From: Microcella frigidaquae
Lineage (GTDB): Bacteria > Actinomycetota > Actinomycetes > Actinomycetales > Microbacteriaceae
Direction of reading: 5' to 3'
NCBI RefSeq assembly: GCF_014200395.1
Contig: NZ_JACHBS010000001.1
Coordinates: 1,550,001 to 1,614,000 of the forward strand
DNA: 64,000 bases
The notes under the pieces were generated by a model. The model worked only from the letters and a program-made list of their open reading frames with translations, ran no database searches and was not told the DNA's origin. Both the position numbers and the translations under genes were made by a program. Shown one piece after another: positions 1 to 64,000 of the stretch (positions are counted from its first letter, which is position 1; the number at the start of each line of letters is the position of its first letter).

Positions 1-1409
1 GCCAGCAGCGCGATGCCCACCTGCACCGCGATGCCGCGGACGTCGAGCCCGCCGAGCCGCCGCCGCAGGGCGACGCCCCCGAGGATCATCTGGAAGAACG
101 AGCCGGCGGAGGTGACCAGGGCGATCGCCGGGACGATCGACGCGGTGGGCAGCACCGATGCCGCCAGCGCTCCGAGGACGAAGAAGATCGTGTACGCCAC
201 CTGCAGCCAGAACACCGTGCGGGTGTCGTCCAGTGCGTAGAACACCCGCATCATCACGAAGTAGACGCTGAACGGTGCGAGCCCGATGACAAAGCACACG
301 AGGACGATCGCGATGGGGTCGACCGCGGCGGCATCGAAGATGCGCCCGAACGGCACCGCCACGGCGATGAGCCCGGCGGTGGCGAGCGTCATGAAGAGAG
401 CCGTGATGCGGATCGAGGTCTCGGTATCGGCGCGCACGGCCGCCGTGTCGCCATCCCGCGCGTGGGTGCTCATCTGGGTGAGGTACGCGGTGACGAGCGA
501 GACGACGATCACCGAGTGGGGAAGCATGAACAGCAGCCAGGCCGTGCGCATCACCATCAGCGACGCCGTGTCCTCCGTGGCGGCGATCGAGGCGACGTAG
601 GTCTGCACGAGCCCGCCGACCTGCATCACGAGGATCATCGCGAACACCCAGCCCGCCGCGCGTCCTGTCGCGCGCAGTCCGGCCCCCCGCCAGCGGAAGT
701 CCGGCCGGTACCGCAGCCCCGCACGACGCCAGAACAGGACGAGCACGAAGGCCTGCGCGGCGACACCCAGTGTCGCCGAGCCACCGAGCACGGCGACCAT
801 CTCTGGGCTCCAGGCCTCCGCGACACCCGGATCCGCGTCGAACATCAGCCGGAACGCGATCAGACCGGCGATGGCGACGAGGTTGTTGATCGCCGGCGCC
901 CAGGTGAACGGGCCGAACACCCGGCGGGCGTTCAGCACCTCGCCGAACAGCGTGTAGAGCGCGTAGAACAGCACCTGCGGCATGCACCAGTAGGCGAACG
1001 CGATCGCGAGCTCGACCTCGGCGGGCGAGAAGCCCCGCTGCCCGGTCTCGTCAGCCGCCGTGTACAGGTCGACGAGCAGTGGGGAGGCGAGGGTCGCCAG
1101 GGCTCCGGCGACGAGGAAGACGACGACGCCGATCGTGATGAGCCGGTTGATGAACAGTTGTCCGCCGTCGTCGTTGACGCTCGCGCGCACGATCTGCGGA
1201 ACCAGCACCGCGCTGAGGATGCCGCCGGCGACGACCGCGTAGATCGCGTTGGGCAGCGAGTTCGCGAGCGCGAAGGCGTTCGCTCCCGCGCCGAGGGCGC
1301 CGATGGTCGACGTCAGCAGCACCGCCGAGATGAATCCCAGGATGCGTGACACCACCGTGCCGGAGGCGAGGACGACGCTCGCTCGCCCGATGCTGCCGCT
1401 CTGGCTCAT
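1..1409 (-). CDS. murJ: Lipid II flippase MurJ (MviN family), 3' end beyond window
   Basis: Integral membrane protein that flips the peptidoglycan precursor lipid II across the cytoplasmic membrane. About 469 N-terminal residues are present; the C-terminus lies beyond the left edge. The reading frame begins MSQSGSIGRASVVLASGT and shows the family's first helices (SRILGFISAVLLTSTIGALG, ANAFALANSLPNAIYAVVAG), with many hydrophobic segments after that. The ATG at 1409 overlaps the TGA of the upstream DUF6049 gene (ATGA), indicating translational coupling. The gene order pcnA / DUF6049 / murJ is the conserved actinobacterial arrangement. Confidence 0.93.
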   Translation of the reverse strand, partial: MSQSGSIGRASVVLASGTVVSRILGFISAVLLTSTIGALGAGANAFALANSLPNAIYAVVAGGILSAVLVPQIVRASVNDDGGQLFINRLITIGVVVFLVAGALATLASPLLVDLYTAADETGQRGFSPAEVELAIAFAYWCMPQVLFYALYTLFGEVLNARRVFGPFTWAPAINNLVAIAGLIAFRLMFDADPGVAEAWSPEMVAVLGGSATLGVAAQAFVLVLFWRRAGLRYRPDFRWRGAGLRATGRAAGWVFAMILVMQVGGLVQTYVASIAATEDTASLMVMRTAWLLFMLPHSVIVVSLVTAYLTQMSTHARDGDTAAVRADTETSIRITALFMTLATAGLIAVAVPFGRIFDAAAVDPIAIVLVCFVIGLAPFSVYFVMMRVFYALDDTRTVFWLQVAYTIFFVLGALAASVLPTASIVPAIALVTSAGSFFQMILGGVALRRRLGGLDVRGIAVQVGIALL

Positions 1410-3553
1410 CGCTCCGTCCCGTTCGACTCGGCCGTGCTCGTCTCCAGCGTGCTCGTCTCCGCCCTGCCCGTCTCTCCCGCGCTCTGCTGACGGCGCTTGC
1501 GGATGTCCCGGCTGATCCCGACCACGAGCAGCACGACGACGGCGATTCCCACGGTGATCGTGCCGGCCGTCTCCCATCCGGCGAGCAGGTTCAGCGAGAC
1601 CCGCGTCGGCTCGCTGATCCGCGTGCCGGAGCCGTCCTGCACGGTCACGGTGATGTCGACCCGGCCATTCGTGAGCGACTCGACCGGCACCACGGCCCGT
1701 GTCTGCGATCGCGGCTCGACGAGCACCTCGACGCGCGGGTCGAGCACGCGCAGCTGCGTGGTGTCAGGCTCGACCCGCACGAACACCCGCACGGGGACGT
1801 CGAGATCGTTCTGCACCGTCACCGGCAGCGAGGCGCGATCGGCCAGGAGGGTGATCGCGCTGCTCTCGGCAACGCGGATGCCCGAGCGCAGCCGCGCGGA
1901 GGCCTCCACGAACGCGGTGAGCGCGTCGACCGAGCGGTCGCCCCAGCCCTGTGAGAGGGCGGCGAGCAGCTCGAGCCGTCGCACGTCAGTGATCGCGGTT
2001 GGCTCGACGGCGACCGCCGCGAACGCGCGATCGGCCGATTCCGCGGCGAGCGCTGCCTCGATCGCGTCCGCGCGAGCGCCGCTCGCGGCCGCTCCCGTGA
2101 TCGCGGCGTCGGCCGACGGTTCCGCGACAGCCTCGGCCAGCGTGCCGGCGGTCGACCACGGCAGCGACACCGTGCGACCGATCGTGTCGATCAGACGGTC
2201 GCTCGAGGGCAGAACATCGCGACTGAGCGGGATCACGGCGACGCTCTGGGGGTCGGCGGCCGCCTGCGCGGCGAGCAGCGCCGATACCTGCGCGACGGCG
2301 CGGTCGAACCGCTGCTGCGACATCGCCGTGCTCGCGTCGCGAGCGACCGCTCCGAGGGCGGCATCGGCCCGGATCAGGCGCAGCCCAGCCGCGGTCTGCG
2401 AGACCTCGCGACCCTCGAGGGCGGTGCTCGGGGCGATGACGGTGCGCGCGCCCGCATCCGCGATGCCGGACAGCAGGTCGGCGCTCAGGCCGTCACCCGC
2501 CCAGAGCAGCTCGTCGAAGGTCGTCGGCCACTCCGCCGCCGTGGCGAGATCGAGCGCGGAGGGCGATGGCTCAGGGTCATCGCTCGCCCCCTCGCCGTCG
2601 GTCGGCGCGACCGCTCCGGCCCCCTCGGGCTCGGGCACGCGGCCGCCGACGGCGAGCACCCCGAGCGCATCCGCGTCGGCCCACGGAAGCAGGGTCGTCT
2701 CGTTGGGCATGGCGGCGAGCCGCTCGAGGAACGCCAGGGCGCTCGCGGGGGCGTCCGCGCCCAGCAGCCGGATCGAGGCCACCACCCGCGGGTCGATCGC
2801 GACCAGCACGGGTCGCCCGGCGACGGCGTCGAGCTGCCGGTGCAGGTCGCCGGCCTCCGCGGTCAGTGCGGCCAGGGTCTCGGCGTCGAGCAGCCCGTCG
2901 GCGATGCCGGGGGTGCTGATGGGCGCGATGAACACGGTGCGGGCGCTCGGCGGCGTGGAGCCCGTCGGAACCCAGACCACGGCGGTGCGGTCGGCCGCGA
3001 TGAGCTCATCGCCGGCGGTCGCCCGCACGACGGCGAGCCGCGCTCCGAAAGCGCCGCTCGCAGCGGGGCGGGATGCGGGAACGATCAGGTCGAGCACCGC
3101 GCTCGCACCGGGCTCGATCGGCGAGATCGTCGCCGTGCTCGCGGTCCGGGCATCCGACTCGATGGTGGAGCCTGCCAGCCACTGCTCGACGCGATCCGGT
3201 GCGGACGGCCGCGCGCCCTCGATCGCGAGGGCGAGCGCGAGCTCGGGCGTGGCCTCCTGCCCCGTGTTGGTCACGGTAACCCGCACGCTGAGGGGCTCAC
3301 CCGGACGAGCGATGCCACTCGCGCTGGGCGCGGCGAGCAGGGTGATCCGCGTCTCCGTCGCGGTCGTCGTTGCGGCCGCGGCCAGGCCCGCCGGGGCGAG
3401 CAGAGGAGTCGAGGTGAGAGCCGCGCTCAGCGCCAGGAGTCCGACCACCAGGGGCCCGCGCAGCCCGCGCCGCCCTCCAGGGCGCCGATGGCCGGCGGCG
3501 TGGTCGAGCGTGCCGGGCGCGCGACGACCCCCTCGTACCCGCTCGGCCGACAT
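1406..3553 (-). CDS. DUF6049 family secreted/membrane-anchored protein
   Basis: 715-aa exported protein of unknown biochemical function. The N-terminus has an arginine-rich stretch followed by a hydrophobic signal segment (about residues 32-60, ending near AAAATTTATE). A second hydrophobic segment near the C-terminus (TAGTITVGIAVVVLLVVGIS) is followed by a basic tail, so the large middle part is predicted to lie outside the cell. The family is always found next to murJ in Actinobacteria, which suggests a role in cell envelope assembly; that role is inference. Start chosen at ATG 3553 because a TAGACT box lies 7 nt upstream (leaderless). It overlaps murJ by 4 bp. Confidence 0.85.
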   Translation of the reverse strand: MSAERVRGGRRAPGTLDHAAGHRRPGGRRGLRGPLVVGLLALSAALTSTPLLAPAGLAAAATTTATETRITLLAAPSASGIARPGEPLSVRVTVTNTGQEATPELALALAIEGARPSAPDRVEQWLAGSTIESDARTASTATISPIEPGASAVLDLIVPASRPAASGAFGARLAVVRATAGDELIAADRTAVVWVPTGSTPPSARTVFIAPISTPGIADGLLDAETLAALTAEAGDLHRQLDAVAGRPVLVAIDPRVVASIRLLGADAPASALAFLERLAAMPNETTLLPWADADALGVLAVGGRVPEPEGAGAVAPTDGEGASDDPEPSPSALDLATAAEWPTTFDELLWAGDGLSADLLSGIADAGARTVIAPSTALEGREVSQTAAGLRLIRADAALGAVARDASTAMSQQRFDRAVAQVSALLAAQAAADPQSVAVIPLSRDVLPSSDRLIDTIGRTVSLPWSTAGTLAEAVAEPSADAAITGAAASGARADAIEAALAAESADRAFAAVAVEPTAITDVRRLELLAALSQGWGDRSVDALTAFVEASARLRSGIRVAESSAITLLADRASLPVTVQNDLDVPVRVFVRVEPDTTQLRVLDPRVEVLVEPRSQTRAVVPVESLTNGRVDITVTVQDGSGTRISEPTRVSLNLLAGWETAGTITVGIAVVVLLVVGISRDIRKRRQQSAGETGRAETSTLETSTAESNGTER

Positions 3554-3560
3554 ACCGGGA

Positions 3561-3570
3561 AGTCTAGACT
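3561..3570. promoter_or_regulatory. Palindromic AGTCTAGACT: shared -10 element for two divergent genes
   Basis: Only 20 bp separate the start codons of the DUF6049 gene (minus) and pcnA (plus). The perfect palindrome AGTCTAGACT reads TAGACT on both strands. On the minus strand the box ends 7 nt before the ATG, the usual leaderless spacing. On the plus strand it ends 3 nt before the GTG at 3574 and 9 nt before the ATG at 3580, so the plus-strand start may really be 3580. Confidence 0.6.
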
Positions 3571-3573
3571 CTG

Positions 3574-5007
3574 GTGACTATGGAGAGCGTGGCTGCGGCC
3601 GTCACCAGCCTGCGCGAGCTCGCCTCCGCCGAGCCCCTCGCCACCCTCGCCGCGCGCTTCGCCGCGGCCGGGCACGAGCTGGCGCTCGTCGGCGGGCCGG
3701 TGCGCGACGCCTTCCTCGGCCGTCCCCTGAACGACCTCGACCTCACCACATCGGCACGGCCCGACGACATCGTGCGGATCGTGCGGCCCGTCGCCGACGC
3801 GCACTGGGACATCGGGCGCGCCTTCGGCACGATCGGGGCGCGGCTCGGCGACCACACGGTCGAGATCACCACCTACCGCTCCGACGCCTACTCGCCCGAA
3901 TCGCGCAAGCCCGAGGTGGCGTTCGGCGACACCCTCGAGGGCGATCTGGTGCGGCGCGACTTCACGATGAACGCGCTTGCCCTCCGACTGCCGTCGCTCA
4001 CCCTGGTCGACCCCTCGGGCGGCCTCGACGACCTGTTCGCCCGCCGGCTGATGACGCCCACGCGGCCCGAGCAGTCCTTCGGCGACGACCCCCTGCGCAT
4101 GCTGCGGGCCGTCCGGTTCGCGGCGCAGCTCGATGTCGACGTCGACCCGGCCGTGCTCGAGGCGATGGTCGGGATGCGCGACCGGCTGTCGATCGTCTCC
4201 GCCGAGCGCATCCGCGACGAGCTGGTGAAGCTGCTCCTGACCCCGGCTCCGCGGCGCGGGCTCGAGCTGCTCGTCCAGACGGGTCTCGCCGAGCATGTGC
4301 TGCCCGAGCTGCCGGCCCTGCGGCTCGAGATCGATGAGCACGCGCACCACAAGGACGTCTACGAGCACTCGCTCACGGTGCTCGATCAGGCCATCGCCCT
4401 CGAGGGCGAGCGCCACCCCGACGCCGCTCCCGACGCGGTGCTGCGGCTCGCCGCCCTGCTGCACGACATCGGCAAGCCCGCGACGAAGAAGGTCGAGGCG
4501 AACGGCGCGGTCACCTTCCACCACCACGACCTCGTCGGCGCGAAGCTCGCCCGCAAGCGCCTCACGGCACTCCGGTTCGACAAGGAGACCATCGGCGCGG
4601 TCAGCCGCCTCATCGAGCTGCACCTGCGCTTCTTCGGCTATGCGGATGCTCCCTGGACGGACTCGGGGGTGCGACGCTACGTGCGCGACGCGGATGAGCT
4701 GCTCGAGCGCCTGCACATCCTCACCCGGGCCGATGTCACCACCCGCAATCGTCGCAAGGAGGCACGGCTGCGCGGTGCCTACGACGAGCTCGAGCAGCGC
4801 ATCGCCGTGCTCGCCGAGCAGGAGGAGCTGGCGGCGATCCGCCCCGACCTCGACGGCGAGCAGATCATGGCGATCCTCGGGCTCCGGCCGGGCCCGGTCG
4901 TCGGCGAGGCCTACCGCTTCCTGCTCGAGGCGCGTCTCGACGAGGGGCCGCTCGGCGCGGAGGAGGCCGAGCGCCGGCTGCGCGCCTGGCACGCCGAGCG
5001 GGGATGA
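3574..5007 (+). CDS. cca: CCA tRNA nucleotidyltransferase
   Basis: Adds or repairs the 3'-CCA end of tRNAs (class II nucleotidyltransferase of the poly(A) polymerase family; pcnA in many actinobacterial annotations). 477 aa. The polB-like nucleotidyltransferase domain shows LVGGPVRDAFLGRPLNDLDL (about residues 36-55), with the GG and DxD catalytic residues, and RRDFTMNAL. The C-terminal half has an HD domain: HDIGKPATKK and FHHHDLVGAKLARKRL. GTG 3574 is the longest start; ATG 3580 fits the promoter better and differs by two residues. Divergent from DUF6049/murJ. Confidence 0.95.
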   Translation: MTMESVAAAVTSLRELASAEPLATLAARFAAAGHELALVGGPVRDAFLGRPLNDLDLTTSARPDDIVRIVRPVADAHWDIGRAFGTIGARLGDHTVEITTYRSDAYSPESRKPEVAFGDTLEGDLVRRDFTMNALALRLPSLTLVDPSGGLDDLFARRLMTPTRPEQSFGDDPLRMLRAVRFAAQLDVDVDPAVLEAMVGMRDRLSIVSAERIRDELVKLLLTPAPRRGLELLVQTGLAEHVLPELPALRLEIDEHAHHKDVYEHSLTVLDQAIALEGERHPDAAPDAVLRLAALLHDIGKPATKKVEANGAVTFHHHDLVGAKLARKRLTALRFDKETIGAVSRLIELHLRFFGYADAPWTDSGVRRYVRDADELLERLHILTRADVTTRNRRKEARLRGAYDELEQRIAVLAEQEELAAIRPDLDGEQIMAILGLRPGPVVGEAYRFLLEARLDEGPLGAEEAERRLRAWHAERG

Positions 5008-5020
5008 CCGGACCGATGGT

Positions 5021-5049
5021 TTGAGTCGGCCTCCGCATCCGACTAGACT
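5021..5049 (+). promoter_or_regulatory. Promoter of the rpsF-ssb-rpsR-rplI operon
   Basis: TTGAGT (5021-5026) and TAGACT (5044-5049) with a 17-bp spacer form a good -35/-10 pair about 100 bp upstream of rpsF, just after the pcnA stop codon. Confidence 0.6.
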
Positions 5050-5093
5050 CTGCAGGTTGCCCCGCCTCGCGCGGCGGCGACCGATGCCATAAC

Positions 5094-5137
5094 CCTCCTG
5101 CTGCAGACCGTCTGCAGCCGTTCGAGTCCGAAGGAGG
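5094..5137 (+). promoter_or_regulatory. Structured rpsF leader, possible S6:S18 autoregulatory element
   Basis: CCTCCT (5094-5099) can pair with AGGAGG (5132-5137), the rpsF ribosome binding site. Between them a near-perfect hairpin, GCTGCAGAC-C-GTCTGCAGC (5100-5118), can form. CCG triplets occur in the hairpin tip and in the unpaired parts. Known S6:S18 leader motifs hide the Shine-Dalgarno sequence and expose a CCG; the assignment here is inference from the base pairing only. Confidence 0.4.
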
Positions 5138-5147
5138 TGGGTGAGTC

Positions 5148-5531
5148 ATGCATCAGTACGAATTGATGGTCATCCTCGACCCCGAGATCGACGAGCGCAC
5201 TGTCGCTCCGAGCCTGGACAAGTTCCTCGGCGTGATCCGGAATGACGGCGGCACCATCGAGAACGTCGACATCTGGGGCCGTCGCCGGCTCGCGTACGAG
5301 ATCAACAAGAAGAACGAGGGCATCTACGCCGTCGTCAACTTCACAGCGACCTCGGCCGCGACCCAGGAGCTCGACCGCCAGTTGAAGCTCAGCGAGGCCG
5401 TCATGCGCACCAAGGTGCTCCGCACCGAGGAGGCCGTGGCCCGCGCCGCGTCGATCGAGGCGGAGAACACCGCGCGCGCCGAGGCCAAGGCCAAGCGCGC
5501 GGCGGCCGCCGCGACGAAGGCCGCGGAGTAG
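5148..5531 (+). CDS. rpsF: 30S ribosomal protein bS6
   Basis: 127-aa small-subunit protein that pairs with S18 on the 30S platform. The start [20 protein letters not shown] and the central [20 protein letters not shown] are typical of bS6. The C-terminus carries an Ala/Lys/Glu-rich tail (about residues 100-127) longer than in E. coli without glutamates, common in Actinobacteria. A strong SD, AAGGAGGT, ends 9 nt before the ATG. First gene of the S6-SSB-S18-L9 operon. Confidence 0.97.
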
Positions 5532-5533
5532 TC

Positions 5534-6040
5534 GTGGCCGGCGAGACCATCATCACCGTTGTCGGCAACCTGACTGCCGACCCCGAGCTCCGCTACACGC
5601 AGAGCGGACTCGCCGTCGCGAACTTCACCATCGCCTCGACCCCCCGCTCGTTCGACCGCGCGTCGAACGAGTGGAAGGACGGCGAGGCGCTGTTCCTCCG
5701 CGCGAGCGTCTGGCGCGAGTTCGCCGAGCACGTCGCGAGCTCGCTGACCAAGGGCAGCCGCGTCATCGCGCAGGGCCGCCTGAAGCAGCGCTCGTACGAG
5801 ACGAAGGAAGGCGAGAAGCGCACCACCATCGAGCTCGAGGTCGACGAGATCGGCCCGAGCCTGCGGTACGCGACCGCCCAGGTGACCCGCAGCGCGAGCG
5901 GCGCGGGCAACGCCATGGGCGGCGGCCGCGGTGGCGCTCCGATCGCCGACGAGCCGTGGGGCGCTCCGGCTGCTCCGGCGGCCTCGGGCGGCGACGTCTG
6001 GAACACGCCCGGCTCGTTCTCGGACGACACCCCGTTCTGA
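5534..6040 (+). CDS. ssb: Single-stranded DNA-binding protein
   Basis: 168 aa. Binds ssDNA in replication, repair and recombination and recruits partners through its acidic C-terminal tip. Residues 1-110 form the OB fold ([38 protein letters not shown]). A Gly/Ala/Pro-rich linker follows, and the protein ends in SFSDDTPF, the conserved acidic-Pro-Phe tip. GTG start 2 nt after the rpsF stop. Its location between rpsF and rpsR is the normal bacterial order. Confidence 0.96.
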
Positions 6041-6108
6041 TCCGGTGAGCCCCCGGAGAGGGGCGCTCCCGGATCGATTCCGCATCACATCACGTAAAGG
6101 ACAACCAC

Positions 6109-6369
6109 ATGGCTGGCAAGAGCAGCGGCGACCGCCGCAAGCCGCGCGGCGGGAAGGGCGCGAAGAACGCCGCCCCCGCGAAGGCGATCCGCGTCGGCGT
6201 CATCGACTACAAGGACGTCGCGACGCTTCGCAAGTTCATCTCGGAGCGCGGGAAGATCCGCGCCCGTCGCATCACCGGTGTCTCCGTGCAGGAGCAGCGC
6301 CTCATCGCCCGCGCCGTCAAGAACGCGCGCGAGATGGCCCTGCTGCCGTACGCCGGCGCAGGACGATAG
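6109..6369 (+). CDS. rpsR: 30S ribosomal protein bS18
   Basis: 86 aa. Partner of S6 on the 30S platform. [19 protein letters not shown] and [20 protein letters not shown] are the bS18 core. The N-terminal 25 residues are basic and lack the Cys ligands of zinc-binding S18 forms, so this copy looks zinc-independent. ATG preceded by AAAGGA. Third gene of the operon. Confidence 0.97.
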
Positions 6370-6381
6370 GGGAAGCGCATC

Positions 6382-6834
6382 ATGTCGAAGGTCATCCTCA
6401 CGCAGGACGTCACGGGGCTCGGCGCTCCCGGTGATGTCGTCGAGGTCAAGAACGGGTACGCCCGCAACTACCTCATCCCCCAGGGCTTCGCCGTCTCGTG
6501 GACCCGCGGTGGCGAGAAGCAGGTCGAGTCGATCAAGGCCGCCCGCGCCGCGCGCGAGCACGCCACGATCGAGGAGGCCATGGACCTCAAGGCGCGCCTC
6601 GAGGCCAACCCCGTCACCCTGGCCGTCAAGGCCGGTGCCGAGGGCCGCCTGTTCGGCTCGGTTAAGACCGGCGACATCGCCGACGCGGTCGCGGCCGCGG
6701 GTCTCGGCCCGGTCGACAAGCGCCTCATCGAGCTCGTCGCGCCCATCAAGGGTCTCGGCAAGCACGAGGCGATCCTGAAGCTGCGCGACGGCATCGTCGC
6801 GACCATCACGGTCTCGGTCGTCGCGGCCAAGTAG
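6382..6834 (+). CDS. rplI: 50S ribosomal protein bL9
   Basis: 150 aa. The N-terminal rRNA-binding domain shows [20 protein letters not shown] and [14 protein letters not shown], followed by the long connecting helix and the C-terminal domain ([16 protein letters not shown]). Lies 12 bp after rpsR and ends the operon just before a strong terminator. Confidence 0.97.
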
Positions 6835-6852
6835 TCCTCGCGACACCCGGAG

Positions 6853-6890
6853 AAGGGGTATCCGCGCCACGGCGCGGATACCCCTTTCTG
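6853..6890 (+). terminator. Intrinsic terminator after rplI
   Basis: AAGGGGTATCCGCGCC (6853-6868) is exactly complementary to 6871-6886, giving a 16-bp stem with a minimal loop. The T-rich run TTTCTGTTG follows at 6885-6893. It closes the S6-SSB-S18-L9 operon. Confidence 0.85.
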
Positions 6891-6899
6891 TTGCCGTCT

Positions 6900-7150
6900 G
6901 TCAAGGGGTAGACCGCCCATCCGTCCACATCCCCGTCCCCAGCGGGGGAAGCTTCACCCTCCACTTGAAGCCTGTTTCTCCACACACCGTGCGAAAAGAG
7001 AAATCCCTGATCAAGGCAGACATCCCCGCGGAAGTTCGCCGTGATCCCACAGCGGTCTCCACAGCTTCCCCACATCGGCCCCGGCGTTTCTCCGCAGCAT
7101 TCCACAGCGCTGTCCACAGGCCCGACTTGAGGGCTCGGGGCACCGCTTCC
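6900..7150. other. Intergenic region rich in TCCACA motifs (DnaA-box-like cluster)
   Basis: The 430-bp gap before dnaB has lower GC than its surroundings and no convincing gene. It contains seven copies of CCACA with DnaA-box-like flanks: GTCCACA 6923, CTCCACA 6978, TCCCACAG 7045, CTCCACAG 7057, CCCCACAT 7068, TTCCACAG 7100 and TGTCCACAG 7111. The best match to the high-GC DnaA box TTGTCCACA has one mismatch (CTGTCCACA, 7110-7118). Confidence 0.4.
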
Positions 7151-7156
7151 TAGGGT
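7127..7156 (+). promoter_or_regulatory. Probable dnaB promoter
   Basis: TTGAGG (7127-7132) and TAGGGT (7151-7156) with an 18-bp spacer lie about 110 bp before the dnaB start, immediately after the TCCACA cluster. Confidence 0.5.
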
Positions 7157-7266
7157 GGGGCGTCGCCCAGCGGCGGGTGGCCCCGAGACCCGGCAGCCCC
7201 GTCGTCGGAGGTCGGCGGTAGACCGGTCGGAGCATCCACCGGCGGCATCGGAGAGGGGAGTCGATC

Positions 7267-8637
7267 ATGTCCATCGCGCACATCTCGGCCGCCCCGTCCC
7301 CGGCCGGCGAGGGTCGCGGTGCCGAGCGCGTCCCGCCTCACGACCTGCTCGCCGAGCAAAGCGCCCTCGGCGGCATGCTGCTCAGCAAGGACGCCGTCGC
7401 CGACGTCGTCGAGACCGTCCGCGGCGTCGACTTCTACATCCCGAAGCACGAGGTGATCTTCGACGCGATCCTCACGCTCTACTCGCACGGCGAGCCGACC
7501 GACGTCATCGCCGTCACCGACGAGCTGACGAAGTCGGGCTCACTGTCGCGAGCCGGCGGCGCAGACTACCTGCACACCCTGACCGCGATCGTGCCCACGG
7601 CCGCCAACGCCGGCTACTACGCCTCGCTTGTCGCCGAGAAGGCCGTGCTGCGCCGCTTGGTCGAAGCGGGCACCCGCATCGTGCAGATGGGCTACGCCTC
7701 CGAGGGCGAGGTCACCGACCTCGTCAACAACGCCCAGCGCGAGATCTACGACGTGGCGGGCGGCGTCGAGTCCGAGGACTACATCCCTCTCACCGAGGCG
7801 GTCACCGTCGCGATCGACGAGATCGAAGCCGCGAAGGGCCGTGACGGCTCGATGACGGGCGTGCCCACCGGCTTCGCCGACCTCGATGAGCTCACCAACG
7901 GGCTCCACGCCGGTCAGCTGATCCTCGTCGCCGCGCGCCCCGCGCTCGGCAAGTCGACCCTCGCTCTCGACTTCGCGCGCGGCGCCGCCATCAAGCACGA
8001 CCTGCCGACGATCATCTTCTCGCTCGAGATGGGCCGCAGCGAGATCGCGATGCGCCTGCTCTCCGCCGAGGCGTCGGTGCCGCTCCAGGCGATGCGCAAG
8101 GGCACGGTCGACCAGCGCGACTGGACCACCATCGCGGCCACGCGGGGGCGCATCAACGATGCCCCGCTGTACATCGACGACAGTCCCAACATGACCCTCG
8201 TGGAGATCCGGGCGAAGTGCCGCCGGCTCAAGCAGAAGGTCGGGCTGAAGATGGTCATCATCGACTACCTCCAGCTCATGACCAGCGGCAAGCGCGTCGA
8301 GAGCCGTCAGCAGGAGGTCAGCGAGTTCTCGCGGGCGCTGAAGCTCATGGCCAAGGAGCTCCAGGTGCCGGTCGTCGCCCTCTCGCAGCTCAACCGCGGT
8401 CCGGAGCAGCGTGCCGACAAGATGCCCGCCCTCAGCGACCTGCGCGAGTCGGGTTCGCTGGAGCAGGACGCCGACATGGTGATCCTGCTGCACCGCGACA
8501 GCGCCTATGAGAAGGAGAGCGCCCGCCCCGGCGAGGCCGACCTCATCGTGGCCAAGCACCGCAACGGTCCGACCAAGACCATCACGGTCGCCTTCCAGGG
8601 CCACCTGTCGCGCTTCGCCGACATGCCCCGCATGTAG
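7267..8637 (+). CDS. dnaB: Replicative DNA helicase DnaB
   Basis: 456-aa hexameric helicase that unwinds DNA at the replication fork. The N-terminal DnaB domain starts near PPHDLLAEQSALGGMLLSKD. The RecA-like C-terminal domain has Walker A ARPALGKST (about residues 222-230), Walker B MVIIDYLQLM and the late motif LRESGSLEQDADMVILLHRD. No intein: length is normal and the Walker A motif is uninterrupted. SD GGAGAGGGGAG upstream of ATG. Confidence 0.97.
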   Translation: MSIAHISAAPSPAGEGRGAERVPPHDLLAEQSALGGMLLSKDAVADVVETVRGVDFYIPKHEVIFDAILTLYSHGEPTDVIAVTDELTKSGSLSRAGGADYLHTLTAIVPTAANAGYYASLVAEKAVLRRLVEAGTRIVQMGYASEGEVTDLVNNAQREIYDVAGGVESEDYIPLTEAVTVAIDEIEAAKGRDGSMTGVPTGFADLDELTNGLHAGQLILVAARPALGKSTLALDFARGAAIKHDLPTIIFSLEMGRSEIAMRLLSAEASVPLQAMRKGTVDQRDWTTIAATRGRINDAPLYIDDSPNMTLVEIRAKCRRLKQKVGLKMVIIDYLQLMTSGKRVESRQQEVSEFSRALKLMAKELQVPVVALSQLNRGPEQRADKMPALSDLRESGSLEQDADMVILLHRDSAYEKESARPGEADLIVAKHRNGPTKTITVAFQGHLSRFADMPRM

Positions 8638-8699
8638 GCAGCCCACCCGGGGGTCGCGCGATCGATCCCGGTCGCAGGAGGCTCACACCCGCGCGCCCG

Positions 8700-8705
8700 T
8701 AGGAT
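8700..8705 (+). promoter_or_regulatory. Leaderless -10 element TAGGAT
   Basis: TAGGAT ends 6 nt before the GTG at 8712; no SD is present. Confidence 0.5.
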
Positions 8706-8711
8706 GGAGCC

Positions 8712-9290
8712 GTGACATCCACCGCCTCCGAGGCGCCCGCGCTGAGCGGCCTCTGGCTCGCCCCCGTGCTCCGCGCACTGCCCGCCGTGGCTGCGGGCCT
8801 CGCCATCACCTTCACCGCCGACCACTCCCCCGCGATCGGTCTGATCATGCTGAGCGTGTTCGGCCTCGGTTCCGCCACGATCCTGCTCGGCACCGTGCTC
8901 CGCCTGCCGCGCACCCAGGCGCTCGGCGGCCTGCACCGCACGCTCGCGGTCATCGCAGCGGTGGTCGGCGCTCTCGCCGTCGTCGTGCTGCTGACCGGCG
9001 CCGCGGGGCTGCCGCTGTTCCTCCTGCTCGTCGGCGGCTACGCGGTGCTGGCCGGGGCGCTCGAGCTGGTCTGGGGCCTGCGGCACCGCGGTCGCGACGC
9101 GTTCGCCCGCGACGCGATCGTCATCGGCACCGGAACCCTCGCGCTCGCGCTCGTGCTCGCCTTCGTCGGCGACGCGGTCAGCGCGGTCGGCTTCTTCGGT
9201 GCCTACGCCGTCATCATCGGCGTCTACCTCGTCATCGCCGGCTTCAGCCTGAAGTGGTCGGCGCCCGTCCCAGAGAGCCCCGCGCCATGA
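8712..9290 (+). CDS. Multi-pass membrane protein, function unknown
   Basis: 192 aa with about six hydrophobic segments in three pairs, for example LPAVAAGLAITFTA, LAVIAAVVGALAVVVLLTG, IVIGTGTLALALVLAFVG and AVIIGVYLVIAGFSLKW. The paired-helix pattern recalls DUF308/HdeD-like acid-resistance membrane proteins, but no diagnostic motif was recognised. The GTG start is supported by a leaderless -10 box. The stop overlaps the next gene (ATGA), so the two are probably co-translated. Confidence 0.7.
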   Translation: MTSTASEAPALSGLWLAPVLRALPAVAAGLAITFTADHSPAIGLIMLSVFGLGSATILLGTVLRLPRTQALGGLHRTLAVIAAVVGALAVVVLLTGAAGLPLFLLLVGGYAVLAGALELVWGLRHRGRDAFARDAIVIGTGTLALALVLAFVGDAVSAVGFFGAYAVIIGVYLVIAGFSLKWSAPVPESPAP

Positions 9291-9526
9291 CCGAACCCTC
9301 CGCCCGTATCACGCTGCGCCCTTCCGAGCTCGTCGCGCTCGCGGCCCTGGTCGCGGTCTTCATCGGCCTGATCACGCTCATGGTCACGCGCGACCTCCTG
9401 ATCGCGCTGATCGCCTTCGGGGGCGCCTTCGTGCTCGACCTGGTGGTTCTCGCGATGCTCATGCTGGCGATCACGCCGAACAAACCGGCCGACGGCGAGC
9501 GCCAGCCCGACACGCTGAACGATTGA
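9287..9526 (+). CDS. Small two-helix membrane protein, unknown
   Basis: 79 aa. Two transmembrane segments (LVALAALVAVFIGLITLMV and IALIAFGGAFVLDLVVLAML) with a short positively charged turn, and a polar C-terminus. Its ATG overlaps the TGA of the previous membrane protein gene, so the two are coupled and may form one unit. No family recognised. Confidence 0.65.
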   Translation: MTEPSARITLRPSELVALAALVAVFIGLITLMVTRDLLIALIAFGGAFVLDLVVLAMLMLAITPNKPADGERQPDTLND

Positions 9527-9559
9527 GCCGCTCGGCTCACTCCCGCCGCGCGGCCGGGC

Positions 9560-10948
9560 TCAGTCGCCCTCGATGAACCCCACGAGGCGGGATGCGGCGC
9601 CCACGTACCCCGCGGGCGTCAGGGCGAGCAGCCGCCGCTTGGCGTCGTCACCGATGTCGAGCCCCTCGACGAAGGCGCGGAGGGCGTCCGGCCCCACCCG
9701 GTGACCCCGGGTGAGCTCCTTGAGCATCGCGTACGGGTCGGCGATCGAACTGCGTCCGGCCGTGATCTCCGCGCGCACGACGGTCTGGATCGCCTCGCCG
9801 AGGACCTCCCAGTTGGCGTCGAGGTCGCGAGCGAGCGCCTCCTCGTCGATGGCGATCTCTCCGAGTCCCTTCTCGATGTTGTCGAGGGCGAGCAGCGAAT
9901 GCCCGAGGGCGACACCGATGTTGCGCTGAGTCGTCGAGTCGGTGAGGTCGCGCTGCAGGCGGGAGGTCACGAGGGTCGCCGCGAGCGAGTCGAGCAGCGC
10001 GCTCGCGAGCTCGAGGTTCGCCTCGGCGTTCTCGAAGCGGATCGGGTTGATCTTGTGCGGCATGGTCGACGACCCGGTGGCCCCCGGCTGCGGGATCTGC
10101 CGGAAGTAGCCCATCGAGATGTAGGTCCAGACGTCGGTGCAGAGGTTGTGCAGCACCCGGCCCACGTGGCTGATGCGCTGGTACAGCTGCGCTTGCCAGT
10201 CGTGCGACTCGATCTGGGTGGTCAGGGGGTTCCACGTGAGGCCCAGCCCGGTGACGAAGTCGCGCGACGCGGCGATCCAGTCATGATCGGGGTCGGCGGC
10301 GAGGTGGGCCGAGAAGGTTCCGGTCGCGCCGGAGAACTTGCCGCGGTACTCGACCTCGTCGACCGTGGCGAGAAGCAGCTCGAGCCGGTGCACCGTCACG
10401 GCCAGCTCCTTGCCCATGGTGGTGGGGGTGGCGGGCTGACCATGCGTGTGCGCGAGCATCGGCACGGCGCGCAGGTCGACGGCCAGGCCGTGGAGCGTCT
10501 CGATCACCGACCGCGCGCGCGGCATCCAGACATCGCGCACGGCCGCGCGGATCGTGATCGCGTACGCGAGGTTGTTGATGTCCTCGCTCGTGCAGGCGAA
10601 GTGGGTGAGCTCGGCGAGCTCGGTGAGCCCGAGCGCGGCGAGCTTGTCGCGCACGAAGTACTCGACCGCCTTGACGTCGTGGCGCGTGATCGCCTCGCGC
10701 CGAGCGAGGTCGGCGACATCGTCGTCGCCGAAGTCGGTGACGATCGCCCGCAGCTGCCGGGTCTCCTCCGCGGTCAGGGGTCGCGCTCCGAACAGCTCGT
10801 GCTCGGTGAGGTGGATCAGCCACTCGACCTCGACCTGGACGCGCGCGCGATTGAGCCCGGCCTCGCTGAGGTGCTCGCCGAGCGCCGCGACCTGCCGCTG
10901 GTAGCGGCCGTCGAGGGGGCTGAGGGGCTGGGTGCTGAGCGGGCTCAT
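9560..10948 (-). CDS. purB: Adenylosuccinate lyase
   Basis: 462 aa. Cleaves SAICAR and adenylosuccinate to release fumarate in purine synthesis. The superfamily signature GSSTMPHKINPIRFENAE (near residues 275-292) is intact, as are HTHGQPATPTTMGKE and the N-terminal LSPLDGRYQRQV. Start at ATG 10948 (MSPLSTQPLSPLDGRY), which overlaps the stop of the upstream phosphatase gene by ATGA; in-frame sequence further upstream belongs to that gene. Confidence 0.96.
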   Translation of the reverse strand: MSPLSTQPLSPLDGRYQRQVAALGEHLSEAGLNRARVQVEVEWLIHLTEHELFGARPLTAEETRQLRAIVTDFGDDDVADLARREAITRHDVKAVEYFVRDKLAALGLTELAELTHFACTSEDINNLAYAITIRAAVRDVWMPRARSVIETLHGLAVDLRAVPMLAHTHGQPATPTTMGKELAVTVHRLELLLATVDEVEYRGKFSGATGTFSAHLAADPDHDWIAASRDFVTGLGLTWNPLTTQIESHDWQAQLYQRISHVGRVLHNLCTDVWTYISMGYFRQIPQPGATGSSTMPHKINPIRFENAEANLELASALLDSLAATLVTSRLQRDLTDSTTQRNIGVALGHSLLALDNIEKGLGEIAIDEEALARDLDANWEVLGEAIQTVVRAEITAGRSSIADPYAMLKELTRGHRVGPDALRAFVEGLDIGDDAKRRLLALTPAGYVGAASRLVGFIEGD

Positions 10949-11472
10949 GAGGTGACTCCCTGTCGGATACCGGGTTCGAGCTGACGGAACAGAGCGGCGC
11001 ACGATCGTTCGATCATGGCGAGCACGCCGTCGAACATCGCGGTGTCGGAGTAGTACGGGTCGGGCACGTCGAGGGCGCCGCCGGCGTCGGGATCGAAGCT
11101 CAGCAGCAGGTGCACCTTCGCGCGCGCATCCTCATCGGGGGCCCATGACTTCAGGATGCGCTCGTGGGTGCGGTCGAAGGCGATGACGAGGTCGAGGTTC
11201 TCGAACCACGAGACATCGAACTGCCGCGCGCGGTGGCCGACGCCGCTGTAGCCGCGCGCCCGGAGGGCGGCAGTGGTGCGCGGATCGCTGCTCTCGCCCA
11301 CGTGCCACTCGCCGGTTCCGGCCGACTGGACGCTGACGTACTTCTCCCAGCCGCGGGCGCGGATCAGCGCGCGGAACACGACCTCGGCCATCGGTGACCG
11401 GCAGATGTTGCCGGTGCAGACGAAGCAGATGCGGAAGACGCCGGGCTCGGGGCGCTCCCGGTCGAAGGTCAT
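10945..11472 (-). CDS. Low-molecular-weight protein-tyrosine phosphatase
   Basis: 175 aa. The P-loop CTGNICRS (CX5RS) lies near the N-terminus and the general-acid loop DVPDPYY follows near residue 140. Such enzymes dephosphorylate tyrosine residues, often in cell-envelope polysaccharide control (PtpA/Wzb type). Start at ATG 11472 (MTFDRERPEPG): CACAAT lies 6 nt upstream (leaderless), and a longer reading frame has no supporting signal. Co-transcribed with purB through an ATGA overlap. Confidence 0.9.
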   Translation of the reverse strand: MTFDRERPEPGVFRICFVCTGNICRSPMAEVVFRALIRARGWEKYVSVQSAGTGEWHVGESSDPRTTAALRARGYSGVGHRARQFDVSWFENLDLVIAFDRTHERILKSWAPDEDARAKVHLLLSFDPDAGGALDVPDPYYSDTAMFDGVLAMIERSCAALFRQLEPGIRQGVTS

Positions 11473-11478
11473 GCCCCC

Positions 11479-11484
11479 ATTGTG
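11479..11484 (-). promoter_or_regulatory. Leaderless -10 element CACAAT
   Basis: On the minus strand CACAAT is followed by GGGGGC and then the ATG of the tyrosine phosphatase gene. Confidence 0.45.
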
Positions 11485-11620
11485 GCCCAGGAGCACCTCC
11501 TCCACAGCCCGGGCCCGCCCCGGCCGCCTCCCCGCGCGCCTGCATGCGACCTGCCTGGCGCCGCGGGCGCGTCACGATGCGGGGTGCCGGATGCCCGGCC
11601 TCTGCCGAGAGGACCCCGCC

Positions 11621-11935
11621 GTGACCCATCCTTCGCCCCCCGCACCGTCCGCATCGGCCGGTGCGGCCATTGACGCCGCCGCCGCCGCTCTGGCGCGGCA
11701 GGCGGCGACGGTGCAGGGGCTCATCCGGTCGCTCGATCAGATCGTTGCGGCGCTGCGCGCCGCTCGGGTGGCGGGCGCGTGGTGGGGGCCGGCTCGGGAG
11801 GCGCTCCACGTGGCGCTGGACCTCGAGCGCCAGCGCTTGGAGCGGGAGGGGTGGCGGCTCGAGAGCGTCGAGATCCAGCTGCGCCACGAGCAGCGGCTCC
11901 TGGAGGAGAGCGTGCCGGTCGGGTTCCTGCCGTGA
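11621..11935 (+). CDS. WXG100-like helical protein
   Basis: 104 aa, predicted helix-turn-helix hairpin with no signal peptide. The turn carries WWGPAREAL (about residues 55-63), resembling the W-x-G turn of ESX/WXG100 proteins, and a charged helix rich in Glu, Arg and Leu follows. GTG start chosen because AGAGGA lies 8-13 nt upstream. The stop overlaps the GTG of the following hydrolase gene (GTGA), so the two proteins are likely made together. The family match is by pattern only. Confidence 0.6.
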   Translation: MTHPSPPAPSASAGAAIDAAAAALARQAATVQGLIRSLDQIVAALRAARVAGAWWGPAREALHVALDLERQRLEREGWRLESVEIQLRHEQRLLEESVPVGFLP

Positions 11936-13323
11936 GTGATCGTGGGCACGATGACGCCGGGAGCAGCCTCACCGTCGGCGTGGGCGTCGGGATCGCGATC
12001 GAGGAGCTCGAGCGGCTCGCTCGTCTCGCGGAGGGCAGCGCGGAGGGGGCGGCGCAGATCGCCCTCCGGCTGCCGCCGCTGCGCACCGGGTCGAGCCCGG
12101 GTCGGGATGCCGATCTCTGGCAGGCCCAGAGCTCGCTGCAGCGCTCGGCCGACCGGCTCAGCGATCTCGCCCGGGCGCTGCGCACGGCGGCCGCGCTCTA
12201 CGACAACGCCGACCGCGAGGCCGCCCGCGCCATCGAGGTCGTCGCCTCCCACGCGGCCGCCGGGGCGGGGCTCGTGCTCGCCCGGCTCGGCCTCCTCGTC
12301 GCCCCCGCACTGCTCACCGCGACCGCCGCGGTCGCGGCGGGCGCGGCGCTGCTCACCCCGGAGGCGCGGCGCCTCCTCGCCGATCGCGCGACCGTCCTCC
12401 TCAGCGACCCCCGGGTCGTCGAGGTGCTCCGGGCCGGGCTGAGCCTCGTCGACGACGCGCTGCTCGGCGCGCTCGGCATTCCTCCCGCGGCCGTCGCGGC
12501 GCTCGGCGAGGGCGGCCTGGGGGTCGTGCGGCTCGACGGTGCGGCAGCGCTCGTCGGCATCGCGGCCGCCGTCGCGGGCGCGCGCGGCACGGCACCCGTG
12601 CTCATCGACCGGGTCGGCGGCGACCGTCGACGCGGCGGCGAATCCACGGCCGTCGCCCCGCCCGGGTCGCTCGCCGATCGCATCGGTCGCCTTCCTGACG
12701 CGGAAGCGCCGATCGTCATCGAGCGCTACACCCTGCCCGACGGGGCGCCCCATGTCGAGGTGTACATCGCCGGCACGGACGCGCACGCGGCCCTCGGCGG
12801 CGAGCAGCCCTGGGACATGGCCAGCAACATCGCCCTCGTCGCCGAGCAGGAGGCCTCCTCGCTCCAGGCCGTCCGGGCGGCGCTCGCCGCGGAGGGGGTC
12901 ACGCCGGGCACCTCGATCGTCTTCACCGGCTACTCGCAGGGCGGCGCCATCGCCACCCTGCTCGCCGAGTCGGGGGACTACGCCACGGCAGGGCTCGTCA
13001 CGATCGGGGCGCCCACGGGCGGCATCCCGGTCACTGGCGCGTACCCGGCGATCGTCATCGAGCATCGTGACGATCTCGTGCCCGTGCTGTCCGGGCTCCG
13101 ACGCGAGACGACCGCGGTCATCGTGCGGGCGGATGCGCTGCCGGACGTCGTACCGCCCGGTGAGGCCCTGCCCGCCCATGATCGCGACCGCTACCGCGCG
13201 ACCGCTGAGCGCGCCGACCAGCTCGACGCGCCCTCGCTGACCGACGCGCTCGCGCGGCTTCCCGTGCCCGAGGGCGCGGGGGTGCGCACGGCCTACACCG
13301 CGCGCCGGATCACCGTCGACTGA
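11932..13323 (+). CDS. Alpha/beta-hydrolase-like protein with helical N-terminal region
   Basis: 463 aa. Residues 1-150 are helical and Ala/Leu-rich with an arrangement like LXG/WXG secretion-domain proteins, including a hydrophobic stretch (LLVAPALLTATAAVAAGAAL). The C-terminal half contains the nucleophile elbow GYSQGG (GxSxG), followed by an acidic residue region and HRDDLVPVLSG and PAHDRDRY as candidate acid/histidine positions, as in lipases. No signal peptide seen. Coupled by GTGA to the WXG100-like gene. Substrate unknown; a secreted effector with its partner is one possibility. Confidence 0.6.
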   Translation: MSDRGHDDAGSSLTVGVGVGIAIEELERLARLAEGSAEGAAQIALRLPPLRTGSSPGRDADLWQAQSSLQRSADRLSDLARALRTAAALYDNADREAARAIEVVASHAAAGAGLVLARLGLLVAPALLTATAAVAAGAALLTPEARRLLADRATVLLSDPRVVEVLRAGLSLVDDALLGALGIPPAAVAALGEGGLGVVRLDGAAALVGIAAAVAGARGTAPVLIDRVGGDRRRGGESTAVAPPGSLADRIGRLPDAEAPIVIERYTLPDGAPHVEVYIAGTDAHAALGGEQPWDMASNIALVAEQEASSLQAVRAALAAEGVTPGTSIVFTGYSQGGAIATLLAESGDYATAGLVTIGAPTGGIPVTGAYPAIVIEHRDDLVPVLSGLRRETTAVIVRADALPDVVPPGEALPAHDRDRYRATAERADQLDAPSLTDALARLPVPEGAGVRTAYTARRITVD

Positions 13324-13356
13324 CGAGAGCTGCCCGTCGGCCCGCGGGGAGGGAGC

Positions 13357-13761
13357 TCAGACCCGCTTGCGCCCGACGACGGGGCGCAGCAGCACGCCGA
13401 TCAGCCAGTTGAGCAGGCCGAGCACGATGGCGCCCAGCACACCCCACCAGAAGCCGTCGACCGTGAGACCGAAGCCGAGCAGGCTCGAGATCCAGGCCAC
13501 GAGCAGTAGCAGCAGCCCGTTCACGACCAGGGCGATGAGGCCGAGCGTGAGCAGATAGATCGGCAAGGCCACGATGCGGATCGCGTTGCCGATCACCGAG
13601 TTCACGATGCCGAAGATGGCCGCCACGATCAGGTAGGTCAGGGCGAGCGCCACCTGGTCGTCCGCCGAGCCGTACGAGACGACCTTCACCCCCTCGACGA
13701 TGATCGTCGTGAGCCAGAGCGCAATGCTGGTGATGATCACGCGGATCAGGAAGCGTCCCAT
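13357..13761 (-). CDS. Phage holin family protein (4-TM membrane protein)
   Basis: 134 aa with four hydrophobic segments (FLIRVIITSIALWLTTIIVE, LALTYLIVAAIFGIVNSVIG, LPIYLLTLGLIALVVNGLLL, FWWGVLGAIVLGLLNWLIGV). This matches the 'mycobacterial 4-TMS holin' family, common in chromosomes away from prophages and of unknown role. Start at ATG 13761 because CATAGT lies 6 nt upstream on the minus strand; an upstream in-frame ATG would overlap the divergent aminotransferase gene. Confidence 0.8.
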   Translation of the reverse strand: MGRFLIRVIITSIALWLTTIIVEGVKVVSYGSADDQVALALTYLIVAAIFGIVNSVIGNAIRIVALPIYLLTLGLIALVVNGLLLLLVAWISSLLGFGLTVDGFWWGVLGAIVLGLLNWLIGVLLRPVVGRKRV

Positions 13762-13767
13762 GGCTCC

Positions 13768-13773
13768 ACTATG
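13768..13773 (-). promoter_or_regulatory. Leaderless -10 element CATAGT
   Basis: CATAGT-GGAGCC-ATG on the minus strand: 6-nt gap to the start codon of the holin-family gene. Confidence 0.5.
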
Positions 13774-13831
13774 CCGAGCGGGAGGGGCCTCCGGCAATCC
13801 GAGCACCACCGGGTGCACCTGCTTGCCGACG

Positions 13832-13837
13832 TAGGCT
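13832..13837 (+). promoter_or_regulatory. Leaderless -10 element TAGGCT
   Basis: TAGGCT ends 6 nt before the GTG at 13844; no SD. Confidence 0.5.
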
Positions 13838-13843
13838 GAACGG

Positions 13844-14914
13844 GTGACCGACACCGCGCCCCCCGTCCGGCTGCGCCCCGAGATCGTCTCGCTGCCGGCC
13901 TACAAGCAGGGTCGCCCTGCCGCGCCCGATGCGTTCAAACTCTCGAGCAACGAGAATCCCTTCCCCCCGCATCCGGCTGTGCTGGCCGCCATTCGCGACC
14001 TCGACATCAACCGCTACCCGGATGCCACGGCGCTGGTCGTCCGCGAGCGCCTGGCCGCGCGGCACGGCGTCACGCCCGACGAGATCATCGTGGGCGCCGG
14101 GTCGGTCGCGCTGCTCGCTCAGCTGATCAGCGCCGCCGCCGGCACCGGCGACGAGGTCGTCTACGCCTGGCGCAGCTTCGAGGCCTACCCCGGCCTGGTC
14201 ACCGTCGCCGGGGCGACGAGCGTGCGTGTGCCGTTGACCCCGGATGCCCGCCACGACCTGCCCGCGATGGCCGCCGCGGTGACCGACCGCACCCGGGCGA
14301 TCATCGTCTGCACGCCCAACAACCCGACGGGCCCGATCGTCACGGCCGCGGAGTTCGCCGCCTTCATGGCGACCGTGCCCGCCGACCGCCTCGTGATCCT
14401 CGACGAGGCCTACGCCGAGTTCGTCGACGACCCGGCCGCGGTCGACGGCGCGACCCTCGTGCGGCGCTTCCCGAACCTCGTCATTCTGCGCACGTTCTCG
14501 AAGGCGTACGGCCTCGCCGGCTTGCGCGTCGGCTACGCGATCGGCCCGACTGCCGTGCTCGACGCCGCGCGCAGCACGGCGATCCCGCTCGCCGTGACCG
14601 CCGCCGCGCAGCACGCCGTGCTCGCCGCGATGGACGTCGAGGACGAGCTGCTGGCGCGCGTGCGCGAGTTGGCCGCGCGCCGCGACGCCGTGCAGGCCGC
14701 GCTGCGCGAGCAGGGCTGGGAGCTGCCGGTGTCGCAGGGCAACTTCGTCTGGCTGCCGACCGGGCCGGCCACGGCCGCCGCGGGCGAGGCCTTCGCCGCG
14801 GCCGGGATCGTCGCACGGGTGTTCCCACCGGAGGGCATCCGCATCTCGATCGGCGAAGCCGAATCTGTCGAGACCCTGGTGCGGGTCGCGGCCGAGGTTG
14901 TCCGAACCCTCTGA
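13844..14914 (+). CDS. hisC: Histidinol-phosphate / aromatic aminotransferase (HisC/Pat type)
   Basis: 356 aa, PLP-dependent class I/II aminotransferase. Visible: [13 protein letters not shown] near the N-terminus, [21 protein letters not shown], and the PLP-lysine region [16 protein letters not shown] (about residues 218-233). It could be the histidine-pathway enzyme or the related phenylalanine aminotransferase; the absence of other his genes nearby makes an aromatic or branched role possible. A leaderless -10 supports the GTG start. Confidence 0.85.
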
Positions 14915-14936
14915 CCGGGCCCCCCGGGCCCGGCCC

Positions 14937-14942
14937 TAGAGT
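14937..14942 (+). promoter_or_regulatory. Leaderless -10 element TAGAGT
   Basis: TAGAGT ends 7 nt before the ATG at 14950. It supports the start MSYTPETLQ rather than the ATG three codons upstream. Confidence 0.5.
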
Positions 14943-14949
14943 GGAACGC

Positions 14950-16065
14950 ATGTCGTACACCCCGGAGACGCTGCAGCTGCTCGCGCCCGACGGAACCCGG
15001 GTCGTCAGCGATGCCACCGAGGCCTACCTGCCGTACGTGGATGCTCTCACCGAGCAGCAGCTGCGCGAGTTCTACCGCACGATGCGGGTGATCCGCCGCT
15101 TCGACATCGAGGCCGGCAACCTGCAGCGCCAGGGGCAGCTCGCCCTCTGGATTCCGAGCCTCGGCCAGGAGGCCGCGCAGGTCGGCTCGGGCTTCGCCGC
15201 ACGCGCGCACGACCACATCTTCCCCGCGTACCGCGAGCACGCCGTCGGCCATATCCGCGGTCTCGACGTGGTGCAGATCATCAAGATGCTGCGGGGCCTC
15301 ACGCACGGGGGCTGGAACCCCGCCGAGACCGGCAACTTCCACCTCTACACGCTCGTCATCGGCTCGCAGTCGCTGCATGCCACCGGCTACGCGATGGGCG
15401 TGCGCTTCGACGGTCTCGTCGGAACAGGTGACCCCGAGAAGGACACCGCGGTGCTCGTGTACTTCGGTGACGGCGCGACCAGCCAGGGCGACGTCAACGA
15501 GGCCTTCGTCTTCGCGCAGAGCTACCAGACTCCGCAGGTGTTCTTCCTGCAGAACAACCACTGGGCGATCTCGGTGCCGGTGCGCGTGCAGTCGCGCACG
15601 CCGCTGTTCCACCGGCCGCGCGGGTTCGGCATCCCCAGCCAGCAGATCGACGGCAATGACGTGCTCATGAGCTACGCCGCGACGGCGGCGAGCCTCGATG
15701 CCGCCCGCGCCGGCGAAGGGCCCCAGTTCATCGAGGCCCTCACCTACCGCATGGGCGCCCACACGACGAGCGACGACCCGACGAAGTACCGCGACGACGA
15801 CGAGCTGCACTACTGGCAGGAGCGCGACCCGATCGCGCGCTTCGAGGCCTACCTGCGCGGCCTCGGCGAGAGCGAGGCGTTCTTCACCGAGGTGGCGGAG
15901 GAGGCCGAGCAGTTCGCCGCCGAAGCTCGCGCTCGCACCCTCGCCCTCGAGCCGCCGTCGGCCGAGTCGATGTTCGCCCATGTCTACAGCGAGCCGCACC
16001 CGGTGATGGATGCGCAGCGCCAGGCGCTGGCCGACTTCGAGGCCTCGTTCGAGGGAGGTGCGTGA
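14950..16065 (+). CDS. pdhA: 2-oxoacid dehydrogenase E1 component, alpha subunit
   Basis: 371 aa. Thiamine-diphosphate-dependent decarboxylase subunit of a pyruvate or branched-chain 2-oxoacid dehydrogenase. The ThDP motif runs from [14 protein letters not shown] to QNNHWAIS (GDG-x-NN). [13 protein letters not shown] and [16 protein letters not shown] are typical of the E1 alpha family. First gene of an E1 alpha-E1 beta-E2 operon. Actinobacteria normally oxidise pyruvate with single-chain AceE, so this heterotetrameric type may act on branched-chain 2-oxoacids; the substrate is not fixed by sequence. Confidence 0.92.
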
Positions 16066-17045
16066 TGGCGATCGAGACTCTGACGATGGCCAAAGCCCTC
16101 ACCATGGGCCTCGCCGCCGCGATGACGGCCGACGAGAAGGTCGTGCTGATGGGCGAGGACATCGGCCCGCTCGGCGGTGTCTTCCGGGTGACGGAGGGGC
16201 TGCAGAAGCAGTTCGGCGTCCACCGCGTGCTCGACACCCCGCTCGCCGAGTCGGGCATCGTCGGCACCGCGATCGGCCTGGCGATGCGCGGGTACCGGCC
16301 CGTCGTCGAGATCCAGTTCGATGGCTTCATCTTCCCGGCCTTCGACCAGATCACGACCCAGCTGGCGAAGCTCACCGCGCGGCACGAGGGTGCCATGCAG
16401 CTGCCCGTCGTCATCCGTGTTCCCTACGGCGGCCACATCGGTGCGGTCGAGCACCACCAGGAGAGCCCCGAGGCGTACTTCGCCCACACGGCGGGCCTGC
16501 GCCTGGTGAGCCCGGCGACCCCGCACGACGCCTACTGGATGATCCAGCAGGCGATCACCAGCACCGACCCGGTCATGTTCTTCGAGCCGAAGAGCCGCTA
16601 CTGGCCGAAGGGCGACGTCGATCTCGCCGCGTCCGGAGCCGCCCTGCACGAGTCGCGCATCGTGCGCGCCGGCACCGACGTGACCGTCGTCGGACACGGC
16701 GCGATGGTGAGCATGCTGCTCGACGCCGCCGAGCTCGCCGCCGCGGAGGGCACGAGCATCGAGGTCGTCGACCTGCGCTCGCTCTCGCCGATCGACTACG
16801 CGCCGCTGCTCGACTCGGTGCACCGCACCGGGCGGCTCGTCGTCGCCCAGGAGGCGCCCGGCTCGGTCAGCATTGGCTCGGAGATCGCGGCGACCGTCAC
16901 CGAGAAGGCCTTCTACTCGCTCGAGGCGCCCGTGCTGCGCGTCTCCGGCTACGACACCCCCTTCCCGCCCGCGAAGCTCGAGGGCGTCTACTTGCCCGAC
17001 GTCGACCGCATCCTGCACGCGGTCGACCGCGCGCTGGCATACTGA
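16065..17045 (+). CDS. 2-oxoacid dehydrogenase E1 component, beta subunit
   Basis: 326 aa. Transketolase-like pyrimidine-binding domain plus transketolase C-terminal domain: [55 protein letters not shown] and [23 protein letters not shown] 16065 is favoured because GGAGG at 16054-16058 lies 6 nt upstream; GTG 16062 (GTGA overlap with pdhA) is the alternative. Forms the alpha2-beta2 E1 with the preceding gene product. Confidence 0.93.
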
Positions 17046-17068
17046 CCGCAGCCGACCCTGGAGGAATC

Positions 17069-18430
17069 GTGAGCGTCTCCGAGTTCCCGCTCCCCGACGT
17101 CGGGGAGGGCCTGACCGAGGCCGAGATCGTGTCGTGGCGCGTCAAGCCCGGCGACGCGGTCGCCATCAACCAGGTCATCGTCGAGATCGAGACCGCCAAG
17201 TCGCTCGTCGAGCTGCCCTCGCCGTTCGCCGGCACCGTTGACGCTCTGCTGGTCGAGGAGGGCCAGACCGTCGAGGTCGGCACCCCGATCATCGCGGTGC
17301 GCGGCGAGGGGCCGGATGCTGCGGCTGACGACCCCGTCGCCTCCAGTGCGGCCGACACCGCCACGACGACCGCGCACGAGTCGGAGCAGCCGGCGTCGAA
17401 CGCCGTGCTCGTCGGCTACGGCGCGAAGGGCCACGTCGCCTCGCGCCGCACCCGCGGTCGCGGAGCCGCGGCCGCGCCGTCGCCCGCCGCGGGCCCCGCA
17501 TCCGCCGCCCCCGCCGCATCGTCGGTCGCGGCGGCGCCGCGCCCGACCTCGGTGCCCGTCGCGCAGTCGTTGCCCGTGATCGCGAAGCCGCCGATCCGCA
17601 AGCTGGCCAAAGACCTGGATGTCGACCTGACCCAGGTGACCGCCACGGGCCTCGCCGGCGAGATCACGCGCGACGACGTGATCCGCCACGCGCAGCAGGC
17701 GAGCGTGTTCCGCAACATCCAGACGCCGGCGTGGCCGAGCGAGCGGGAGGACCGGATCCCGGTCAAGGGCGTGCGCAAGGCGATCGCCGCGGGCATGGTG
17801 AAGAGCGCGTTCAGCGCCCCGCACGTGAGCGTGTTCGTCGACGTCGACGCGACGCGCACGATGGAGTTTGTCAAGCGCCTCAAGGCGAGCCCCGACTTCG
17901 CCGGAATCAAGGTGTCGCCGCTGCTGATCATGGCGAAGGCGATGATGTGGGCGGTGCGCCGCAACCCGACGGTGAACTCGACCTGGACCGACACCGAGAT
18001 CATCGTGCACCACTACGTGAACTTCGGATTCGCCGCCGCCACCCCGCGCGGGCTCGTCGTGCCGAACATCAAGAACGCGCAGGACCTGAGCCTGCGCGAG
18101 CTCGCCCAGGCGATCGAGGCGATGACGATCACCGCGCGCGACGGCAAGCTGCAGCCCGCCGACATGGCCGACGGCACGATCACGATCACCAACATCGGCG
18201 TCTTCGGCATGGACACCGGCACGCCGATCCTCAACCCCGGCGAGGTCGCGATCGTCGCCCTCGGCACGATCAAGCAGAAGCCGTGGGTGGTCGACGGCGA
18301 GGTGCGTCCGCGCTTCGTGACGACGCTCGGCGGCTCGTTCGACCACCGCGTGGTCGACGGCGACGTCGCCAGCCGCTTCCTCGCCGACGTCGCGTCGGTT
18401 ATCGAGGAGCCGGCGCTACTGCTCGACTAG
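17069..18430 (+). CDS. Dihydrolipoamide acyltransferase (E2)
   Basis: 453 aa. One lipoyl domain at residues 1-75 with the lipoylated lysine in [11 protein letters not shown]. An Ala/Pro linker follows, then a peripheral subunit-binding domain ([30 protein letters not shown]) and the catalytic domain ending in [16 protein letters not shown] with the active-site HxxxD. GTG start with SD GGAGGA 4 nt upstream. Core of the complex with the two E1 subunits; the E3 gene is not in the window. Confidence 0.94.
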
Positions 18431-18435
18431 TCGGG

Positions 18436-18441
18436 CATGAT
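18436..18441 (+). promoter_or_regulatory. Leaderless -10 element CATGAT
   Basis: CATGAT ends 6 nt before the ATG at 18448. The match to TANNNT is weaker than at other sites. Confidence 0.35.
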
Positions 18442-18447
18442 CGTGTG

Positions 18448-18912
18448 ATGGATGCTCATCGCACTCCTCGCCGAGCGACGATCGTGGCCTTCGTGGTCGC
18501 GCTCTCGGCCGCCCTGCTCGCGATCAGCGGCGCGTTCGTGCTCGCCGTGCTCGTGCCCGACGCGACCGACCCCGCGGGGTGGGGCACGGGCCCGGCCATC
18601 CTCTTCGCAACGGCGATGCTCACGGGGTTTCTCGCCTCTCTCATCGCGGCGCTTCTCGGCGGTCGCCTGGTCGCGGGTGCCGTCGGTCGCCCCGGGCCGT
18701 CGGGCGACGCGCTGATCCTGGCCGTCTTCGCGGTCATCGGCACCGGCGCGATCGCCCTCTGGACGTTCGGCGTCGGTATCGGTCTCGACCCGCGGCCACC
18801 CTGGCTCGACCCGCTCGGAACCGTCGCCACCGTCATCGCACTGGCGGGCGCGCTCGTCACCGCGGTGATCATCAGCGATCGACCTCGGCGCGGTTCTCCG
18901 GCTCGAGGATGA
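18448..18912 (+). CDS. Four-helix membrane protein, unknown
   Basis: 154 aa with four hydrophobic segments (IVAFVVALSAALLAISGAFV, ILFATAMLTGFLASLIAALL, ALILAVFAVIGTGAIALWTF, VATVIALAGALVTAVIISD). No family motif recognised. Its last 41 bp overlap the 3' end of the opposing deazaflavin-dependent reductase gene. Confidence 0.6.
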   Translation: MDAHRTPRRATIVAFVVALSAALLAISGAFVLAVLVPDATDPAGWGTGPAILFATAMLTGFLASLIAALLGGRLVAGAVGRPGPSGDALILAVFAVIGTGAIALWTFGVGIGLDPRPPWLDPLGTVATVIALAGALVTAVIISDRPRRGSPARG

Positions 18913-19342
18913 CGACGGGGATCTCGCGTCGCGTGCGCCGCTGGTACTGCGCGTAGCCCCCGTAGGCGCGGACGGCCTCCGGCCACCAGCGGGCCCGCTC
19001 GTCCGGGTCGGCGGTGCGGGCTCGGTAGGGGCGCGGATGCTCGCCCGGTGCCGCGACGAGCACGCGCGGCTCGGCCACGAGGTTGAGGTACCACGCGGGC
19101 TGCAGGTCGTCGCCGCCGCGACTCGCGATCACGATCAGACGCTCGCCGCTCTGCCCGCCGGGCAGGGGCTCGCGGGCCGGCACGGTGAGCAGCGCGGTGC
19201 GGGGAAGCCCCGAGCTGTGTCCGGTCGTGGTCAGCTCGATCACGGGCATGGTGCCGAGCCGACGGCCGAGGCGGTTGCCGGTCAGGCGCAGCACGGCGTG
19301 GTGCAGGGCCGTGATGGTGAGCATCGTGCGGCGGTTCGACAT
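18872..19342 (-). CDS. Deazaflavin (F420)-dependent nitroreductase family protein
   Basis: 156 aa, DDN/F420H2-dependent quinone reductase family. Typical segments: MPVIELTTTGHSSGLPRTAL, LIVIASRGGDDLQPAWYLNL and ARWWPEAVRAYGGYAQYQRR. Reduces quinones or other acceptors with coenzyme F420. Start MSNRRTMLTITAL at ATG 19342, with TACCGT 7 nt upstream; the longer upstream frame runs into the znuA promoter. Divergent from znuA. Confidence 0.85.
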   Translation of the reverse strand: MSNRRTMLTITALHHAVLRLTGNRLGRRLGTMPVIELTTTGHSSGLPRTALLTVPAREPLPGGQSGERLIVIASRGGDDLQPAWYLNLVAEPRVLVAAPGEHPRPYRARTADPDERARWWPEAVRAYGGYAQYQRRTRREIPVVILEPENRAEVDR

Positions 19343-19349
19343 GCGGGCG

Positions 19350-19355
19350 ACGGTA
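19350..19355 (-). promoter_or_regulatory. Leaderless -10 element TACCGT
   Basis: TACCGT ends 7 nt before the ATG of the deazaflavin-dependent reductase gene. Confidence 0.4.
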
Positions 19356-19411
19356 GCGGAGCATCCTGAATCGGGATGCCGAAGCGCGACGGGCGGACGA
19401 CGACAGGGCTT

Positions 19412-19454
19412 ATTGAGAACCGTTTTGACAATCGTTCTCGATAAGACGTACGAT
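19412..19454 (+). promoter_or_regulatory. Zur-type operator overlapping the znuA promoter
   Basis: GAGAAC (19415-19420) and GTTCTC (19434-19439) form an inverted repeat around TTTTGACAAT. It can be read as two overlapping degenerate 7-1-7 boxes, TGAGAACCGTTTTGA and TGACAATCGTTCTCG. The consensus -35 TTGACA (19425-19430) lies inside, and -10 TACGAT (19449-19454) follows with an 18-bp spacer, ending 6 nt before the znuA ATG. Repressor binding here would block RNA polymerase. Confidence 0.7.
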
Positions 19455-19460
19455 CGGAGC

Positions 19461-20480
19461 ATGACCTCGACCCGCCGCGCCCTTCCCGCTCTGCTCGTCG
19501 CCTCCGCCGCCGGCCTCGCCCTCACCGGGTGCGCCGCGCCCGCACCCGCCGACGAGGCCACGGGCCTCTCCGTCGTCGCCTCGACCAACGTCTACGGCGA
19601 CGTCGCCGCCGCGATCGCCGGTGACGCCGCGACCGTGACGAGCATCATCGACTCCCCCACGATCGACCCGCACAGCTACGAGGCGAGCGCGCAGGACCAG
19701 CTCGTGATCTCGACCGCCGACCTCATCATCGAGAACGGCGGCGGGTACGACCCGTTCGTCGACGTGCTCGTCGAGGGCTCGGGCACCGAGGCCGTTGTGA
19801 TCAGCGCCGTCGTCGTCGGCGGACTGCTCGAGGAGGGTGAGGACGCCCACAGCCACAGCGAGGAGGAGGCGCACGCCGAGGAGGAGTCGCACGCCGACGA
19901 GGCCCACTCGGGGGAGGAGGCCCACAGCGAGGACGACGGCCACGGCCACCTCGAGGGCACCAACGAGCACGTCTGGTACGACATCCACGTGATGGAGGAC
20001 GTCGCCGCGGCGATCGCCACCGAGCTCGCCGCGCTTGACCCGGAGAACGCGACGGTCTTCGAGCAGAACCTCACGGCGTTCCAGGAGCGACTCGAGGGGC
20101 TCGAGGCACTCCTGGAGGAGACCGCCGCCACACTCGGCGGCGGTGTCGTCGCCAAGACCGAGACCGTGCCCGCCTACCTGCTCGCCGAGCTCGGATTCGA
20201 CGACGCGACGCCCGACGCGTTCACCGAGGCGATCGAGGAGGGCGCGGACGTTCCCCCGCTCGCGCTGCAGCAGGTGCTCGACCTCATCGACTCGGGCGAG
20301 GTGCGCTTGCTCGGCTACAACGAGCAGACCGCGAGCCCCGAGACCGAGCGGGTGCGCGCCGCGGCCGAAGCGGCGGGCATCCCGGTGGTCTCGTTCGTCG
20401 AAACCCTCCCGGAGGGGGAAGACTACATCTCGTGGATGCGCCTGAACATCGAAGCGGTCGCCGCGGCGCTCGCCGCGTGA
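19461..20480 (+). CDS. znuA: Zinc ABC transporter substrate-binding lipoprotein
   Basis: 339 aa. Signal peptide with lipobox LTGC (Cys24), so membrane-anchored outside the cell. Cluster A-I fold: VVASTNVYGDVAAAIAG, DSPTIDPHSYEAS and NEHVWYDIHVM supply metal-binding histidines. A His/Glu/Asp-rich loop (about residues 130-170, repeated AHSEE/HADEAHS) is the marker of zinc-binding ZnuA proteins. First gene of znuA-znuC-znuB-zur, under a Zur-like operator. Confidence 0.94.
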   Translation: MTSTRRALPALLVASAAGLALTGCAAPAPADEATGLSVVASTNVYGDVAAAIAGDAATVTSIIDSPTIDPHSYEASAQDQLVISTADLIIENGGGYDPFVDVLVEGSGTEAVVISAVVVGGLLEEGEDAHSHSEEEAHAEEESHADEAHSGEEAHSEDDGHGHLEGTNEHVWYDIHVMEDVAAAIATELAALDPENATVFEQNLTAFQERLEGLEALLEETAATLGGGVVAKTETVPAYLLAELGFDDATPDAFTEAIEEGADVPPLALQQVLDLIDSGEVRLLGYNEQTASPETERVRAAAEAAGIPVVSFVETLPEGEDYISWMRLNIEAVAAALAA

Positions 20481-21307
20481 CGAACGCTTCACCGGAGAGC
20501 GGCCCCGCCGCGGAAGCCCAGCCCGTGCTGAGCGTCCGCGGCGGGGCCCTCCGTGTGCGCGATCGCGTGCTCTGGAGCGGCCTCGACCTCGACGTGCGCG
20601 CCGGCGAGTTCATCGCTGTGCTGGGCGGCAACGGCACCGGCAAGACCAGCCTCCTGCGGGCCATGCTCGGTGAGCGGCGGCTCGACGAGGGCACGGTGCT
20701 CGTCGACGGTCACGCCGCGCACCGCGGCCATCGCCGCATCGGGTACATCCCGCAGCAGAAGATCGCCGCGCCCGGCACGCCCCTGCGCGGGCGCGACCTC
20801 GTGGCGCTCGGCGTCAACGGCACCCGCTGGGGTCCGCCGATCTCGACGCGGGCTGATCGCCAACGAGTGGATGCTCTGCTCGAGGCGGTCGGGGCGCAGG
20901 CGTTCGCCGACCGTCCGCTCGGCAGCCTCTCGGGCGGCGAGCAGCAGCGCCTGCGGGTCGCCCAGTCTCTCGCCGACGACCCGACCCTGCTGCTGTGCGA
21001 CGAACCGCTGATGAGCCTCGACCTCAACCACCAGCGGGCCGTGAGCGAGCTCATCGACGCGCGTCGGCGCGAGCACGGCACGGCGGTCGTCTTCGTGACT
21101 CACGACATCAACCCCGTGCTCGGCATGGTCGATCGCGTGCTGTACCTCGCCCAGGGGCGATTCACCGTCGGCAGGCCCGACGAGGTGCTGCGCGACGACG
21201 TGCTCTCGCGCCTCTACGGCACTCCCGTCGAGGTGTTCCGCTCGCGCGGCCGCGTGATCGTCGTGGGCGTGCCCGAGACCGAGCACCACCACGAGGTGAT
21301 CGCGTGA
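20477..21307 (+). CDS. znuC: Zinc ABC transporter ATP-binding protein
   Basis: 276 aa. Walker A GGNGTGKTS, signature LSGGEQQRL, Walker B LLLCDEPLMSLD and H-loop VTHDIN. The GTG start overlaps the znuA stop (GTGA). Energises zinc import with ZnuA and the downstream permease. The C-terminal tail ETEHHHEVIA has a short His run that could contact zinc. Confidence 0.93.
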   Translation: MTNASPESGPAAEAQPVLSVRGGALRVRDRVLWSGLDLDVRAGEFIAVLGGNGTGKTSLLRAMLGERRLDEGTVLVDGHAAHRGHRRIGYIPQQKIAAPGTPLRGRDLVALGVNGTRWGPPISTRADRQRVDALLEAVGAQAFADRPLGSLSGGEQQRLRVAQSLADDPTLLLCDEPLMSLDLNHQRAVSELIDARRREHGTAVVFVTHDINPVLGMVDRVLYLAQGRFTVGRPDEVLRDDVLSRLYGTPVEVFRSRGRVIVVGVPETEHHHEVIA

Positions 21308-22131
21308 TCACCGTCGACCCCGGTACCTATGTGCAGCTGCTCGCGCTCGTGCAGAACTCGATCATCGCCGCCGCGGTGCTCGGCATCGTCGGCGGACTCG
21401 TCGGCGTCTTCGTCATGCAGCGCGACATGGCGTTCGCCGTGCATGGCATCAGTGAGCTGTCGTTCGCCGGGGCTGCCGCCGCGCTGCTGCTCGGCCTCAA
21501 CGTCGTGGGCGGCTCGATCGTCGGCTCGCTCGTCGCCGCCGCGCTCATCGGGGTGCTCGGCGCGAAGGCCCGCGATCGCAACTCGATCATCGGGGTGCTC
21601 ATGCCCTTCGGGCTCGGGCTGGGCATCCTCTTCCTGGCTCTCTACCCGGGGCGCAGCGGCAACAAGTTCGGGCTGCTCACCGGGCAGATCATCAGCGTCG
21701 ACCTTCCGCAGCTCGGGCTGCTGATCGGCATCAGCATCGTCGTCCTCGTCGCGCTACTCGTCGTCTGGCGCCCGCTGACCTTCGACAGCCTCGACCCCGA
21801 GGTCGCCAGCGCGCGTGGTGTGCCCGGCCGGACATTGAGCATCGTATTCATGACGCTGCTCGGGCTGACGGTCGCGGTGTCGGTGCAGATCATCGGAGCG
21901 CTGCTCGTCATGGCCCTCCTCGTCACACCGGCCGCGGCTGCCCTGCGGGTCTCGAGCTCGCCCGTGCTCGTGCCCGTGCTGAGCATGCTGTTCGGCTTCG
22001 TCTCCGCCGTCGGGGGCATCCTGCTCGCGATCGGCGGCTCGCTGCCGATCAGCCCGTACATCACGACCATCTCGTTCGCGATCTATATGGTCTGCCGCCT
22101 CATCGGTCGCCGCACGGGAGCCCTGCGATGA
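21304..22131 (+). CDS. znuB: Zinc ABC transporter permease
   Basis: 275 aa, ABC-3 family membrane protein with eight or nine hydrophobic segments (NSIIAAAVLGIVGGLVGVFV, LLIGISIVVLVALLVVW, IIGALLVMALLVTPAAAALR). GALLVMALLVTPAAAA is the typical family core. GTG start coupled to znuC (GTGA); the stop overlaps the zur ATG (ATGA). Confidence 0.93.
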   Translation: MITVDPGTYVQLLALVQNSIIAAAVLGIVGGLVGVFVMQRDMAFAVHGISELSFAGAAAALLLGLNVVGGSIVGSLVAAALIGVLGAKARDRNSIIGVLMPFGLGLGILFLALYPGRSGNKFGLLTGQIISVDLPQLGLLIGISIVVLVALLVVWRPLTFDSLDPEVASARGVPGRTLSIVFMTLLGLTVAVSVQIIGALLVMALLVTPAAAALRVSSSPVLVPVLSMLFGFVSAVGGILLAIGGSLPISPYITTISFAIYMVCRLIGRRTGALR

Positions 22132-22532
22132 AGCGCAACACCTGGCAGCGCGAGGCGGTGCGCGCCGCCCTGGCCGATAACGACGGTTTCGTCAGCGCGC
22201 AGGCGCTGCACGCGAGCCTCCGCGAGGGCGGGTCGAGCATCGGGCTCGCCACCGTCTACCGCGCGCTCGCCGACCTCGCCGAGGAGGGCGAAGCCGACTC
22301 GCTGCAGCAGGACGGCGAGGCGCTCTATCGCGCCTGCACTCCCGGCAGCCATCATCACCACCTCATCTGCCGCGGATGCGGGCTCACCGTTGAGATCGAG
22401 GCAGACGCCGTCGAGCAGTGGGCGCGCGACGTCGCCGCCGCGCACGGGTTCACCCGCCCTGAGCACGTCGTCGACGTCTTCGGGCTGTGCGCCGCCTGCG
22501 CCGAATTGCAGGCGAACCCCTCGCCGTCGTAG
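22128..22532 (+). CDS. zur: Fur-family zinc uptake regulator
   Basis: 134 aa. N-terminal winged helix with TWQREAVRAALADNDGFVSA and GLATVYRALADLAEEG; the metal region SHHHHLICRGCG and the second pair CAAC (structural zinc, CxxC x2). It is the fourth gene of the znu operon and probably represses it through the operator at 19412-19454. Assigned to Zur rather than Fur by context. Confidence 0.88.
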   Translation: MKRNTWQREAVRAALADNDGFVSAQALHASLREGGSSIGLATVYRALADLAEEGEADSLQQDGEALYRACTPGSHHHHLICRGCGLTVEIEADAVEQWARDVAAAHGFTRPEHVVDVFGLCAACAELQANPSPS

Positions 22533-22635
22533 GCTAGGGGTTTGTGTGAGCGGCCATCCGCTCTTCTTGTGCGCTCGTCCGGGCCCGCAGCCTCACCGTG
22601 GGCACCACCGGATGTCAGCGTGCCGACAAGTGACC

Positions 22636-22665
22636 TTGGGTACGGCGATCGCCGTACGGTAGCTG
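22636..22665 (+). promoter_or_regulatory. rpmB promoter region with an 18-bp perfect palindrome
   Basis: GTACGGCGATCGCCGTAC (22640-22657) is a perfect palindrome lying between a possible -35 TTGGGT (22636-22641) and -10 TAGCTG (22660-22665). It does not resemble the Zur operator upstream of znuA. It could be an operator for another regulator. Confidence 0.4.
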
Positions 22666-22679
22666 AAATTGGAGGAACC

Positions 22680-22916
22680 ATGGCAGCCGTCTGCCAGGTG
22701 ACCGGAGCCACTCCCGGCTTTGGGCACAACATCTCGCACTCGCACCGACGCACCAAGCGCCGGTTCGACCCGAACATCCAGAAGAAGACGTACTACGTGC
22801 CGTCGCTTCGCCGTAACGTCACGCTGACCCTGTCGGCGAAGGGCATCAAGGTCATCGACGCCCGTGGCATCGAGTCCGTGGTCAAGGACCTCCTGGCCCG
22901 TGGGGAGAAGATCTAA
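22680..22916 (+). CDS. rpmB: 50S ribosomal protein bL28 (zinc-independent form)
   Basis: 78 aa. [38 protein letters not shown] and [18 protein letters not shown] are bL28. Only one Cys is present, so the CxxC...CxxC zinc site is missing. SD GGAGGAA upstream of ATG 22680. First gene of rpmB-rpmG-rpsN. Confidence 0.96.
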
Positions 22917-23083
22917 TGGCGAAGCAGCAGGACGTCCGTCCGATCATCAAGCTGAAGTCCACGGCGGGAACCGGGTACACCTACGTGACCCGCAAGAACC
23001 GTCGCAACGACCCCGACCGCCTCGTGCTGAAGAAGTACGACCCGGTGATCCGCAAGCACGTCGAATTCCGCGAGGAGCGCTAA
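22916..23083 (+). CDS. rpmG: 50S ribosomal protein bL33 (zinc-independent form)
   Basis: 55 aa: [34 protein letters not shown], ending HVEFREER. No cysteine at all, so this is the C- form that needs no zinc. The ATG overlaps the rpmB stop by one base (TAATG). Confidence 0.96.
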
Positions 23084-23086
23084 GTC

Positions 23087-23392
23087 ATGGCGAAGAAGAG
23101 CAAGATCGCGCGCAACGAGCAGCGCAAGGTTGTCGTCGAGCGGTACGCCGCCAAGCGGCTCGAGCTGAAGAAGGCCCTCGTCGACCCGAACGGCACCGAC
23201 GAGTCGCGCGAGGCCGCGCGCATCGGCCTGCAGAAGCTGCCCCGCAACGCCTCCCCGGTCCGCGTCCGCTCGCGCGACGCCGTCGACGGCCGCCCCCGCG
23301 GTGTGCTGACCAAGTACGGCATCTCGCGTGTGCGGTTCCGCGACATGGCGCACCGCGGCGAGCTGCCCGGCATCACCAAGTCGAGCTGGTAG
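23087..23392 (+). CDS. rpsN: 30S ribosomal protein uS14 (zinc-independent, long form)
   Basis: 101 aa. [20 protein letters not shown] start and [20 protein letters not shown] / GITKSSW end are typical of the long, cysteine-free S14 form. Follows rpmG by 3 bp and precedes a terminator hairpin. In many Actinobacteria these C- paralogues spare zinc; here they sit right after znuACB-zur. Confidence 0.96.
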
Positions 23393-23408
23393 TTCCGCAT
23401 CACCACGC

Positions 23409-23438
23409 GAGGGGCATCCCGGGTTCGGGATGCCCCTC
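23409..23438 (+). terminator. Terminator hairpin after rpsN
   Basis: GAGGGGCATCCCG (23409-23421) pairs perfectly with 23426-23438 around a GGTT loop. The T tract is weak (CCGTCGTTCC). Confidence 0.65.
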
Positions 23439-23597
23439 CGTCGTTCCCGGACGACCCGTCCCGCACATCCGCGCATTTCGGGCGCACCGTGCCGAATTGC
23501 CCGGAATCCCGCGGGTGTGCTGGTACCGTCGAGGCGGCTCGGGGTCAGAGGACGACTTCGCGCTTCACCACCCACATTGAGGTCCGAGGAGGACACC

Positions 23598-23870
23598 ATG
23601 AACCGTTCCGAGCTTGTCGCGGCCATCGCCGCTGAGTCGGGTCTGAGCCAGGCCGACGTCAACCGCGCCATCGACGGCCTCTTCTCGGTCGTCTCGGGCG
23701 CCGTCAAGGGCGGCACGAAGGTCGCGATCCCCGGCTGGATCTCCTTCGAGCGCACCCACCGCGACGCGCGCACCGGCCGCAACCCGCAGACCGGCGAGGC
23801 CATCCAGATCGCGGCGTCGTACGGCGTCAAGGTCAGCGCCGGCAGCAAGCTGAAGGCCGCCGCCAAGTAG
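23598..23870 (+). CDS. hup: HU-family nucleoid protein
   Basis: 90 aa. MNRSELVAAIAAESGLSQAD, GGTKVAIPGWISFERTHRDA and RTGRNPQTGEAIQIAASYGV are the HU dimerisation and DNA-binding arm regions. It lacks the Lys/Ala-rich C-terminal tail of mycobacterial HupB. SD GAGGAGG upstream; an extended -10 TGGTACCGT lies at 23521-23529. A terminator follows. Confidence 0.94.
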   Translation: MNRSELVAAIAAESGLSQADVNRAIDGLFSVVSGAVKGGTKVAIPGWISFERTHRDARTGRNPQTGEAIQIAASYGVKVSAGSKLKAAAK

Positions 23871-23889
23871 GCAGCCTTCCCCTACGCTC

Positions 23890-23923
23890 GAGGGCGGCAC
23901 CCCGGTGACGGGGGGTCGCCCTC
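23890..23923 (+). terminator. Terminator hairpin after hup
   Basis: GAGGGCGGCACCCC (23890-23903) pairs with the GGGGGTCGCCCTC arm ending at 23923 with one or two mismatches; weak T run downstream. Confidence 0.55.
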
Positions 23924-23990
23924 CGCGCTTTCCCGGCGGCTGCTGAGCCCCGGTGGGCCGGTGTCGGAGCCCGTGCACAGCACTCTCGCC

Positions 23991-23996
23991 TAGTCT
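23991..23996 (+). promoter_or_regulatory. Leaderless -10 element TAGTCT
   Basis: TAGTCT ends 6 nt before the GTG at 24003; no SD. Confidence 0.5.
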
Positions 23997-24002
23997 GGAC
24001 GG

Positions 24003-26090
24003 GTGACCACGACCGCCGCGCCCCGACTGCGCACCGAGCCCCTCCCCTGGGGAGTCATCGGGGTCACCGCGCTCGTCGCTGCGGCGTTCATGGCGACCCT
24101 CGTGGGGCTCGTGCTCGGCGGTGGCGCGGAGGCGCCGCTGCTCTCCGACCCGGGGCCGGTCGTCCGCTACGGGCTCCCCCTCGCGAAGCTGCTCGGAACA
24201 CTCGGTGCGGCGGGTGCGATCGGCGCACTACTGCTCGCCCTGCTGGCCCTCGCGCCCGAGCGGCCCGAGTTCGGGCGCGCGCTCGACGTGGCCGCCGCAT
24301 CCGCCGCGCTCTGGACGCTCGCCTCCGCGGCCTCCGGATTCCTGACCTTCCTCGCCATCTACGCCCAGCCGGTGACCCTCGACCCGCAGTTCGGCGCGCT
24401 GCTCTCGAACTTCCTCAGTACCCGTGAGATTGGGCAGGCCTGGCTCGCGACCACCCTCATGGCGGCGGTCGTCACCGTGCTGTGCTTCGCACTGCGGTCG
24501 CCCGCGCTGCTCGCCGGGGTGCTGGTCGTCGCCGTCGCAGCCCTCTGGCCCGTCGCGCAGACCGGGCACACGGGCGGAACCGCCGACCACGACGCCGCCG
24601 TCACCGCGGTGTACCTGCACAGCGTGTTCGCCGCGCTGTGGGTGGGCGGCCTCGCCACCATCGTGCTCATCCGGCACGCGCTCGCCGAGCGCCTGCCCGT
24701 GGTGCTCGCCCGCTACTCGACGATCGCGCTCGTGGCCTTCATCGTCGTCGCGAGCTCGGGGCTCGTCAGTGCGCAGCTGCGCATGGGCGGCGTCGAGGCG
24801 CTCGCGACGCCGTACGGGCTGCTTGTCGCCGCCAAGGTGCTCGCCCTCATCGGGTTGGGAGCGTTCGGGGCGGCGTATCGTCGCTCGATCATCCGCCGTC
24901 TGACGGCCTCGATGGAGGCCGGAGCCGCGGCTCCGCGGAGTGCGTTCTGGGTCATCGTCAGCGCCGAGCTCGCCCTCATGGGCGCCGCGTCGGGCCTCGC
25001 GGCGGCACTTGCCCGCACCGCCACACCCGTTCCCCAGGTGCCCGTTGATCAGCTGGCCAACCCGACCCCTGCGGAGATCCTCACCGGGGCACCCCTCCCG
25101 CCGCCGTACGAGCCCTGGCGCCTGTTCACCGAGTGGGATCTCAACCTGCTCTGGACCCTCATCGCCGCCTTCGGCGCGTTCTTCTACGTGGCGGGCGCGC
25201 TCAGGCTGCAGCGGCGCGGCGACCGCTGGCCGATCGCGCGCACCCTCATGTTCGTCGCCGGCATGGCCCTGATCGTGTTCGTCACGAGCAGCGGGCTCGC
25301 GGTCTACGAGCGGTACCTGTTCAGCGTGCACATGCTCGGGCACATGATCCTCAGCATGGGAATTCCCGTGCTCATCGTGCTCGCCGCGCCCGTCACGCTC
25401 GCCGCACGCGCGATCCACGCCCGTAAGGACGGCTCGCGAGGACCGCGCGAGTGGATCCTCGCCATCGTGCACTCGCGCTTCGCCGGGCTCGTCGGCCATC
25501 CGCTGGTCGCCTCGGTGGTCTTCGCCGTCTCGCTGCTGGTGTTCTACTACTCGCCGCTCTTCTCCTGGGCGGTCAGCGACCACATCGGGCACCAGTGGAT
25601 GGTGTTGCACTTCCTGCTGAGCGGGTACCTGTTCGTCAACGCGCTCATCGGCATCGACCCGGCTCCGTACCGCCCGCCGTACGCGATCCGGCTCATCATC
25701 CTCCTCGCCACCATGGCGTTCCACGCGTTCTTCGGGCTCTCGCTCATCACCGGCACCGGCCTTCTGCTGCCGGAGTGGTTCGGCGCGATGGGCCGCGAGT
25801 GGGGCCAGACGCCGCTCGCCGACCAGCAGACCGGCGGCGGCATCGCGTGGAGCGTCGGGGAGATCCCGACCCTCCTGCTCGCTCTGCTCGTCATGTGGAG
25901 CTGGAGCCGCGCCGACAAGCGCGAGTCGACCCGGCTCGACCGCAAGGCCGACCGCGACGGCGACGCCGACCTCGAGGCGTGGAACGCGATGCTCGCCGAG
26001 CGCGCGGCCGCGAGCGAGCGGGCGACGGCGCAGGGTCGTTCAGCGGCGCAGGGTCGTTCGGCGGCTCAGGGCCGCGCCGGGTCCACCTGA
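24003..26090 (+). CDS. CopD/CtaG fusion: copper resistance and cytochrome c oxidase assembly membrane protein
   Basis: 695 aa. The N-terminal half is a CopD-like membrane domain (VAQTGHTGGTADHDAAV, VYLHSVFAALWVGGLATIVL). The C-terminal half is a caa3-type CtaG domain (YERYLFSVHMLGHMILSMGI, WMVLHFLLSGYLFVNALIGI, conserved His and Met). Likely handles copper for cytochrome oxidase or periplasm-side copper. The extreme C-terminus has a short tandem repeat (QGRSAA), 18 bp per unit at 26028-26081. It overlaps the 3' end of the opposing gene by 25 bp. Confidence 0.88.
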   Translation: MTTTAAPRLRTEPLPWGVIGVTALVAAAFMATLVGLVLGGGAEAPLLSDPGPVVRYGLPLAKLLGTLGAAGAIGALLLALLALAPERPEFGRALDVAAASAALWTLASAASGFLTFLAIYAQPVTLDPQFGALLSNFLSTREIGQAWLATTLMAAVVTVLCFALRSPALLAGVLVVAVAALWPVAQTGHTGGTADHDAAVTAVYLHSVFAALWVGGLATIVLIRHALAERLPVVLARYSTIALVAFIVVASSGLVSAQLRMGGVEALATPYGLLVAAKVLALIGLGAFGAAYRRSIIRRLTASMEAGAAAPRSAFWVIVSAELALMGAASGLAAALARTATPVPQVPVDQLANPTPAEILTGAPLPPPYEPWRLFTEWDLNLLWTLIAAFGAFFYVAGALRLQRRGDRWPIARTLMFVAGMALIVFVTSSGLAVYERYLFSVHMLGHMILSMGIPVLIVLAAPVTLAARAIHARKDGSRGPREWILAIVHSRFAGLVGHPLVASVVFAVSLLVFYYSPLFSWAVSDHIGHQWMVLHFLLSGYLFVNALIGIDPAPYRPPYAIRLIILLATMAFHAFFGLSLITGTGLLLPEWFGAMGREWGQTPLADQQTGGGIAWSVGEIPTLLLALLVMWSWSRADKRESTRLDRKADRDGDADLEAWNAMLAERAAASERATAQGRSAAQGRSAAQGRAGST

Positions 26091-27034
26091 AGCTCGGGCT
26101 GACCGCCCGACAGGCGCACCGTTCCGGCGGCCGTGAACGCGACCGACTCCTCGCGCTCGAACACCCGCCCGTCGAACAGTCGCTGCACGCTGAGGGCCAC
26201 GGTGGCGATGCCGTCGGCGCGCAGACGCCACTCTCCGACGGCGGCGCCCGGCTCGAGCACGACCTCTGCGCGCTCGTCGATCCTCCAGACCGGCGGCTCT
26301 GTGACCCGGTTCTCGATGGCGACCCCGAACGGACAGGCCGCCGGCTTCAGCACCGGCTGCGCGGCGCACCCGGCGAGCAACTCGTCGAGCAGCCGGCCGA
26401 CCTCGCGCTCGAGCAGCATCGAGGGGACGGCGCGCAGCACCACGGGCGACGCCTCCGACCCCGGAGCGTCGGGCAGACCCGTCGCGCGCACCGTCACGGG
26501 CTCGGCGAGGAGCAGGGGCTCCGCCAGCCGCACCGTGACCCGGGCCGGCACCAGCACCGCGACCCGGGCGACCTCGCCCGGGCCGGGAGCGGTCACCGCG
26601 ACCGGGCCGACGACGAGAGCATCGTGCTGGTCGACCCCGACCACGAGCGCGGTCACCGGCGGGTCGACGAAGCGCCAGGCCGGGATCACCCCGGCGGTGG
26701 GAGGTGCGGGCTCGAGCAGGAAGGTCGTGCGCGCGGCATCCCGCTGATCGCCGTACTCCGCGGTGACCGCGACGCGTCCGTCACTCCGCGGCGCGGTCGC
26801 GATGATGCGGCGGATGCTGGCCGAGCCCTCATCGCCGAGCGGCAGCGGTGCGTCCTCCGCGAGCCCGGCCAGCCGCGCGGCGGTGACGAGGTCATCGCGA
26901 GCGAGGGCGTCGAGGTACCGCTCGACGTGGTGCTCCGGCCCGGCCGTCATCGCGAGGGCGGCTCCGATGCCGATCGCGCCGGCCGCCAGGAGGGCGGCCG
27001 CACCCCCTCCCCACGCGAGTCGAGCCCGGGACAT
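26066..27034 (-). CDS. Exported or membrane-anchored protein, unknown
   Basis: 322 aa. An N-terminal hydrophobic segment (LAWGGGAAALLAAGAIGIGAALAM) is an uncleaved anchor or signal peptide. The rest is beta-rich and polar, with a conserved-looking Cys pair (GCAAQ...AACPFG, about residues 225-240). No family recognised. A leaderless -10 (TAGGCT, 6-nt gap) supports ATG 27034. Convergent with the CopD/CtaG gene. Confidence 0.65.
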   Translation of the reverse strand: MSRARLAWGGGAAALLAAGAIGIGAALAMTAGPEHHVERYLDALARDDLVTAARLAGLAEDAPLPLGDEGSASIRRIIATAPRSDGRVAVTAEYGDQRDAARTTFLLEPAPPTAGVIPAWRFVDPPVTALVVGVDQHDALVVGPVAVTAPGPGEVARVAVLVPARVTVRLAEPLLLAEPVTVRATGLPDAPGSEASPVVLRAVPSMLLEREVGRLLDELLAGCAAQPVLKPAACPFGVAIENRVTEPPVWRIDERAEVVLEPGAAVGEWRLRADGIATVALSVQRLFDGRVFEREESVAFTAAGTVRLSGGQPELQVDPARP

Positions 27035-27040
27035 GCGCCC

Positions 27041-27046
27041 AGCCTA
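27041..27046 (-). promoter_or_regulatory. Leaderless -10 element TAGGCT
   Basis: On the minus strand TAGGCT-GGGCGC-ATG: 6-nt gap to the 322-aa exported protein gene. Confidence 0.5.
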
Positions 27047-27140
27047 CGCACGGGGCCTCCGCACCCCGTGGCGCCGATGCGAACCTGGACGGGCCCGCGG
27101 CTAGGGTGGAGCACGGCCGAGCGAGCGGAGGGTGGTGCGC

Positions 27141-28511
27141 GTGGCTAGACGCACTGGCGACCGGGCGGCCGCCGAGGGCACGCCCCGCACCGCCCCCGAC
27201 GGCACCCCGCTCAGTGCTGAGCAGAGCGCGGTGCTCGACCTCATTGACTCCACCCGCGAGCACGTCTTCGTCACCGGTCGCGCCGGCACTGGCAAGTCGA
27301 CCCTGCTCGAGACGTTCATCGCCTCGACCGAGCGGTCGGTCGTGGTGTGCGCACCGACTGGGGTCGCCGCCCTGAACGTCGGCGGTCAGACGATCCACTC
27401 GCTGTTCCGGCTGCCGATCGGGCTCATCGCCGACCATGACCTCGACGACCCGCCCGCCGAGCTGAGGCGCCTGCTGGCCTCCGTCGACACCATCGTCATC
27501 GACGAGGTGTCAATGGTGAGCGCCGACCTCATGGACGCGATCGACCGACGCCTGCGCCGTGCCCGCTCGCGCCCGGCCGAGCCGTTCGGCGGAGCGCAGC
27601 TGGTCATGTTCGGCGACCCGTACCAGCTCGCACCAGTGCCGGGTCGTGGCGAGGGCGAGCGGGCGTACTACGCCGACCACTACCGCTCGATCTGGTTCTT
27701 CGACGCCCGGGTCTGGCAGCAGGCCGACCTGCGCATCATCGAGCTGCAGGCGATCCACCGCCAGCACGACGCCGACTTCCGCGCCATGCTCACCGCGGTG
27801 CGGCACGGCACGGTGACGCCTGAGATCGGGTGGGCGCTCAACGAGGCGGGTCAGCGCCCGGCTCCCGAGGGCACGCTGACCCTGGCGACCACCAATGCGA
27901 CCGTCACTCGCATCAACGCGGATGCCCTCCGCCGCCTGCCCGGAGAACCGAAGACCGCCCGCGCCGACATCGCGGGCGAGTTCGGCCCGCGCGGCGGCTA
28001 CCCGGCTGATGAGGAGCTGCAGCTGAAGGTCGGAGCGCAGGTGATGTTCTTGCGCAACGACACCAGTGGTGACGGCACGCCGCGCTGGGTCAACGGCACC
28101 CTCGGCACGGTCGAGCGCATCGGCCGCACCGTGCACGTCGAGGTCGACGGCGAGAGTCACGAGGTGCTGCCGGCGACCTGGGAGAAGTACCGCTACACCT
28201 ACTCCAGCGCCACCAAGCGGTTGTCGAAAGATGTGGTGGCCGAGTTCACGCAGTTTCCGCTGCGCCTGGCCTGGGCCGTCACGATCCACAAGTCGCAGGG
28301 CTCGACCTACGATCGCGCGATCATCGATCTCGGCCCCCGGGCGTTCGCCCCGGGGCAGACCTACGTCGCCCTCAGTCGATTGCGCGCGCTCGAGGGTCTG
28401 CACCTGGTGCGCCCGCTGCGGCCGAGCGACATCATCGTCGATGACGATGTTCGCCGCTTCATGGCCGAGGCCGAACCGGGAATCGGACGGGCCGTCGCTC
28501 AGTCGGTGTGA
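27141..28511 (+). CDS. Pif1-like AAA/SF1 DNA helicase
   Basis: 456 aa. Walker A GRAGTGKST (about residues 45-53), Walker B IVIDEVSMV, motif III GDPYQLAPV, and motifs V/VI AVTIHKSQGSTYDRAIIDL and YVALSRLRALEGL. Such proteins unwind DNA, often at G-quadruplexes or recombination intermediates. GTG 27141 chosen because GGAGGG (27127-27132) lies 8 nt upstream; a TAGGGT -10 is at 27102-27107. Tail-to-tail overlap of 13 bp with the next gene. Confidence 0.85.
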   Translation: MARRTGDRAAAEGTPRTAPDGTPLSAEQSAVLDLIDSTREHVFVTGRAGTGKSTLLETFIASTERSVVVCAPTGVAALNVGGQTIHSLFRLPIGLIADHDLDDPPAELRRLLASVDTIVIDEVSMVSADLMDAIDRRLRRARSRPAEPFGGAQLVMFGDPYQLAPVPGRGEGERAYYADHYRSIWFFDARVWQQADLRIIELQAIHRQHDADFRAMLTAVRHGTVTPEIGWALNEAGQRPAPEGTLTLATTNATVTRINADALRRLPGEPKTARADIAGEFGPRGGYPADEELQLKVGAQVMFLRNDTSGDGTPRWVNGTLGTVERIGRTVHVEVDGESHEVLPATWEKYRYTYSSATKRLSKDVVAEFTQFPLRLAWAVTIHKSQGSTYDRAIIDLGPRAFAPGQTYVALSRLRALEGLHLVRPLRPSDIIVDDDVRRFMAEAEPGIGRAVAQSV

Positions 28512-29071
28512 CCGGGCATGTCGTGACCGGTCATGTCGTGACCCTCGTGCGAGCCGAACTCGATCGAGGGTGCGGGTGGCGGCGCGTTCTCGGGCAGTGC
28601 GGCGCTCGCCGGTGCCGCGGGTAGGGCGGCTGCCACGGCCGGGGCCGCCACGGTGTGCGTGAGAGCGACCGCGGCCGCCAGCGCGACGGCACCGCGGGCC
28701 GGGCACACGCGGGCCCCCACCCGCGTGCGCCGAGCATCCGCCCCCGCGGATGCGGCCGCGATGAGACCCAGCAGCGATGCTGCGGCCAGCGGCACGGTGA
28801 CGAGTGCCGATGCGAGGCTCGGTGCGTCGGCCGTGACGGCGATGAGCAGCAGCATCGCCCACAGCAGCACCGGGGTCACCAGGGCGAGAGAGATCACCTG
28901 CGGCGCCGGCAGCCGCCGAGCGCGCATCGCGACCCCCACCGCGATGACGAGCTCGGCGGCTGCGACCAGCCCGAGAACAGCGCCGACGCCCCCATCGGTG
29001 GCCGTGACGGCTGCGGCACCATGGATGCTGGCGGCCCCCGCCGCCGGCATCGCCACGAACCATCGGCTCAT
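28499..29071 (-). CDS. Membrane protein with His/Met-rich C-terminal tail
   Basis: 190 aa with four or five hydrophobic segments (GAVLGLVAAAELVIAVGVAM, VISLALVTPVLLWAMLLLIA, LVTVPLAAASLLGLIAAASA, ALAAAVALTHTVAAPAVAAA). It ends in SHEGHDMTGHDMPGHTD, a soft-metal-binding pattern like that of copper proteins. ATG 29071 chosen for the SD AGGAGC 5 nt upstream. Function unknown; a role in copper handling is inference. Last core gene before the IS region. Confidence 0.6.
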   Translation of the reverse strand: MSRWFVAMPAAGAASIHGAAAVTATDGGVGAVLGLVAAAELVIAVGVAMRARRLPAPQVISLALVTPVLLWAMLLLIAVTADAPSLASALVTVPLAAASLLGLIAAASAGADARRTRVGARVCPARGAVALAAAVALTHTVAAPAVAAALPAAPASAALPENAPPPAPSIEFGSHEGHDMTGHDMPGHTD

Positions 29072-29154
29072 CGCTGCTCCTGTCTCTCCCCTTGCCTGTA
29101 CTTCTTCTTCGGAGCACACCGCAGATCGGTTGGGAGAGAAGTTGGCGCGCAGCC

Positions 29155-29255
29155 CGCTGCGCCGCAGGAGCGGCAGGTCAGCGAGCGGGAGCCGCGAGAA
29201 GCGAAGCGCAGCGACCGCGTTCGGTGCGCGGAGCGCGCTGCGCCGCAGGAGCGGC
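29155..29255 (+). repeat. Direct repeat pair of 20 bp at the core/IS junction
   Basis: CGCTGCGCCGCAGGAGCGGC occurs at 29155-29174 and again at 29236-29255, 81 bp apart, in an otherwise gene-free 330-bp stretch between the His/Met-tailed membrane protein and the IS481 transposase gene. Not part of the IS ends. Confidence 0.6.
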
Positions 29256-29290
29256 GGCGCTGCCAGAAATCAACACAGAGGGGATGACGG

Positions 29291-29381
29291 TGTCTGGTTT
29301 CAGCACATCGTGGACACCTGTCTCACGACATCGTGGACAGTGACCCACCCTGCGCCGTGATGTCTCACGTCATCGTGGACA
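29291..29381 (+). repeat. Three tandem copies of an IS481-type terminal sequence
   Basis: CATCGTGGACA or its close variant ends three units starting TGTCT at 29291, 29319 and 29361. The third is the left end of the IS481 element; its inverted partner is at 32001-32029. The first two are probably remnants of earlier copies or insertions. Confidence 0.6.
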
Positions 29382-30290
29382 CCCGGTCAGGGTCGATGGG
29401 TGAGCAAACAGGAAGTGCTGATCCTCGCCGTCACCGTGCAGGGCCTGTCCTACCGCGAAGCCGCCCGCATCCACGGGGTGTCGAAATCGCTGGTCCATAA
29501 GCTGCATCAGCGGTGGCTCACCGAGGGGGAGGCCGCGTTCACTGCTCGCTCGAGGGCACCGCGGTCGCAGCCTGCCCGCACACCCGACGCGATCCGCGCT
29601 CGCGTGCTGCAGTTGCGTGCGCAGCTCACTGCCGACGGCCTGGATGCCGGCGCCGACACAGTCTGCTCACTCCTGGCCGCCGAGCAGGTGACCCTGTCAC
29701 GGTCGACGATCTGGCGCATCCTGCGCAGCGCCGAGGTGATCGTGCCGCAACCGCAGAAACGTCCCCGTTCCTCCTGGCAACGCTTCACGGCCGAGTAACC
29801 CAACGAGCTTTGGCAGTCCGACACCACCCACTGGCGCCTTGCCGACGGGTCAGAGGTGGAGATCATCGGTTGGATCGATGACCACTCCCGTTTCGTCACG
29901 CATCTGTCGTGCCACCTGCGCGTCACGGGCCGCACCGTCACTGACACCTTCCAGCAGGCGGCCGCCGTGCACGGGTTCCCCGCGGCAACGTTGACCGACA
30001 ACGGCAACATCTTCACCACCCGCTTCGCCGGCGGCCTGAAGGCTCGCACCTCTGGCAATGCGTTCGAGACACTGTTGGCCCTGCACGGCATTACCCAGAA
30101 GAACGGCAAACCTTACAAGCCCACCACGCAAGGCAAGATCGAACGGTTCTGGCAGACGCTGAAGAAGCGCCTGACCATGCGGCCCGCCAGCAGCCTGGAA
30201 GAGCTGCAGCGTGAGCTGGATGAGTTCGTTGACCACTACAACCAGCACCGCCCGCACCGGGCGTTGAACCGACGCACGCCCGCCTTCGCC

Positions 30291-31700
30291 GGCCACGTCC
30301 CGCTGAGTGGTGGTCTTTCGTTTCCACGCGATGATCAGCTGGCTGCAGTCTAGGCGGCCGTGATCTCGGGCAGCATCACCGCGTCCTCGACCGAGCTGGT
30401 GGCGGTGAGTTCGGCCATGGACGCTTCGGAAAAGTAACGGCGGTCGCCAGCTTCCCATTCGTCGTGCTGCTCGATCAAAACGGCGCCGGTCAGGCGCAGC
30501 AGGCTGGCAGTGTTCGGGAACACTCCGACGACGTCGGTGCGACGTTTGATCTCACGGTTCAGCCGTTCCAGCGGATTCGTCGACCAGATCTGCCGCCAAT
30601 GCCGGGCGGGGAAGTGCTTGAACGCCAGCACGTCGGCTCGGGCATCGTGGAGCATCTGGGCAGCCTTGGGGTGAACGCGGTCGATCATGCGAGCAACCTC
30701 CTCGAACTGCGCGTCAATATGCTCAGCGTCGGGTTGGGCGAAGATCGTGCGGATGATCGAGGCCACCATCTCCTGCCGACCCTTAGGCAGGACGGTGAGC
30801 ACGTTGCGCATGAAATGCACGCGGCACCGCTGCCAGGCCGCTCCCTGCACCACCACCGCGATAGCTGCTTTCAAACCCGCGTGCGCGTCGGAGATCACCA
30901 GCTTCACCCCGGAAAGCCCTCGAGCTTTCAACGATCGCAGGAACGCTTTCCAGAACTCCTCCGTTTCGCTGTCGCCCACGTCAAAGCCGAGCACCTGACG
31001 GTGCCCGTCAGCGGTGATCCCGATCGCGACCACAACCGCTTGAGACACCACCCGCCCGTCGATGCGAACCTTGCAATAGGTGGCGTCCAAGAAGACGTAG
31101 GGGTAGGCGATCTGAGACAGGGATCGGTCGCGGAATGCCGCAACCGTCGCGTCCAGGCCGGCGCAGATGCGAGACACCTCGGACTTCGAGATGCCCGTGT
31201 CGGCGCCGAGCGCCTTGACCAGATCGTCAACCTTGCGGGTGGAGACGCCGTGCAGGTAGGCCTCCATCACCACGGCGAACAGCGCCTGATCGACCCGGCG
31301 GCGCCGCTCCAACAACGACGGAAAGAAACTGCCGGCCCGCAGCTTCGGGATCCGCAACTCCAGATCTCCCGCAGTGGTCGACAGGGTGCGCAACCTCGCC
31401 CCGTTGCGAGTCGCAACGCGCTCGGCGGTGCGCTCGTAGGGTCCGGCGCCGATCACCGACGCGGCTTCGGCGTCGATCAGTTCTTGGTAGAGCCGTTCGG
31501 TCATCTGACGGATGCGGTCGGTGGTGTCGGTGAGTTTCAGCTCGGCGAGCAGCTGAAGCAGGGCAGACTGATTGAGGGCCATCGTGCGATCTCCTGTCGT
31601 GAGTAACTTGGTCGTTCTCACTGACCATCGCACGGTGGCCCCTCACGTCAACGACACGACGCTCAGGACCGGAAAGTCCACCACCCCACGGGACTCAGGC
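30291..31700 (-). mobile_element. IS256-family insertion sequence, 1,410 bp, with 8-bp target duplication
   Basis: CCTTCGCC is repeated at 30283-30290 and 31701-31708. Removing 30291-31708 restores an open IS481 reading frame (TPAFAYTLIPK). The ends are imperfect inverted repeats: GTCCCGCTGAGTGGTGGTCT on the left, GTCCCGTGGGGTGGTGGACT on the right (reverse complement). One intact transposase gene on the minus strand. Confidence 0.9.
30350..31582 (-). CDS. IS256-family (mutator) transposase
   Basis: 410 aa, full length and apparently intact. DDE residues visible in YPYVFLDATYCKVRID, KLVISDAHAGLKAAI and STNPLERLNREIKRRTDVVG. ATG 31582 (MALNQSALLQLLAELK) chosen for the SD AGGAGAT 8 nt upstream; the frame extends further upstream without a signal. 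Probably an active element because its coding sequence has no damage. Confidence 0.95.
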   Translation of the reverse strand: MALNQSALLQLLAELKLTDTTDRIRQMTERLYQELIDAEAASVIGAGPYERTAERVATRNGARLRTLSTTAGDLELRIPKLRAGSFFPSLLERRRRVDQALFAVVMEAYLHGVSTRKVDDLVKALGADTGISKSEVSRICAGLDATVAAFRDRSLSQIAYPYVFLDATYCKVRIDGRVVSQAVVVAIGITADGHRQVLGFDVGDSETEEFWKAFLRSLKARGLSGVKLVISDAHAGLKAAIAVVVQGAAWQRCRVHFMRNVLTVLPKGRQEMVASIIRTIFAQPDAEHIDAQFEEVARMIDRVHPKAAQMLHDARADVLAFKHFPARHWRQIWSTNPLERLNREIKRRTDVVGVFPNTASLLRLTGAVLIEQHDEWEAGDRRYFSEASMAELTATSSVEDAVMLPEITAA

Positions 31701-31976
31701 CCTTCGCCTACACGCTGATCCCGAAAGCAGCACCGACGCAGCCTGATGACCCAAACATCTGGCGGGTCCGCTACGACACCATCGACGCGCACGGGAAAGT
31801 CTCCCTGCGTTTCGGCAACCGCATGATGCACCTCGGCTACGGGCGAGGCTTGGCCCGCACCGCCGTGATCGTCCTCATCCACGGCCTGCACGCCGTCACA
31901 ATCACCCCCGACGGCGAAGTGCTTGCCGAGCATCTGATCGACCCGAACAAGGGCTACCAAGCCAAGACGTGAAAAA

Positions 31977-32007
31977 CGGGCGAACCCTCCCGCTGGGGGT
32001 TCACCCG
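31977..32007 (+). terminator. Hairpin near the right end of IS481
   Basis: CGGGCGAACCC (31977-31987) and GGGTTCACCCG (31997-32007) form an 11-bp stem with one mismatch, just after the transposase stop. No T tract, so terminator activity is uncertain. Confidence 0.4.
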
Positions 32008-32030
32008 TCCACGATGTCCTGAGACATCAC

Positions 32031-32447
32031 ACCCAGGACTACTACGTCGACTGGACCCTCGCGCGGCGCACGACCGCGGCGATCATGCGCCTGGAAGCCG
32101 GCCGCGACCCCCTCAACACCCAGCTGACGGCGCTGATCGGCGAACTGTCCACCCGCAGTCCGCTGTTTCGGCAGGACTGGGCCCGCCAGGACGTGCACCA
32201 GCACCGCACCGGGGTCAAGGCGTTCCGGCATCCCGAGGTCGGGTTGGTGGAGGTCGCGTTCGACGTGTTCGAGATGCCCGGCGAGGCCGGCCTGCAGATC
32301 GTCACCTACAGCGTCCCGCCCGGCACCGACTCCGCCGACAAGTTCGCCTTCCTCGCCAGCTGGGCCGCCACCACCCACGCCGAGACCACGCCCGTCTCCG
32401 CAGAGCCGTCCGAGGCTGTCGAGCCCACCAGTCGAATGGCCGAATAG
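32031..32447 (+). pseudogene. 5'-truncated XRE-type regulator with MmyB ligand-binding domain
   Basis: The frame enters straight from the IS481 end (DYYVDWTLARRTTAAIMRLE) and gives the C-terminal MmyB-like domain: SPLFRQDWARQDVHQHRTGV, KAFRHPEVGLVEVAFDVFEM, GLQIVTYSVPPGTDSADKFA. The N-terminal helix-turn-helix domain is missing, removed by the insertion. The intact regulator would have bound DNA and probably controlled the SDR and oxidoreductase genes that follow. Confidence 0.8.
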
Positions 32448-32532
32448 CCCCCTCGAGCCCCGGGCGGTGTCACGGCCTGGCACCGACCACCACCCGTTCA
32501 CACGCGCGCTGAGACGCGCATGAAGGAGAACC

Positions 32533-33198
32533 ATGACCACCATCGCCCTTGTCGGAGCTGGCCGCGGCCTGGGAGCTGCCATCGCCCGCACCTTCGGGAA
32601 GGAAGGCTTCGACATCGCGCTGCTGTCCCGCAGTCAGGACCGTGTCGACGCCCTCGCCGCCGAGCTCACCGCGGAGGGCTTCACCGCCCGCGGGTATGCC
32701 GCGAACGTGCGCGACCCGAAGTCGCTCGTCACCGCGCTGGACCGGGCGGGGCAAGACCTCGGCCCGATCGAGGTGCTGACCTACAGTCCGCTGCCGCAGA
32801 AGGAGTTCCTCCGGCCGGTGCTGGAGACCACCGTCGACGACCTGGCCGGGGCGGTGGAGTTCTCCATCTACGGTCCCGTCACCGCCGCCCACCAGGTGCT
32901 GCAGGGCATGCGGTTCCTGGGTCGCGGGTCGATCCTGTTCATCAACGGCGGCTCCGGCGCCCGCCCGAACCCGAACGTCGCGGGCACCTCGATCGCGTTC
33001 GCCGGAGAATCCGCCTACGCCCGCATGCTCCACGACACCCTGGCCGGCGAGGGCATCCAGGTCGGCCAGCTCATCATCCCCGGCGCCATCACCCCCGGAC
33101 ACGCCACCCACGGCCCCGACGTCCTCGCCGGGAAGCTGTGGCACCTGCACACCCACCCGGACGAGTTCCGGGTCTACGCGGAGCCAATGCCCGAGTAA
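32533..33198 (+). CDS. SDR-family oxidoreductase
   Basis: 221 aa. NAD(P)-binding GAGRGLGAAIARTFG at residues 7-21 and INGGSGARPNPN as the active-site Ser region. The usual YxxxK is not visible: the place reads ESAYARMLHDTL, with a Tyr but no Lys four residues later, so activity may be altered. SD GAAGGAG upstream. Forms a pair with the next gene and probably lost its regulator to the IS. Confidence 0.85.
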   Translation: MTTIALVGAGRGLGAAIARTFGKEGFDIALLSRSQDRVDALAAELTAEGFTARGYAANVRDPKSLVTALDRAGQDLGPIEVLTYSPLPQKEFLRPVLETTVDDLAGAVEFSIYGPVTAAHQVLQGMRFLGRGSILFINGGSGARPNPNVAGTSIAFAGESAYARMLHDTLAGEGIQVGQLIIPGAITPGHATHGPDVLAGKLWHLHTHPDEFRVYAEPMPE

Positions 33199-33243
33199 CC
33201 ACCCCCCACACGACGACAACCGAGCAGGGAGAACCGGACCCCG

Positions 33244-34179
33244 ATGAGAGCAGTTGGCGTCATCCGCTACGGCGGCCCCGAAGCGCTGGAGCAGGTCGAG
33301 CTGCCTACCCCCGAGGCTGGGGCCGGGCAGGTGCGGGTCCGGGTGCAGGCCGCTGCGGTGAACCCCGCCGACGTGATGCTGCGCGACGGGTCGCTGGCCG
33401 ACTGGTACGCGGGGCAGGAGCCCCCGTTCATTCCCGGGATGGACATCGCCGGGGTCATCGACCAGGTCGGCACCGACGTCAGCGACCTGCACCTCGGGCA
33501 GCAGGTCGTGGGGATCGTGGACAACCACGGTCAGGTCGGTGGCTACAGCGACTACGTCGTCCTCCCCGCCGCCTCCGTCACCGCTGCCCCGGCCGGCGCG
33601 ACGCTTGCGGAGGCGGCTTCGTTCCTCATGCCCGCCCTGACTGCACGCACCGCACTGGATCTCCTCGACCTGCCCCGCGGGGCGACGGTGCTGGTCACCG
33701 GCGCCGCCGGCGGCGTCGGCCGCTACGCCACCGCCCTGGCCCACGCCGGCGGACTCCGAGTCGTCGCACTCGCCGCCGCGGCCGACGAGGATACGGTGCG
33801 TTCACTCGGCGCTGACGTGTTCGTTCCTCGCGCTGCCGATGCCGCTGCCGAGGTTACGGCTGCCGTGCCGGGCGGCGTCGACGCGGTGATCGACACGGCT
33901 GCTCTGCACGAGCGCATCGCACCCGCCATCCGCGACGGCGGCACGCTTGCCACGCTCCGCGGCTGGGCAGGCGACGCTCGGCTCGGGGTCATCGTCGTGC
34001 CGGTCAACGTGCGCGACCGCGCCACCGACCACCCCGCTATCGTCCGCCTGCGTGAACAGGTCGAGTCGGGGCTGCTTCCACTGGTCGTCGCGGCGACGTA
34101 TCCTGCCACCGCAGCGGCCCAAGCGCATCGTCACCTCGAGTCCAGAGCCGTGCGGGGGCGGGTGGTGCTGAGCTTCTGA
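33244..34179 (+). CDS. NADP-dependent quinone-oxidoreductase-like (MDR superfamily)
   Basis: 311 aa. Begins MRAVGVIRYGGPEALEQVEL, with VNPADVMLRDG and FIPGMDIAGVIDQVG. Nucleotide-binding motif LVTGAAGGVGRYA (about residues 150-162). No zinc-ligand loop, so it is the zinc-free quinone oxidoreductase type. Likely detoxifies quinones or enones with the neighbouring SDR. Confidence 0.87.
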   Translation: MRAVGVIRYGGPEALEQVELPTPEAGAGQVRVRVQAAAVNPADVMLRDGSLADWYAGQEPPFIPGMDIAGVIDQVGTDVSDLHLGQQVVGIVDNHGQVGGYSDYVVLPAASVTAAPAGATLAEAASFLMPALTARTALDLLDLPRGATVLVTGAAGGVGRYATALAHAGGLRVVALAAAADEDTVRSLGADVFVPRAADAAAEVTAAVPGGVDAVIDTAALHERIAPAIRDGGTLATLRGWAGDARLGVIVVPVNVRDRATDHPAIVRLREQVESGLLPLVVAATYPATAAAQAHRHLESRAVRGRVVLSF

Positions 34180-34218
34180 ACGTCACGCCCAACGCAACCG
34201 CTCGAGCGGCGGCACTGG

Positions 34219-34689
34219 TCATCCTTCTGGCGCGTCGGTGCGTCGGGTGGGGTGTCGCCGGACCGCGGTGACGACGAGGACAATCGCCAGCGCCAGGGCC
34301 AGGACGAACAGGGTCGCGATGAACCAGAGAAAGTCCGAGCCGATGAGGATGTTGCTGAGGACGAAGCGTCCGAACGCGACGAGCACACCGGCCGCCGTCC
34401 CGAGGTAGAGCCACAGTGTCCGGCGCGAGAGCAGGGTGATGCCGATACCCAGCAGCAGGATCCCGAAGCCGGCGATGAAGCCGCCCCAGGTGGCGAAGAC
34501 GATTCCGAGCCAGTCCAGGAACGCCGGGGGCAACGTGGTCGGGTCGATGCCGGTGTGCCGGATGTCCTCGGGCAGCAGCGTGGGACGCAGGAACAGGAAG
34601 TACCCGCCGACGCCGAGCGCAAGGGCGCCGAGCACGGTGGTGAGGACACCGCTCAGCATGTCCTTGCGGACAACTTCTCGTGTTTGCAT
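34219..34689 (-). CDS. Four-helix membrane protein, unknown
   Basis: 156 aa with four hydrophobic segments (LSGVLTTVLGALALGVGGYF, WGGFIAGFGILLLGIGITLL, LWLYLGTAAGVLVAFGRFVL, FIATLFVLALALAIVLVVTA). ATG 34689 (MQTREVV) chosen because GAGAAGGG ends 9 nt upstream; the in-frame ATG at 34698 is directly next to that SD. Divergent from the CsoR operator at 34751-34770, so it may be copper-responsive. No family recognised. Confidence 0.65.
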   Translation of the reverse strand: MQTREVVRKDMLSGVLTTVLGALALGVGGYFLFLRPTLLPEDIRHTGIDPTTLPPAFLDWLGIVFATWGGFIAGFGILLLGIGITLLSRRTLWLYLGTAAGVLVAFGRFVLSNILIGSDFLWFIATLFVLALALAIVLVVTAVRRHPTRRTDAPEG

Positions 34690-34750
34690 CAGGGACATCC
34701 CTTCTCGCCGGTCCTGGGGTTCGCCTCGTGACGGACCGCCGACCTGAACC

Positions 34751-34770
34751 GTATACCCTATGGGGGTATA
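34751..34770. promoter_or_regulatory. CsoR-type copper operator 1
   Basis: GTATACCCTATGGGGGTATA matches the CsoR operator form TATACCC(N)GGGTATA. A -10-like TATATT overlaps its right edge (34767-34772). Lies between the 4-helix membrane protein (minus) and ackA (plus). Confidence 0.75.
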
Positions 34771-34844
34771 TTCTCACCGAGACGGTGTCTGGCCTTCGGC
34801 AACTGTCGCATACCCCGCATGCGGGCGGGCATCATGGAGATCGG

Positions 34845-34978
34845 CCCGAGCCGCTGGGCAGGCTCGGGGTAGCAGGACGGGTTCAGAGCCGGTCGAGGAT
34901 GAACTCCGCGCGCCCGTCCGGCCACGACTGCTCGGCAGGCCTGTCGCCCAGCACCACCGGCGGCCGGTGCTGGGCGAC
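34845..34978 (+). other. ackA upstream region with two hairpins and a possible gene remnant
   Basis: No intact gene is visible between 34699 and 35023. CCCGAGCC (34845-34852) pairs with 34861-34868. GTCGCCCAGCACC (34943-34955) pairs perfectly over 13 bp with 34966-34978 around a 10-nt loop. On the minus strand 35018-34883 could encode the last 45 residues of a lost protein ending in EFILDRL, like the end of the P-loop NTPase gene (YILDRLLPAG). Leader or attenuator roles are inference. Confidence 0.4.
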
Positions 34979-35023
34979 ATAGAATCCGACGACGATGACA
35001 ACGACGCTCTCTGAACTCCGCGG

Positions 35024-36145
35024 ATGACGGTCGTCCTGGTGCTGAACGCGGGTTCCTCCTCGTTGAAGTGGAGGCTGATCGACAGTGTCTCCGAGATACC
35101 GGTTCGGGGCGGGATCGTGGAGCGGCTCGGCCACGACCGTGGCGACGGGCAGGAGCACGAGGCGGCGATCCGCGACGTGCTGGCCGAACTGGGTCAGGAC
35201 CGCATTGCCGTCATCGGGCACCGGGTGGTGCGCGGCGGCAGCCGGTTCGAGTCGGCGACGGTGATCACCGATCAGGTCGAGCAGCAGATAGCGGAGCTCG
35301 CGGTGCTTGCGCCGTTGCACAACCCGGTCAACCTCGCTGGCATCCGCGCCGCGCGGAGCACGTTCGGAGGCGTCCCGAATGTCGCGGTGTTCGATACCGC
35401 GTTCCATCGCACGCTGCCCGCGGCCGCCGCCTCGTACGCGCTTCCGGCGGATCTCGTTCAGCGGCATGCGCTGCGCCGATACGGATTCCACGGCATCTCC
35501 TACCAGTTCGTCTCCGCGCGGGCCGCGGAGATGCTCGGCCGCCCGCTCTCGCAGCTGCGCCTGATCGTCTTCCATCTGGGCAATGGCGCGTCGGCGTGCG
35601 CGATCGCTGGCGGCCGTTCGGTGGACACCTCGATGGGCATGACACCGCTGCCGGGCCTGGTGATGGGCACGCGGGCGGGCGACCTGGACCCGGGGGTGCT
35701 GATCGCGCTGGGCCGCAGCGGCCTCGGATGGGACCAGCTCGAAACCATACTGACCCGCGAGAGCGGTCTGCGCGCCTTGGCGGGGACCGAGGACATGCGC
35801 GACGTGCATGCCGCAGCGGCCGGCGGCGATCCGGCCGCAGCCGGGGCGCTCGAGGTCTACCACCACCGGCTGCGCCACTATCTCGGCGCCTACCTCGCCC
35901 AGCTCGGCGGCGCGGACGCGATTGTGTTCACCGGCGGAGTCGGCGAGCACGCCGCTGCGACCCGCGCGGCGGCCGTCGAGGGGATGGAGCGTCTCGGCAT
36001 CCGCATGGACGCTGACCGCAACGCGGAGGCCGCCGACCATGCCCGGACCGTCTCCGACGTCGACTCGCCGATCGCCGTCCTGGTCGTTCCGACCGACGAG
36101 GAGCTCGAGATCGCCCGGCAGTCCCTCGCCGCGCTCTCGGCCTAG
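35024..36145 (+). CDS. ackA: Acetate kinase
   Basis: 373 aa. Acetyl-phosphate + ADP to acetate + ATP. N-terminal LNAGSSSLKW, VFHLGNGASACAI, TRAGDLDPGVL and FTGGVGEHAA are all typical ASKHA acetate kinase motifs. ATG 35024. It can drain the acetyl-phosphate made by the phosphoketolase 7 kb downstream. Its last 4 bp overlap the 3' end of the opposing NTPase gene. A CsoR operator lies about 250 bp upstream, so copper control is possible. Confidence 0.95.
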   Translation: MTVVLVLNAGSSSLKWRLIDSVSEIPVRGGIVERLGHDRGDGQEHEAAIRDVLAELGQDRIAVIGHRVVRGGSRFESATVITDQVEQQIAELAVLAPLHNPVNLAGIRAARSTFGGVPNVAVFDTAFHRTLPAAAASYALPADLVQRHALRRYGFHGISYQFVSARAAEMLGRPLSQLRLIVFHLGNGASACAIAGGRSVDTSMGMTPLPGLVMGTRAGDLDPGVLIALGRSGLGWDQLETILTRESGLRALAGTEDMRDVHAAAAGGDPAAAGALEVYHHRLRHYLGAYLAQLGGADAIVFTGGVGEHAAATRAAAVEGMERLGIRMDADRNAEAADHARTVSDVDSPIAVLVVPTDEELEIARQSLAALSA

Positions 36146-36675
36146 CCGGCAGGCAGCAGGCGGTCGAGGATGTACTGGACGCGCTCCGCGGCGGGCAGTA
36201 CCGGGACCGGCACGACCGGGAACGGCAGCGCTTCATACACCTCGGTGAGCAGCTGGTGGATGCGCTGCTGGGCGGCGGTGTCCTCGGTGCGGGCGTAGTC
36301 GGGTGCCAGGGGCAGCAGGTCGAGGATGAACGTTCCGCGGTAGTTCACCTGCTCGAGGGCGGTGATCAGGATCGGGTCGGGTTCGAGGTCGAGGAAGCGG
36401 TAGTAGGCCAGGGAGTCGGGGACGGCCCGGTCCAGGAACACGGTCGCGTCGGGATCGAGGGCGGCTTCCTCGGCGAGCTGCATGTCCAGCACGCCGCGCT
36501 GGAACTGGCGCTGCTTGGCGCGGACCTCCTCTACGGTGCGCCCGGCGATGCGCTGGAGGTCGAGGTAGTGGCGGGCGTGCTCGATCGTCGTGGTGTAGCC
36601 GCGGTCGCGCAGCAGGTTGACGGTGGTGGTCTTGCCCGAGCTGGGGCCGCCGGTGATGACGTACCAGTTGGTCAT
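36142..36675 (-). CDS. Small P-loop NTPase (AAA_28 type)
   Basis: 177 aa. Walker A ITGGPSSGKTT at residues 7-17; Walker B-like ATVFLDRAVPD about residue 78. Similar folds are found in nucleotide or cofactor kinases such as the NadR kinase domain; substrate unknown. SD GAAAGGG just upstream of ATG 36675. Convergent with ackA by 4 bp; its promoter region faces the csoR operator. Confidence 0.75.
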   Translation of the reverse strand: MTNWYVITGGPSSGKTTTVNLLRDRGYTTTIEHARHYLDLQRIAGRTVEEVRAKQRQFQRGVLDMQLAEEAALDPDATVFLDRAVPDSLAYYRFLDLEPDPILITALEQVNYRGTFILDLLPLAPDYARTEDTAAQQRIHQLLTEVYEALPFPVVPVPVLPAAERVQYILDRLLPAG

Positions 36676-36727
36676 GTTCGCCCTTTCGATCCGCAGGACT
36701 CCGGAATACTCCGCCGCCGAAGTACTC

Positions 36728-36747
36728 TATACCCCTAGAGGGTATAC
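36728..36747. promoter_or_regulatory. CsoR-type copper operator 2
   Basis: TATACCCCTAGAGGGTATAC lies 24 bp before the csoR ATG and 53 bp from the divergent NTPase start. Both arms match operator 1, so one regulator probably controls both sites. Confidence 0.8.
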
Positions 36748-36770
36748 GATGGGGGTTGGAGGTGGTCGGG

Positions 36771-37055
36771 ATGGCGCACGGATATGTCGATGACAAGCAG
36801 GCGCTGCTGGCGCGGTTGCGTCGGGCGGAGGGGCAGGTGCGCGGGATCGCGCGGATGGTCGATGAGGACGTGTACTGCATCGACATCCTCACCCAGGTCT
36901 CCGCGGCGACCAAGGCGCTGGAGTCGGTCGCGCTGACGCTGCTGGAGGATCACCTCGCGCACTGCGTCGCGCAGGCGACCGCGCAGGGCGGCCCGATCGC
37001 GCAGGAGAAGCTGCGCGAGGCGAACGCCGCGATCGCGCGCCTCGTGCGCTCCTGA
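36771..37055 (+). CDS. csoR: Copper-sensing transcriptional repressor CsoR
   Basis: 94 aa. All-helical DUF156 family. ARLRRAEGQVRGIARMVDED is the DNA-contact region; Cu(I) ligands are the Cys in VYCIDILTQ and His/Cys in HLAHC (HxxxC), giving the C-H-C fingerprint of copper CsoR rather than the RcnR or FrmR type. ATG 36771 chosen for GGAGG 8 nt upstream; the frame also allows a TTG at 36756. First gene of the copper array and probably self-regulated. Confidence 0.9.
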   Translation: MAHGYVDDKQALLARLRRAEGQVRGIARMVDEDVYCIDILTQVSAATKALESVALTLLEDHLAHCVAQATAQGGPIAQEKLREANAAIARLVRS

Positions 37056-37103
37056 AACGTTCACACCACCCACATTCGACAAGGCTCGTGAAGGGAGCAC
37101 ATC

Positions 37104-37451
37104 ATGACCGGACAGGGATTCCAGGACCTCGGACTGCAGGCCACCAACGGCGGCGGGTGCGCGTGTTGCAGCCCCACCTCCCACGCCACCGCAGCCCCGG
37201 CGACTGCGGCGGCTGAGTCGGCGGCGGGTGATGTCACAGCGCAGTTCCTGGTGGAGGGGATGACCTGCTCGCACTGCGTGCGCAGCGTCACCGAGGAGGT
37301 TTCGGCGATCGACGGCGTCTCCGACGTCGCGGTCGACCTGCACGCCGGCGGCGTCTCGACGGTGACCGTGTCCAGCACGGTGCCGGTGGACGCGGCGCGG
37401 GTGCGGGAGGCGGTCGAGGAGGCCGGCTACAGCCTCGCCGGCGCATCATGA
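37104..37451 (+). CDS. Heavy-metal-associated (CopZ-like) copper chaperone
   Basis: 115 aa. An N-terminal Cys cluster [12 protein letters not shown] may bind metal. Residues 45-112 are a HMA ferredoxin-like domain with [11 protein letters not shown] (CxxC) and the conserved EEAGYSLAG end. Delivers Cu(I) to the neighbouring ATPase. The stop overlaps the copA ATG (ATGA). Confidence 0.9.
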
Positions 37452-39733
37452 GCACCACCACCTCGGATGTCGATCTGGACATCACCGGGATGACCTGCGC
37501 GTCGTGCGCGACGCGGGTGGAGCGCAAGCTGAACAAGCTGCCCGGGGTGGCGGCGACGGTCAACTTCGCCACCGAGAAGGCCCGCGTGCACGCCGACTCG
37601 CCGGTGGCGGTGGCGGAGCTGATCGCGGCGGTCGAGCAGGCCGGGTACGGGGCATCCGTCCCCGCCCCGCCCGCCGACACCCCCGATGAGAAGACCGCGC
37701 CGCAGGATGCGGAGCTGGTGTCGCTGCGGCAGCGGCTGATCGTCTCGGCCGCGCTGGCGGTGCCGGTGGCGGTGCTGTCGATGATCCCGGCGCTGCAGTT
37801 CACCTACTGGCAGTGGCTGACCCTGACCCTCGCCGCCCCGGTGGTGGTGTGGGGGGCGTGGCCGTTCCACCGGGCCGCGGCGATCAACGCCCGCCACGGG
37901 GCGGCGACGATGGACACCCTGATCAGCGTGGGCGTGCTGGCCGCGTTCGGCTGGTCGCTGTATGCGCTGTTCTTCGGCGGGGCGGGCATGCCGGGGATGC
38001 GGATGAGCGTCACCTTCGTCGGCACCCCGCAGGCCGGCGGCCACGAGGTGTATCTGGAGGTCGCCGCGCTGGTGACCGTGTTCATCCTGCTCGGCCGCTA
38101 CCTGGAGATCCGCGCGAAGCGGCAATCTGGCGAGGCACTGCGCGCGCTGCTGGAGCTCGGCGCGAAAGACGCCGTCGTCCTGCGCACAGGGCTCGAGCAG
38201 CGCATCCCCGTCGCCCAGCTGACCCCCGGCGACATCGTCGTGGTGCGCCCCGGCGAGAAGATCCCCGCCGACGGCGTCGTCACCGAGGGCGTCTCGGCGG
38301 TGGACGAGTCGATGCTCACCGGCGAGTCCGTCCCGGTCGAGGTCGGCCCCGGCTCCCGAGTGGTGGGCGCGACCGTGAACACCGGCGGCCGCCTGCTGGT
38401 GGAGCTCACCCGCGTCGGCGCCGACACGGAGCTGGCCCGGATGGCCAGGCTGGTGGAGGAGGCGCAGACCGGCAAGGCGCAGGTGCAACGCCTGGCCGAC
38501 CGGGTCTCGGCGATCTTCGTGCCCATCGTGATCGGCCTCGCGGTGGCCGCGTTCATCGTGTGGCTGCTCGTCGGTGCCGGCCCGGAGGTCGCGTTCACCG
38601 CCGCGGTGACCACGCTGATCATCGCCTGCCCGTGCGCGCTGGGCCTGGCGACCCCGACCGCGCTGCTGGTCGGCACCGGCCGTGGCGCGCAGCTGGGCAT
38701 CCTGATCCGCGGACCCCAGGTGCTGGAGCAGACCCGCCGCATCGACACCGTCGTGCTGGACAAGACCGGCACCATCACCGCCGGCACCATGACCGTCACT
38801 GCCACCCACCCCGCCGCAGGGACCGACGAGGCCGAGCTGGTGCGAGTCGCCGCGGCGCTCGAGCACGGCTCCGAGCACCCCATCGGCCGCGCCATCACCG
38901 CCGCCGCACCCGACCCGCTCGACCCGGTCGAATCGTTCCAGGCGGCGGCCGGGCAGGGCGTGCAGGGCATCGTCGACGGCCGCATGGTCGCCGCCGGCCG
39001 CGCCACCTGGATCACCACCCAATGGGCGCTCCCGATCCCCACCGACCTCGCAGACACCATCACCGCGGACGAGGCGTCCGGGGCGACGGTGACCGTGGTG
39101 GCGTGGGACGGGCAGGTGCGCGGGGCGATCAGCGTCGCCGACACCATCAAACCCACCAGCGGCGAGGCGATCGCCCGGCTGCGGGACCTCGGGCTGACCC
39201 CGATCCTGCTCACCGGCGACAACCCCGGTGCCGCGAAAGCGATCGCCGACCAGGCCGGCATCGAGGACGTCCGCGCCGGGGTCACCCCGGCCGGCAAGCT
39301 CGACACCATCCGGGAGCTGCAGTCCGCGGGCCGGGTGGTCGCGATGGTCGGCGACGGCGTGAACGACGCCGCCGCGCTCGCCGCCGCCGATTTGGGGATC
39401 GCGATGGGCACCGGCACCGACGCGGCCATCACCGCCGCCGACCTGACCATCGTCTCCGGCGACCTGCTGCTCGTGCCCGACGCGATCCGGCTCGCCCGCC
39501 GCACCCTGGGCACGATCAAAGGCAACCTGTTCTGGGCGTTCGCGTACAACGTCGCCGCGATCCCGGTCGCGATGCTCGCCCTGCTCAACCCCATCCTCGC
39601 CGCAGCGGCGATGGCGTTCAGCAGCGTGTTCGTCGTCACCAACAGCCTCCGACTGCGCCGCTTCCGCCCCCTGCCCACCCCGACACCCGGCACGGCCCCG
39701 GCCGCCCGGGAGCCGGCCCCGATCAGGGCCTGA
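37448..39733 (+). CDS. copA: Copper-exporting P1B-ATPase CopA
   Basis: 761 aa. One N-terminal HMA domain ([11 protein letters not shown], Cys17/Cys20), eight transmembrane helices, actuator TGE (MLTGESVP), metal motif [15 protein letters not shown] (CPC), phosphorylation motif DKTGTIT and hinge [11 protein letters not shown]. The late N and MxxSS residues of Cu(I) pumps follow ([17 protein letters not shown]). Exports Cu(I) across the membrane. Coupled to the chaperone gene. Confidence 0.95.
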
Positions 39734-39759
39734 CCCATCCCACGCGAAGGAGGATTGCC

Positions 39760-40050
39760 ATGTCCCACCACCACGATCACGCCGAGCACGACCACCCGCA
39801 TGACCACGGTCACGAGCCGGATCACGGCGCACACGATCACGGCGCACACGAGCATCACCATCACGAGCCGCCGGCGGGGGCGACGAACCTGGTGACCTGC
39901 CCGGTGATGCCCGGCAACCAGGTCGACCCGGCCTGGGCCGAGCAGCGCGGCCTGTTCCGCGACTACCAGGGCACCCGGTACTGGTTCTGCTGCGCCGAGT
40001 GCGGGCCGCTGTTCGACGCCGACCCCGCCCGCTACACCGACGCCGCCTAA
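39760..40050 (+). CDS. His-rich YHS-domain protein
   Basis: 96 aa. Residues 1-40 are almost all His, Asp, Glu and Gly (HHHDHAEHDHPHDHGHEPDH). The C-terminal YHS-like domain shows TCPVMPGNQVDPAW, WFCCAECGPLFDADPARYT. Likely a cytoplasmic metal-binding or buffering protein for copper or another soft metal. SD GGAGGA upstream. Located between copA and the PD-(D/E)XK-like gene. Confidence 0.8.
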   Translation: MSHHHDHAEHDHPHDHGHEPDHGAHDHGAHEHHHHEPPAGATNLVTCPVMPGNQVDPAWAEQRGLFRDYQGTRYWFCCAECGPLFDADPARYTDAA

Positions 40051-40081
40051 CCCACGCCAGCGCACGCGAAAGGAGCACGGG

Positions 40082-40663
40082 ATGGAGACGGCGGTCGGAT
40101 TGGTGCAGGCCTACCTGCGCGTCAACGGCTACTTCACCGTCGCCGAATACCCCGTGCTGGACGCCACCGGCCCCGGCGGCCCGCGCACCGTCACCGACCT
40201 GGACATCCTCGCGATCCGCCTGCACCATGCCCCCGGCGACGACCCCGACCCGATGCTGGGCGCGCGGCCCGGCGTGCCGGACATGATCGTCGGCGAGGTC
40301 AAGGAAGGCACCCCGAAACTGAACCCGGCGATGCGCGACCCGGCGGTGCTGGAGGCCGCGTTCGCCCGGTTCGGCTGCTGCGCCCCCGCCGACGCACCAG
40401 CGCTCGTGCAGGAACTGCTCACGGTCGGGCAGGTCACCGCCCCCGAGGGGCATCTGATCCGCACCGTCGCGTTCGGCAACACCGCTCACCCGAACAGGCC
40501 CGGCAACTGGCACATCGTCCCGCTGGAGCACATCCTCGACTACCTCCGTGAGCATCTCAGCCGCAACTGGGCCACGGTCGGCCGCACCCAGATCAAGGAC
40601 GACACCCTCGGGCTGCTCGCCCTGATCGAGAAGGCGCACCGCGCCGGGAACCGCGCCCGATGA
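40082..40663 (+). CDS. Unknown protein with PD-(D/E)XK-like nuclease pattern
   Basis: 193 aa. TDLDILAIRL followed by DMIVGEVKEG gives the D...ExK arrangement of the PD-(D/E)XK fold (about residues 38-80). After it a mostly helical part includes one Cys pair (FGCCAPADAP). It is not a known restriction enzyme and no methylase is nearby. SD AAAGGAG upstream; the copper-array position suggests induction with it. The role is unknown. Confidence 0.55.
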   Translation: METAVGLVQAYLRVNGYFTVAEYPVLDATGPGGPRTVTDLDILAIRLHHAPGDDPDPMLGARPGVPDMIVGEVKEGTPKLNPAMRDPAVLEAAFARFGCCAPADAPALVQELLTVGQVTAPEGHLIRTVAFGNTAHPNRPGNWHIVPLEHILDYLREHLSRNWATVGRTQIKDDTLGLLALIEKAHRAGNRAR

Positions 40664-40824
40664 GCCCGCTGCAGCGCTCCCGTCCCGGTCCGGGACTTTC
40701 GCCTGTGACACGGCATCGGCCGGGTGGGCAGACTGGGCGGGAGCGTTCGAGGGTCGGCGCGGCGGACGACGCCTGGGAGGCTGCTGAGCGGGGAGGTACC
40801 CTGGAGGTGGGAAGGAGGTCGGCC

Positions 40825-41301
40825 GTGAACCACATCCGAGCCCTGGTGCATGCCCCATCCGGGCTGCACCGGCTGCTGCTGACTTTCGCGACCGCCTTCC
40901 TGCTGATCGCGGGCCTGCTGGCCATGCACACTCTCACCGGCACGCTCACCCTCGGGCACACCGACACCCCCGCCGCAGCCAGTGAGGGCACCGGCCACGG
41001 CACCGAATCCGCGATGGCTTCGGCCATCGCACCAGCGGCGGTCCTCGGCGCTGACCCGGGCATGGTCACGGATGCCTCCGCCGACCATTGTCCGGGGGAC
41101 TGCGGCGATGCCGGCGGGATGCCGGATCACTCGATGCTGATGATGGCGTGCGTGCTTGCGCTGCTGGCCGCCGTCATCGTGCTGCTGGCCCGCCTCGGCG
41201 CCGCGCTGGCGCTGCTGCGCCTGCACGGCCGGAACGTGTTGGCTGCGCTACCGCACCCACGACCACCCTCTCTTATCGTCCTGTCCATCAGTCGAACCTG
41301 A
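40825..41301 (+). CDS. DUF6153-like membrane protein
   Basis: 158 aa. Two hydrophobic segments (LLLTFATAFLLIAGLLAMHTL and MLMMACVLALLAAVIVLLARL) flank an exported His/Met/Cys-bearing loop with DHCPGDCGDAGGMPDHSM. Resembles the DUF6153 family, which accompanies DUF305 genes in Actinobacteria. GTG start with SD AAGGAGGTC. A longer in-frame reading from 40660 has no RBS. Copper or redox role is inference. Confidence 0.6.
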   Translation: MNHIRALVHAPSGLHRLLLTFATAFLLIAGLLAMHTLTGTLTLGHTDTPAAASEGTGHGTESAMASAIAPAAVLGADPGMVTDASADHCPGDCGDAGGMPDHSMLMMACVLALLAAVIVLLARLGAALALLRLHGRNVLAALPHPRPPSLIVLSISRT

Positions 41302-41413
41302 TTCCCTGCGCTCCCGGCACGATCACCGCACCGGGACGACGCTTCACTCTGCCCACCATGCGGCAGCAGGAATCCGCTGACCACCGTTCGACTGACAGAC
41401 AAGGTCCCTTACC

Positions 41414-42040
41414 ATGCGTTTCCGTACTCTCGCGCTCACGGCCGGCGCCCTGGCCGCGGCGCTCGTGCTCGTCGGCTGCGCCCCCACCGGCGGCTCCATG
41501 CCCGGCATGGACCACGGCCCCGGCGGCATGACCAGCAGCACACCCGAACCCACCGACGACGCGGCGTTCAACGCCGCGGACGAGATGTTCGTCACGATGA
41601 TGATCCCGCACCACGAGCAGGCCATCCAGATGGCCGATCAGATCCTCGCCAAGGACGGCATCGATGAGCGGGTCGTGGCCCTCGCTCAGCAGATCAAGGC
41701 CGCCCAGGACCCCGAGATCCAGACCATGAAGGGCTGGCTGCAGGACTGGGGCATCCCCTACGACGACTCCATGTCCGGCATGGGCGGCATGGAGGGGATG
41801 GATCACGGCGACGGCATGATGTCCGACGACGACATGGCGGCCCTGGACGCTGCCACCGGTGTCGAGGCGACCCGCCTGTTCCTGGAGGGCATGATCACCC
41901 ACCACCAGGGTGCCGTCACGATGGCGCAGATGGTGCTGGACAACGGGCAGAACCCGGATGTCGCCGCCCTGGCGCAGCAGATCATCGACGGACAGACCGC
42001 CGAGATTACCACCATGCAGGACATCCTCGCCACCCTCTGA
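41414..42040 (+). CDS. DUF305 lipoprotein (putative copper-binding)
   Basis: 208 aa. Lipoprotein signal with Cys22 (LVGC). Two DUF305 repeats: MFVTMMIPHHEQAIQMAD and RLFLEGMITHHQGAVTMAQ, each with HH-x-A/E motifs, plus Met/His-rich loops (GGMEGMDHGDGMM). Such proteins (CopM type) bind copper outside the cytoplasm. Probably buffers Cu(I)/Cu(II) at the membrane. Confidence 0.9.
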   Translation: MRFRTLALTAGALAAALVLVGCAPTGGSMPGMDHGPGGMTSSTPEPTDDAAFNAADEMFVTMMIPHHEQAIQMADQILAKDGIDERVVALAQQIKAAQDPEIQTMKGWLQDWGIPYDDSMSGMGGMEGMDHGDGMMSDDDMAALDAATGVEATRLFLEGMITHHQGAVTMAQMVLDNGQNPDVAALAQQIIDGQTAEITTMQDILATL

Positions 42041-42156
42041 CCCCGGACCCCTCGGACGGCGCCGACCCCCTGGACCGGCTCCGTCCGAGGCCCGGCGACC
42101 CGCCCGACGCGCCGCTGGGCACAGCGAACGCGGTCGACCCGTCGAAAGGCCCCGTC

Positions 42157-42255
42157 ATGACTTCCCGCACACTCGCCGCCTGTTTCGTGGCCATCTTCCT
42201 CGCCCTGGTCATCCTGTCCACGGCGACCATCCTCCTCATCCAGGCGACCGCATGA
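42157..42255 (+). CDS. 32-aa single-pass membrane peptide
   Basis: The frame MTSRTLAACFVAIFLALVIL continues hydrophobic to the end of a 32-residue peptide with one Cys. A weak SD (GAAAGG) lies 8 nt upstream, and its TGA overlaps the ATG of the next lipoprotein gene (ATGA), which supports real translation. Could be a small pump partner or a leader for coupling. No family known. Confidence 0.5.
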   Translation: MTSRTLAACFVAIFLALVILSTATILLIQATA

Positions 42256-43115
42256 ACCCCGCACGCACGATCACGACACTGACCGTCGCCGCCGCGGCGG
42301 CGCTACTCCTGACCGGCTGCACCAGCCCGGCCCTTCCCGCGCCCACGGCCGCGGCGCCGACGCTGCGGGACTTCGGCCATGTGCACGGCATCGTCGACGC
42401 CGGCGACGGCACCGTCCTGCTGGGCACCCACACCGGGCTCTACACGCTCACCGAGGACGGCACCGCCACCGGGCCGGTCGGCGGCGCCGACTTCGACGCG
42501 ATGAGCCTGACCGGCGCCGGCGACACGCTGTACGCCTCCGGGCATCCGGGGCCGGACACGCCCGCGGAGCTCGGCGCCCCGAACCTGGGCATCATCCGCA
42601 GCACCGACGCGGGGCTCTCCTGGGAGCCGGTCGCGTTCACCGGGCTGGAGGACTTCCATGTCCTGACCGCGACCGCCGACGGCACCCTGCACGGGGTCGG
42701 ATCCAGTTCGATCACCGTGCGCACCAGCACGGATCGCGGCGTGACCTGGAGCGCCGGCGCCGAGCTCGCCCCCAACGACCTGGCCGGCGCCGCTGACGGT
42801 TCGCTGTATGCCACGACGCAGGACGGACTGCAGCGCAGTGAGGACGGCGGCGTGACCTTCACCCCGGTGGCGGACGCACCGCTGCTGTACCTGGTGGAGG
42901 CCGACCTAGGCGGCGGCCTCGTCGGCGTCGATACCGACGGCACGCTCTGGGCCTTCGACGGCACCACGTGGGAGCGCTTCGGGGCCGTCGCCGGCACGGT
43001 GCAGGCGCTCGGGGTCAGCAGCGACGGCGCGGTCGTGCTCGTCGACGACCGCGGCGTCGTCTGGGTTCGCGGCGCCGAGGCCACCGTCGTGCTCCCGACC
43101 GAGGCGACATCATGA
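42252..43115 (+). CDS. Lipoprotein of the F510_1955 glycosylhydrolase-like family
   Basis: 287 aa. Lipobox LTGC (Cys23). Beta-propeller-like repeats with BNR/sortilin features: [31 protein letters not shown] and [15 protein letters not shown]. Family name is by resemblance; the true substrate is unknown. It occurs widely beside DUF305 and copper genes. Ends with an ATGA overlap to a tiny 18-codon frame (43112-43168) whose stop in turn overlaps the phosphoketolase ATG. Confidence 0.75.
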
Positions 43116-43164
43116 CCACCACGCCGGGCAACCGCACCGCACACCAACCCTCAGGAGCACAACC

Positions 43165-45624
43165 ATGACCACCACACCCGCACCGGCCCGCTGGGCATAC
43201 CGCACCACCGCCGTCACCCCGGAACGACTGGAGGAGGTGGATGCGTGGTGGCGGGCGGCGAACTACCTGAGCATCGGGCAGATCTACCTGCTCGACAACC
43301 CGCTGCTGCGCGACCCGCTCACCGCGGAGCACATCAAGCCTCGACTACTGGGGCACTGGGGCACCACCCCGGGCCTGAACTTCCTGTACGCCCACCTCAA
43401 CCGGGCGATCACCGACCGGGATCTGAACACCCTGTACGTGACCGGGCCGGGGCACGGCGGGCCGGGCATGGTCGCCAACGCCTACCTGGACGGCACCTAC
43501 ACGGAGCTGTACCCGCGGATCGACCGCACCGAGGAGGGGCTCAAGGCGCTGTTCCGGCAGTTCTCCTTCCCCGGCGGCATCCCCTCGCACGCGTCCCCGG
43601 ACACGCCCGGGTCGATCAACGAGGGCGGCGAGCTCGGCTATTCCCTCGTCCACGCCTACGGCGCCGCGTTCGACAACCCGGACCTGCTGGTCGCGTGCGT
43701 GATCGGCGACGGGGAGGCCGAGACCGGGCCGCTGGCGACCGCGTGGCACGGCAACAAGTTCCTCAACCCAGCCGCGGACGGGGTGGTGCTACCGATCCTG
43801 CACCTGAACGGGTACAAGATCGCCAACCCGACGGTGCTGTCCCGCATCCCCGAGGACGAGCTGGTCGCGCTGCTGCGCGGCTACGGGCATGAGCCGTTCG
43901 TGGTCACGGTCGGCTTCGACGGCGAGGACCCGCGGGAGTCCCACGCCCGGTTCGCCGGCGTGCTGGACGAGGTGCTGGACCGGATCGCGGACATCAAGAC
44001 CGCCGCGGCGGCCGGCACCCTGGAAGGCCGGCCGGCGTGGCCAGCGATCGTGCTGCGCAGCCCGAAAGGCTGGACCTGCCCGCCGGTGATCGACGGGCTC
44101 CCCGTGGAGGGCACCTGGCGGTCCCACCAGGTGCCGCTCGCCGAGGTCCGCGACACCCCCGAGCACCTGCAGCTCCTCCAGGACTGGCTGGCCTCCTACC
44201 GGCCCGACGAGCTCTTCGACGCCGACGGCGCCCCGTTCCCCGCCACGGTCGCCGCCGCCCCGGCCGGAGCGCGGCGGATGAGCGCTAACCCGGTCGCGAA
44301 CGGCGGGCAGCTGACCGTCCCGCTGCGCCTGGGCGACTTCCGCGACCACGCCCACCCGGTCGACCCCGAGGCGCGAGGCACGGGAACGGCGGAGGCGACC
44401 CGGATGCTCGGCGAATGGCTCGCCGACGTGATCCGGCACAACCCGAACAACTTCCGCATCTTCGGCCCCGACGAGACCGCCTCCAACCGGCTCGCCCCGC
44501 CCGTGTTCGAGGCCACCGGCAAGCAGTGGAACGCGACCGTGCTGCCGGTGGACGAGCATCTGGCGCCGACCGGGCGGGTGATGGAGGTGCTCAGCGAGCA
44601 CCAGTGCCAGGGCTGGCTCGAGGGCTACGTCCTCACGGGCCGGCATGGGCTGTTCAACTGCTACGAGGCGTTCACCCACATCGTCGACTCGATGTTCAAC
44701 CAGCACGCCAAATGGCTCGAAGCCGCCCGCGACGTGGCCTGGCGGGACCCGATCCCGAGCTTCAACTACCTGCTGTCCAGTCACGTGTGGCGGCAGGATC
44801 ACAACGGGTTCTCCCACCAGGACCCGGGGTTCATCGACCTCGCCCTGAACAAGAGCCCCGACATCGTCCGCGTCTACCTCCCGTTCGACGCGAACACGCT
44901 GCTGTCCACCTACGACCACTGCCTGCGCTCCACCGGCTACATCAACGTCGTCGTCGCCGGAAAGCAGCCCGCCCCGCAGTGGCTCACCATGGACGAGGCG
45001 ATCGAGCACTGCACCCGGGGCCTGGGCATCCTGCCCTGGGCCGGCACCGAGACCGAGGGCGCCGAGCCGGACGTGGTGCTCGCCGCCGCCGGCGACGTGC
45101 CCACCCTCGAGGTGCTCGCCGCGGCCGCGTTGCTGCGCGAGCACATCCCTGACCTGTCCGTGCGGGTCGTGAACGTGGTCGACCTGACCCGTCTGCAATC
45201 CGAGGACCAGCACCCGCACGGCCTGCCGGACCGGGAGTTCGACGCGATCTTCACCCCCGACAAGCCGGTGATCTTCGCCTACCACGGCTACCCGTGGCTG
45301 ATCCACCGTCTCACCTACAAGCGCGCCGGGCACCAGAACCTGCACGTCCACGGCTTCGTGGAGAAGGGCACCACCACGACCCCGTTCGACATGGTCATGC
45401 TCAACGACCTCGACCGCTACCGGCTCGCGATCGACGTCCTCGACCACGTCCCGGGCCTTGCCGCGACCCACGCGCAGCTGCGGCAGGAACTCGTCGACGC
45501 CCGCCTGCGCGCCCGCGCCCACACCCGCGAGCACGGCACCGACATCCCCGCCGTCGCCGACTGGCGCTGGCCCCACCCCGACACCGACCCGAACCGCCCC
45601 TCCACCGCGAAGGAAATCCGATGA
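43165..45624 (+). CDS. xfp: Xylulose-5-P/fructose-6-P phosphoketolase
   Basis: 819 aa, normal length. ThDP enzyme that splits fructose-6-P or xylulose-5-P with phosphate into acetyl-phosphate plus erythrose-4-P or glyceraldehyde-3-P. Signatures: [54 protein letters not shown] and [20 protein letters not shown]. With AckA it makes ATP without using GAPDH. Start overlaps the small frame before it; SD AGGAGCA is upstream. Confidence 0.96.
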
Positions 45625-48167
45625 CCGACACCAAGACCGTGACCCTGCAGGTCAGCGGCATGATCCGCGCGACCTCCAAGAACGTCACCGAAGCCCACCT
45701 CGCCCGCCAGCCGGGCGTCCTGTCCGTTGACGCGAACCCGGTCTCCCAGACCGCGACCGTCACCTACGACCCGCAGACCACCTCGGTCGCGCACCTGCAG
45801 AAGTGGGTGATCGAATGCGGCTACCACTGCGCCGGGCAGTCCGTCCCGGACCACATCTGCGACCCCGCCCACGAACCTCACGAGCACGCCGACCACCACG
45901 ACCACGCCGAGCACGAGGGACGCGCGGTCTCCACCGGTCATGACACCCCGGCGGGGCACGAGCACCCGCACCCGCACCCGGCAGCGGACCACGCGGACCA
46001 CTCCGCCATGGACGCCGGCGCGCATGCCGGTCACGCTCCGGCCACCGAGGGCGGACACGATCACGGGGCTCAGCCGGCCGGCCGCAGCGCGCAGGATGTG
46101 ATGGGCCACGGCGGGCATCACGGCGGCATGTCGATGGCGGCGATGATCCGCGACATGCGCAACCGGTTCCTGTTCGCGCTGATCATGTCGATCCCGATCA
46201 CCCTGTTCTCCCCGATCGGGCGGGAAGTTCTGGGCTTCACGGTGCCTGCACCGTTCGGGCTGCGGGATGACGTGATCTCCCTGATCCTGTCCCTGCCCGT
46301 GATGTTCTACTCGGCCTGGATCTTCTTCGACGGTGCGTTCAGAGCCCTGAGGGCGCGAACGCTGGACATGATGGTGCTCGTTGCCGTCGGCGTCGGAGCC
46401 GGCTGGATCTACAGCTTCATCGTCACCCTCACAGGAGGCGGCGAGGTGTTCTACGAAGCCGCCACCGTGCTGGCCACCTTCGTGCTGCTCGGCCACTGGG
46501 TGGAAATGCGTGCTCGCGGGGGAGCGAACGACGCGATCCGCCGCCTGTTGGAACTCGCTCCCGCTCGTGCCATCGTGATCCGCGACGGGCAAGAGCTCGA
46601 GGTATCCACCTCCGAGATCATCCCCGGTGACCTGATGCTCGTACGTCCCGGCGCGAAGGTCCCCACCGACGGGGAGGTCGAAGACGGCGAGTCCGAGGTC
46701 GACGAGTCGATGGTCACCGGCGAGAGCATGCCAGTGGAGAAAGCGCCTGGGTCCATGGTTATCGGCGCGACCGTGAACACCGTCGGCACCCTCCGGGTGC
46801 GCGCCACCAAGGTCGGCGCCGACACCGCATTGGCCCAGATCGTCAAGCTGGTGCAGGAGGCGCAGAACTCCAAAGCCCCTGGCCAGCAGCTCGCGGACCG
46901 CGCCGCGTACTGGTTGGTGCTGGTCGCCCTGATCGGCGGAAGCGCGACCTTCCTGGCCTGGTGGCTGACCGGCGCGCCCGTGCCGACCGCGATCCTGTTC
47001 GCGATCACCGTCGTCGTCATCACCTGCCCTGATGCGCTCGGTCTGGCTACCCCCACCGCGATCATGGTCGGCACCGGGCTCGGCGCCCGACGGGGAGTGC
47101 TGTTCAAGAACGCTACCGGCATCGAGACCGCCGCCCGCATCGACACCGTCGTCCTCGACAAGACCGGTACCCTCACCAAGGGAGAACCAGAGGTCACCGA
47201 CTATCTGCCCGTCGGCGAGGACGACCTTGAGCTGCTCGCGCTGGTGGCCGCCGTCGAACGCGAGTCCGAGCACCCCCTCGCGAAGGCAGTCGTCGCCTAC
47301 GCCGACGCCCGGAACATCCCGCGACGCGCCGCTTCCGCCTTCCGCAACGTCGCGGGGAAGGGGGCGATCGCCACCGTCGATGGCCGGGAGGTGGCCCTTG
47401 GCAACATGCGCCTGATGGCGCAGGAGGGCATCGACATCTCCCCGGTCAAGGACGCCCAGAAGTCCCTCGCCGAGAGCGGGCGCACGGCGATCATGTTCGC
47501 CGTCGACGGGGAGGTCGCCGGCGTCATCGCACTCGCCGACGCCCCCCGCGAGACCGCCAGAGCCGCTATCGACGCCCTCCATGAGTCCGGCATTGAGGTG
47601 GTGATGCTCACCGGCGACAACCACCCGACCGCCGAGCGCATCGCATCCCTGCTGGGCATCGACACGGTGATCGCCGAGGTGCTGCCAGAGGACAAGAGCG
47701 CGAAGATCGCCGAACTGCAGCGGGCTGGGAAGAAGGTGGCCATGGTCGGTGACGGCGTCAACGACGCCCCTGCCCTCGCCCAGGCCGACCTCGGCATCGC
47801 CATCGGCGCTGGCACGGATGTCGCCATCGAGACCGCTGACGTGGTGCTGATGCGTTCGGATCCTCAGGATGTCGCGGTCGCGCTGCGGATCGGGAAGGGA
47901 ACACTGCGGAAGATGCGGCAGAACCTCGGCTGGGCCATCGGCTACAACGCCATCGCCCTGCCCATCGCCGCCGGCGTGTTCTACCCCGCGTTCGGGATCA
48001 TGCTCTCCCCGGAGATCGCCGCCATCAGCATGTCCGGCTCCAGCGTGATCGTCGCCGTCAACGCGCTCCTGCTCAAGCGGCTCCGGCTGCCCGCCCAGCA
48101 GGCCCCCGCGGCCCCGGCAGAGGCGAGCAGCCTCGCCCCGGCGTCGACGCCCGGCGGCGCCTCATGA
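45621..48167 (+). CDS. P1B-type metal ATPase with CPD motif and degenerate HMA domain
   Basis: 848 aa. Residues 1-75 form a HMA-like domain where the usual GMxCxxC reads GMIRATS, so the metal site is lost. A His-rich stretch ([13 protein letters not shown] ... [16 protein letters not shown]) precedes the membrane part. Actuator and catalytic motifs [18 protein letters not shown] and [12 protein letters not shown] are intact. The transmembrane metal motif is [18 protein letters not shown] in place of CPC or CPH. Resembles CopB-type pumps; exported metal uncertain. Coupled to xfp by ATGA. Confidence 0.9.
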
Positions 48168-48186
48168 CCGGACGCGAGGCGCCGCG

Positions 48187-51100
48187 ATGACTCCGCGGTC
48201 GGCAGAGCGCGGGACTCACCACCTCGATGCCGTCTACGACGCGGTGCTGTTCGACATGGACGGCGTGGTCACGAACACCGCCGCGATCCATGCCGCCGCG
48301 TGGAAGCAGCTGTTCGACGAGGTGCTGCGAGACCCGCGTGTGCAGGTGGACGACCCCGAGACGACCTTCGACCCGGTCGCCGACTACCGCCGCTATGTGG
48401 ATGGGCGAACCCGCGAGGACGGGGTATCGGCGTACCTGACGGCCCGTGGGATCGCCCTGGATGCCGGAGATCCCGGAGACCCACCAACGGCGTGGACGAT
48501 CGCGGGGCTCGCGGCGCGCAAGAACGAGCTGTTCCTGGCGGAGCTGGGCACCCGCGGGCTGCGCGTCTATCCGGGCACCGTGGCGCTGCTGCATCGCCTG
48601 CGGAGCGCGGCCGTTCCGGTCGGGCTGGTCACCGCGAGCCGGAACGCGCAGCAGATGCTCGCCGCCGCAGGACTGGCCGGCTGCTTCGACACCGTGGTGG
48701 ACGGCCGGATCGCGCTCTCGCATCACCTGAAAGGCAAGCCGGATCCCGCCATGTTCGTCGAGGCAGCCCGGCGACTGGGTGTCGCTGCGGCCCGCACCGC
48801 GGTCGTCGAGGACTCGGTCGCCGGCGTGGCGGCCGGGAGGCGCGGAGGGTTCGGCTTCGTCGTCGGCATCGACCGCGCCGGAGCGCGGGAGCAGCTCGAG
48901 GCCGCGGGCGCCGACCTCGTCCTGGCCGATGTCGCCGAGCTCGACCTGGGCGTCTCCACCACGGATCCGTGGCGGCTGGTCTACGATGGCTTCGACCCCG
49001 CGCACGAAGGGCACCGGGAGGCGCTCACCGCGCTGGGCAACGGCTACCTGGCCACCCGGGGCGCCCGGCCCGAGCACCACGACGACGGCATCCACTATCC
49101 CGGCACCTACCTCGCGGGGGTGTACAACCGGCTGGCGAGCACCATCCACGGGCGCGAGCTCGAGGAGGAGCATCTCGTCAACACTCCCAACTGGCTTCCG
49201 GTGGACCTCCGCCTCGGAGACGGGCCGTGGCTGTCCACCGGCCAGGTCGTGACGCACAGCGAACGACGCGAGCTCGACCTGCGCCGCGGCCTGGTCGTCC
49301 GCCGCGCGGTCCTCACCGGTCCGAACGGGGATCGACTCGACTTCGTGCAGACGACGTTCACCTCCCTGGACGAGCCTCACCTGGCCGTGCTGGAAACCAC
49401 GCTCACCGCCCCCGACTGGAGCGGCACGGTCACCCTCCGCGCCGGGATCGACGCCGGGGTGCGCAACAGCAACGTGGCCGCGTATCTCGGATCGGACGCC
49501 ACCCACCTCACGCAGCCGACGTTCCGCCAGGTCGGCGACACCACCCTCTGCGAGGTGTGGACCCGGCAGAGCCGGGTCCACATCGCCACCGCCGTCCGCT
49601 CGACCCTCACCGGAACCGACGGCGCGACCGATCACCGCATCGACACGCCATCGCCGCACACCCGGGAGCTGCGCATCCCTCTGGAGCAGGGTCGACCGGT
49701 CACCCTCACCAAGACGGCCGCGATCTACACCTCCCACGATCGGGCCATCAGCGAGCCGGGTGGTGCCGCCCTGACCCTGCTCACCGTACGCGGTGGCGAC
49801 GTCGAGGCGCTGCGGGAACGCCACGCGGCGGCGTGGCGGCGACTCTGGGAACGCTTCGCGGTCACCCTGGACGCCGACACGCACAGCCGACTCATCCTGA
49901 ACCTGCACGTCTTCCACCTGCTCCAGACCCTCTCGCCGCACACCGTCGAGCTCGACGCCGGGGTGCCCGCCCGCGGCCTGCACGGCGAGGGGTATCGGGG
50001 GCACGTCTTCTGGGACGAGGTGTTCGTCCTGCCCGTGATCGCTCTGCGCACGCCCGAGATCAGCCGGGCGCTGATCGACTACCGCTGGCGGCGACTGGAC
50101 GCCGCCCGCGCCGCGGCGACCGCCGCCGGACTCCGCGGAGCCCTCTTCCCCTGGCAGAGCGGCAGCGACGGTCGCGAGGAGACGCCCGAGGCGCTCTACA
50201 ACCCGCGCTCCGGTCGGTGGATGCCGGACAACTCCTACCGTCAACGCCACGTCGGCCTCGCCATCGCCTACAACGCCTGGCAGCACTACCAGGCCACCGG
50301 CGACCTCGAGTGGCTCGCCGAACGCGGCGGCGAGCTCATCATCGAGGTCACCCGCCTGTTCGCCTCGCTCGCCGAGCACGACAGCGCCACCGACCGCTTC
50401 CACATCGCCGGGGTGATGGGACCCGACGAGTTCCATGACGGCGCCGCGGACTCTCCCGGCAGCGGCCTGCGCGACAACACGTACACCAACGTCCTCGTCT
50501 CGTGGGTCGCCACGAGAGCGGCCCAGACACTCGCCCTGCTCAACGGGCACAGCGGCGAGATCCTCCGCGACCGGCTCCGCGTCACCGACGAGGAGGTCGA
50601 GGGATGGGCCCGGCTCAGCACACGACTGGCGGTGGGGTTCCACCGCGACGGCATCCTCACCCAGTTCGACGGCTATGAGAGCCTGCGGGAGCTGGACTGG
50701 GACCACTACCGCGAGGAGTACGGGAACATCGGCCGGCTCGATCTCATCCTCGAGTCCGAGAACGACAGCACCAACCGGTACAAGCTCGCCAAGCAGCCCG
50801 ACGTCGTCATGCTGGTCTACCTGCTCGGTCACGACGGGCTCCGGGCGCAGCTCGCCACGCTCGGCTACCCGTTCTCCGAGCAGGACCTGACCCGCACGGT
50901 CGAGTACTACCTCGCGCGCACCGCCAACGGGTCGACGCTCAGCCGAGTCGTGAACGCCTCCGTCCTGGCCGGCATCGACCCGTCCCGCTCCTGGATCGCG
51001 TTCCGCGAGGCGCTGATCGCCGATCTCGACGACTCCCAGGGCGGCACCACCCGCGAAGGGATCCACCTCGGCGCGATGGCCGGCACCATCGACCTGCCCG

Positions 51101-51392
51101 TCCGCTCCTTCGCCGGCATGGCCCTCGGTGACGACGAGCTCGTCTTCGCCCCCCGACTGCCGCCGAACCTCACCCGGGTCGGGTTCCAGATCCGATACCG
51201 CGGCCACCTCGTCGACGTGATGCTCCGTGACCGCAGCCTGGAGCTTCGCGTGCACGCCGGCTCAGCACCCGCGATCCACGTGCGCGTCGGCGCGGTCGCC
51301 GTGCCGATCTCGGCCGGACAGACCAAGACGTTCGCGATCGGCCCGGGCACCTCGGCCCGCGACGCGACCAACCGCGGAGGAGGCCTCGACTG

Positions 51393-51393
<1 letters not shown>
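48187..51393 (+). CDS. HAD beta-phosphoglucomutase fused to glycoside hydrolase family 65
   Basis: 1068 aa. Residues 15-255 are a HAD domain (AVLFDMDGVVTN, Asp23/Asp25; GKPDPAMFVEAARRLG; VVEDSVAGVAAGRRGGF). Residues 270-1060 are GH65: NGYLATRGARPEHH, GHVFWDEVFVLPVIAL, MGPDEFHDGA (catalytic Glu region) and ESENDSTNRYKLAKQPDVVM. GH65 enzymes split trehalose, kojibiose or related disaccharides with phosphate to beta-glucose-1-P, and the HAD part would turn this into glucose-6-P. Feeds sugar into the phosphoketolase path. The stop overlaps the next ATG (TGATG). Confidence 0.92.
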
Positions 51394-53039
<1,646 letters not shown>

Positions 53040-53077
53040 CCGCCGCGGCTCCCATCCCTCATCAGAAAGGCACGCAC

Positions 53078-54136
53078 ATGAACACCATTCGAGTCGGCGT
53101 CAACGGCTACGGCGTCATCGGCAAGCGCGTCGCCGACGCGGTCCTGCTGCAGTCGGACATGGACCTGGTCGGCGTCGCGGACATCGCCACCGACTGGCGG
53201 ATCAAGTCCGCAGCGAACCGCCTGCCCGTGTTCGCCTCCACCATCGAGGCGCAGCAGGCCATGCGGGGCGCCGACGTGCCCGCACAGGGAGTGCTCGACG
53301 ACCTTCTCGCGCAGTGCGACGTCGTCGTCGACACCACCCCCAAGGATGTGGCAGCGGGAAACCTGGAGCGCTACCGCGCCCTCGGCGTCAAGGCAGTGCT
53401 CCAAGGGGGCGAGTCCCACTCCACCACCGGCCACTCCTTCGTCGCCCAAGCCAACTACGCCAGCGCCATCGGCAGGGACAGCACCCGGGTGGTCTCCTGC
53501 AACACCACCAGCATCGTGCGGATCCTCGGCGCGCTGGATGCGGCCGGACTCCTGCTGCGCGCCCGCGGGGTGCTCATCCGCCGCGCCACCGACCCGTGGG
53601 AATCGCACCTCGGCGGGATCATGAACACGATGGTCCCAGAACCGACCATCCCCTCTCATCAGGGCCCCGACGCACAGACCGTGCTCCCCGGACTCGATGT
53701 CGTCACCATCGCCGCCAAAGGCGCCCACACGCAGACCCACAGCCACTACTGGACGCTGCAACTGACCCGGGAGGCGACCCGCGACGAGGTGCTGGACGCC
53801 CTGCGCGCCGCGCCCCGCATCGCGTTCATCCGGATGTCCGACGGCCTGGTCGCCCTCAACTCCACCGTCGAGCTGATGCGCGATCTCGGCCGCCCCCGGG
53901 GAGACATGTGGGAGGTCGCCGTGTGGGAGGACCTGGTCACCGTGAACGGCAGCGAGGCCTACCTCGCCTACCAGGTCTACAACGAGGCCATCGTCGTGCC
54001 CGAGACGATCGACGCGATCCGCGCGCTGACGGGCACCGTCCCCGACGCCGCGACCTCGATCCGCCTCACCGACGAGAGCCTCGGCATGCGCCAGGACTTC
54101 CTCACACCGGCGGAGGAGCCCGACCATGACCGGTGA
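53078..54136 (+). CDS. Type II (archaeal-type) glyceraldehyde-3-phosphate dehydrogenase
   Basis: 352 aa. NAD(P)-binding VGVNGYGVIGKRVADAV, LQGGESHSTTGHSFVAQANY and the catalytic Cys in VVSCNTTSIVRIL (about residue 140). The length and these segments match type II GAPDH of Archaea, not the usual bacterial GapA. SD AGAAAGG upstream of ATG 53078. Converts glyceraldehyde-3-P to 1,3-bisphosphoglycerate. Rare in bacteria, and placed here between copper and sugar genes. Confidence 0.9.
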   Translation: MNTIRVGVNGYGVIGKRVADAVLLQSDMDLVGVADIATDWRIKSAANRLPVFASTIEAQQAMRGADVPAQGVLDDLLAQCDVVVDTTPKDVAAGNLERYRALGVKAVLQGGESHSTTGHSFVAQANYASAIGRDSTRVVSCNTTSIVRILGALDAAGLLLRARGVLIRRATDPWESHLGGIMNTMVPEPTIPSHQGPDAQTVLPGLDVVTIAAKGAHTQTHSHYWTLQLTREATRDEVLDALRAAPRIAFIRMSDGLVALNSTVELMRDLGRPRGDMWEVAVWEDLVTVNGSEAYLAYQVYNEAIVVPETIDAIRALTGTVPDAATSIRLTDESLGMRQDFLTPAEEPDHDR

Positions 54137-54410
54137 CCACCAACCGCCCGCCGACCATCCCGGCGAAGGCGACCCGCGGCGACGGATGCCTGTGACGGCG
54201 TGGCTGATCATCGGGATCTCCGTGCTCGGGATCGCGATCTACCTGTTCATCGACCACCTTCCCCACGTCGTCGCAGTGCTGCCCTACGTCGCGATCATCG
54301 GCATGGCCGCCATGCACCTGTTCGGCCACCGCCACCACACCGGCGCCCACGACTCGAATCATCGACGCCACGGGGGCGACAGCGGGACCGACACGCGAGA
54401 GTCGTCGTGA
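54126..54410 (+). CDS. DUF2933-like small membrane protein
   Basis: 94 aa. Two hydrophobic segments (AWLIIGISVLGIAIYLFIDH and AVLPYVAIIGMAAMHLF) and a His-rich tail (GHRHHTGAHDSNHRRHGG). Matches the DUF2933 pattern often seen in copper-resistance clusters. Overlaps the end of the GAPDH gene by 11 bp and the next gene by GTGA. Confidence 0.7.
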   Translation: MTGDHQPPADHPGEGDPRRRMPVTAWLIIGISVLGIAIYLFIDHLPHVVAVLPYVAIIGMAAMHLFGHRHHTGAHDSNHRRHGGDSGTDTRESS

Positions 54411-55426
54411 ACACCGTCGTCCGCCCCCTCGCGGACGCCAGCCGGCACGGGCACCCCCGACCGCTGCGGATGCTGTGGGTCACGCTCGCCTGGGGGTCGT
54501 GCTTCGTCGCGATCACCGTCGGCCTGCAAGACGCCCCGCCGCTGTGGCTCGCGGCACTGCGAGCCCTCATCGCCGGGGTCGCGCTCGCAACCGTCGCCGG
54601 CATCCAGCGGGCACCTCTTCCCCGCGACCCGAAGACATGGGCACTGATCGGCTGCCTCGGACTGGTGAACATCGCCCTGGCATTCGCGACGATGTTCGTC
54701 GCCGCCACCGGACTGTCGACCGGGATTGCCTCGGTGCTCGCCAACGCGCAGCCAATCCTGATCCTGCTGCCCGCGTGGTGGCTCTACCGCGAGCGTCCCA
54801 CCCCGGCCGCGATCGCCGCGATCGGCCTGGGCTTCACCGGCCTACTCATCATCGTCCTTCCCTCCGGGCTCGGCACCGGAGCGTGGCTCTCACTGACCTC
54901 CGCCGCCGCGATCACCGCAGGCACCCTCATCGGACGGATCGTGCACGCAGACGTCCGAATCGTGGCGGCAGCTCAGCTGCTCATCGGAGGTGCGATCCTC
55001 GCCGGCACCGCAGCCGTCACAGAAGGGCCGCCCACGATCGACTGGAACATCCAGTTCATCCTCACCCTGCTGTTCCTATCACTGGTCGGCACCGCCGCCA
55101 CCACGGTCGCCTGGTTCACCGAGATCGGACGTGCCCGGCTCGACCTCCTCGCCGCGTGGACGCTGCTCGTGCCGGTCTTCGCTACCCTGCTGTCGCTGCT
55201 GATCCTGCGCGAGGACCCGGGCCTGTGGGGCTGGATCGGGACCGTGATCGTGCTGATCGCAATGGCGTTGCTCGCCATCGGATCCAGGCGCTCAGAGCCC
55301 TCGGCCGTCACGGCAACCGGCAATCGTGCCCCACGAGCCTCCGCCGATCATGCGACGTCCGACCCGGACGGCCTCCCTGACGAAAACCACGGCCCGCGCT
55401 CCCGGCCGGAAAGGAAACAACGATGA
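54407..55426 (+). CDS. EamA/DMT-family transporter
   Basis: 339 aa with ten hydrophobic segments in two EamA repeats (MLWVTLAWGSCFVAITVGL, LANAQPILILLPAWWLYRER and FILTLLFLSLVGTAATTVAW, LVPVFATLLSLLILREDP). Exports a metabolite or a drug; substrate not predictable. GTG start coupled to the DUF2933-like gene; the stop overlaps the multicopper oxidase ATG (ATGA). The C-terminal 40 residues are polar. Confidence 0.88.
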   Translation: MNTVVRPLADASRHGHPRPLRMLWVTLAWGSCFVAITVGLQDAPPLWLAALRALIAGVALATVAGIQRAPLPRDPKTWALIGCLGLVNIALAFATMFVAATGLSTGIASVLANAQPILILLPAWWLYRERPTPAAIAAIGLGFTGLLIIVLPSGLGTGAWLSLTSAAAITAGTLIGRIVHADVRIVAAAQLLIGGAILAGTAAVTEGPPTIDWNIQFILTLLFLSLVGTAATTVAWFTEIGRARLDLLAAWTLLVPVFATLLSLLILREDPGLWGWIGTVIVLIAMALLAIGSRRSEPSAVTATGNRAPRASADHATSDPDGLPDENHGPRSRPERKQR

Positions 55427-56946
55427 ACCCGTCGCCCGCCCCACGCCCCCGCTTCCTCCTAACTCGGCGAGGGTTCCTCGGCGTCAGCATTGGCGCCGTC
55501 GCGACGGTCGCGCTGGCATCCTGCGCGCCGGCGGCGAACTGGGTGCAGCCCGACGGCGCCCAGGTCCAAGGCGCCGAGCGGCGCCGCGGCGGCACCGGGA
55601 AGGTCACCACCGCGACCCTCACCGCCGCCCCGACCGTGCTGGACCTAGCCGGGGCGACCGCGCCGACCTGGGCGTTCGGGTCTGTTCCGGCGCCCGTGAT
55701 CCGTCTCGGCGCCGGAGACACTCTGAAGGCCACCGTCCGGAACCAGCTCGAGGCGGACACCTCCGTGCACTGGCACGGGCTCGCGCTGCGCAACGACATG
55801 GACGGCGTCCCGCCGGTCACCCAGCAGCCCATCAAGGCCGGGGCCAGTTTCGACTACGAGTTCATCGCGCCCGATCCCGGCACCTACTGGTTCCACCCCC
55901 ACGTCGGCGTGCAGCTGGACCGTGGCCTGTACGGGGCGCTGATCGTCGAGGACCCCGCCGAGCCCGGCGGGTACGAGGACGAGTGGGTCATCATCCTCGA
56001 CGACTGGCTCGACGGCGTCACCGCCACCCCCGACGACGTCCTTGACGAGCTGTCCGCCGGGATGGGCGACATGGGCGGGATGGGCGACATGTTCATGCGG
56101 ATGGGCAACACCCTCATGGGCGCCACCTCCGACCTGCTCGGCGGCGACGCCGGCGACGTCTACTATCCCCTCTACCTCGTCAACGGGAAGCCCCCCGCCG
56201 ACCCGACCCAGTTCACCGGGCGGGCCGGCGAGAAGGTGCGGCTGCGGATCATCAACGTCGGCAGCGACACCGCGTTCCGCCTCGCCATCGGCGGTCACAC
56301 GCTCACCATCACCCATACCGACGGATTCCCCGTGGAACCGGTCGAAGTCGACAGCATCCTCATCGGCATGGGCGAACGCTACGACGCGATCATCACCCTG
56401 GATGACGGCGCGTTCCCCCTCATCGCTCAGGCCGAGGGCAAACGCGATCGCGGTTTCGCCGTCATCCGCACCGGCAGCACCGCGGCAGCACCGACGGCCG
56501 ATGTGAGCATCCCGGAGCTCACTAGCAGCCGGATCGGGACCGCACGGCTACTGACGGCAGAAAGCAGCGTTGCGCTGTCCCCACGGCAGCCTGATCGGAC
56601 CGTGGCGATCACTCTCACCGGAGATATGGCCGACTACGACTGGGGCATCGACGGGCGACGGTTTGACATGAATCAGCCCCTCGACGGCGCGCACGAGATC
56701 CGCGAAGGCGAACGCGTCCGGTTCACGATCACTAACGACACCGCGATGTGGCACCCATTCCATCTACACGGTCACACCTACCAGCACGAAGGCGGCGGCC
56801 CGCGGAAAGACACCTCGATCATCCTGCCCAAGCAGACCCTCACCGTCGACTTCGACGCTGACAACCCAGGCCTCTGGGTCGCCCACTGCCACAACATCTA
56901 CCACGCCGAGTCCGGCATGACGACGGTCATCGGATACCGGCAGTGA
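55423..56946 (+). CDS. Multicopper oxidase (Tat-exported lipoprotein)
   Basis: 507 aa. Twin-arginine signal TRRGFLGVSIGAV (Arg15-16) with a lipobox ending at Cys34 (ALASC). All four copper motifs are present: SVHWHGLALR, YWFHPHVGV, WHPFHLHGHTY and VAHCHNIYHAESGM. Oxidises Cu(I) to the less toxic Cu(II) outside the cell, as in CueO-like systems. Last member of the copper array. Confidence 0.93.
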   Translation: MNPSPAPRPRFLLTRRGFLGVSIGAVATVALASCAPAANWVQPDGAQVQGAERRRGGTGKVTTATLTAAPTVLDLAGATAPTWAFGSVPAPVIRLGAGDTLKATVRNQLEADTSVHWHGLALRNDMDGVPPVTQQPIKAGASFDYEFIAPDPGTYWFHPHVGVQLDRGLYGALIVEDPAEPGGYEDEWVIILDDWLDGVTATPDDVLDELSAGMGDMGGMGDMFMRMGNTLMGATSDLLGGDAGDVYYPLYLVNGKPPADPTQFTGRAGEKVRLRIINVGSDTAFRLAIGGHTLTITHTDGFPVEPVEVDSILIGMGERYDAIITLDDGAFPLIAQAEGKRDRGFAVIRTGSTAAAPTADVSIPELTSSRIGTARLLTAESSVALSPRQPDRTVAITLTGDMADYDWGIDGRRFDMNQPLDGAHEIREGERVRFTITNDTAMWHPFHLHGHTYQHEGGGPRKDTSIILPKQTLTVDFDADNPGLWVAHCHNIYHAESGMTTVIGYRQ

Positions 56947-57110
56947 CCAGCGACGTGGAGAACGAAGGAAGGCTCGCGGTCGGTACCGACGATAGCTCCG
57001 GAACCCACATCGCCTATCACCAACCCATCATGATCCTCGACGAGTTCGACGCGGTCTGCGGTATCGCTGCGACGGTCCTGCCTCGACCGTACGAGGCGAC
57101 GCGATCTTGA
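56943..57110 (+). CDS. Possible 55-aa protein coupled to the multicopper oxidase
   Basis: GTG 56943 overlaps the oxidase TGA (GTGA). The frame MTSDVENEGRLAVGTDDSSG goes on to a 55-residue acidic protein ending YEATRS with no recognisable domain. Only the coupling supports it; it may equally be chance. Confidence 0.3.
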   Translation: MTSDVENEGRLAVGTDDSSGTHIAYHQPIMILDEFDAVCGIAATVLPRPYEATRS

Positions 57111-57129
57111 CAACTCACGCCACGCTTCG

Positions 57130-57702
57130 ATGACACAACACTTAGGCGACTCCGCGGGCTGGAGACAGTCCTCCCGGCGCCTCGGCCCTAACCTCATCTT
57201 GCTTGCACACGACCTTGGCGTTTCTGTGTCTTTGCAGGAATGGACGCGCCGTCGACGGTTCTCACTTGCGGACGCGCGACCGCAGGCTGCTCTGGCATCT
57301 CGCATTGAATCGAGTGCGCCCGTTGTCTACTTCGCCGAGGTTGCGGACGCGCTTCGGTGGTTTCGGGGCGCGGACTCTTCAATCGCGTACACGTGGGCGC
57401 TCGAAGACGGTCGCGGCATCCATGTGGCGGAGAGCAGCTGGGCATTCCCGACGATCGTGATGGCCGAGCGGGATGCTCGGACCATCCAAGAGTTTGCCGA
57501 AGACCTGACGCTGCACTTCATCACGACGGAGGAGCGTCACACCTTGTGGAACGCGGAACGAGACAGAAGGCCAGTCCTGCATTCTCCCGAACCGTACTCC
57601 AACCGTGAAGATGCTCTCCGGGCAGCGACTGTGGCAGTGGGCCTACTACCCGTTGCGTCTGTCGCGGCCCATGCCATTGCCGCCGACGAGCAGCGACGCT
57701 GA
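57130..57702 (+). CDS. Unknown protein in a lower-GC stretch
   Basis: 190 aa. No recognised domain. Contains a mixed alpha/beta part (SIAYTWALEDGRGIHVAESS, FPTIVMAERDARTIQEFAED) and a final hydrophobic-Ala segment (AATVAVGLLPVASVAAHAIAA). Base composition is visibly less GC-rich than the copper array, a sign of a different origin. No SD is seen at ATG 57130, so a later start is possible. Confidence 0.45.
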   Translation: MTQHLGDSAGWRQSSRRLGPNLILLAHDLGVSVSLQEWTRRRRFSLADARPQAALASRIESSAPVVYFAEVADALRWFRGADSSIAYTWALEDGRGIHVAESSWAFPTIVMAERDARTIQEFAEDLTLHFITTEERHTLWNAERDRRPVLHSPEPYSNREDALRAATVAVGLLPVASVAAHAIAADEQRR

Positions 57703-57904
57703 GGAGTCCAACCGGAGCCCGCTCCAGGGTGCGCATCTCTCCTCTCGTCCCTCGAGCAGGGCGCGGGAAAAGGTTCCTGCTTGTGCAACGGTGAGCCCGG
57801 TGACCAGCCAAGATCCGTGTTCGCGATGGTGACCACCGGTAGCTAAGCTGCTCTTTTTGCGATCTCGGACGTCGCGACGCACCTCATGTCCGGAGGTCGT
57901 GCGA
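57703..57904. promoter_or_regulatory. Region upstream of the relaxase (possible oriT or regulatory site)
   Basis: About 200 bp without a supported gene. It holds a CTCTTTTTGC tract and small palindromes (AGCTAAGCT, CGTCGCGACG at 57870-57879). MobF relaxases often act on an oriT near their own gene, but no nic motif was recognised. Confidence 0.25.
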
Positions 57905-60900
57905 GTGACGATGTCGATGCGGGTGATGTCCGCCGGGGCGGCGTACCGCTACCTGTTGAAGTCGGTGGCCGTCGGCGATGGCAGCCGCGACATGACCGCT
58001 CCGCTGATCCGCTACTACACGGCCAAGGGTACCCCGCCCGGCCGGTGGTTCGGCTCCGGGGTGCCCGCACTCGGCATCCCGGGCACTCGTGTCGTCGAGG
58101 GCCAGGAGGTCACCGAGGAGCAACTGCGGCGCCTGCTCGGTGAGGGGCGCGACCCGCTGACCGGTGCCCCGCTCGGCCGGGCGCACCGCGACTTCGCCAC
58201 CGATGCAAACGGCGCCCGCCGTCGCGCCGTCGCGGGCTACGATCACACGTTCTCGCTGCCGAAGTCGCTGAGCGCCCTGTGGGCGGTCGCCGACGCCGGT
58301 ACCCAGGCGCTGATCGCGACCGCCCATCACGAGACTATCCGCGACATGCTCGCCATCATCGAGCGCGACATCGCGGCGACCAGGACGGGGTCGAAAGGTC
58401 CCGACGGCGCGGCAGCACAGATCCCGGTGCGCGGCGTCGTGGCGACCGCCTTCGACCACTACGAATCCCGCGCCTCCGACCCCCACCTGCATACCCACGT
58501 TGTGATCGCCAACCGGGCGCAGGGTCCAGACGGACGGTGGCGTACCCTCGATGGCCGACCGATCCACGCTGCCGTGGTTGCGCTGTCGGAGACCTACACC
58601 GGCATGCTCATGGACCGGGTGCACCGCGAGCTCGGGGCGGTGTGGGAGCAGCGGGACCGGGGCGAGCGGCGAACTCCGGCCTGGGAGATCAAGGGGGTCC
58701 CGGAGGAGCTGATCGCGGAGTTCTCCTCCCGATCGCACGACATCGACGCCGAGCACGAGCGCCTGATCGCCGCCTACAAGGCCGAACACGGCCGCCGCCC
58801 GTCCCGGCAGACCATCATCCGGCTGCGGCAGCAGGCGACCATCAGCACGCGGCCGTCCAAGACCCTGCACTCGCTGGCCGAGCTGACCCGGCAGTGGCGT
58901 ACCCGCGCGACCAGCATCCTCGGACGCGACGCGACCAGGTGGGCGGTGGGCCTCGCCGGCGCACCTCACCCGGTGCGCACGCTGCGTGCCGACGACTGGA
59001 CCACGGTCGATATCAACACCGTCGCCCGTGCGGTGCTCCAGGCTGTGGGCGAGAAGCGGTCGACCTGGCGGCGGTGGAACCTCATTGCCGAGGCGGCCCG
59101 GCAGATCGTCGAGCACCGCTTCGCCTCAGCCCTCGATCGCGATGCGGTGCTGCAGCGGGTCGCCGATGCCGCCGAGGCCGGCTCGCTCCGGCTCACCCCG
59201 CCCGAGCTGGCCCCGACTCCGCCGGCGTTCATCCGGCCGGACGGGTCGAGCATGTTCCGCCCTGTCGGATCGGTCGTGTTCAGCAGCGAGCGGATGCTCG
59301 GCGCCGAGGAGACGCTGCTGCGCGCCTCCCGCACCCGCGGCGGACCGATCCTGACCGAGGCGGCGATCCTGCGTGCCGCACGCCGCCGCGACGAGCGCGG
59401 TCGCCGTCTGGCCGACGACCAGCTCACCGCCTTGGCCCGCATCGGGGGCTCCGGCCTTGTGTTGGACCTGCTGGTCGGCCCGGCCGGGACCGGCAAGACG
59501 ACCATGCTCTCGGCGTTGCGCCGCGCCTGGGAACAGGTGCACGGCCGCGGCTCGGTGATGGGCCTCGCCCCCACCGCGGCGGCGGCCGATGTGCTCGGGC
59601 AGGAGCTGGGGGTGACGGCTGAGAACACGATCAAGTTCCTCTACGAGACCGACCAGGCCACGGACCGCCGTGCCGAGCTCGAGGCGCTGACTCGGCTGCT
59701 GCGCGGGGTGAGCGCGGTCGGCGGCCCGGCCGACGTCTGGGAGGCGAGGCTGCGGGCGGCATCCCCGCGGGTCGCGGACGCGGCGAAGAAGGCCGGGCTG
59801 CTGGATCCCGGCCGCAGCTCCAAGTCGCTCGAGCGCATGATCCGCAACCGCCTGGACACGCTCCGCAACCGGATCGGCCAGTGGCAGCTCCAGCCGGGGC
59901 AGCTGCTCATCGTCGACGAGGCTGCGATGGTCGGAACCTTCGCGCTGGAACGGCTCGCTCTCGAGGTGCACCGGGCGCGTGCGAAGCTGCTGCTGGTCGG
60001 TGACGCCGCGCAGATGCAGCCCATCGACTCCGGCGGCGCGTTCGGCATGCTCGCTAACGAGCGCGACGACACACCTACGCTCGTGGACGTGCGACGGTTT
60101 GCCGCCGAATGGGAGCGGGACGCCTCGCTGCGACTCCGCCTGGGTGATGAAGCCGTGTTGCAGGACTACGCCGAGCACGATCGGATCGTCTCCGGCGGCT
60201 ACGAGCAGATGGTCGAGGCGGCCTATGCCGCCTGGCGTGCGGACGTGGCAGCCGGACGCCGCTCGATCCTCGTCACCGAGACCCTGCAGGCGGTCACCGA
60301 GCTCAACGAGCGCGCTCGCTACGATCGCGTCACCGCAGGCAAGGTCACCGCTGGCGGGCTGCGGCTGCACGACGGCACCACGGTCGGCGCCGGCGATCTC
60401 ATCATCACCCGCAAGATCGAGCGTCGCCTGACCACCGGCCGTGGCTGGGTGAAGAACAACGACAGATGGGTCGTCACCGCGACCCATCTCGACGGCTCCC
60501 TCACGGCCCGCCGCACCACCCGCCGCAGAGTCGGCTGGGTGCGGCTGCCGGCCTGGTATGTGGCCGCGCACGTCGACCTCGGCTACGCCGTCACCGTGCA
60601 GCGCGCCCAGGGGCTCACCGTCGACACCTCGCACGCGCTGGTCGCCTCTCAGGCCATGACCCGTGAGGCGCTCTACGTCGCCCTCACCCGCGGCCAGCAT
60701 GCCAACATCGCCTACGTCGCCGTCGACGAGGCCCACCTCGAGGAGCACCAGCGCCGCCCGGAGCACGTCATGCCCGACGCTCTGGCGGTGCTGAACCGGA
60801 TCCTGCACAACACCGGCGCCGAGCTGTCCGCCAGGGATACGCTCGCCGCCGAACACGAGCGGTGGGCCGGGATCGCCCAGCTCGCGGCCGAGTACGACAC

Positions 60901-61579
60901 CATCGACGCCGACGCCGGCCGCCACCGCTGGGTCGCACTCTTGACCGCATCCGGGTTGACCGAGCAGCAGCTCGATGACGTCCTGGCCTCCGACTCGGCC
61001 GGGCCGCTGTTCGCCGAGTTCCGCCGTGCCGAAGCCGATCGCGTCGATCTCGCCGCCGCCCTGCCCGTCCTCGTCGCCCAGCGATCGCTCTATGACGTGG
61101 AGGACATCGGTGCGGTCCTGCTGCACCGCTTCACCAACAGTGAGCTGCCGCGCGCCAAGGGCGTTCCGCGTCTCATCGCCGGTCTCATCCCCGAAGCCGC
61201 CGTCCCGGCTGACGACGCCACCCGGGCGGCGCTGACCGAGCGTGCCAGGCTAATCACGAAACGGGCGCGCTCCCTCGCCGAGACCGCCATCACGACCCGA
61301 CAGCCCTGGACTACACAGCTCGGCCCCGCACCCGACGACCCGACCCGACGTGAGGCGTGGCTGCGCTTGGCGACGACCGTCGCCGCCTACCGCGACCGGC
61401 ACAGTGTCACCGACTCGGTTCCGCTCGGAAGCGAGACGCCGGAGGACTGGCCACGCACCCGGGACCGTGACCTCGCCCGCCGGGCCTTGACCCGCGCCGC
61501 CCAGCTCACCGCCGAGGCGCATGCCCGGTCCGAGCGGGACGCTCCGACCCTGGCTGGCCTCGCCGCGTCGGCCCTCTGA
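57905..61579 (+). CDS. MobF-family relaxase with helicase domain
   Basis: 1224 aa. N-terminal TrwC-type relaxase: MSMRVMSAGAAYRYLLKSVA, RYYTAKGTPPGRWFGSG, DHTFSLPKSLSALWAVAD and the three-His metal motif SDPHLHTHVVIANRAQ. The C-terminal RecD/SF1 helicase has Walker A GPAGTGKTTM, Walker B LIVDEAAMV, GDAAQMQPID and VQRAQGLTVDTSHALVAS. Nicks DNA at oriT and unwinds the transferred strand. GTG 57905 is preceded by GGAGG at 8 nt. Marks the island as part of a conjugative or mobilizable element. Confidence 0.94.
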   Translation: MTMSMRVMSAGAAYRYLLKSVAVGDGSRDMTAPLIRYYTAKGTPPGRWFGSGVPALGIPGTRVVEGQEVTEEQLRRLLGEGRDPLTGAPLGRAHRDFATDANGARRRAVAGYDHTFSLPKSLSALWAVADAGTQALIATAHHETIRDMLAIIERDIAATRTGSKGPDGAAAQIPVRGVVATAFDHYESRASDPHLHTHVVIANRAQGPDGRWRTLDGRPIHAAVVALSETYTGMLMDRVHRELGAVWEQRDRGERRTPAWEIKGVPEELIAEFSSRSHDIDAEHERLIAAYKAEHGRRPSRQTIIRLRQQATISTRPSKTLHSLAELTRQWRTRATSILGRDATRWAVGLAGAPHPVRTLRADDWTTVDINTVARAVLQAVGEKRSTWRRWNLIAEAARQIVEHRFASALDRDAVLQRVADAAEAGSLRLTPPELAPTPPAFIRPDGSSMFRPVGSVVFSSERMLGAEETLLRASRTRGGPILTEAAILRAARRRDERGRRLADDQLTALARIGGSGLVLDLLVGPAGTGKTTMLSALRRAWEQVHGRGSVMGLAPTAAAADVLGQELGVTAENTIKFLYETDQATDRRAELEALTRLLRGVSAVGGPADVWEARLRAASPRVADAAKKAGLLDPGRSSKSLERMIRNRLDTLRNRIGQWQLQPGQLLIVDEAAMVGTFALERLALEVHRARAKLLLVGDAAQMQPIDSGGAFGMLANERDDTPTLVDVRRFAAEWERDASLRLRLGDEAVLQDYAEHDRIVSGGYEQMVEAAYAAWRADVAAGRRSILVTETLQAVTELNERARYDRVTAGKVTAGGLRLHDGTTVGAGDLIITRKIERRLTTGRGWVKNNDRWVVTATHLDGSLTARRTTRRRVGWVRLPAWYVAAHVDLGYAVTVQRAQGLTVDTSHALVASQAMTREALYVALTRGQHANIAYVAVDEAHLEEHQRRPEHVMPDALAVLNRILHNTGAELSARDTLAAEHERWAGIAQLAAEYDTIDADAGRHRWVALLTASGLTEQQLDDVLASDSAGPLFAEFRRAEADRVDLAAALPVLVAQRSLYDVEDIGAVLLHRFTNSELPRAKGVPRLIAGLIPEAAVPADDATRAALTERARLITKRARSLAETAITTRQPWTTQLGPAPDDPTRREAWLRLATTVAAYRDRHSVTDSVPLGSETPEDWPRTRDRDLARRALTRAAQLTAEAHARSERDAPTLAGLAASAL

Positions 61580-61611
61580 CAGTTGCCCACAGGCACTCCC
61601 TCGCGCCGAAG

Positions 61612-61620
61612 TTATCCACA
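61612..61620 (+). other. Perfect DnaA-box consensus TTATCCACA
   Basis: TTATCCACA occurs 33 bp after the relaxase stop, with a second, looser TTGCCCACA at 61583-61591. Such boxes can be part of plasmid or element replication, but one perfect 9-mer can arise by chance. Confidence 0.3.
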
Positions 61621-61694
61621 GCACGCGGGCGACAGCGCCGCCGCCGACGCCTACCGTGAGGGAGGCCAGCCACAAACCCGAGAGGAGCCGTCCG

Positions 61695-62156
61695 ATGATC
61701 ATCGCCGTCCTGATCCTGATCTACTTGTTCCTCCGGCTCGTTCCCCCGGTCGCATGGTTCTGTCAGACCTTCTTCCCGAGCAACATCGTGCTCAACCACT
61801 TCCGCCAGCGCGACCGCCTGAGGTGGGGCGTGCCCGTCGGGCTCGCCGGGGTCGCCGTCTACTACCCTCTCTTCTTGATCCTGTCCGCCGAGAACCAGCA
61901 GTGGGGCTGGCTGGACTGGCTACGCATCCTGCTCGGCATGTTCTCGGTGATCAGCCTGGCCAAGTTCGCCCTCTTCGTCCCGTTCAGCATCGTGCTCCTG
62001 GTCGGCCACAGCGTCCGCGAGGCGATCCTGATGTGGCGGGTCCGTCGCCAATGGCGCCGCGAGGCGAAGGCCGCCGGCAACCCGACACCGGACTACACCG
62101 CCGAGCAGCGGGAGCAGCTGCGCGCCTCGGCCCGGCAGGCCCTCGCCACCCGCTGA
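61695..62156 (+). CDS. Membrane protein of the transfer module, unknown
   Basis: 153 aa with three hydrophobic segments (IIAVLILIYLFLRLVPPVAW, VGLAGVAVYYPLFLILSA, FSVISLAKFALFVPFSIVLL) and a basic cytoplasmic tail (RQWRREAKAAG). SD AGAGGAG upstream of ATG. Similar small genes often follow MobF relaxases in actinobacterial elements; the role is unknown. Confidence 0.65.
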   Translation: MIIAVLILIYLFLRLVPPVAWFCQTFFPSNIVLNHFRQRDRLRWGVPVGLAGVAVYYPLFLILSAENQQWGWLDWLRILLGMFSVISLAKFALFVPFSIVLLVGHSVREAILMWRVRRQWRREAKAAGNPTPDYTAEQREQLRASARQALATR

Positions 62157-62246
62157 ACCGCCCCCAGCATGCCGAGTTCCTGAGCGGCTGATCCGCGCCC
62201 GAGGCGCGGCGGGCACTTGTGTCGCACACGACACGGGAGCCCCTCC

Positions 62247-62786
62247 ATGTCCGCCACCCACCCGGCACCGTTCGGCCGCACGGCGCGCAGCGCGGATGAG
62301 ATCCTCGCCGATGCGCGCGCCGCCACGGATTTCTGGGCCGGCCTCGAGCACCTCGACGCCGCTCGGCGAAACGCCATCCTCCGCGAAGCCGAACCCTCCC
62401 GGCAGATCGACGTTCCGATGAGTTCGCCGCCGCCGGCCGCAGCCCTGCTGCCGCCGCCGCGGCTGGGCCGACAAGAGCACGCCCGAGAGCACGCCCTGGA
62501 GCGCCGCCGGCTGCAGCTCTGGCTCGAGCGCGCCACGCACCCCACCCACCAGCTGCTGAGCCGCCTGCGCGCGGAGCGTGATGCCATCCGCACCGAGGCC
62601 AGCGAACCCCGGCGGCCGCGGGTCCGCTACGTGCGCGGCGAGATCAATCCCGTCGGCATGAGCTACCAGCGGGCGCCGGACATCGCGATCGCCTGCCTCG
62701 ATCGCGAAGCCGAGCTCGCGGGCGAGCCTATGGCGACCCGCGCCCGCGTCGTCGACGGACTCCCCGCGCTGGGCCTCGGGAGCTGA
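62247..62786 (+). CDS. Hypothetical protein of the transfer module
   Basis: 179 aa, Arg/Ala/Glu-rich and likely helical (QEHAREHALERRRLQLWLER). No domain recognised. ATG 62247 follows CGGGAGC; an ATG at 62217 in the same frame has no RBS. Two genes downstream of the relaxase, same strand. Confidence 0.55.
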   Translation: MSATHPAPFGRTARSADEILADARAATDFWAGLEHLDAARRNAILREAEPSRQIDVPMSSPPPAAALLPPPRLGRQEHAREHALERRRLQLWLERATHPTHQLLSRLRAERDAIRTEASEPRRPRVRYVRGEINPVGMSYQRAPDIAIACLDREAELAGEPMATRARVVDGLPALGLGS

Positions 62787-63002
62787 ACCGGACGACGCCC
62801 GCCGCGTGGCCATGCGCGAGCCGGCGTTAAGGCAGGGGCGCCGACACACGGGCCTGCTTCCAGCCGCTCTTCCAGGCGCCGGGAGGCGCCCGCCAGGGCA
62901 GAGGACGGCTGCGACCCTCGGGTGCTGCGGCGGCGCTCGACAAGGAACCGCGTTGTCGAGACGTCATGATCCATCGTGACATGGTGGCTGCGCGCCGCAT
63001 GC

Positions 63003-63043
63003 AGCACTGCTGCCCGCACCCCAACGGCGCGGGCAGCAGTGCT
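63003..63043 (-). terminator. Long hairpin after the surface-protein gene
   Basis: AGCACTGCTGCCCGC (63003-63017) pairs perfectly over 15 bp with 63029-63043. It lies 18 bp beyond the stop of the minus-strand gene. No T run, so activity is uncertain. The rest of 62787-63060 shows no gene. Confidence 0.6.
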
Positions 63044-63060
63044 GTTGCGTTACCAGGTGC

Positions 63061-64000
63061 TCAGGGTGTGTCGGAGGAGCCGAGGTCAAGCCCGTCGATG
63101 TCCTCCAAGCCGCCGTACTCGAGGTCCTCCTCGCGGACGTAGCCGTTGCGCTCACGGAGGATCGCCAGACGTCGACCGAAGACGAGAGCGGCGGCGCCAG
63201 CGAGCAGGAACACGCCGCCGGCGATCCCCACCGGCCAGATCCAGTCGCCGGTCCCGGTGTAGGCCAGCTTGTCGGTCGGCGGCTGCGGCGGGGGCGGCGC
63301 GGGGACATCGGTCACCGTCGTCGTCTCGCCGGGTGCTCCGCACAGGCCGCGGCTGAGGATCTCGCCTTCGGAGTCGCGGACGGTCTCGATCCAGTAGTAG
63401 GTGCCGACGTGCTCGAACACGACCGGCTCGGAGAGGTAGTCGCCAGGCCCGTCGAGCGGGATCGGCTCGCCGGCGTAGACGAGCTCCTCCGCCGTGCAGA
63501 CCGGGGCGTCGCCGTGCTGCCGGTACGCCTCGAACGCCATGGTGGCTCCCTCCGGCACCGTGCCGGAGACGATCGCGGTGTCGGTGGCCGGTTCGCCGAG
63601 CACCACGGTCGGGGTCGCGAGGGTCGTCACCGTCAGCTCCACGGGCTGCTCGGTCACCACGGTCGTCTCCCCGGGCGCCCCGCAGCTGCCCTCGACGAGC
63701 ACCTCGCCGTCGGCGTCGTAGAGCGTCTCGATCCAGTGGACGCTGCCCGCCGCATCGACGCTTGTCGACCCGGACCTGTAGACGCCCGGCTGGGTGACCG
63801 GGATCGGGTCGGAGACGTAGAACGCCTCCTCGCAGACCGCCGCCTCGCCGTCGGGCACCGGGCCGTAAGCACGGAACACCAGCGTCGCGCCGTCCGGGAT
63901 CGTGCCCTGCACGAGCGCCATGTCGTCGAACGGCTCACCGACCAGCGCGGCCGGGGTGGCCTGCGTGATGACCGTCGGCGGTGTCGCCGGCGGGGTGGCC
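63061..64000 (-). CDS. Sortase-anchored repeat surface protein, 5' end beyond window
   Basis: At least 313 residues are visible; the frame stays open to the right edge. Two copies of a domain of about 105 aa (unit 1 TIPDGATLVFRAYGPVPDGE, unit 2 TVPEGATMAFEAYRQHGDAP; both end SCGAPGET or LCGAPGET with two Cys each). It then has a Pro-rich linker, the sorting signal LAYTG, a transmembrane helix (VGIAGGVFLLAGAAALVFG) and a basic stretch. LAxTG signals are used by class E sortases. Probably an adhesin exposed on the donor cell. Further repeats are likely upstream. Confidence 0.85.
   Translation of the reverse strand, partial: ATPPATPPTVITQATPAALVGEPFDDMALVQGTIPDGATLVFRAYGPVPDGEAAVCEEAFYVSDPIPVTQPGVYRSGSTSVDAAGSVHWIETLYDADGEVLVEGSCGAPGETTVVTEQPVELTVTTLATPTVVLGEPATDTAIVSGTVPEGATMAFEAYRQHGDAPVCTAEELVYAGEPIPLDGPGDYLSEPVVFEHVGTYYWIETVRDSEGEILSRGLCGAPGETTTVTDVPAPPPPQPPTDKLAYTGTGDWIWPVGIAGGVFLLAGAAALVFGRRLAILRERNGYVREEDLEYGGLEDIDGLDLGSSDTP

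Follow-up and report, generated by a model that had tools for sequence, protein, structure and literature searches.

How much of the toxicity of copper is due to stopped glycolysis is an open question. In a locus of Microcella frigidaquae, copper genes are interspersed with xfp, a beta-phosphoglucomutase/GH65 gene and a type II GAPDH (GAPDH-II) gene in one run from csoR to a multicopper oxidase gene. The locus lies in a 64-kb window, i.e. the whole 64,000-nucleotide stretch of DNA that was analysed. A natural mobile set in which copper pumps come with a second, different type of GAPDH would answer that question in evolutionary terms, since the GAPDH step seems to be a target that selection has found it worthwhile to replace, and it would give a role to the bacterial GAPDH-II class, which is annotated and for which no explanation was found in the literature searched. 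Copper inhibits GapA of Staphylococcus aureus in vitro and in cells (PMC6350627, in the portion of that paper available to us). We consider it probable that the locus is a mobile copper-tolerance island whose CsoR also turns on a reserve pathway from sugar to ATP, one that includes a second GAPDH because ordinary GapA is inhibited by copper. The features are as follows (several start codons were chosen among candidate starts):

34219..34698, minus strand: 159-aa membrane protein without family match, encoded divergently from ackA on the other side of the operator (membrane nature judged by eye)
34752..34770: exact CsoR-type operator TATACCC-N5-GGGTATA, between the divergent membrane gene and ackA
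35024..36145, plus strand: acetate kinase ackA (family profile match), one of two ackA in the genome
36142..36675, minus strand: AAA_28 ATPase/kinase (family profile match)
36728..36746: exact CsoR-type operator TATACCC-N5-GGGTATA, immediately upstream of csoR
36756..37055, plus strand: csoR copper sensor (PF02583, 103 bits; Cys/His/Cys triad present)
37104..37451, plus strand: CopZ-like HMA copper chaperone (HMA model above cut-off, CopZ models below theirs)
37448..39733, plus strand: copA1, copper P1B-ATPase (CPC motif in the translation)
39760..40050, plus strand: His-rich YHS-domain protein (domain match)
40082..40663, plus strand: protein of 193 aa without family match in the profile search
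40660..41301, plus strand: DUF6153 protein (family match)
41414..42040, plus strand: DUF305/CopM-type copper protein (family match)
42252..43115, plus strand: F510_1955-family BNR-repeat protein (175.4 bits, cut-off 175)
43165..45624, plus strand: xfp phosphoketolase, the sole xfp found in the genome
45621..48167, plus strand: copA2, second P1B-ATPase (CPD motif; 4-base overlap with xfp)
48187..51393, plus strand: beta-phosphoglucomutase-like HAD domain fused to a GH65 disaccharide phosphorylase-type enzyme (domain matches)
51393..53039, plus strand: ABC1/UbiB-family atypical kinase (family match)
53081..54136, plus strand: type II (archaeal-type) phosphorylating GAPDH (curated model match; catalytic Cys and aligned HxH kept)
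54126..54410, plus strand: DUF2933 small protein (family match)
54470..55426, plus strand: EamA/DMT-family transporter (family match)
55423..56946, plus strand: multicopper oxidase, the final gene of the run (family match)
57857..61579, plus strand: MobF-family conjugative relaxase/helicase adjoining the island (MobF 241 bits, cut-off 100)

Profile matches placed all of the copper and metabolic genes named in the earlier note about where it had put them; its list lacked the ABC1/UbiB, EamA, F510_1955/BNR and DUF6153 genes and the adjoining relaxase. The same-strand run described there holds from csoR to the oxidase (16 genes in 20 kb, with intergenic gaps of -11 to +211 bases) and does not extend to ackA, which has an operator box of its own and is cut off from csoR by the AAA_28 gene on the opposite strand. 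No terminator-like site was found within 36600-56599 (mean of 3.6 in shuffled sequences). A distance of 16 kb separates the GAPDH-II gene from the operator of csoR, and real co-transcription is therefore uncertain.

Both of the CsoR operators already noted, one of which lies before ackA and the other before csoR, match the CsoR-type consensus exactly. They are the sole exact matches to TACCC-N5-GGGTA in the window and two of the five in the 2.55-Mb genome. Looser patterns are weak evidence with little or no enrichment (12 sites in the window vs 8.4 expected at up to two mismatches; 23 in the genome vs 15 for a reversed control pattern at up to one), and operator counts were restricted to exact sites. 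The Cys/His/Cys residues, the Cu(I) triad of CsoR, are kept in 23 of 28 CsoR rows including that of the window, a set that contains the window's csoR two times, a second homologue from the same genome, which lacks the triad, three times, and one Georgenia sequence two times. With a triad-bearing CsoR, a preceding palindromic operator, a CPC P1B-ATPase and an HMA chaperone, the locus is probably one of the CsoR-regulated copper-resistance operons; it resembles known CsoR-CopZ-CopA operons and islands in these features and in its DUF305 and multicopper oxidase genes, but differs from them in having central-carbon genes among the copper genes of the run. In S. aureus, copAZ and copBL are the only operons shown to be CsoR-responsive, and the change in metabolic enzymes is taken as indirect (PMC10249872, as far as the accessible part of that report goes).

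Operators of this type recur upstream of metabolic genes in other genera, in some directly before GAPDH-II. In Microbacterium rhizomatis (L126) the island is kept at 79-96% DNA identity with both operators, an exact TACCC-N5-GGGTA box before ackA at 10524 and the csoR-side operator at 13481. Altogether 36 exact boxes were counted, 31 in GAPDH-II loci and five in own-genome stretches picked because they contain one; no box appeared in any of five first-order Markov random sequence sets. Of 91 loci scanned, 22 have an exact box upstream of GAPDH-II: 207-513 bp before it with no recognised gene between in L029, L031, L033 and L036, 207-239 bp before it in three Tessaracoccus genomes, and with csoR alone between in L034/L035.

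The GAPDH-II protein is matched over its full length by two curated models, NF003251 (426.7 bits, cut-off 185) and TIGR01546 (297.6 bits, cut-off 232.9), and its predicted fold is settled by matches to solved archaeal enzymes (1cf2, 2czc, 2yyy, 1b7g). Aligned with 1cf2, it keeps the cysteine in SCNTT and the downstream histidine (HxH), the residues that act in catalysis in this enzyme class. It differs from these archaeal relatives in being bacterial, accessory (the host genome contains two type I GAPDH genes above cut-off as well), carried on mobile elements and adjoining copper pumps. A second active-site cysteine is absent from GAPDH-II, as 91 of 93 rows fit ..SC[NT][TS].. and none of the 91 has Cys at +4; NASCTTNC is found in 34 of 38 GapA-I regions. 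Since the active-site Cys and the aligned HxH are retained, GAPDH-II may also bind copper.

Is the association of GAPDH-II with copper genes peculiar to this window? The survey started from GAPDH-II loci not selected for copper, with housekeeping gapA loci of the same genomes as controls. Among Actinobacteria, a P1B-ATPase lies within about 10 kb of 19/19 GAPDH-II loci vs 0/20 gapA-I loci and exact CsoR boxes occur in 13/19 vs 0/20, the 19 loci having been picked after their gene content had been seen; all 45 actinobacterial GAPDH-II loci include 40 with a P1B-ATPase and 22 with boxes. Outside Actinobacteria the figures are 10/18 vs 0/18 (20 genomes searched; L050 and L054, neither with a P1B-ATPase, were dropped for want of a usable gapA-I, and the control gapA-I of G230 is below the model cut-off). 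None of the 38 control regions contains any copper query gene, and a chance mixture of copper and metabolic genes was accordingly rejected. Among 105 GAPDH-II loci, 79 are at least 15 kb long, of which 63 have a P1B-ATPase, 16 have none and 67 have some copper-type gene; 10 of the 26 shorter ones have a P1B-ATPase. The 105 loci hold near-duplicates (L004-L007, L008-L011, L020/L021, L034/L035, L038/L098, L040/L099), and collapsing 12 loci into four groups leaves P1B-ATPases in 53/77. Only the best 80 of 286 matched relatives were kept, so the counts lean towards window-like sequences; they exclude two distant plasmid homologues, from Bradyrhizobium (38%) and Streptomyces scopuliridis (32%), whose surrounding gene clusters are different ones that contain prs but lack copper genes. 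P1B matches rest on sequence similarity, and some of them may be Zn/Cd pumps, e.g. L061, whose CPC-ALVIS motif is presumably of the Zn/Cd type.

Among 198 genomes drawn evenly from the host's order, six have GAPDH-II, and the five loci other than the window all have a copper-type gene, three of them a P1B-ATPase and two, on short contigs, only a DUF305 or HMA gene. Plasmid records gave 37 matches; a heavy-metal or copper P-type ATPase is listed in 12 of the 22 regions viewed with annotation, and motif search added unannotated P-type ATPases in L157 and L158. GAPDH-II occurs with copper pumps in many unrelated bacteria. The co-occurrence that the earlier note wished to see surveyed goes, for type II GAPDH, far beyond chance against the same-genome controls and reaches past Actinobacteria; no report of such a link was found in the literature searched.

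The other sugar genes fared differently. With xfp in 127/198 genomes of the order, csoR in at least 178/198 and GAPDH-II in 6/198, most xfp must lie outside such islands; a link of xfp as such to copper genes, which had been expected, was not shown, and xfp alone was rejected as an island marker. By eye, only the window and G137 among the six GAPDH-II genomes have xfp within about 20 kb of GAPDH-II, and a Georgenia plasmid has xfp without listed copper genes. For GH65 the expected association was seen mainly inside actinobacterial GAPDH-II loci (35/53). The GH65 N, central and C domains are all matched; the best solved relative is 9lb6, deposited as a trehalose-6-phosphate hydrolase (441 bits), and kojibiose phosphorylase 3wiq gives 282 bits. 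The fused HAD domain, slightly below cut-off for TIGR02009 (149.6 bits, cut-off 153.35) and best matched by a solved beta-phosphoglucomutase, 8h5s (181 bits), suggests that the enzyme may act by phosphorolysis. Other islands have alpha-glucan phosphorylase, PFK-type kinases and aldolase as ATP-sparing sugar genes. The phosphoketolase-acetate kinase bypass is of the bifid shunt type; the island shares xfp and ackA with it, and adds the disaccharide phosphorylase-type enzyme, a second GAPDH and CsoR-type operators.

We propose that CsoR, as in its family, would bind the two operators and be released once loaded with Cu(I), and that the metal handlers (CopZ, the CPC and CPD P1B-ATPases, DUF305, multicopper oxidase and YHS proteins) would then be made, the same gene run also giving the backup route. 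The beta-phosphoglucomutase/GH65 enzyme would convert disaccharide and phosphate to glucose-6-phosphate with no ATP spent, phosphoketolase would yield acetyl phosphate and the island acetate kinase ATP, and the archaeal-type GAPDH would carry triose phosphate beyond the step where copper halts ordinary GapA. The ATP might also power both ATP-driven pumps. The gene content, the operators, the catalytic residues, the marks of recent transfer and the co-location across many phyla are observed; copper induction, flux through this route and activity of GAPDH-II where GapA is poisoned are what we infer. More tentatively, and with somewhat greater doubt than trust, isozyme replacement could be a widespread mobile form of copper resistance, in which bacteria from some nine phyla hold an archaeal-type GAPDH that tolerates copper next to their copper pumps, controlled by CsoR in Actinobacteria and perhaps by CsoR or CueR in other groups, restarting glycolytic ATP production at the copper-poisoned step.

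An unlikely, though the strongest, competing account is that any loss of respiration calls on GAPDH-II, xfp, ackA, UbiB and the phosphorylases for glycogen or disaccharides, as an emergency-energy module for low oxygen or respiratory block that shares mobile elements with copper genes, copper being one cause among others. Such a low-oxygen or energy-stress module, the earlier note's own alternative, agrees with some of the plasmid islands of proteobacteria: these include the arginine deiminase pathway, and single islands have pyruvate:ferredoxin oxidoreductase with a universal stress protein, enolase with PEP synthase and a CBS protein, or glycogen phosphorylase with phosphoglucomutase and GlgX. 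In an Acidovorax island, acetate kinase and UbiB stand with a distant xfp-like gene (27% identity), which carries the annotation xylulose 5-phosphate 3-epimerase, and no P1B-ATPase is listed there. However, copper-type genes predominate (67/79 long loci, MerR-type cueR matches included) over universal stress/CBS proteins (10/79, by five queries that may miss members), the former without the latter in 58 long loci and the reverse in one. Simple DosR and FNR palindromes have no match in the window island, and the operators observed are CsoR boxes.

Passive hitch-hiking, in which GAPDH-II and the sugar genes ride metal-resistance plasmids with no copper role, is more doubtful still. The MobF relaxase next door points to a conjugative or mobilizable element, copies 95.8-95.9% identical occur in four genomes from three named genera (near-identity of the window with four other genomes ends at 56949), 26 of the 37 plasmids with a match are typed mobilizable or conjugative, and 9/105 loci have mercuric reductase homologues; the controls, being housekeeping loci, are not enough on their own to exclude an effect of shared plasmids. 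Against this, boxes stand directly before GAPDH-II in some genomes, and the nearest copper-type ATPase switches type and side around GAPDH-II, for which the tree of GAPDH-II requires no fewer than 30 changes (104 loci plus the window, L100 dropped as split; no shuffled-label comparison, and a 'none' class that includes short contigs), which looks like repeated re-association. An ArsJ-like detoxification pair, GAPDH-II making a toxic-ion adduct or metabolite that EamA exports, has a precedent in the GAPDH found with ArsJ in arsenic operons and gains support from EamA homologues at 45/105 GAPDH-II vs 0/38 control loci, and is very improbable: copper is not a phosphate analogue, so the known chemistry does not apply to it, no EamA was found in over half of the loci, and the xfp and GH65 partners would be unexplained.

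The second P1B-ATPase of the copper-tolerance island, correctly noticed before, has a feature that had gone unmentioned: CPD in place of CPC in the metal-binding transmembrane helix, for which copA2 was rejected as an ordinary CopA (P1B-1). It also has a His-rich N-terminal region and an HMA domain without CxxC. The nearest copper-type ATPase in the 105 tree rows is CPD in 50 (including the window), CPH in 14, CPC in 9 and none in 32, and the CPD type is thus the commonest one adjoining GAPDH-II. CPD P1B-ATPases are a little-described kind, named a novel P1B-3 subtype from three Rhizobiales proteins (PMC5552934, in the available part of the text). As described there, CPD replaces CPC/CPH in those proteins as in copA2, but their N-terminal histidines are few, whereas those of copA2 are many.

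Genes for type II (archaeal-type) GAPDH (GAPDH-II) are strongly linked to copper genes. The survey was baited with GAPDH-II, a rare metabolic gene, so that the choice of loci did not depend on copper, and the regions around gapA, coding for the housekeeping type I enzyme of the same genomes, served as control. In Actinobacteria, across which the earlier note had suggested a search for co-occurrence, a P1B-ATPase was found at 19 of 19 GAPDH-II loci versus 0 of 20 gapA loci and exact CsoR-type boxes (TACCC-N5-GGGTA) at 13/19 versus 0/20, these 19 loci having been chosen after their content was already seen; among all 45 actinobacterial loci, 40 had a P1B-ATPase and 22 exact boxes. Outside Actinobacteria, the ATPase was present at 10 of 18 GAPDH-II loci versus 0 of 18 gapA loci (pooled gapA controls, 0/38). 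The full set of 105 loci leans to sequences resembling that of the window; 79 of them are at least 15 kb long, with a P1B-ATPase in 63 and some copper-type gene in 67, and 10 of the 26 shorter loci carry the ATPase. When the reading frames of 86 loci were clustered and near-duplicates collapsed to 77 loci, the P1B-ATPase was the commonest family after GAPDH-II (53/77), followed by EamA (33), GH65 (25), xfp (20), ABC1 (16), CsoR, oxidase and prolipoprotein transferase-like proteins (15 each) and DUF305 (14), with cluster identities resting on matches to the queries, on the annotation of regions or on inspection by eye. As far as could be found in mainly open-access literature, on phosphoketolase as well as on GAPDH, the link of GAPDH-II to copper genes is unreported.

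The window spans bases 1,550,001-1,614,000 of a complete 2.55-Mb genome. Family searches recovered the genes named in the earlier note and added several that it had missed. The main features of the island are as follows.

34752-34770: exact TATACCC-N5-GGGTATA palindrome, before ackA
Left of the run: ackA, separated from csoR by an opposite-strand AAA_28 gene
36728-36746: the same exact palindrome, before csoR
36756 (csoR) to 56946 (end of multicopper oxidase): 16 genes on the same strand
40082-40663: protein of 193 aa without family
45621-48167: second P1B-ATPase, with a CPD motif at the position of the CPC of CopA
Right of the run, after the oxidase: MobF relaxase

Spacing within the csoR-oxidase run is -11 to +211 bases, with five overlaps of at least 4 bases, and no terminator-like sites were found in 36600-56599. 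A homologue of the 193-aa protein lies between AAA_28 and csoR genes in a Leucobacter locus (L019). To the left of the island are a CtaG-CopD fusion, a copper-related membrane protein (24003-26090, about 8-9 kb away), and, at 29856-31633, genes identified by eye as integrase-core and Mutator-type transposase-like, a possible boundary.

The two operators of the earlier note are real and conserved, because the exact boxes before ackA and before csoR are both kept in the Microbacterium rhizomatis island despite a DNA identity there of 79-84%. Exact TACCC-N5-GGGTA sites number five in the whole genome, these two included, and a further one stands directly upstream of a second csoR homologue; when mismatches were allowed, 12 sites versus 8.4 expected in the window and 23 versus 15 with a reversed control pattern in the genome were counted, mostly noise. 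The CsoR of the window has the Cys/His/Cys triad and, judging from its family, would bind both boxes. Exact boxes numbered 31 in GAPDH-II loci in one survey, or 36 including own-genome stretches picked for having a box, and none in five random-sequence sets. Such a box is upstream of GAPDH-II in 22 of the 91 loci scanned, two of them (L013 and L015) less clear, the L013 box adjoining an opposite-strand csoR. It precedes GAPDH-II by 207-239 bp in three Tessaracoccus genomes and by 513 bp in a Serinicoccus, and nothing recognised as a gene lies in these intervals. In two Demequina csoR is the sole intervening gene. Georgenia, Cellulomonas, Actinotalea and others share the arrangement box, P1B-ATPase, csoR, GAPDH-II and CPD ATPase, in many cases with EamA or GH65 next. 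In Agrobacterium, GAPDH-II is flanked by a CsoR homologue and by cueR; a P1B-ATPase accompanies them, and DUF305, DUF2933 and a Cus/Czc-type pump are nearby. The copper context therefore recurs with another regulator. Two other exact boxes of the own genome are at 1501825 and 1848774, one beside copA/DUF305/copZ homologues (locus L103) and the other (locus L102) with no homologue of island genes within 20 kb.

The nearest copper-type ATPase on the GAPDH-II tree (104 loci plus the window) is most commonly of the CPD type (50 rows), followed by CPH (14) and CPC (9), with none in 32 rows. It stands upstream or downstream of GAPDH-II, and at least 30 changes are needed on the tree, a count made without a shuffled baseline, which suggests re-association rather than one frozen block. 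Copper-type ATPases occur near GAPDH-II under the phylum labels Actinomycetota, Chloroflexota, Deinococcota, Acidobacteriota, Omnitrophota, Thermodesulfobacteriota, Spirochaetota, Ignavibacteriota (7 kb off) and Pseudomonadota, many entries being single MAG contigs. The planctomycete locus L061, with a P1B-ATPase 9.5 kb from GAPDH-II, was left out because the motif of this ATPase is of the Zn/Cd type. The CPD subtype was named from three proteins, with no substrate seen in the passages on it (PMC5552934).

In S. aureus, GapA is bound and inhibited by copper in vitro and in cells, an effect that a Cu(I) chelator undoes (PMC6350627), and the pentose phosphate/PRPP step is likewise blocked, Prs (PRPP synthetase) being the other enzyme reported (PMC10249872). 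GAPDH-II matches GapA only remotely (best type I chain, E 7e-5). Its active site is missing the second cysteine: 91 of 93 rows read ..SC[NT][TS].. and have no Cys at +4, versus NASCTTNC in 34 of 38 GapA regions. One or two cysteines are present in 81 of 93 rows. Since the catalytic Cys and the aligned HxH are retained, copper tolerance of GAPDH-II is only a prediction. Prs and a thymidine phosphorylase family gene were seen near GAPDH-II at 3 of 105 loci (L061, L086, L156) versus 0 of 38 controls, too few to weigh.

The sugar genes vary by lineage: beta-PGM/GH65 and xfp in Actinobacteria; aldolase, GH65 and xfp in Corynebacterium; alpha-glucan phosphorylase, PFK and aldolase in Meiothermus; a 1-phosphofructokinase-family kinase in Methylocystis; and alpha-glucan phosphorylase in Indioceanicola, Pseudorhizobium and Pontibacter. 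In Roseovarius and Sulfitobacter the ATP-making arginine deiminase pathway adjoins the CPD ATPase. Their common theme is the gain of sugar phosphates at no cost in ATP, with an onward path to ATP, and the partner set is as expected if these genes provided a backup ATP supply. What the earlier note observed is correct. A copper-survival function of the island is likely, and the interpretation of the earlier note, in which disaccharide passes through phosphoketolase to acetate with a spare GAPDH, is better than a guess. A general energy-stress module keeps a real share of the probability, because the lineage-varied ATP-supply genes, arginine deiminase included, suit it too.

Several points do not fit copper survival. 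A distance of 16 kb separates GAPDH-II of the window from the operator upstream of it. The HAD domain fused to the GH65 enzyme scores slightly too low for the threshold set for the beta-PGM subfamily. The P1B-ATPase is absent from 16 of the 79 long loci, and no heavy-metal P-type ATPase is listed within 10 kb in the Acidovorax, Croceicoccus, Indioceanicola, Methylophaga, Phenylobacterium, Pontibacter, Pseudorhizobium and Mycolicibacterium regions, although Pseudorhizobium and Mycolicibacterium list a multicopper oxidase and a motif search turned up CPD in Indioceanicola and Methylophaga. A Georgenia plasmid has xfp with ackA and no copper genes listed. Separately, two distant type II GAPDH homologues on plasmids (L163, 38%; L164, 32%), kept out of the 105-locus counts, accompany prs and isocitrate/isopropylmalate dehydrogenase-family genes, with no copper genes listed, and probably have another function.

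The proposed association with copper genes held for GAPDH-II and was not supported for xfp by itself, a further point that does not fit: in an even draw of 198 genomes across the order, 127 carry xfp and 6 GAPDH-II (five over the cut-off, one split; 0 of the 13 same-family genomes listed). GAPDH-II is accessory. As a sign of mobility, four genomes (two Microbacterium, one Agrococcus and one Agromyces) match the stretch 42985-56949 at 95.8-95.9% identity; the near-identity ends just past the oxidase gene, and its left limit is the edge of the stretch compared. Elsewhere in the own genome, locus L101 (G000:C1:1819286-1819696, minus strand) holds part of a second GAPDH-II along with two pieces of GH65, apparently the remains of another such island.
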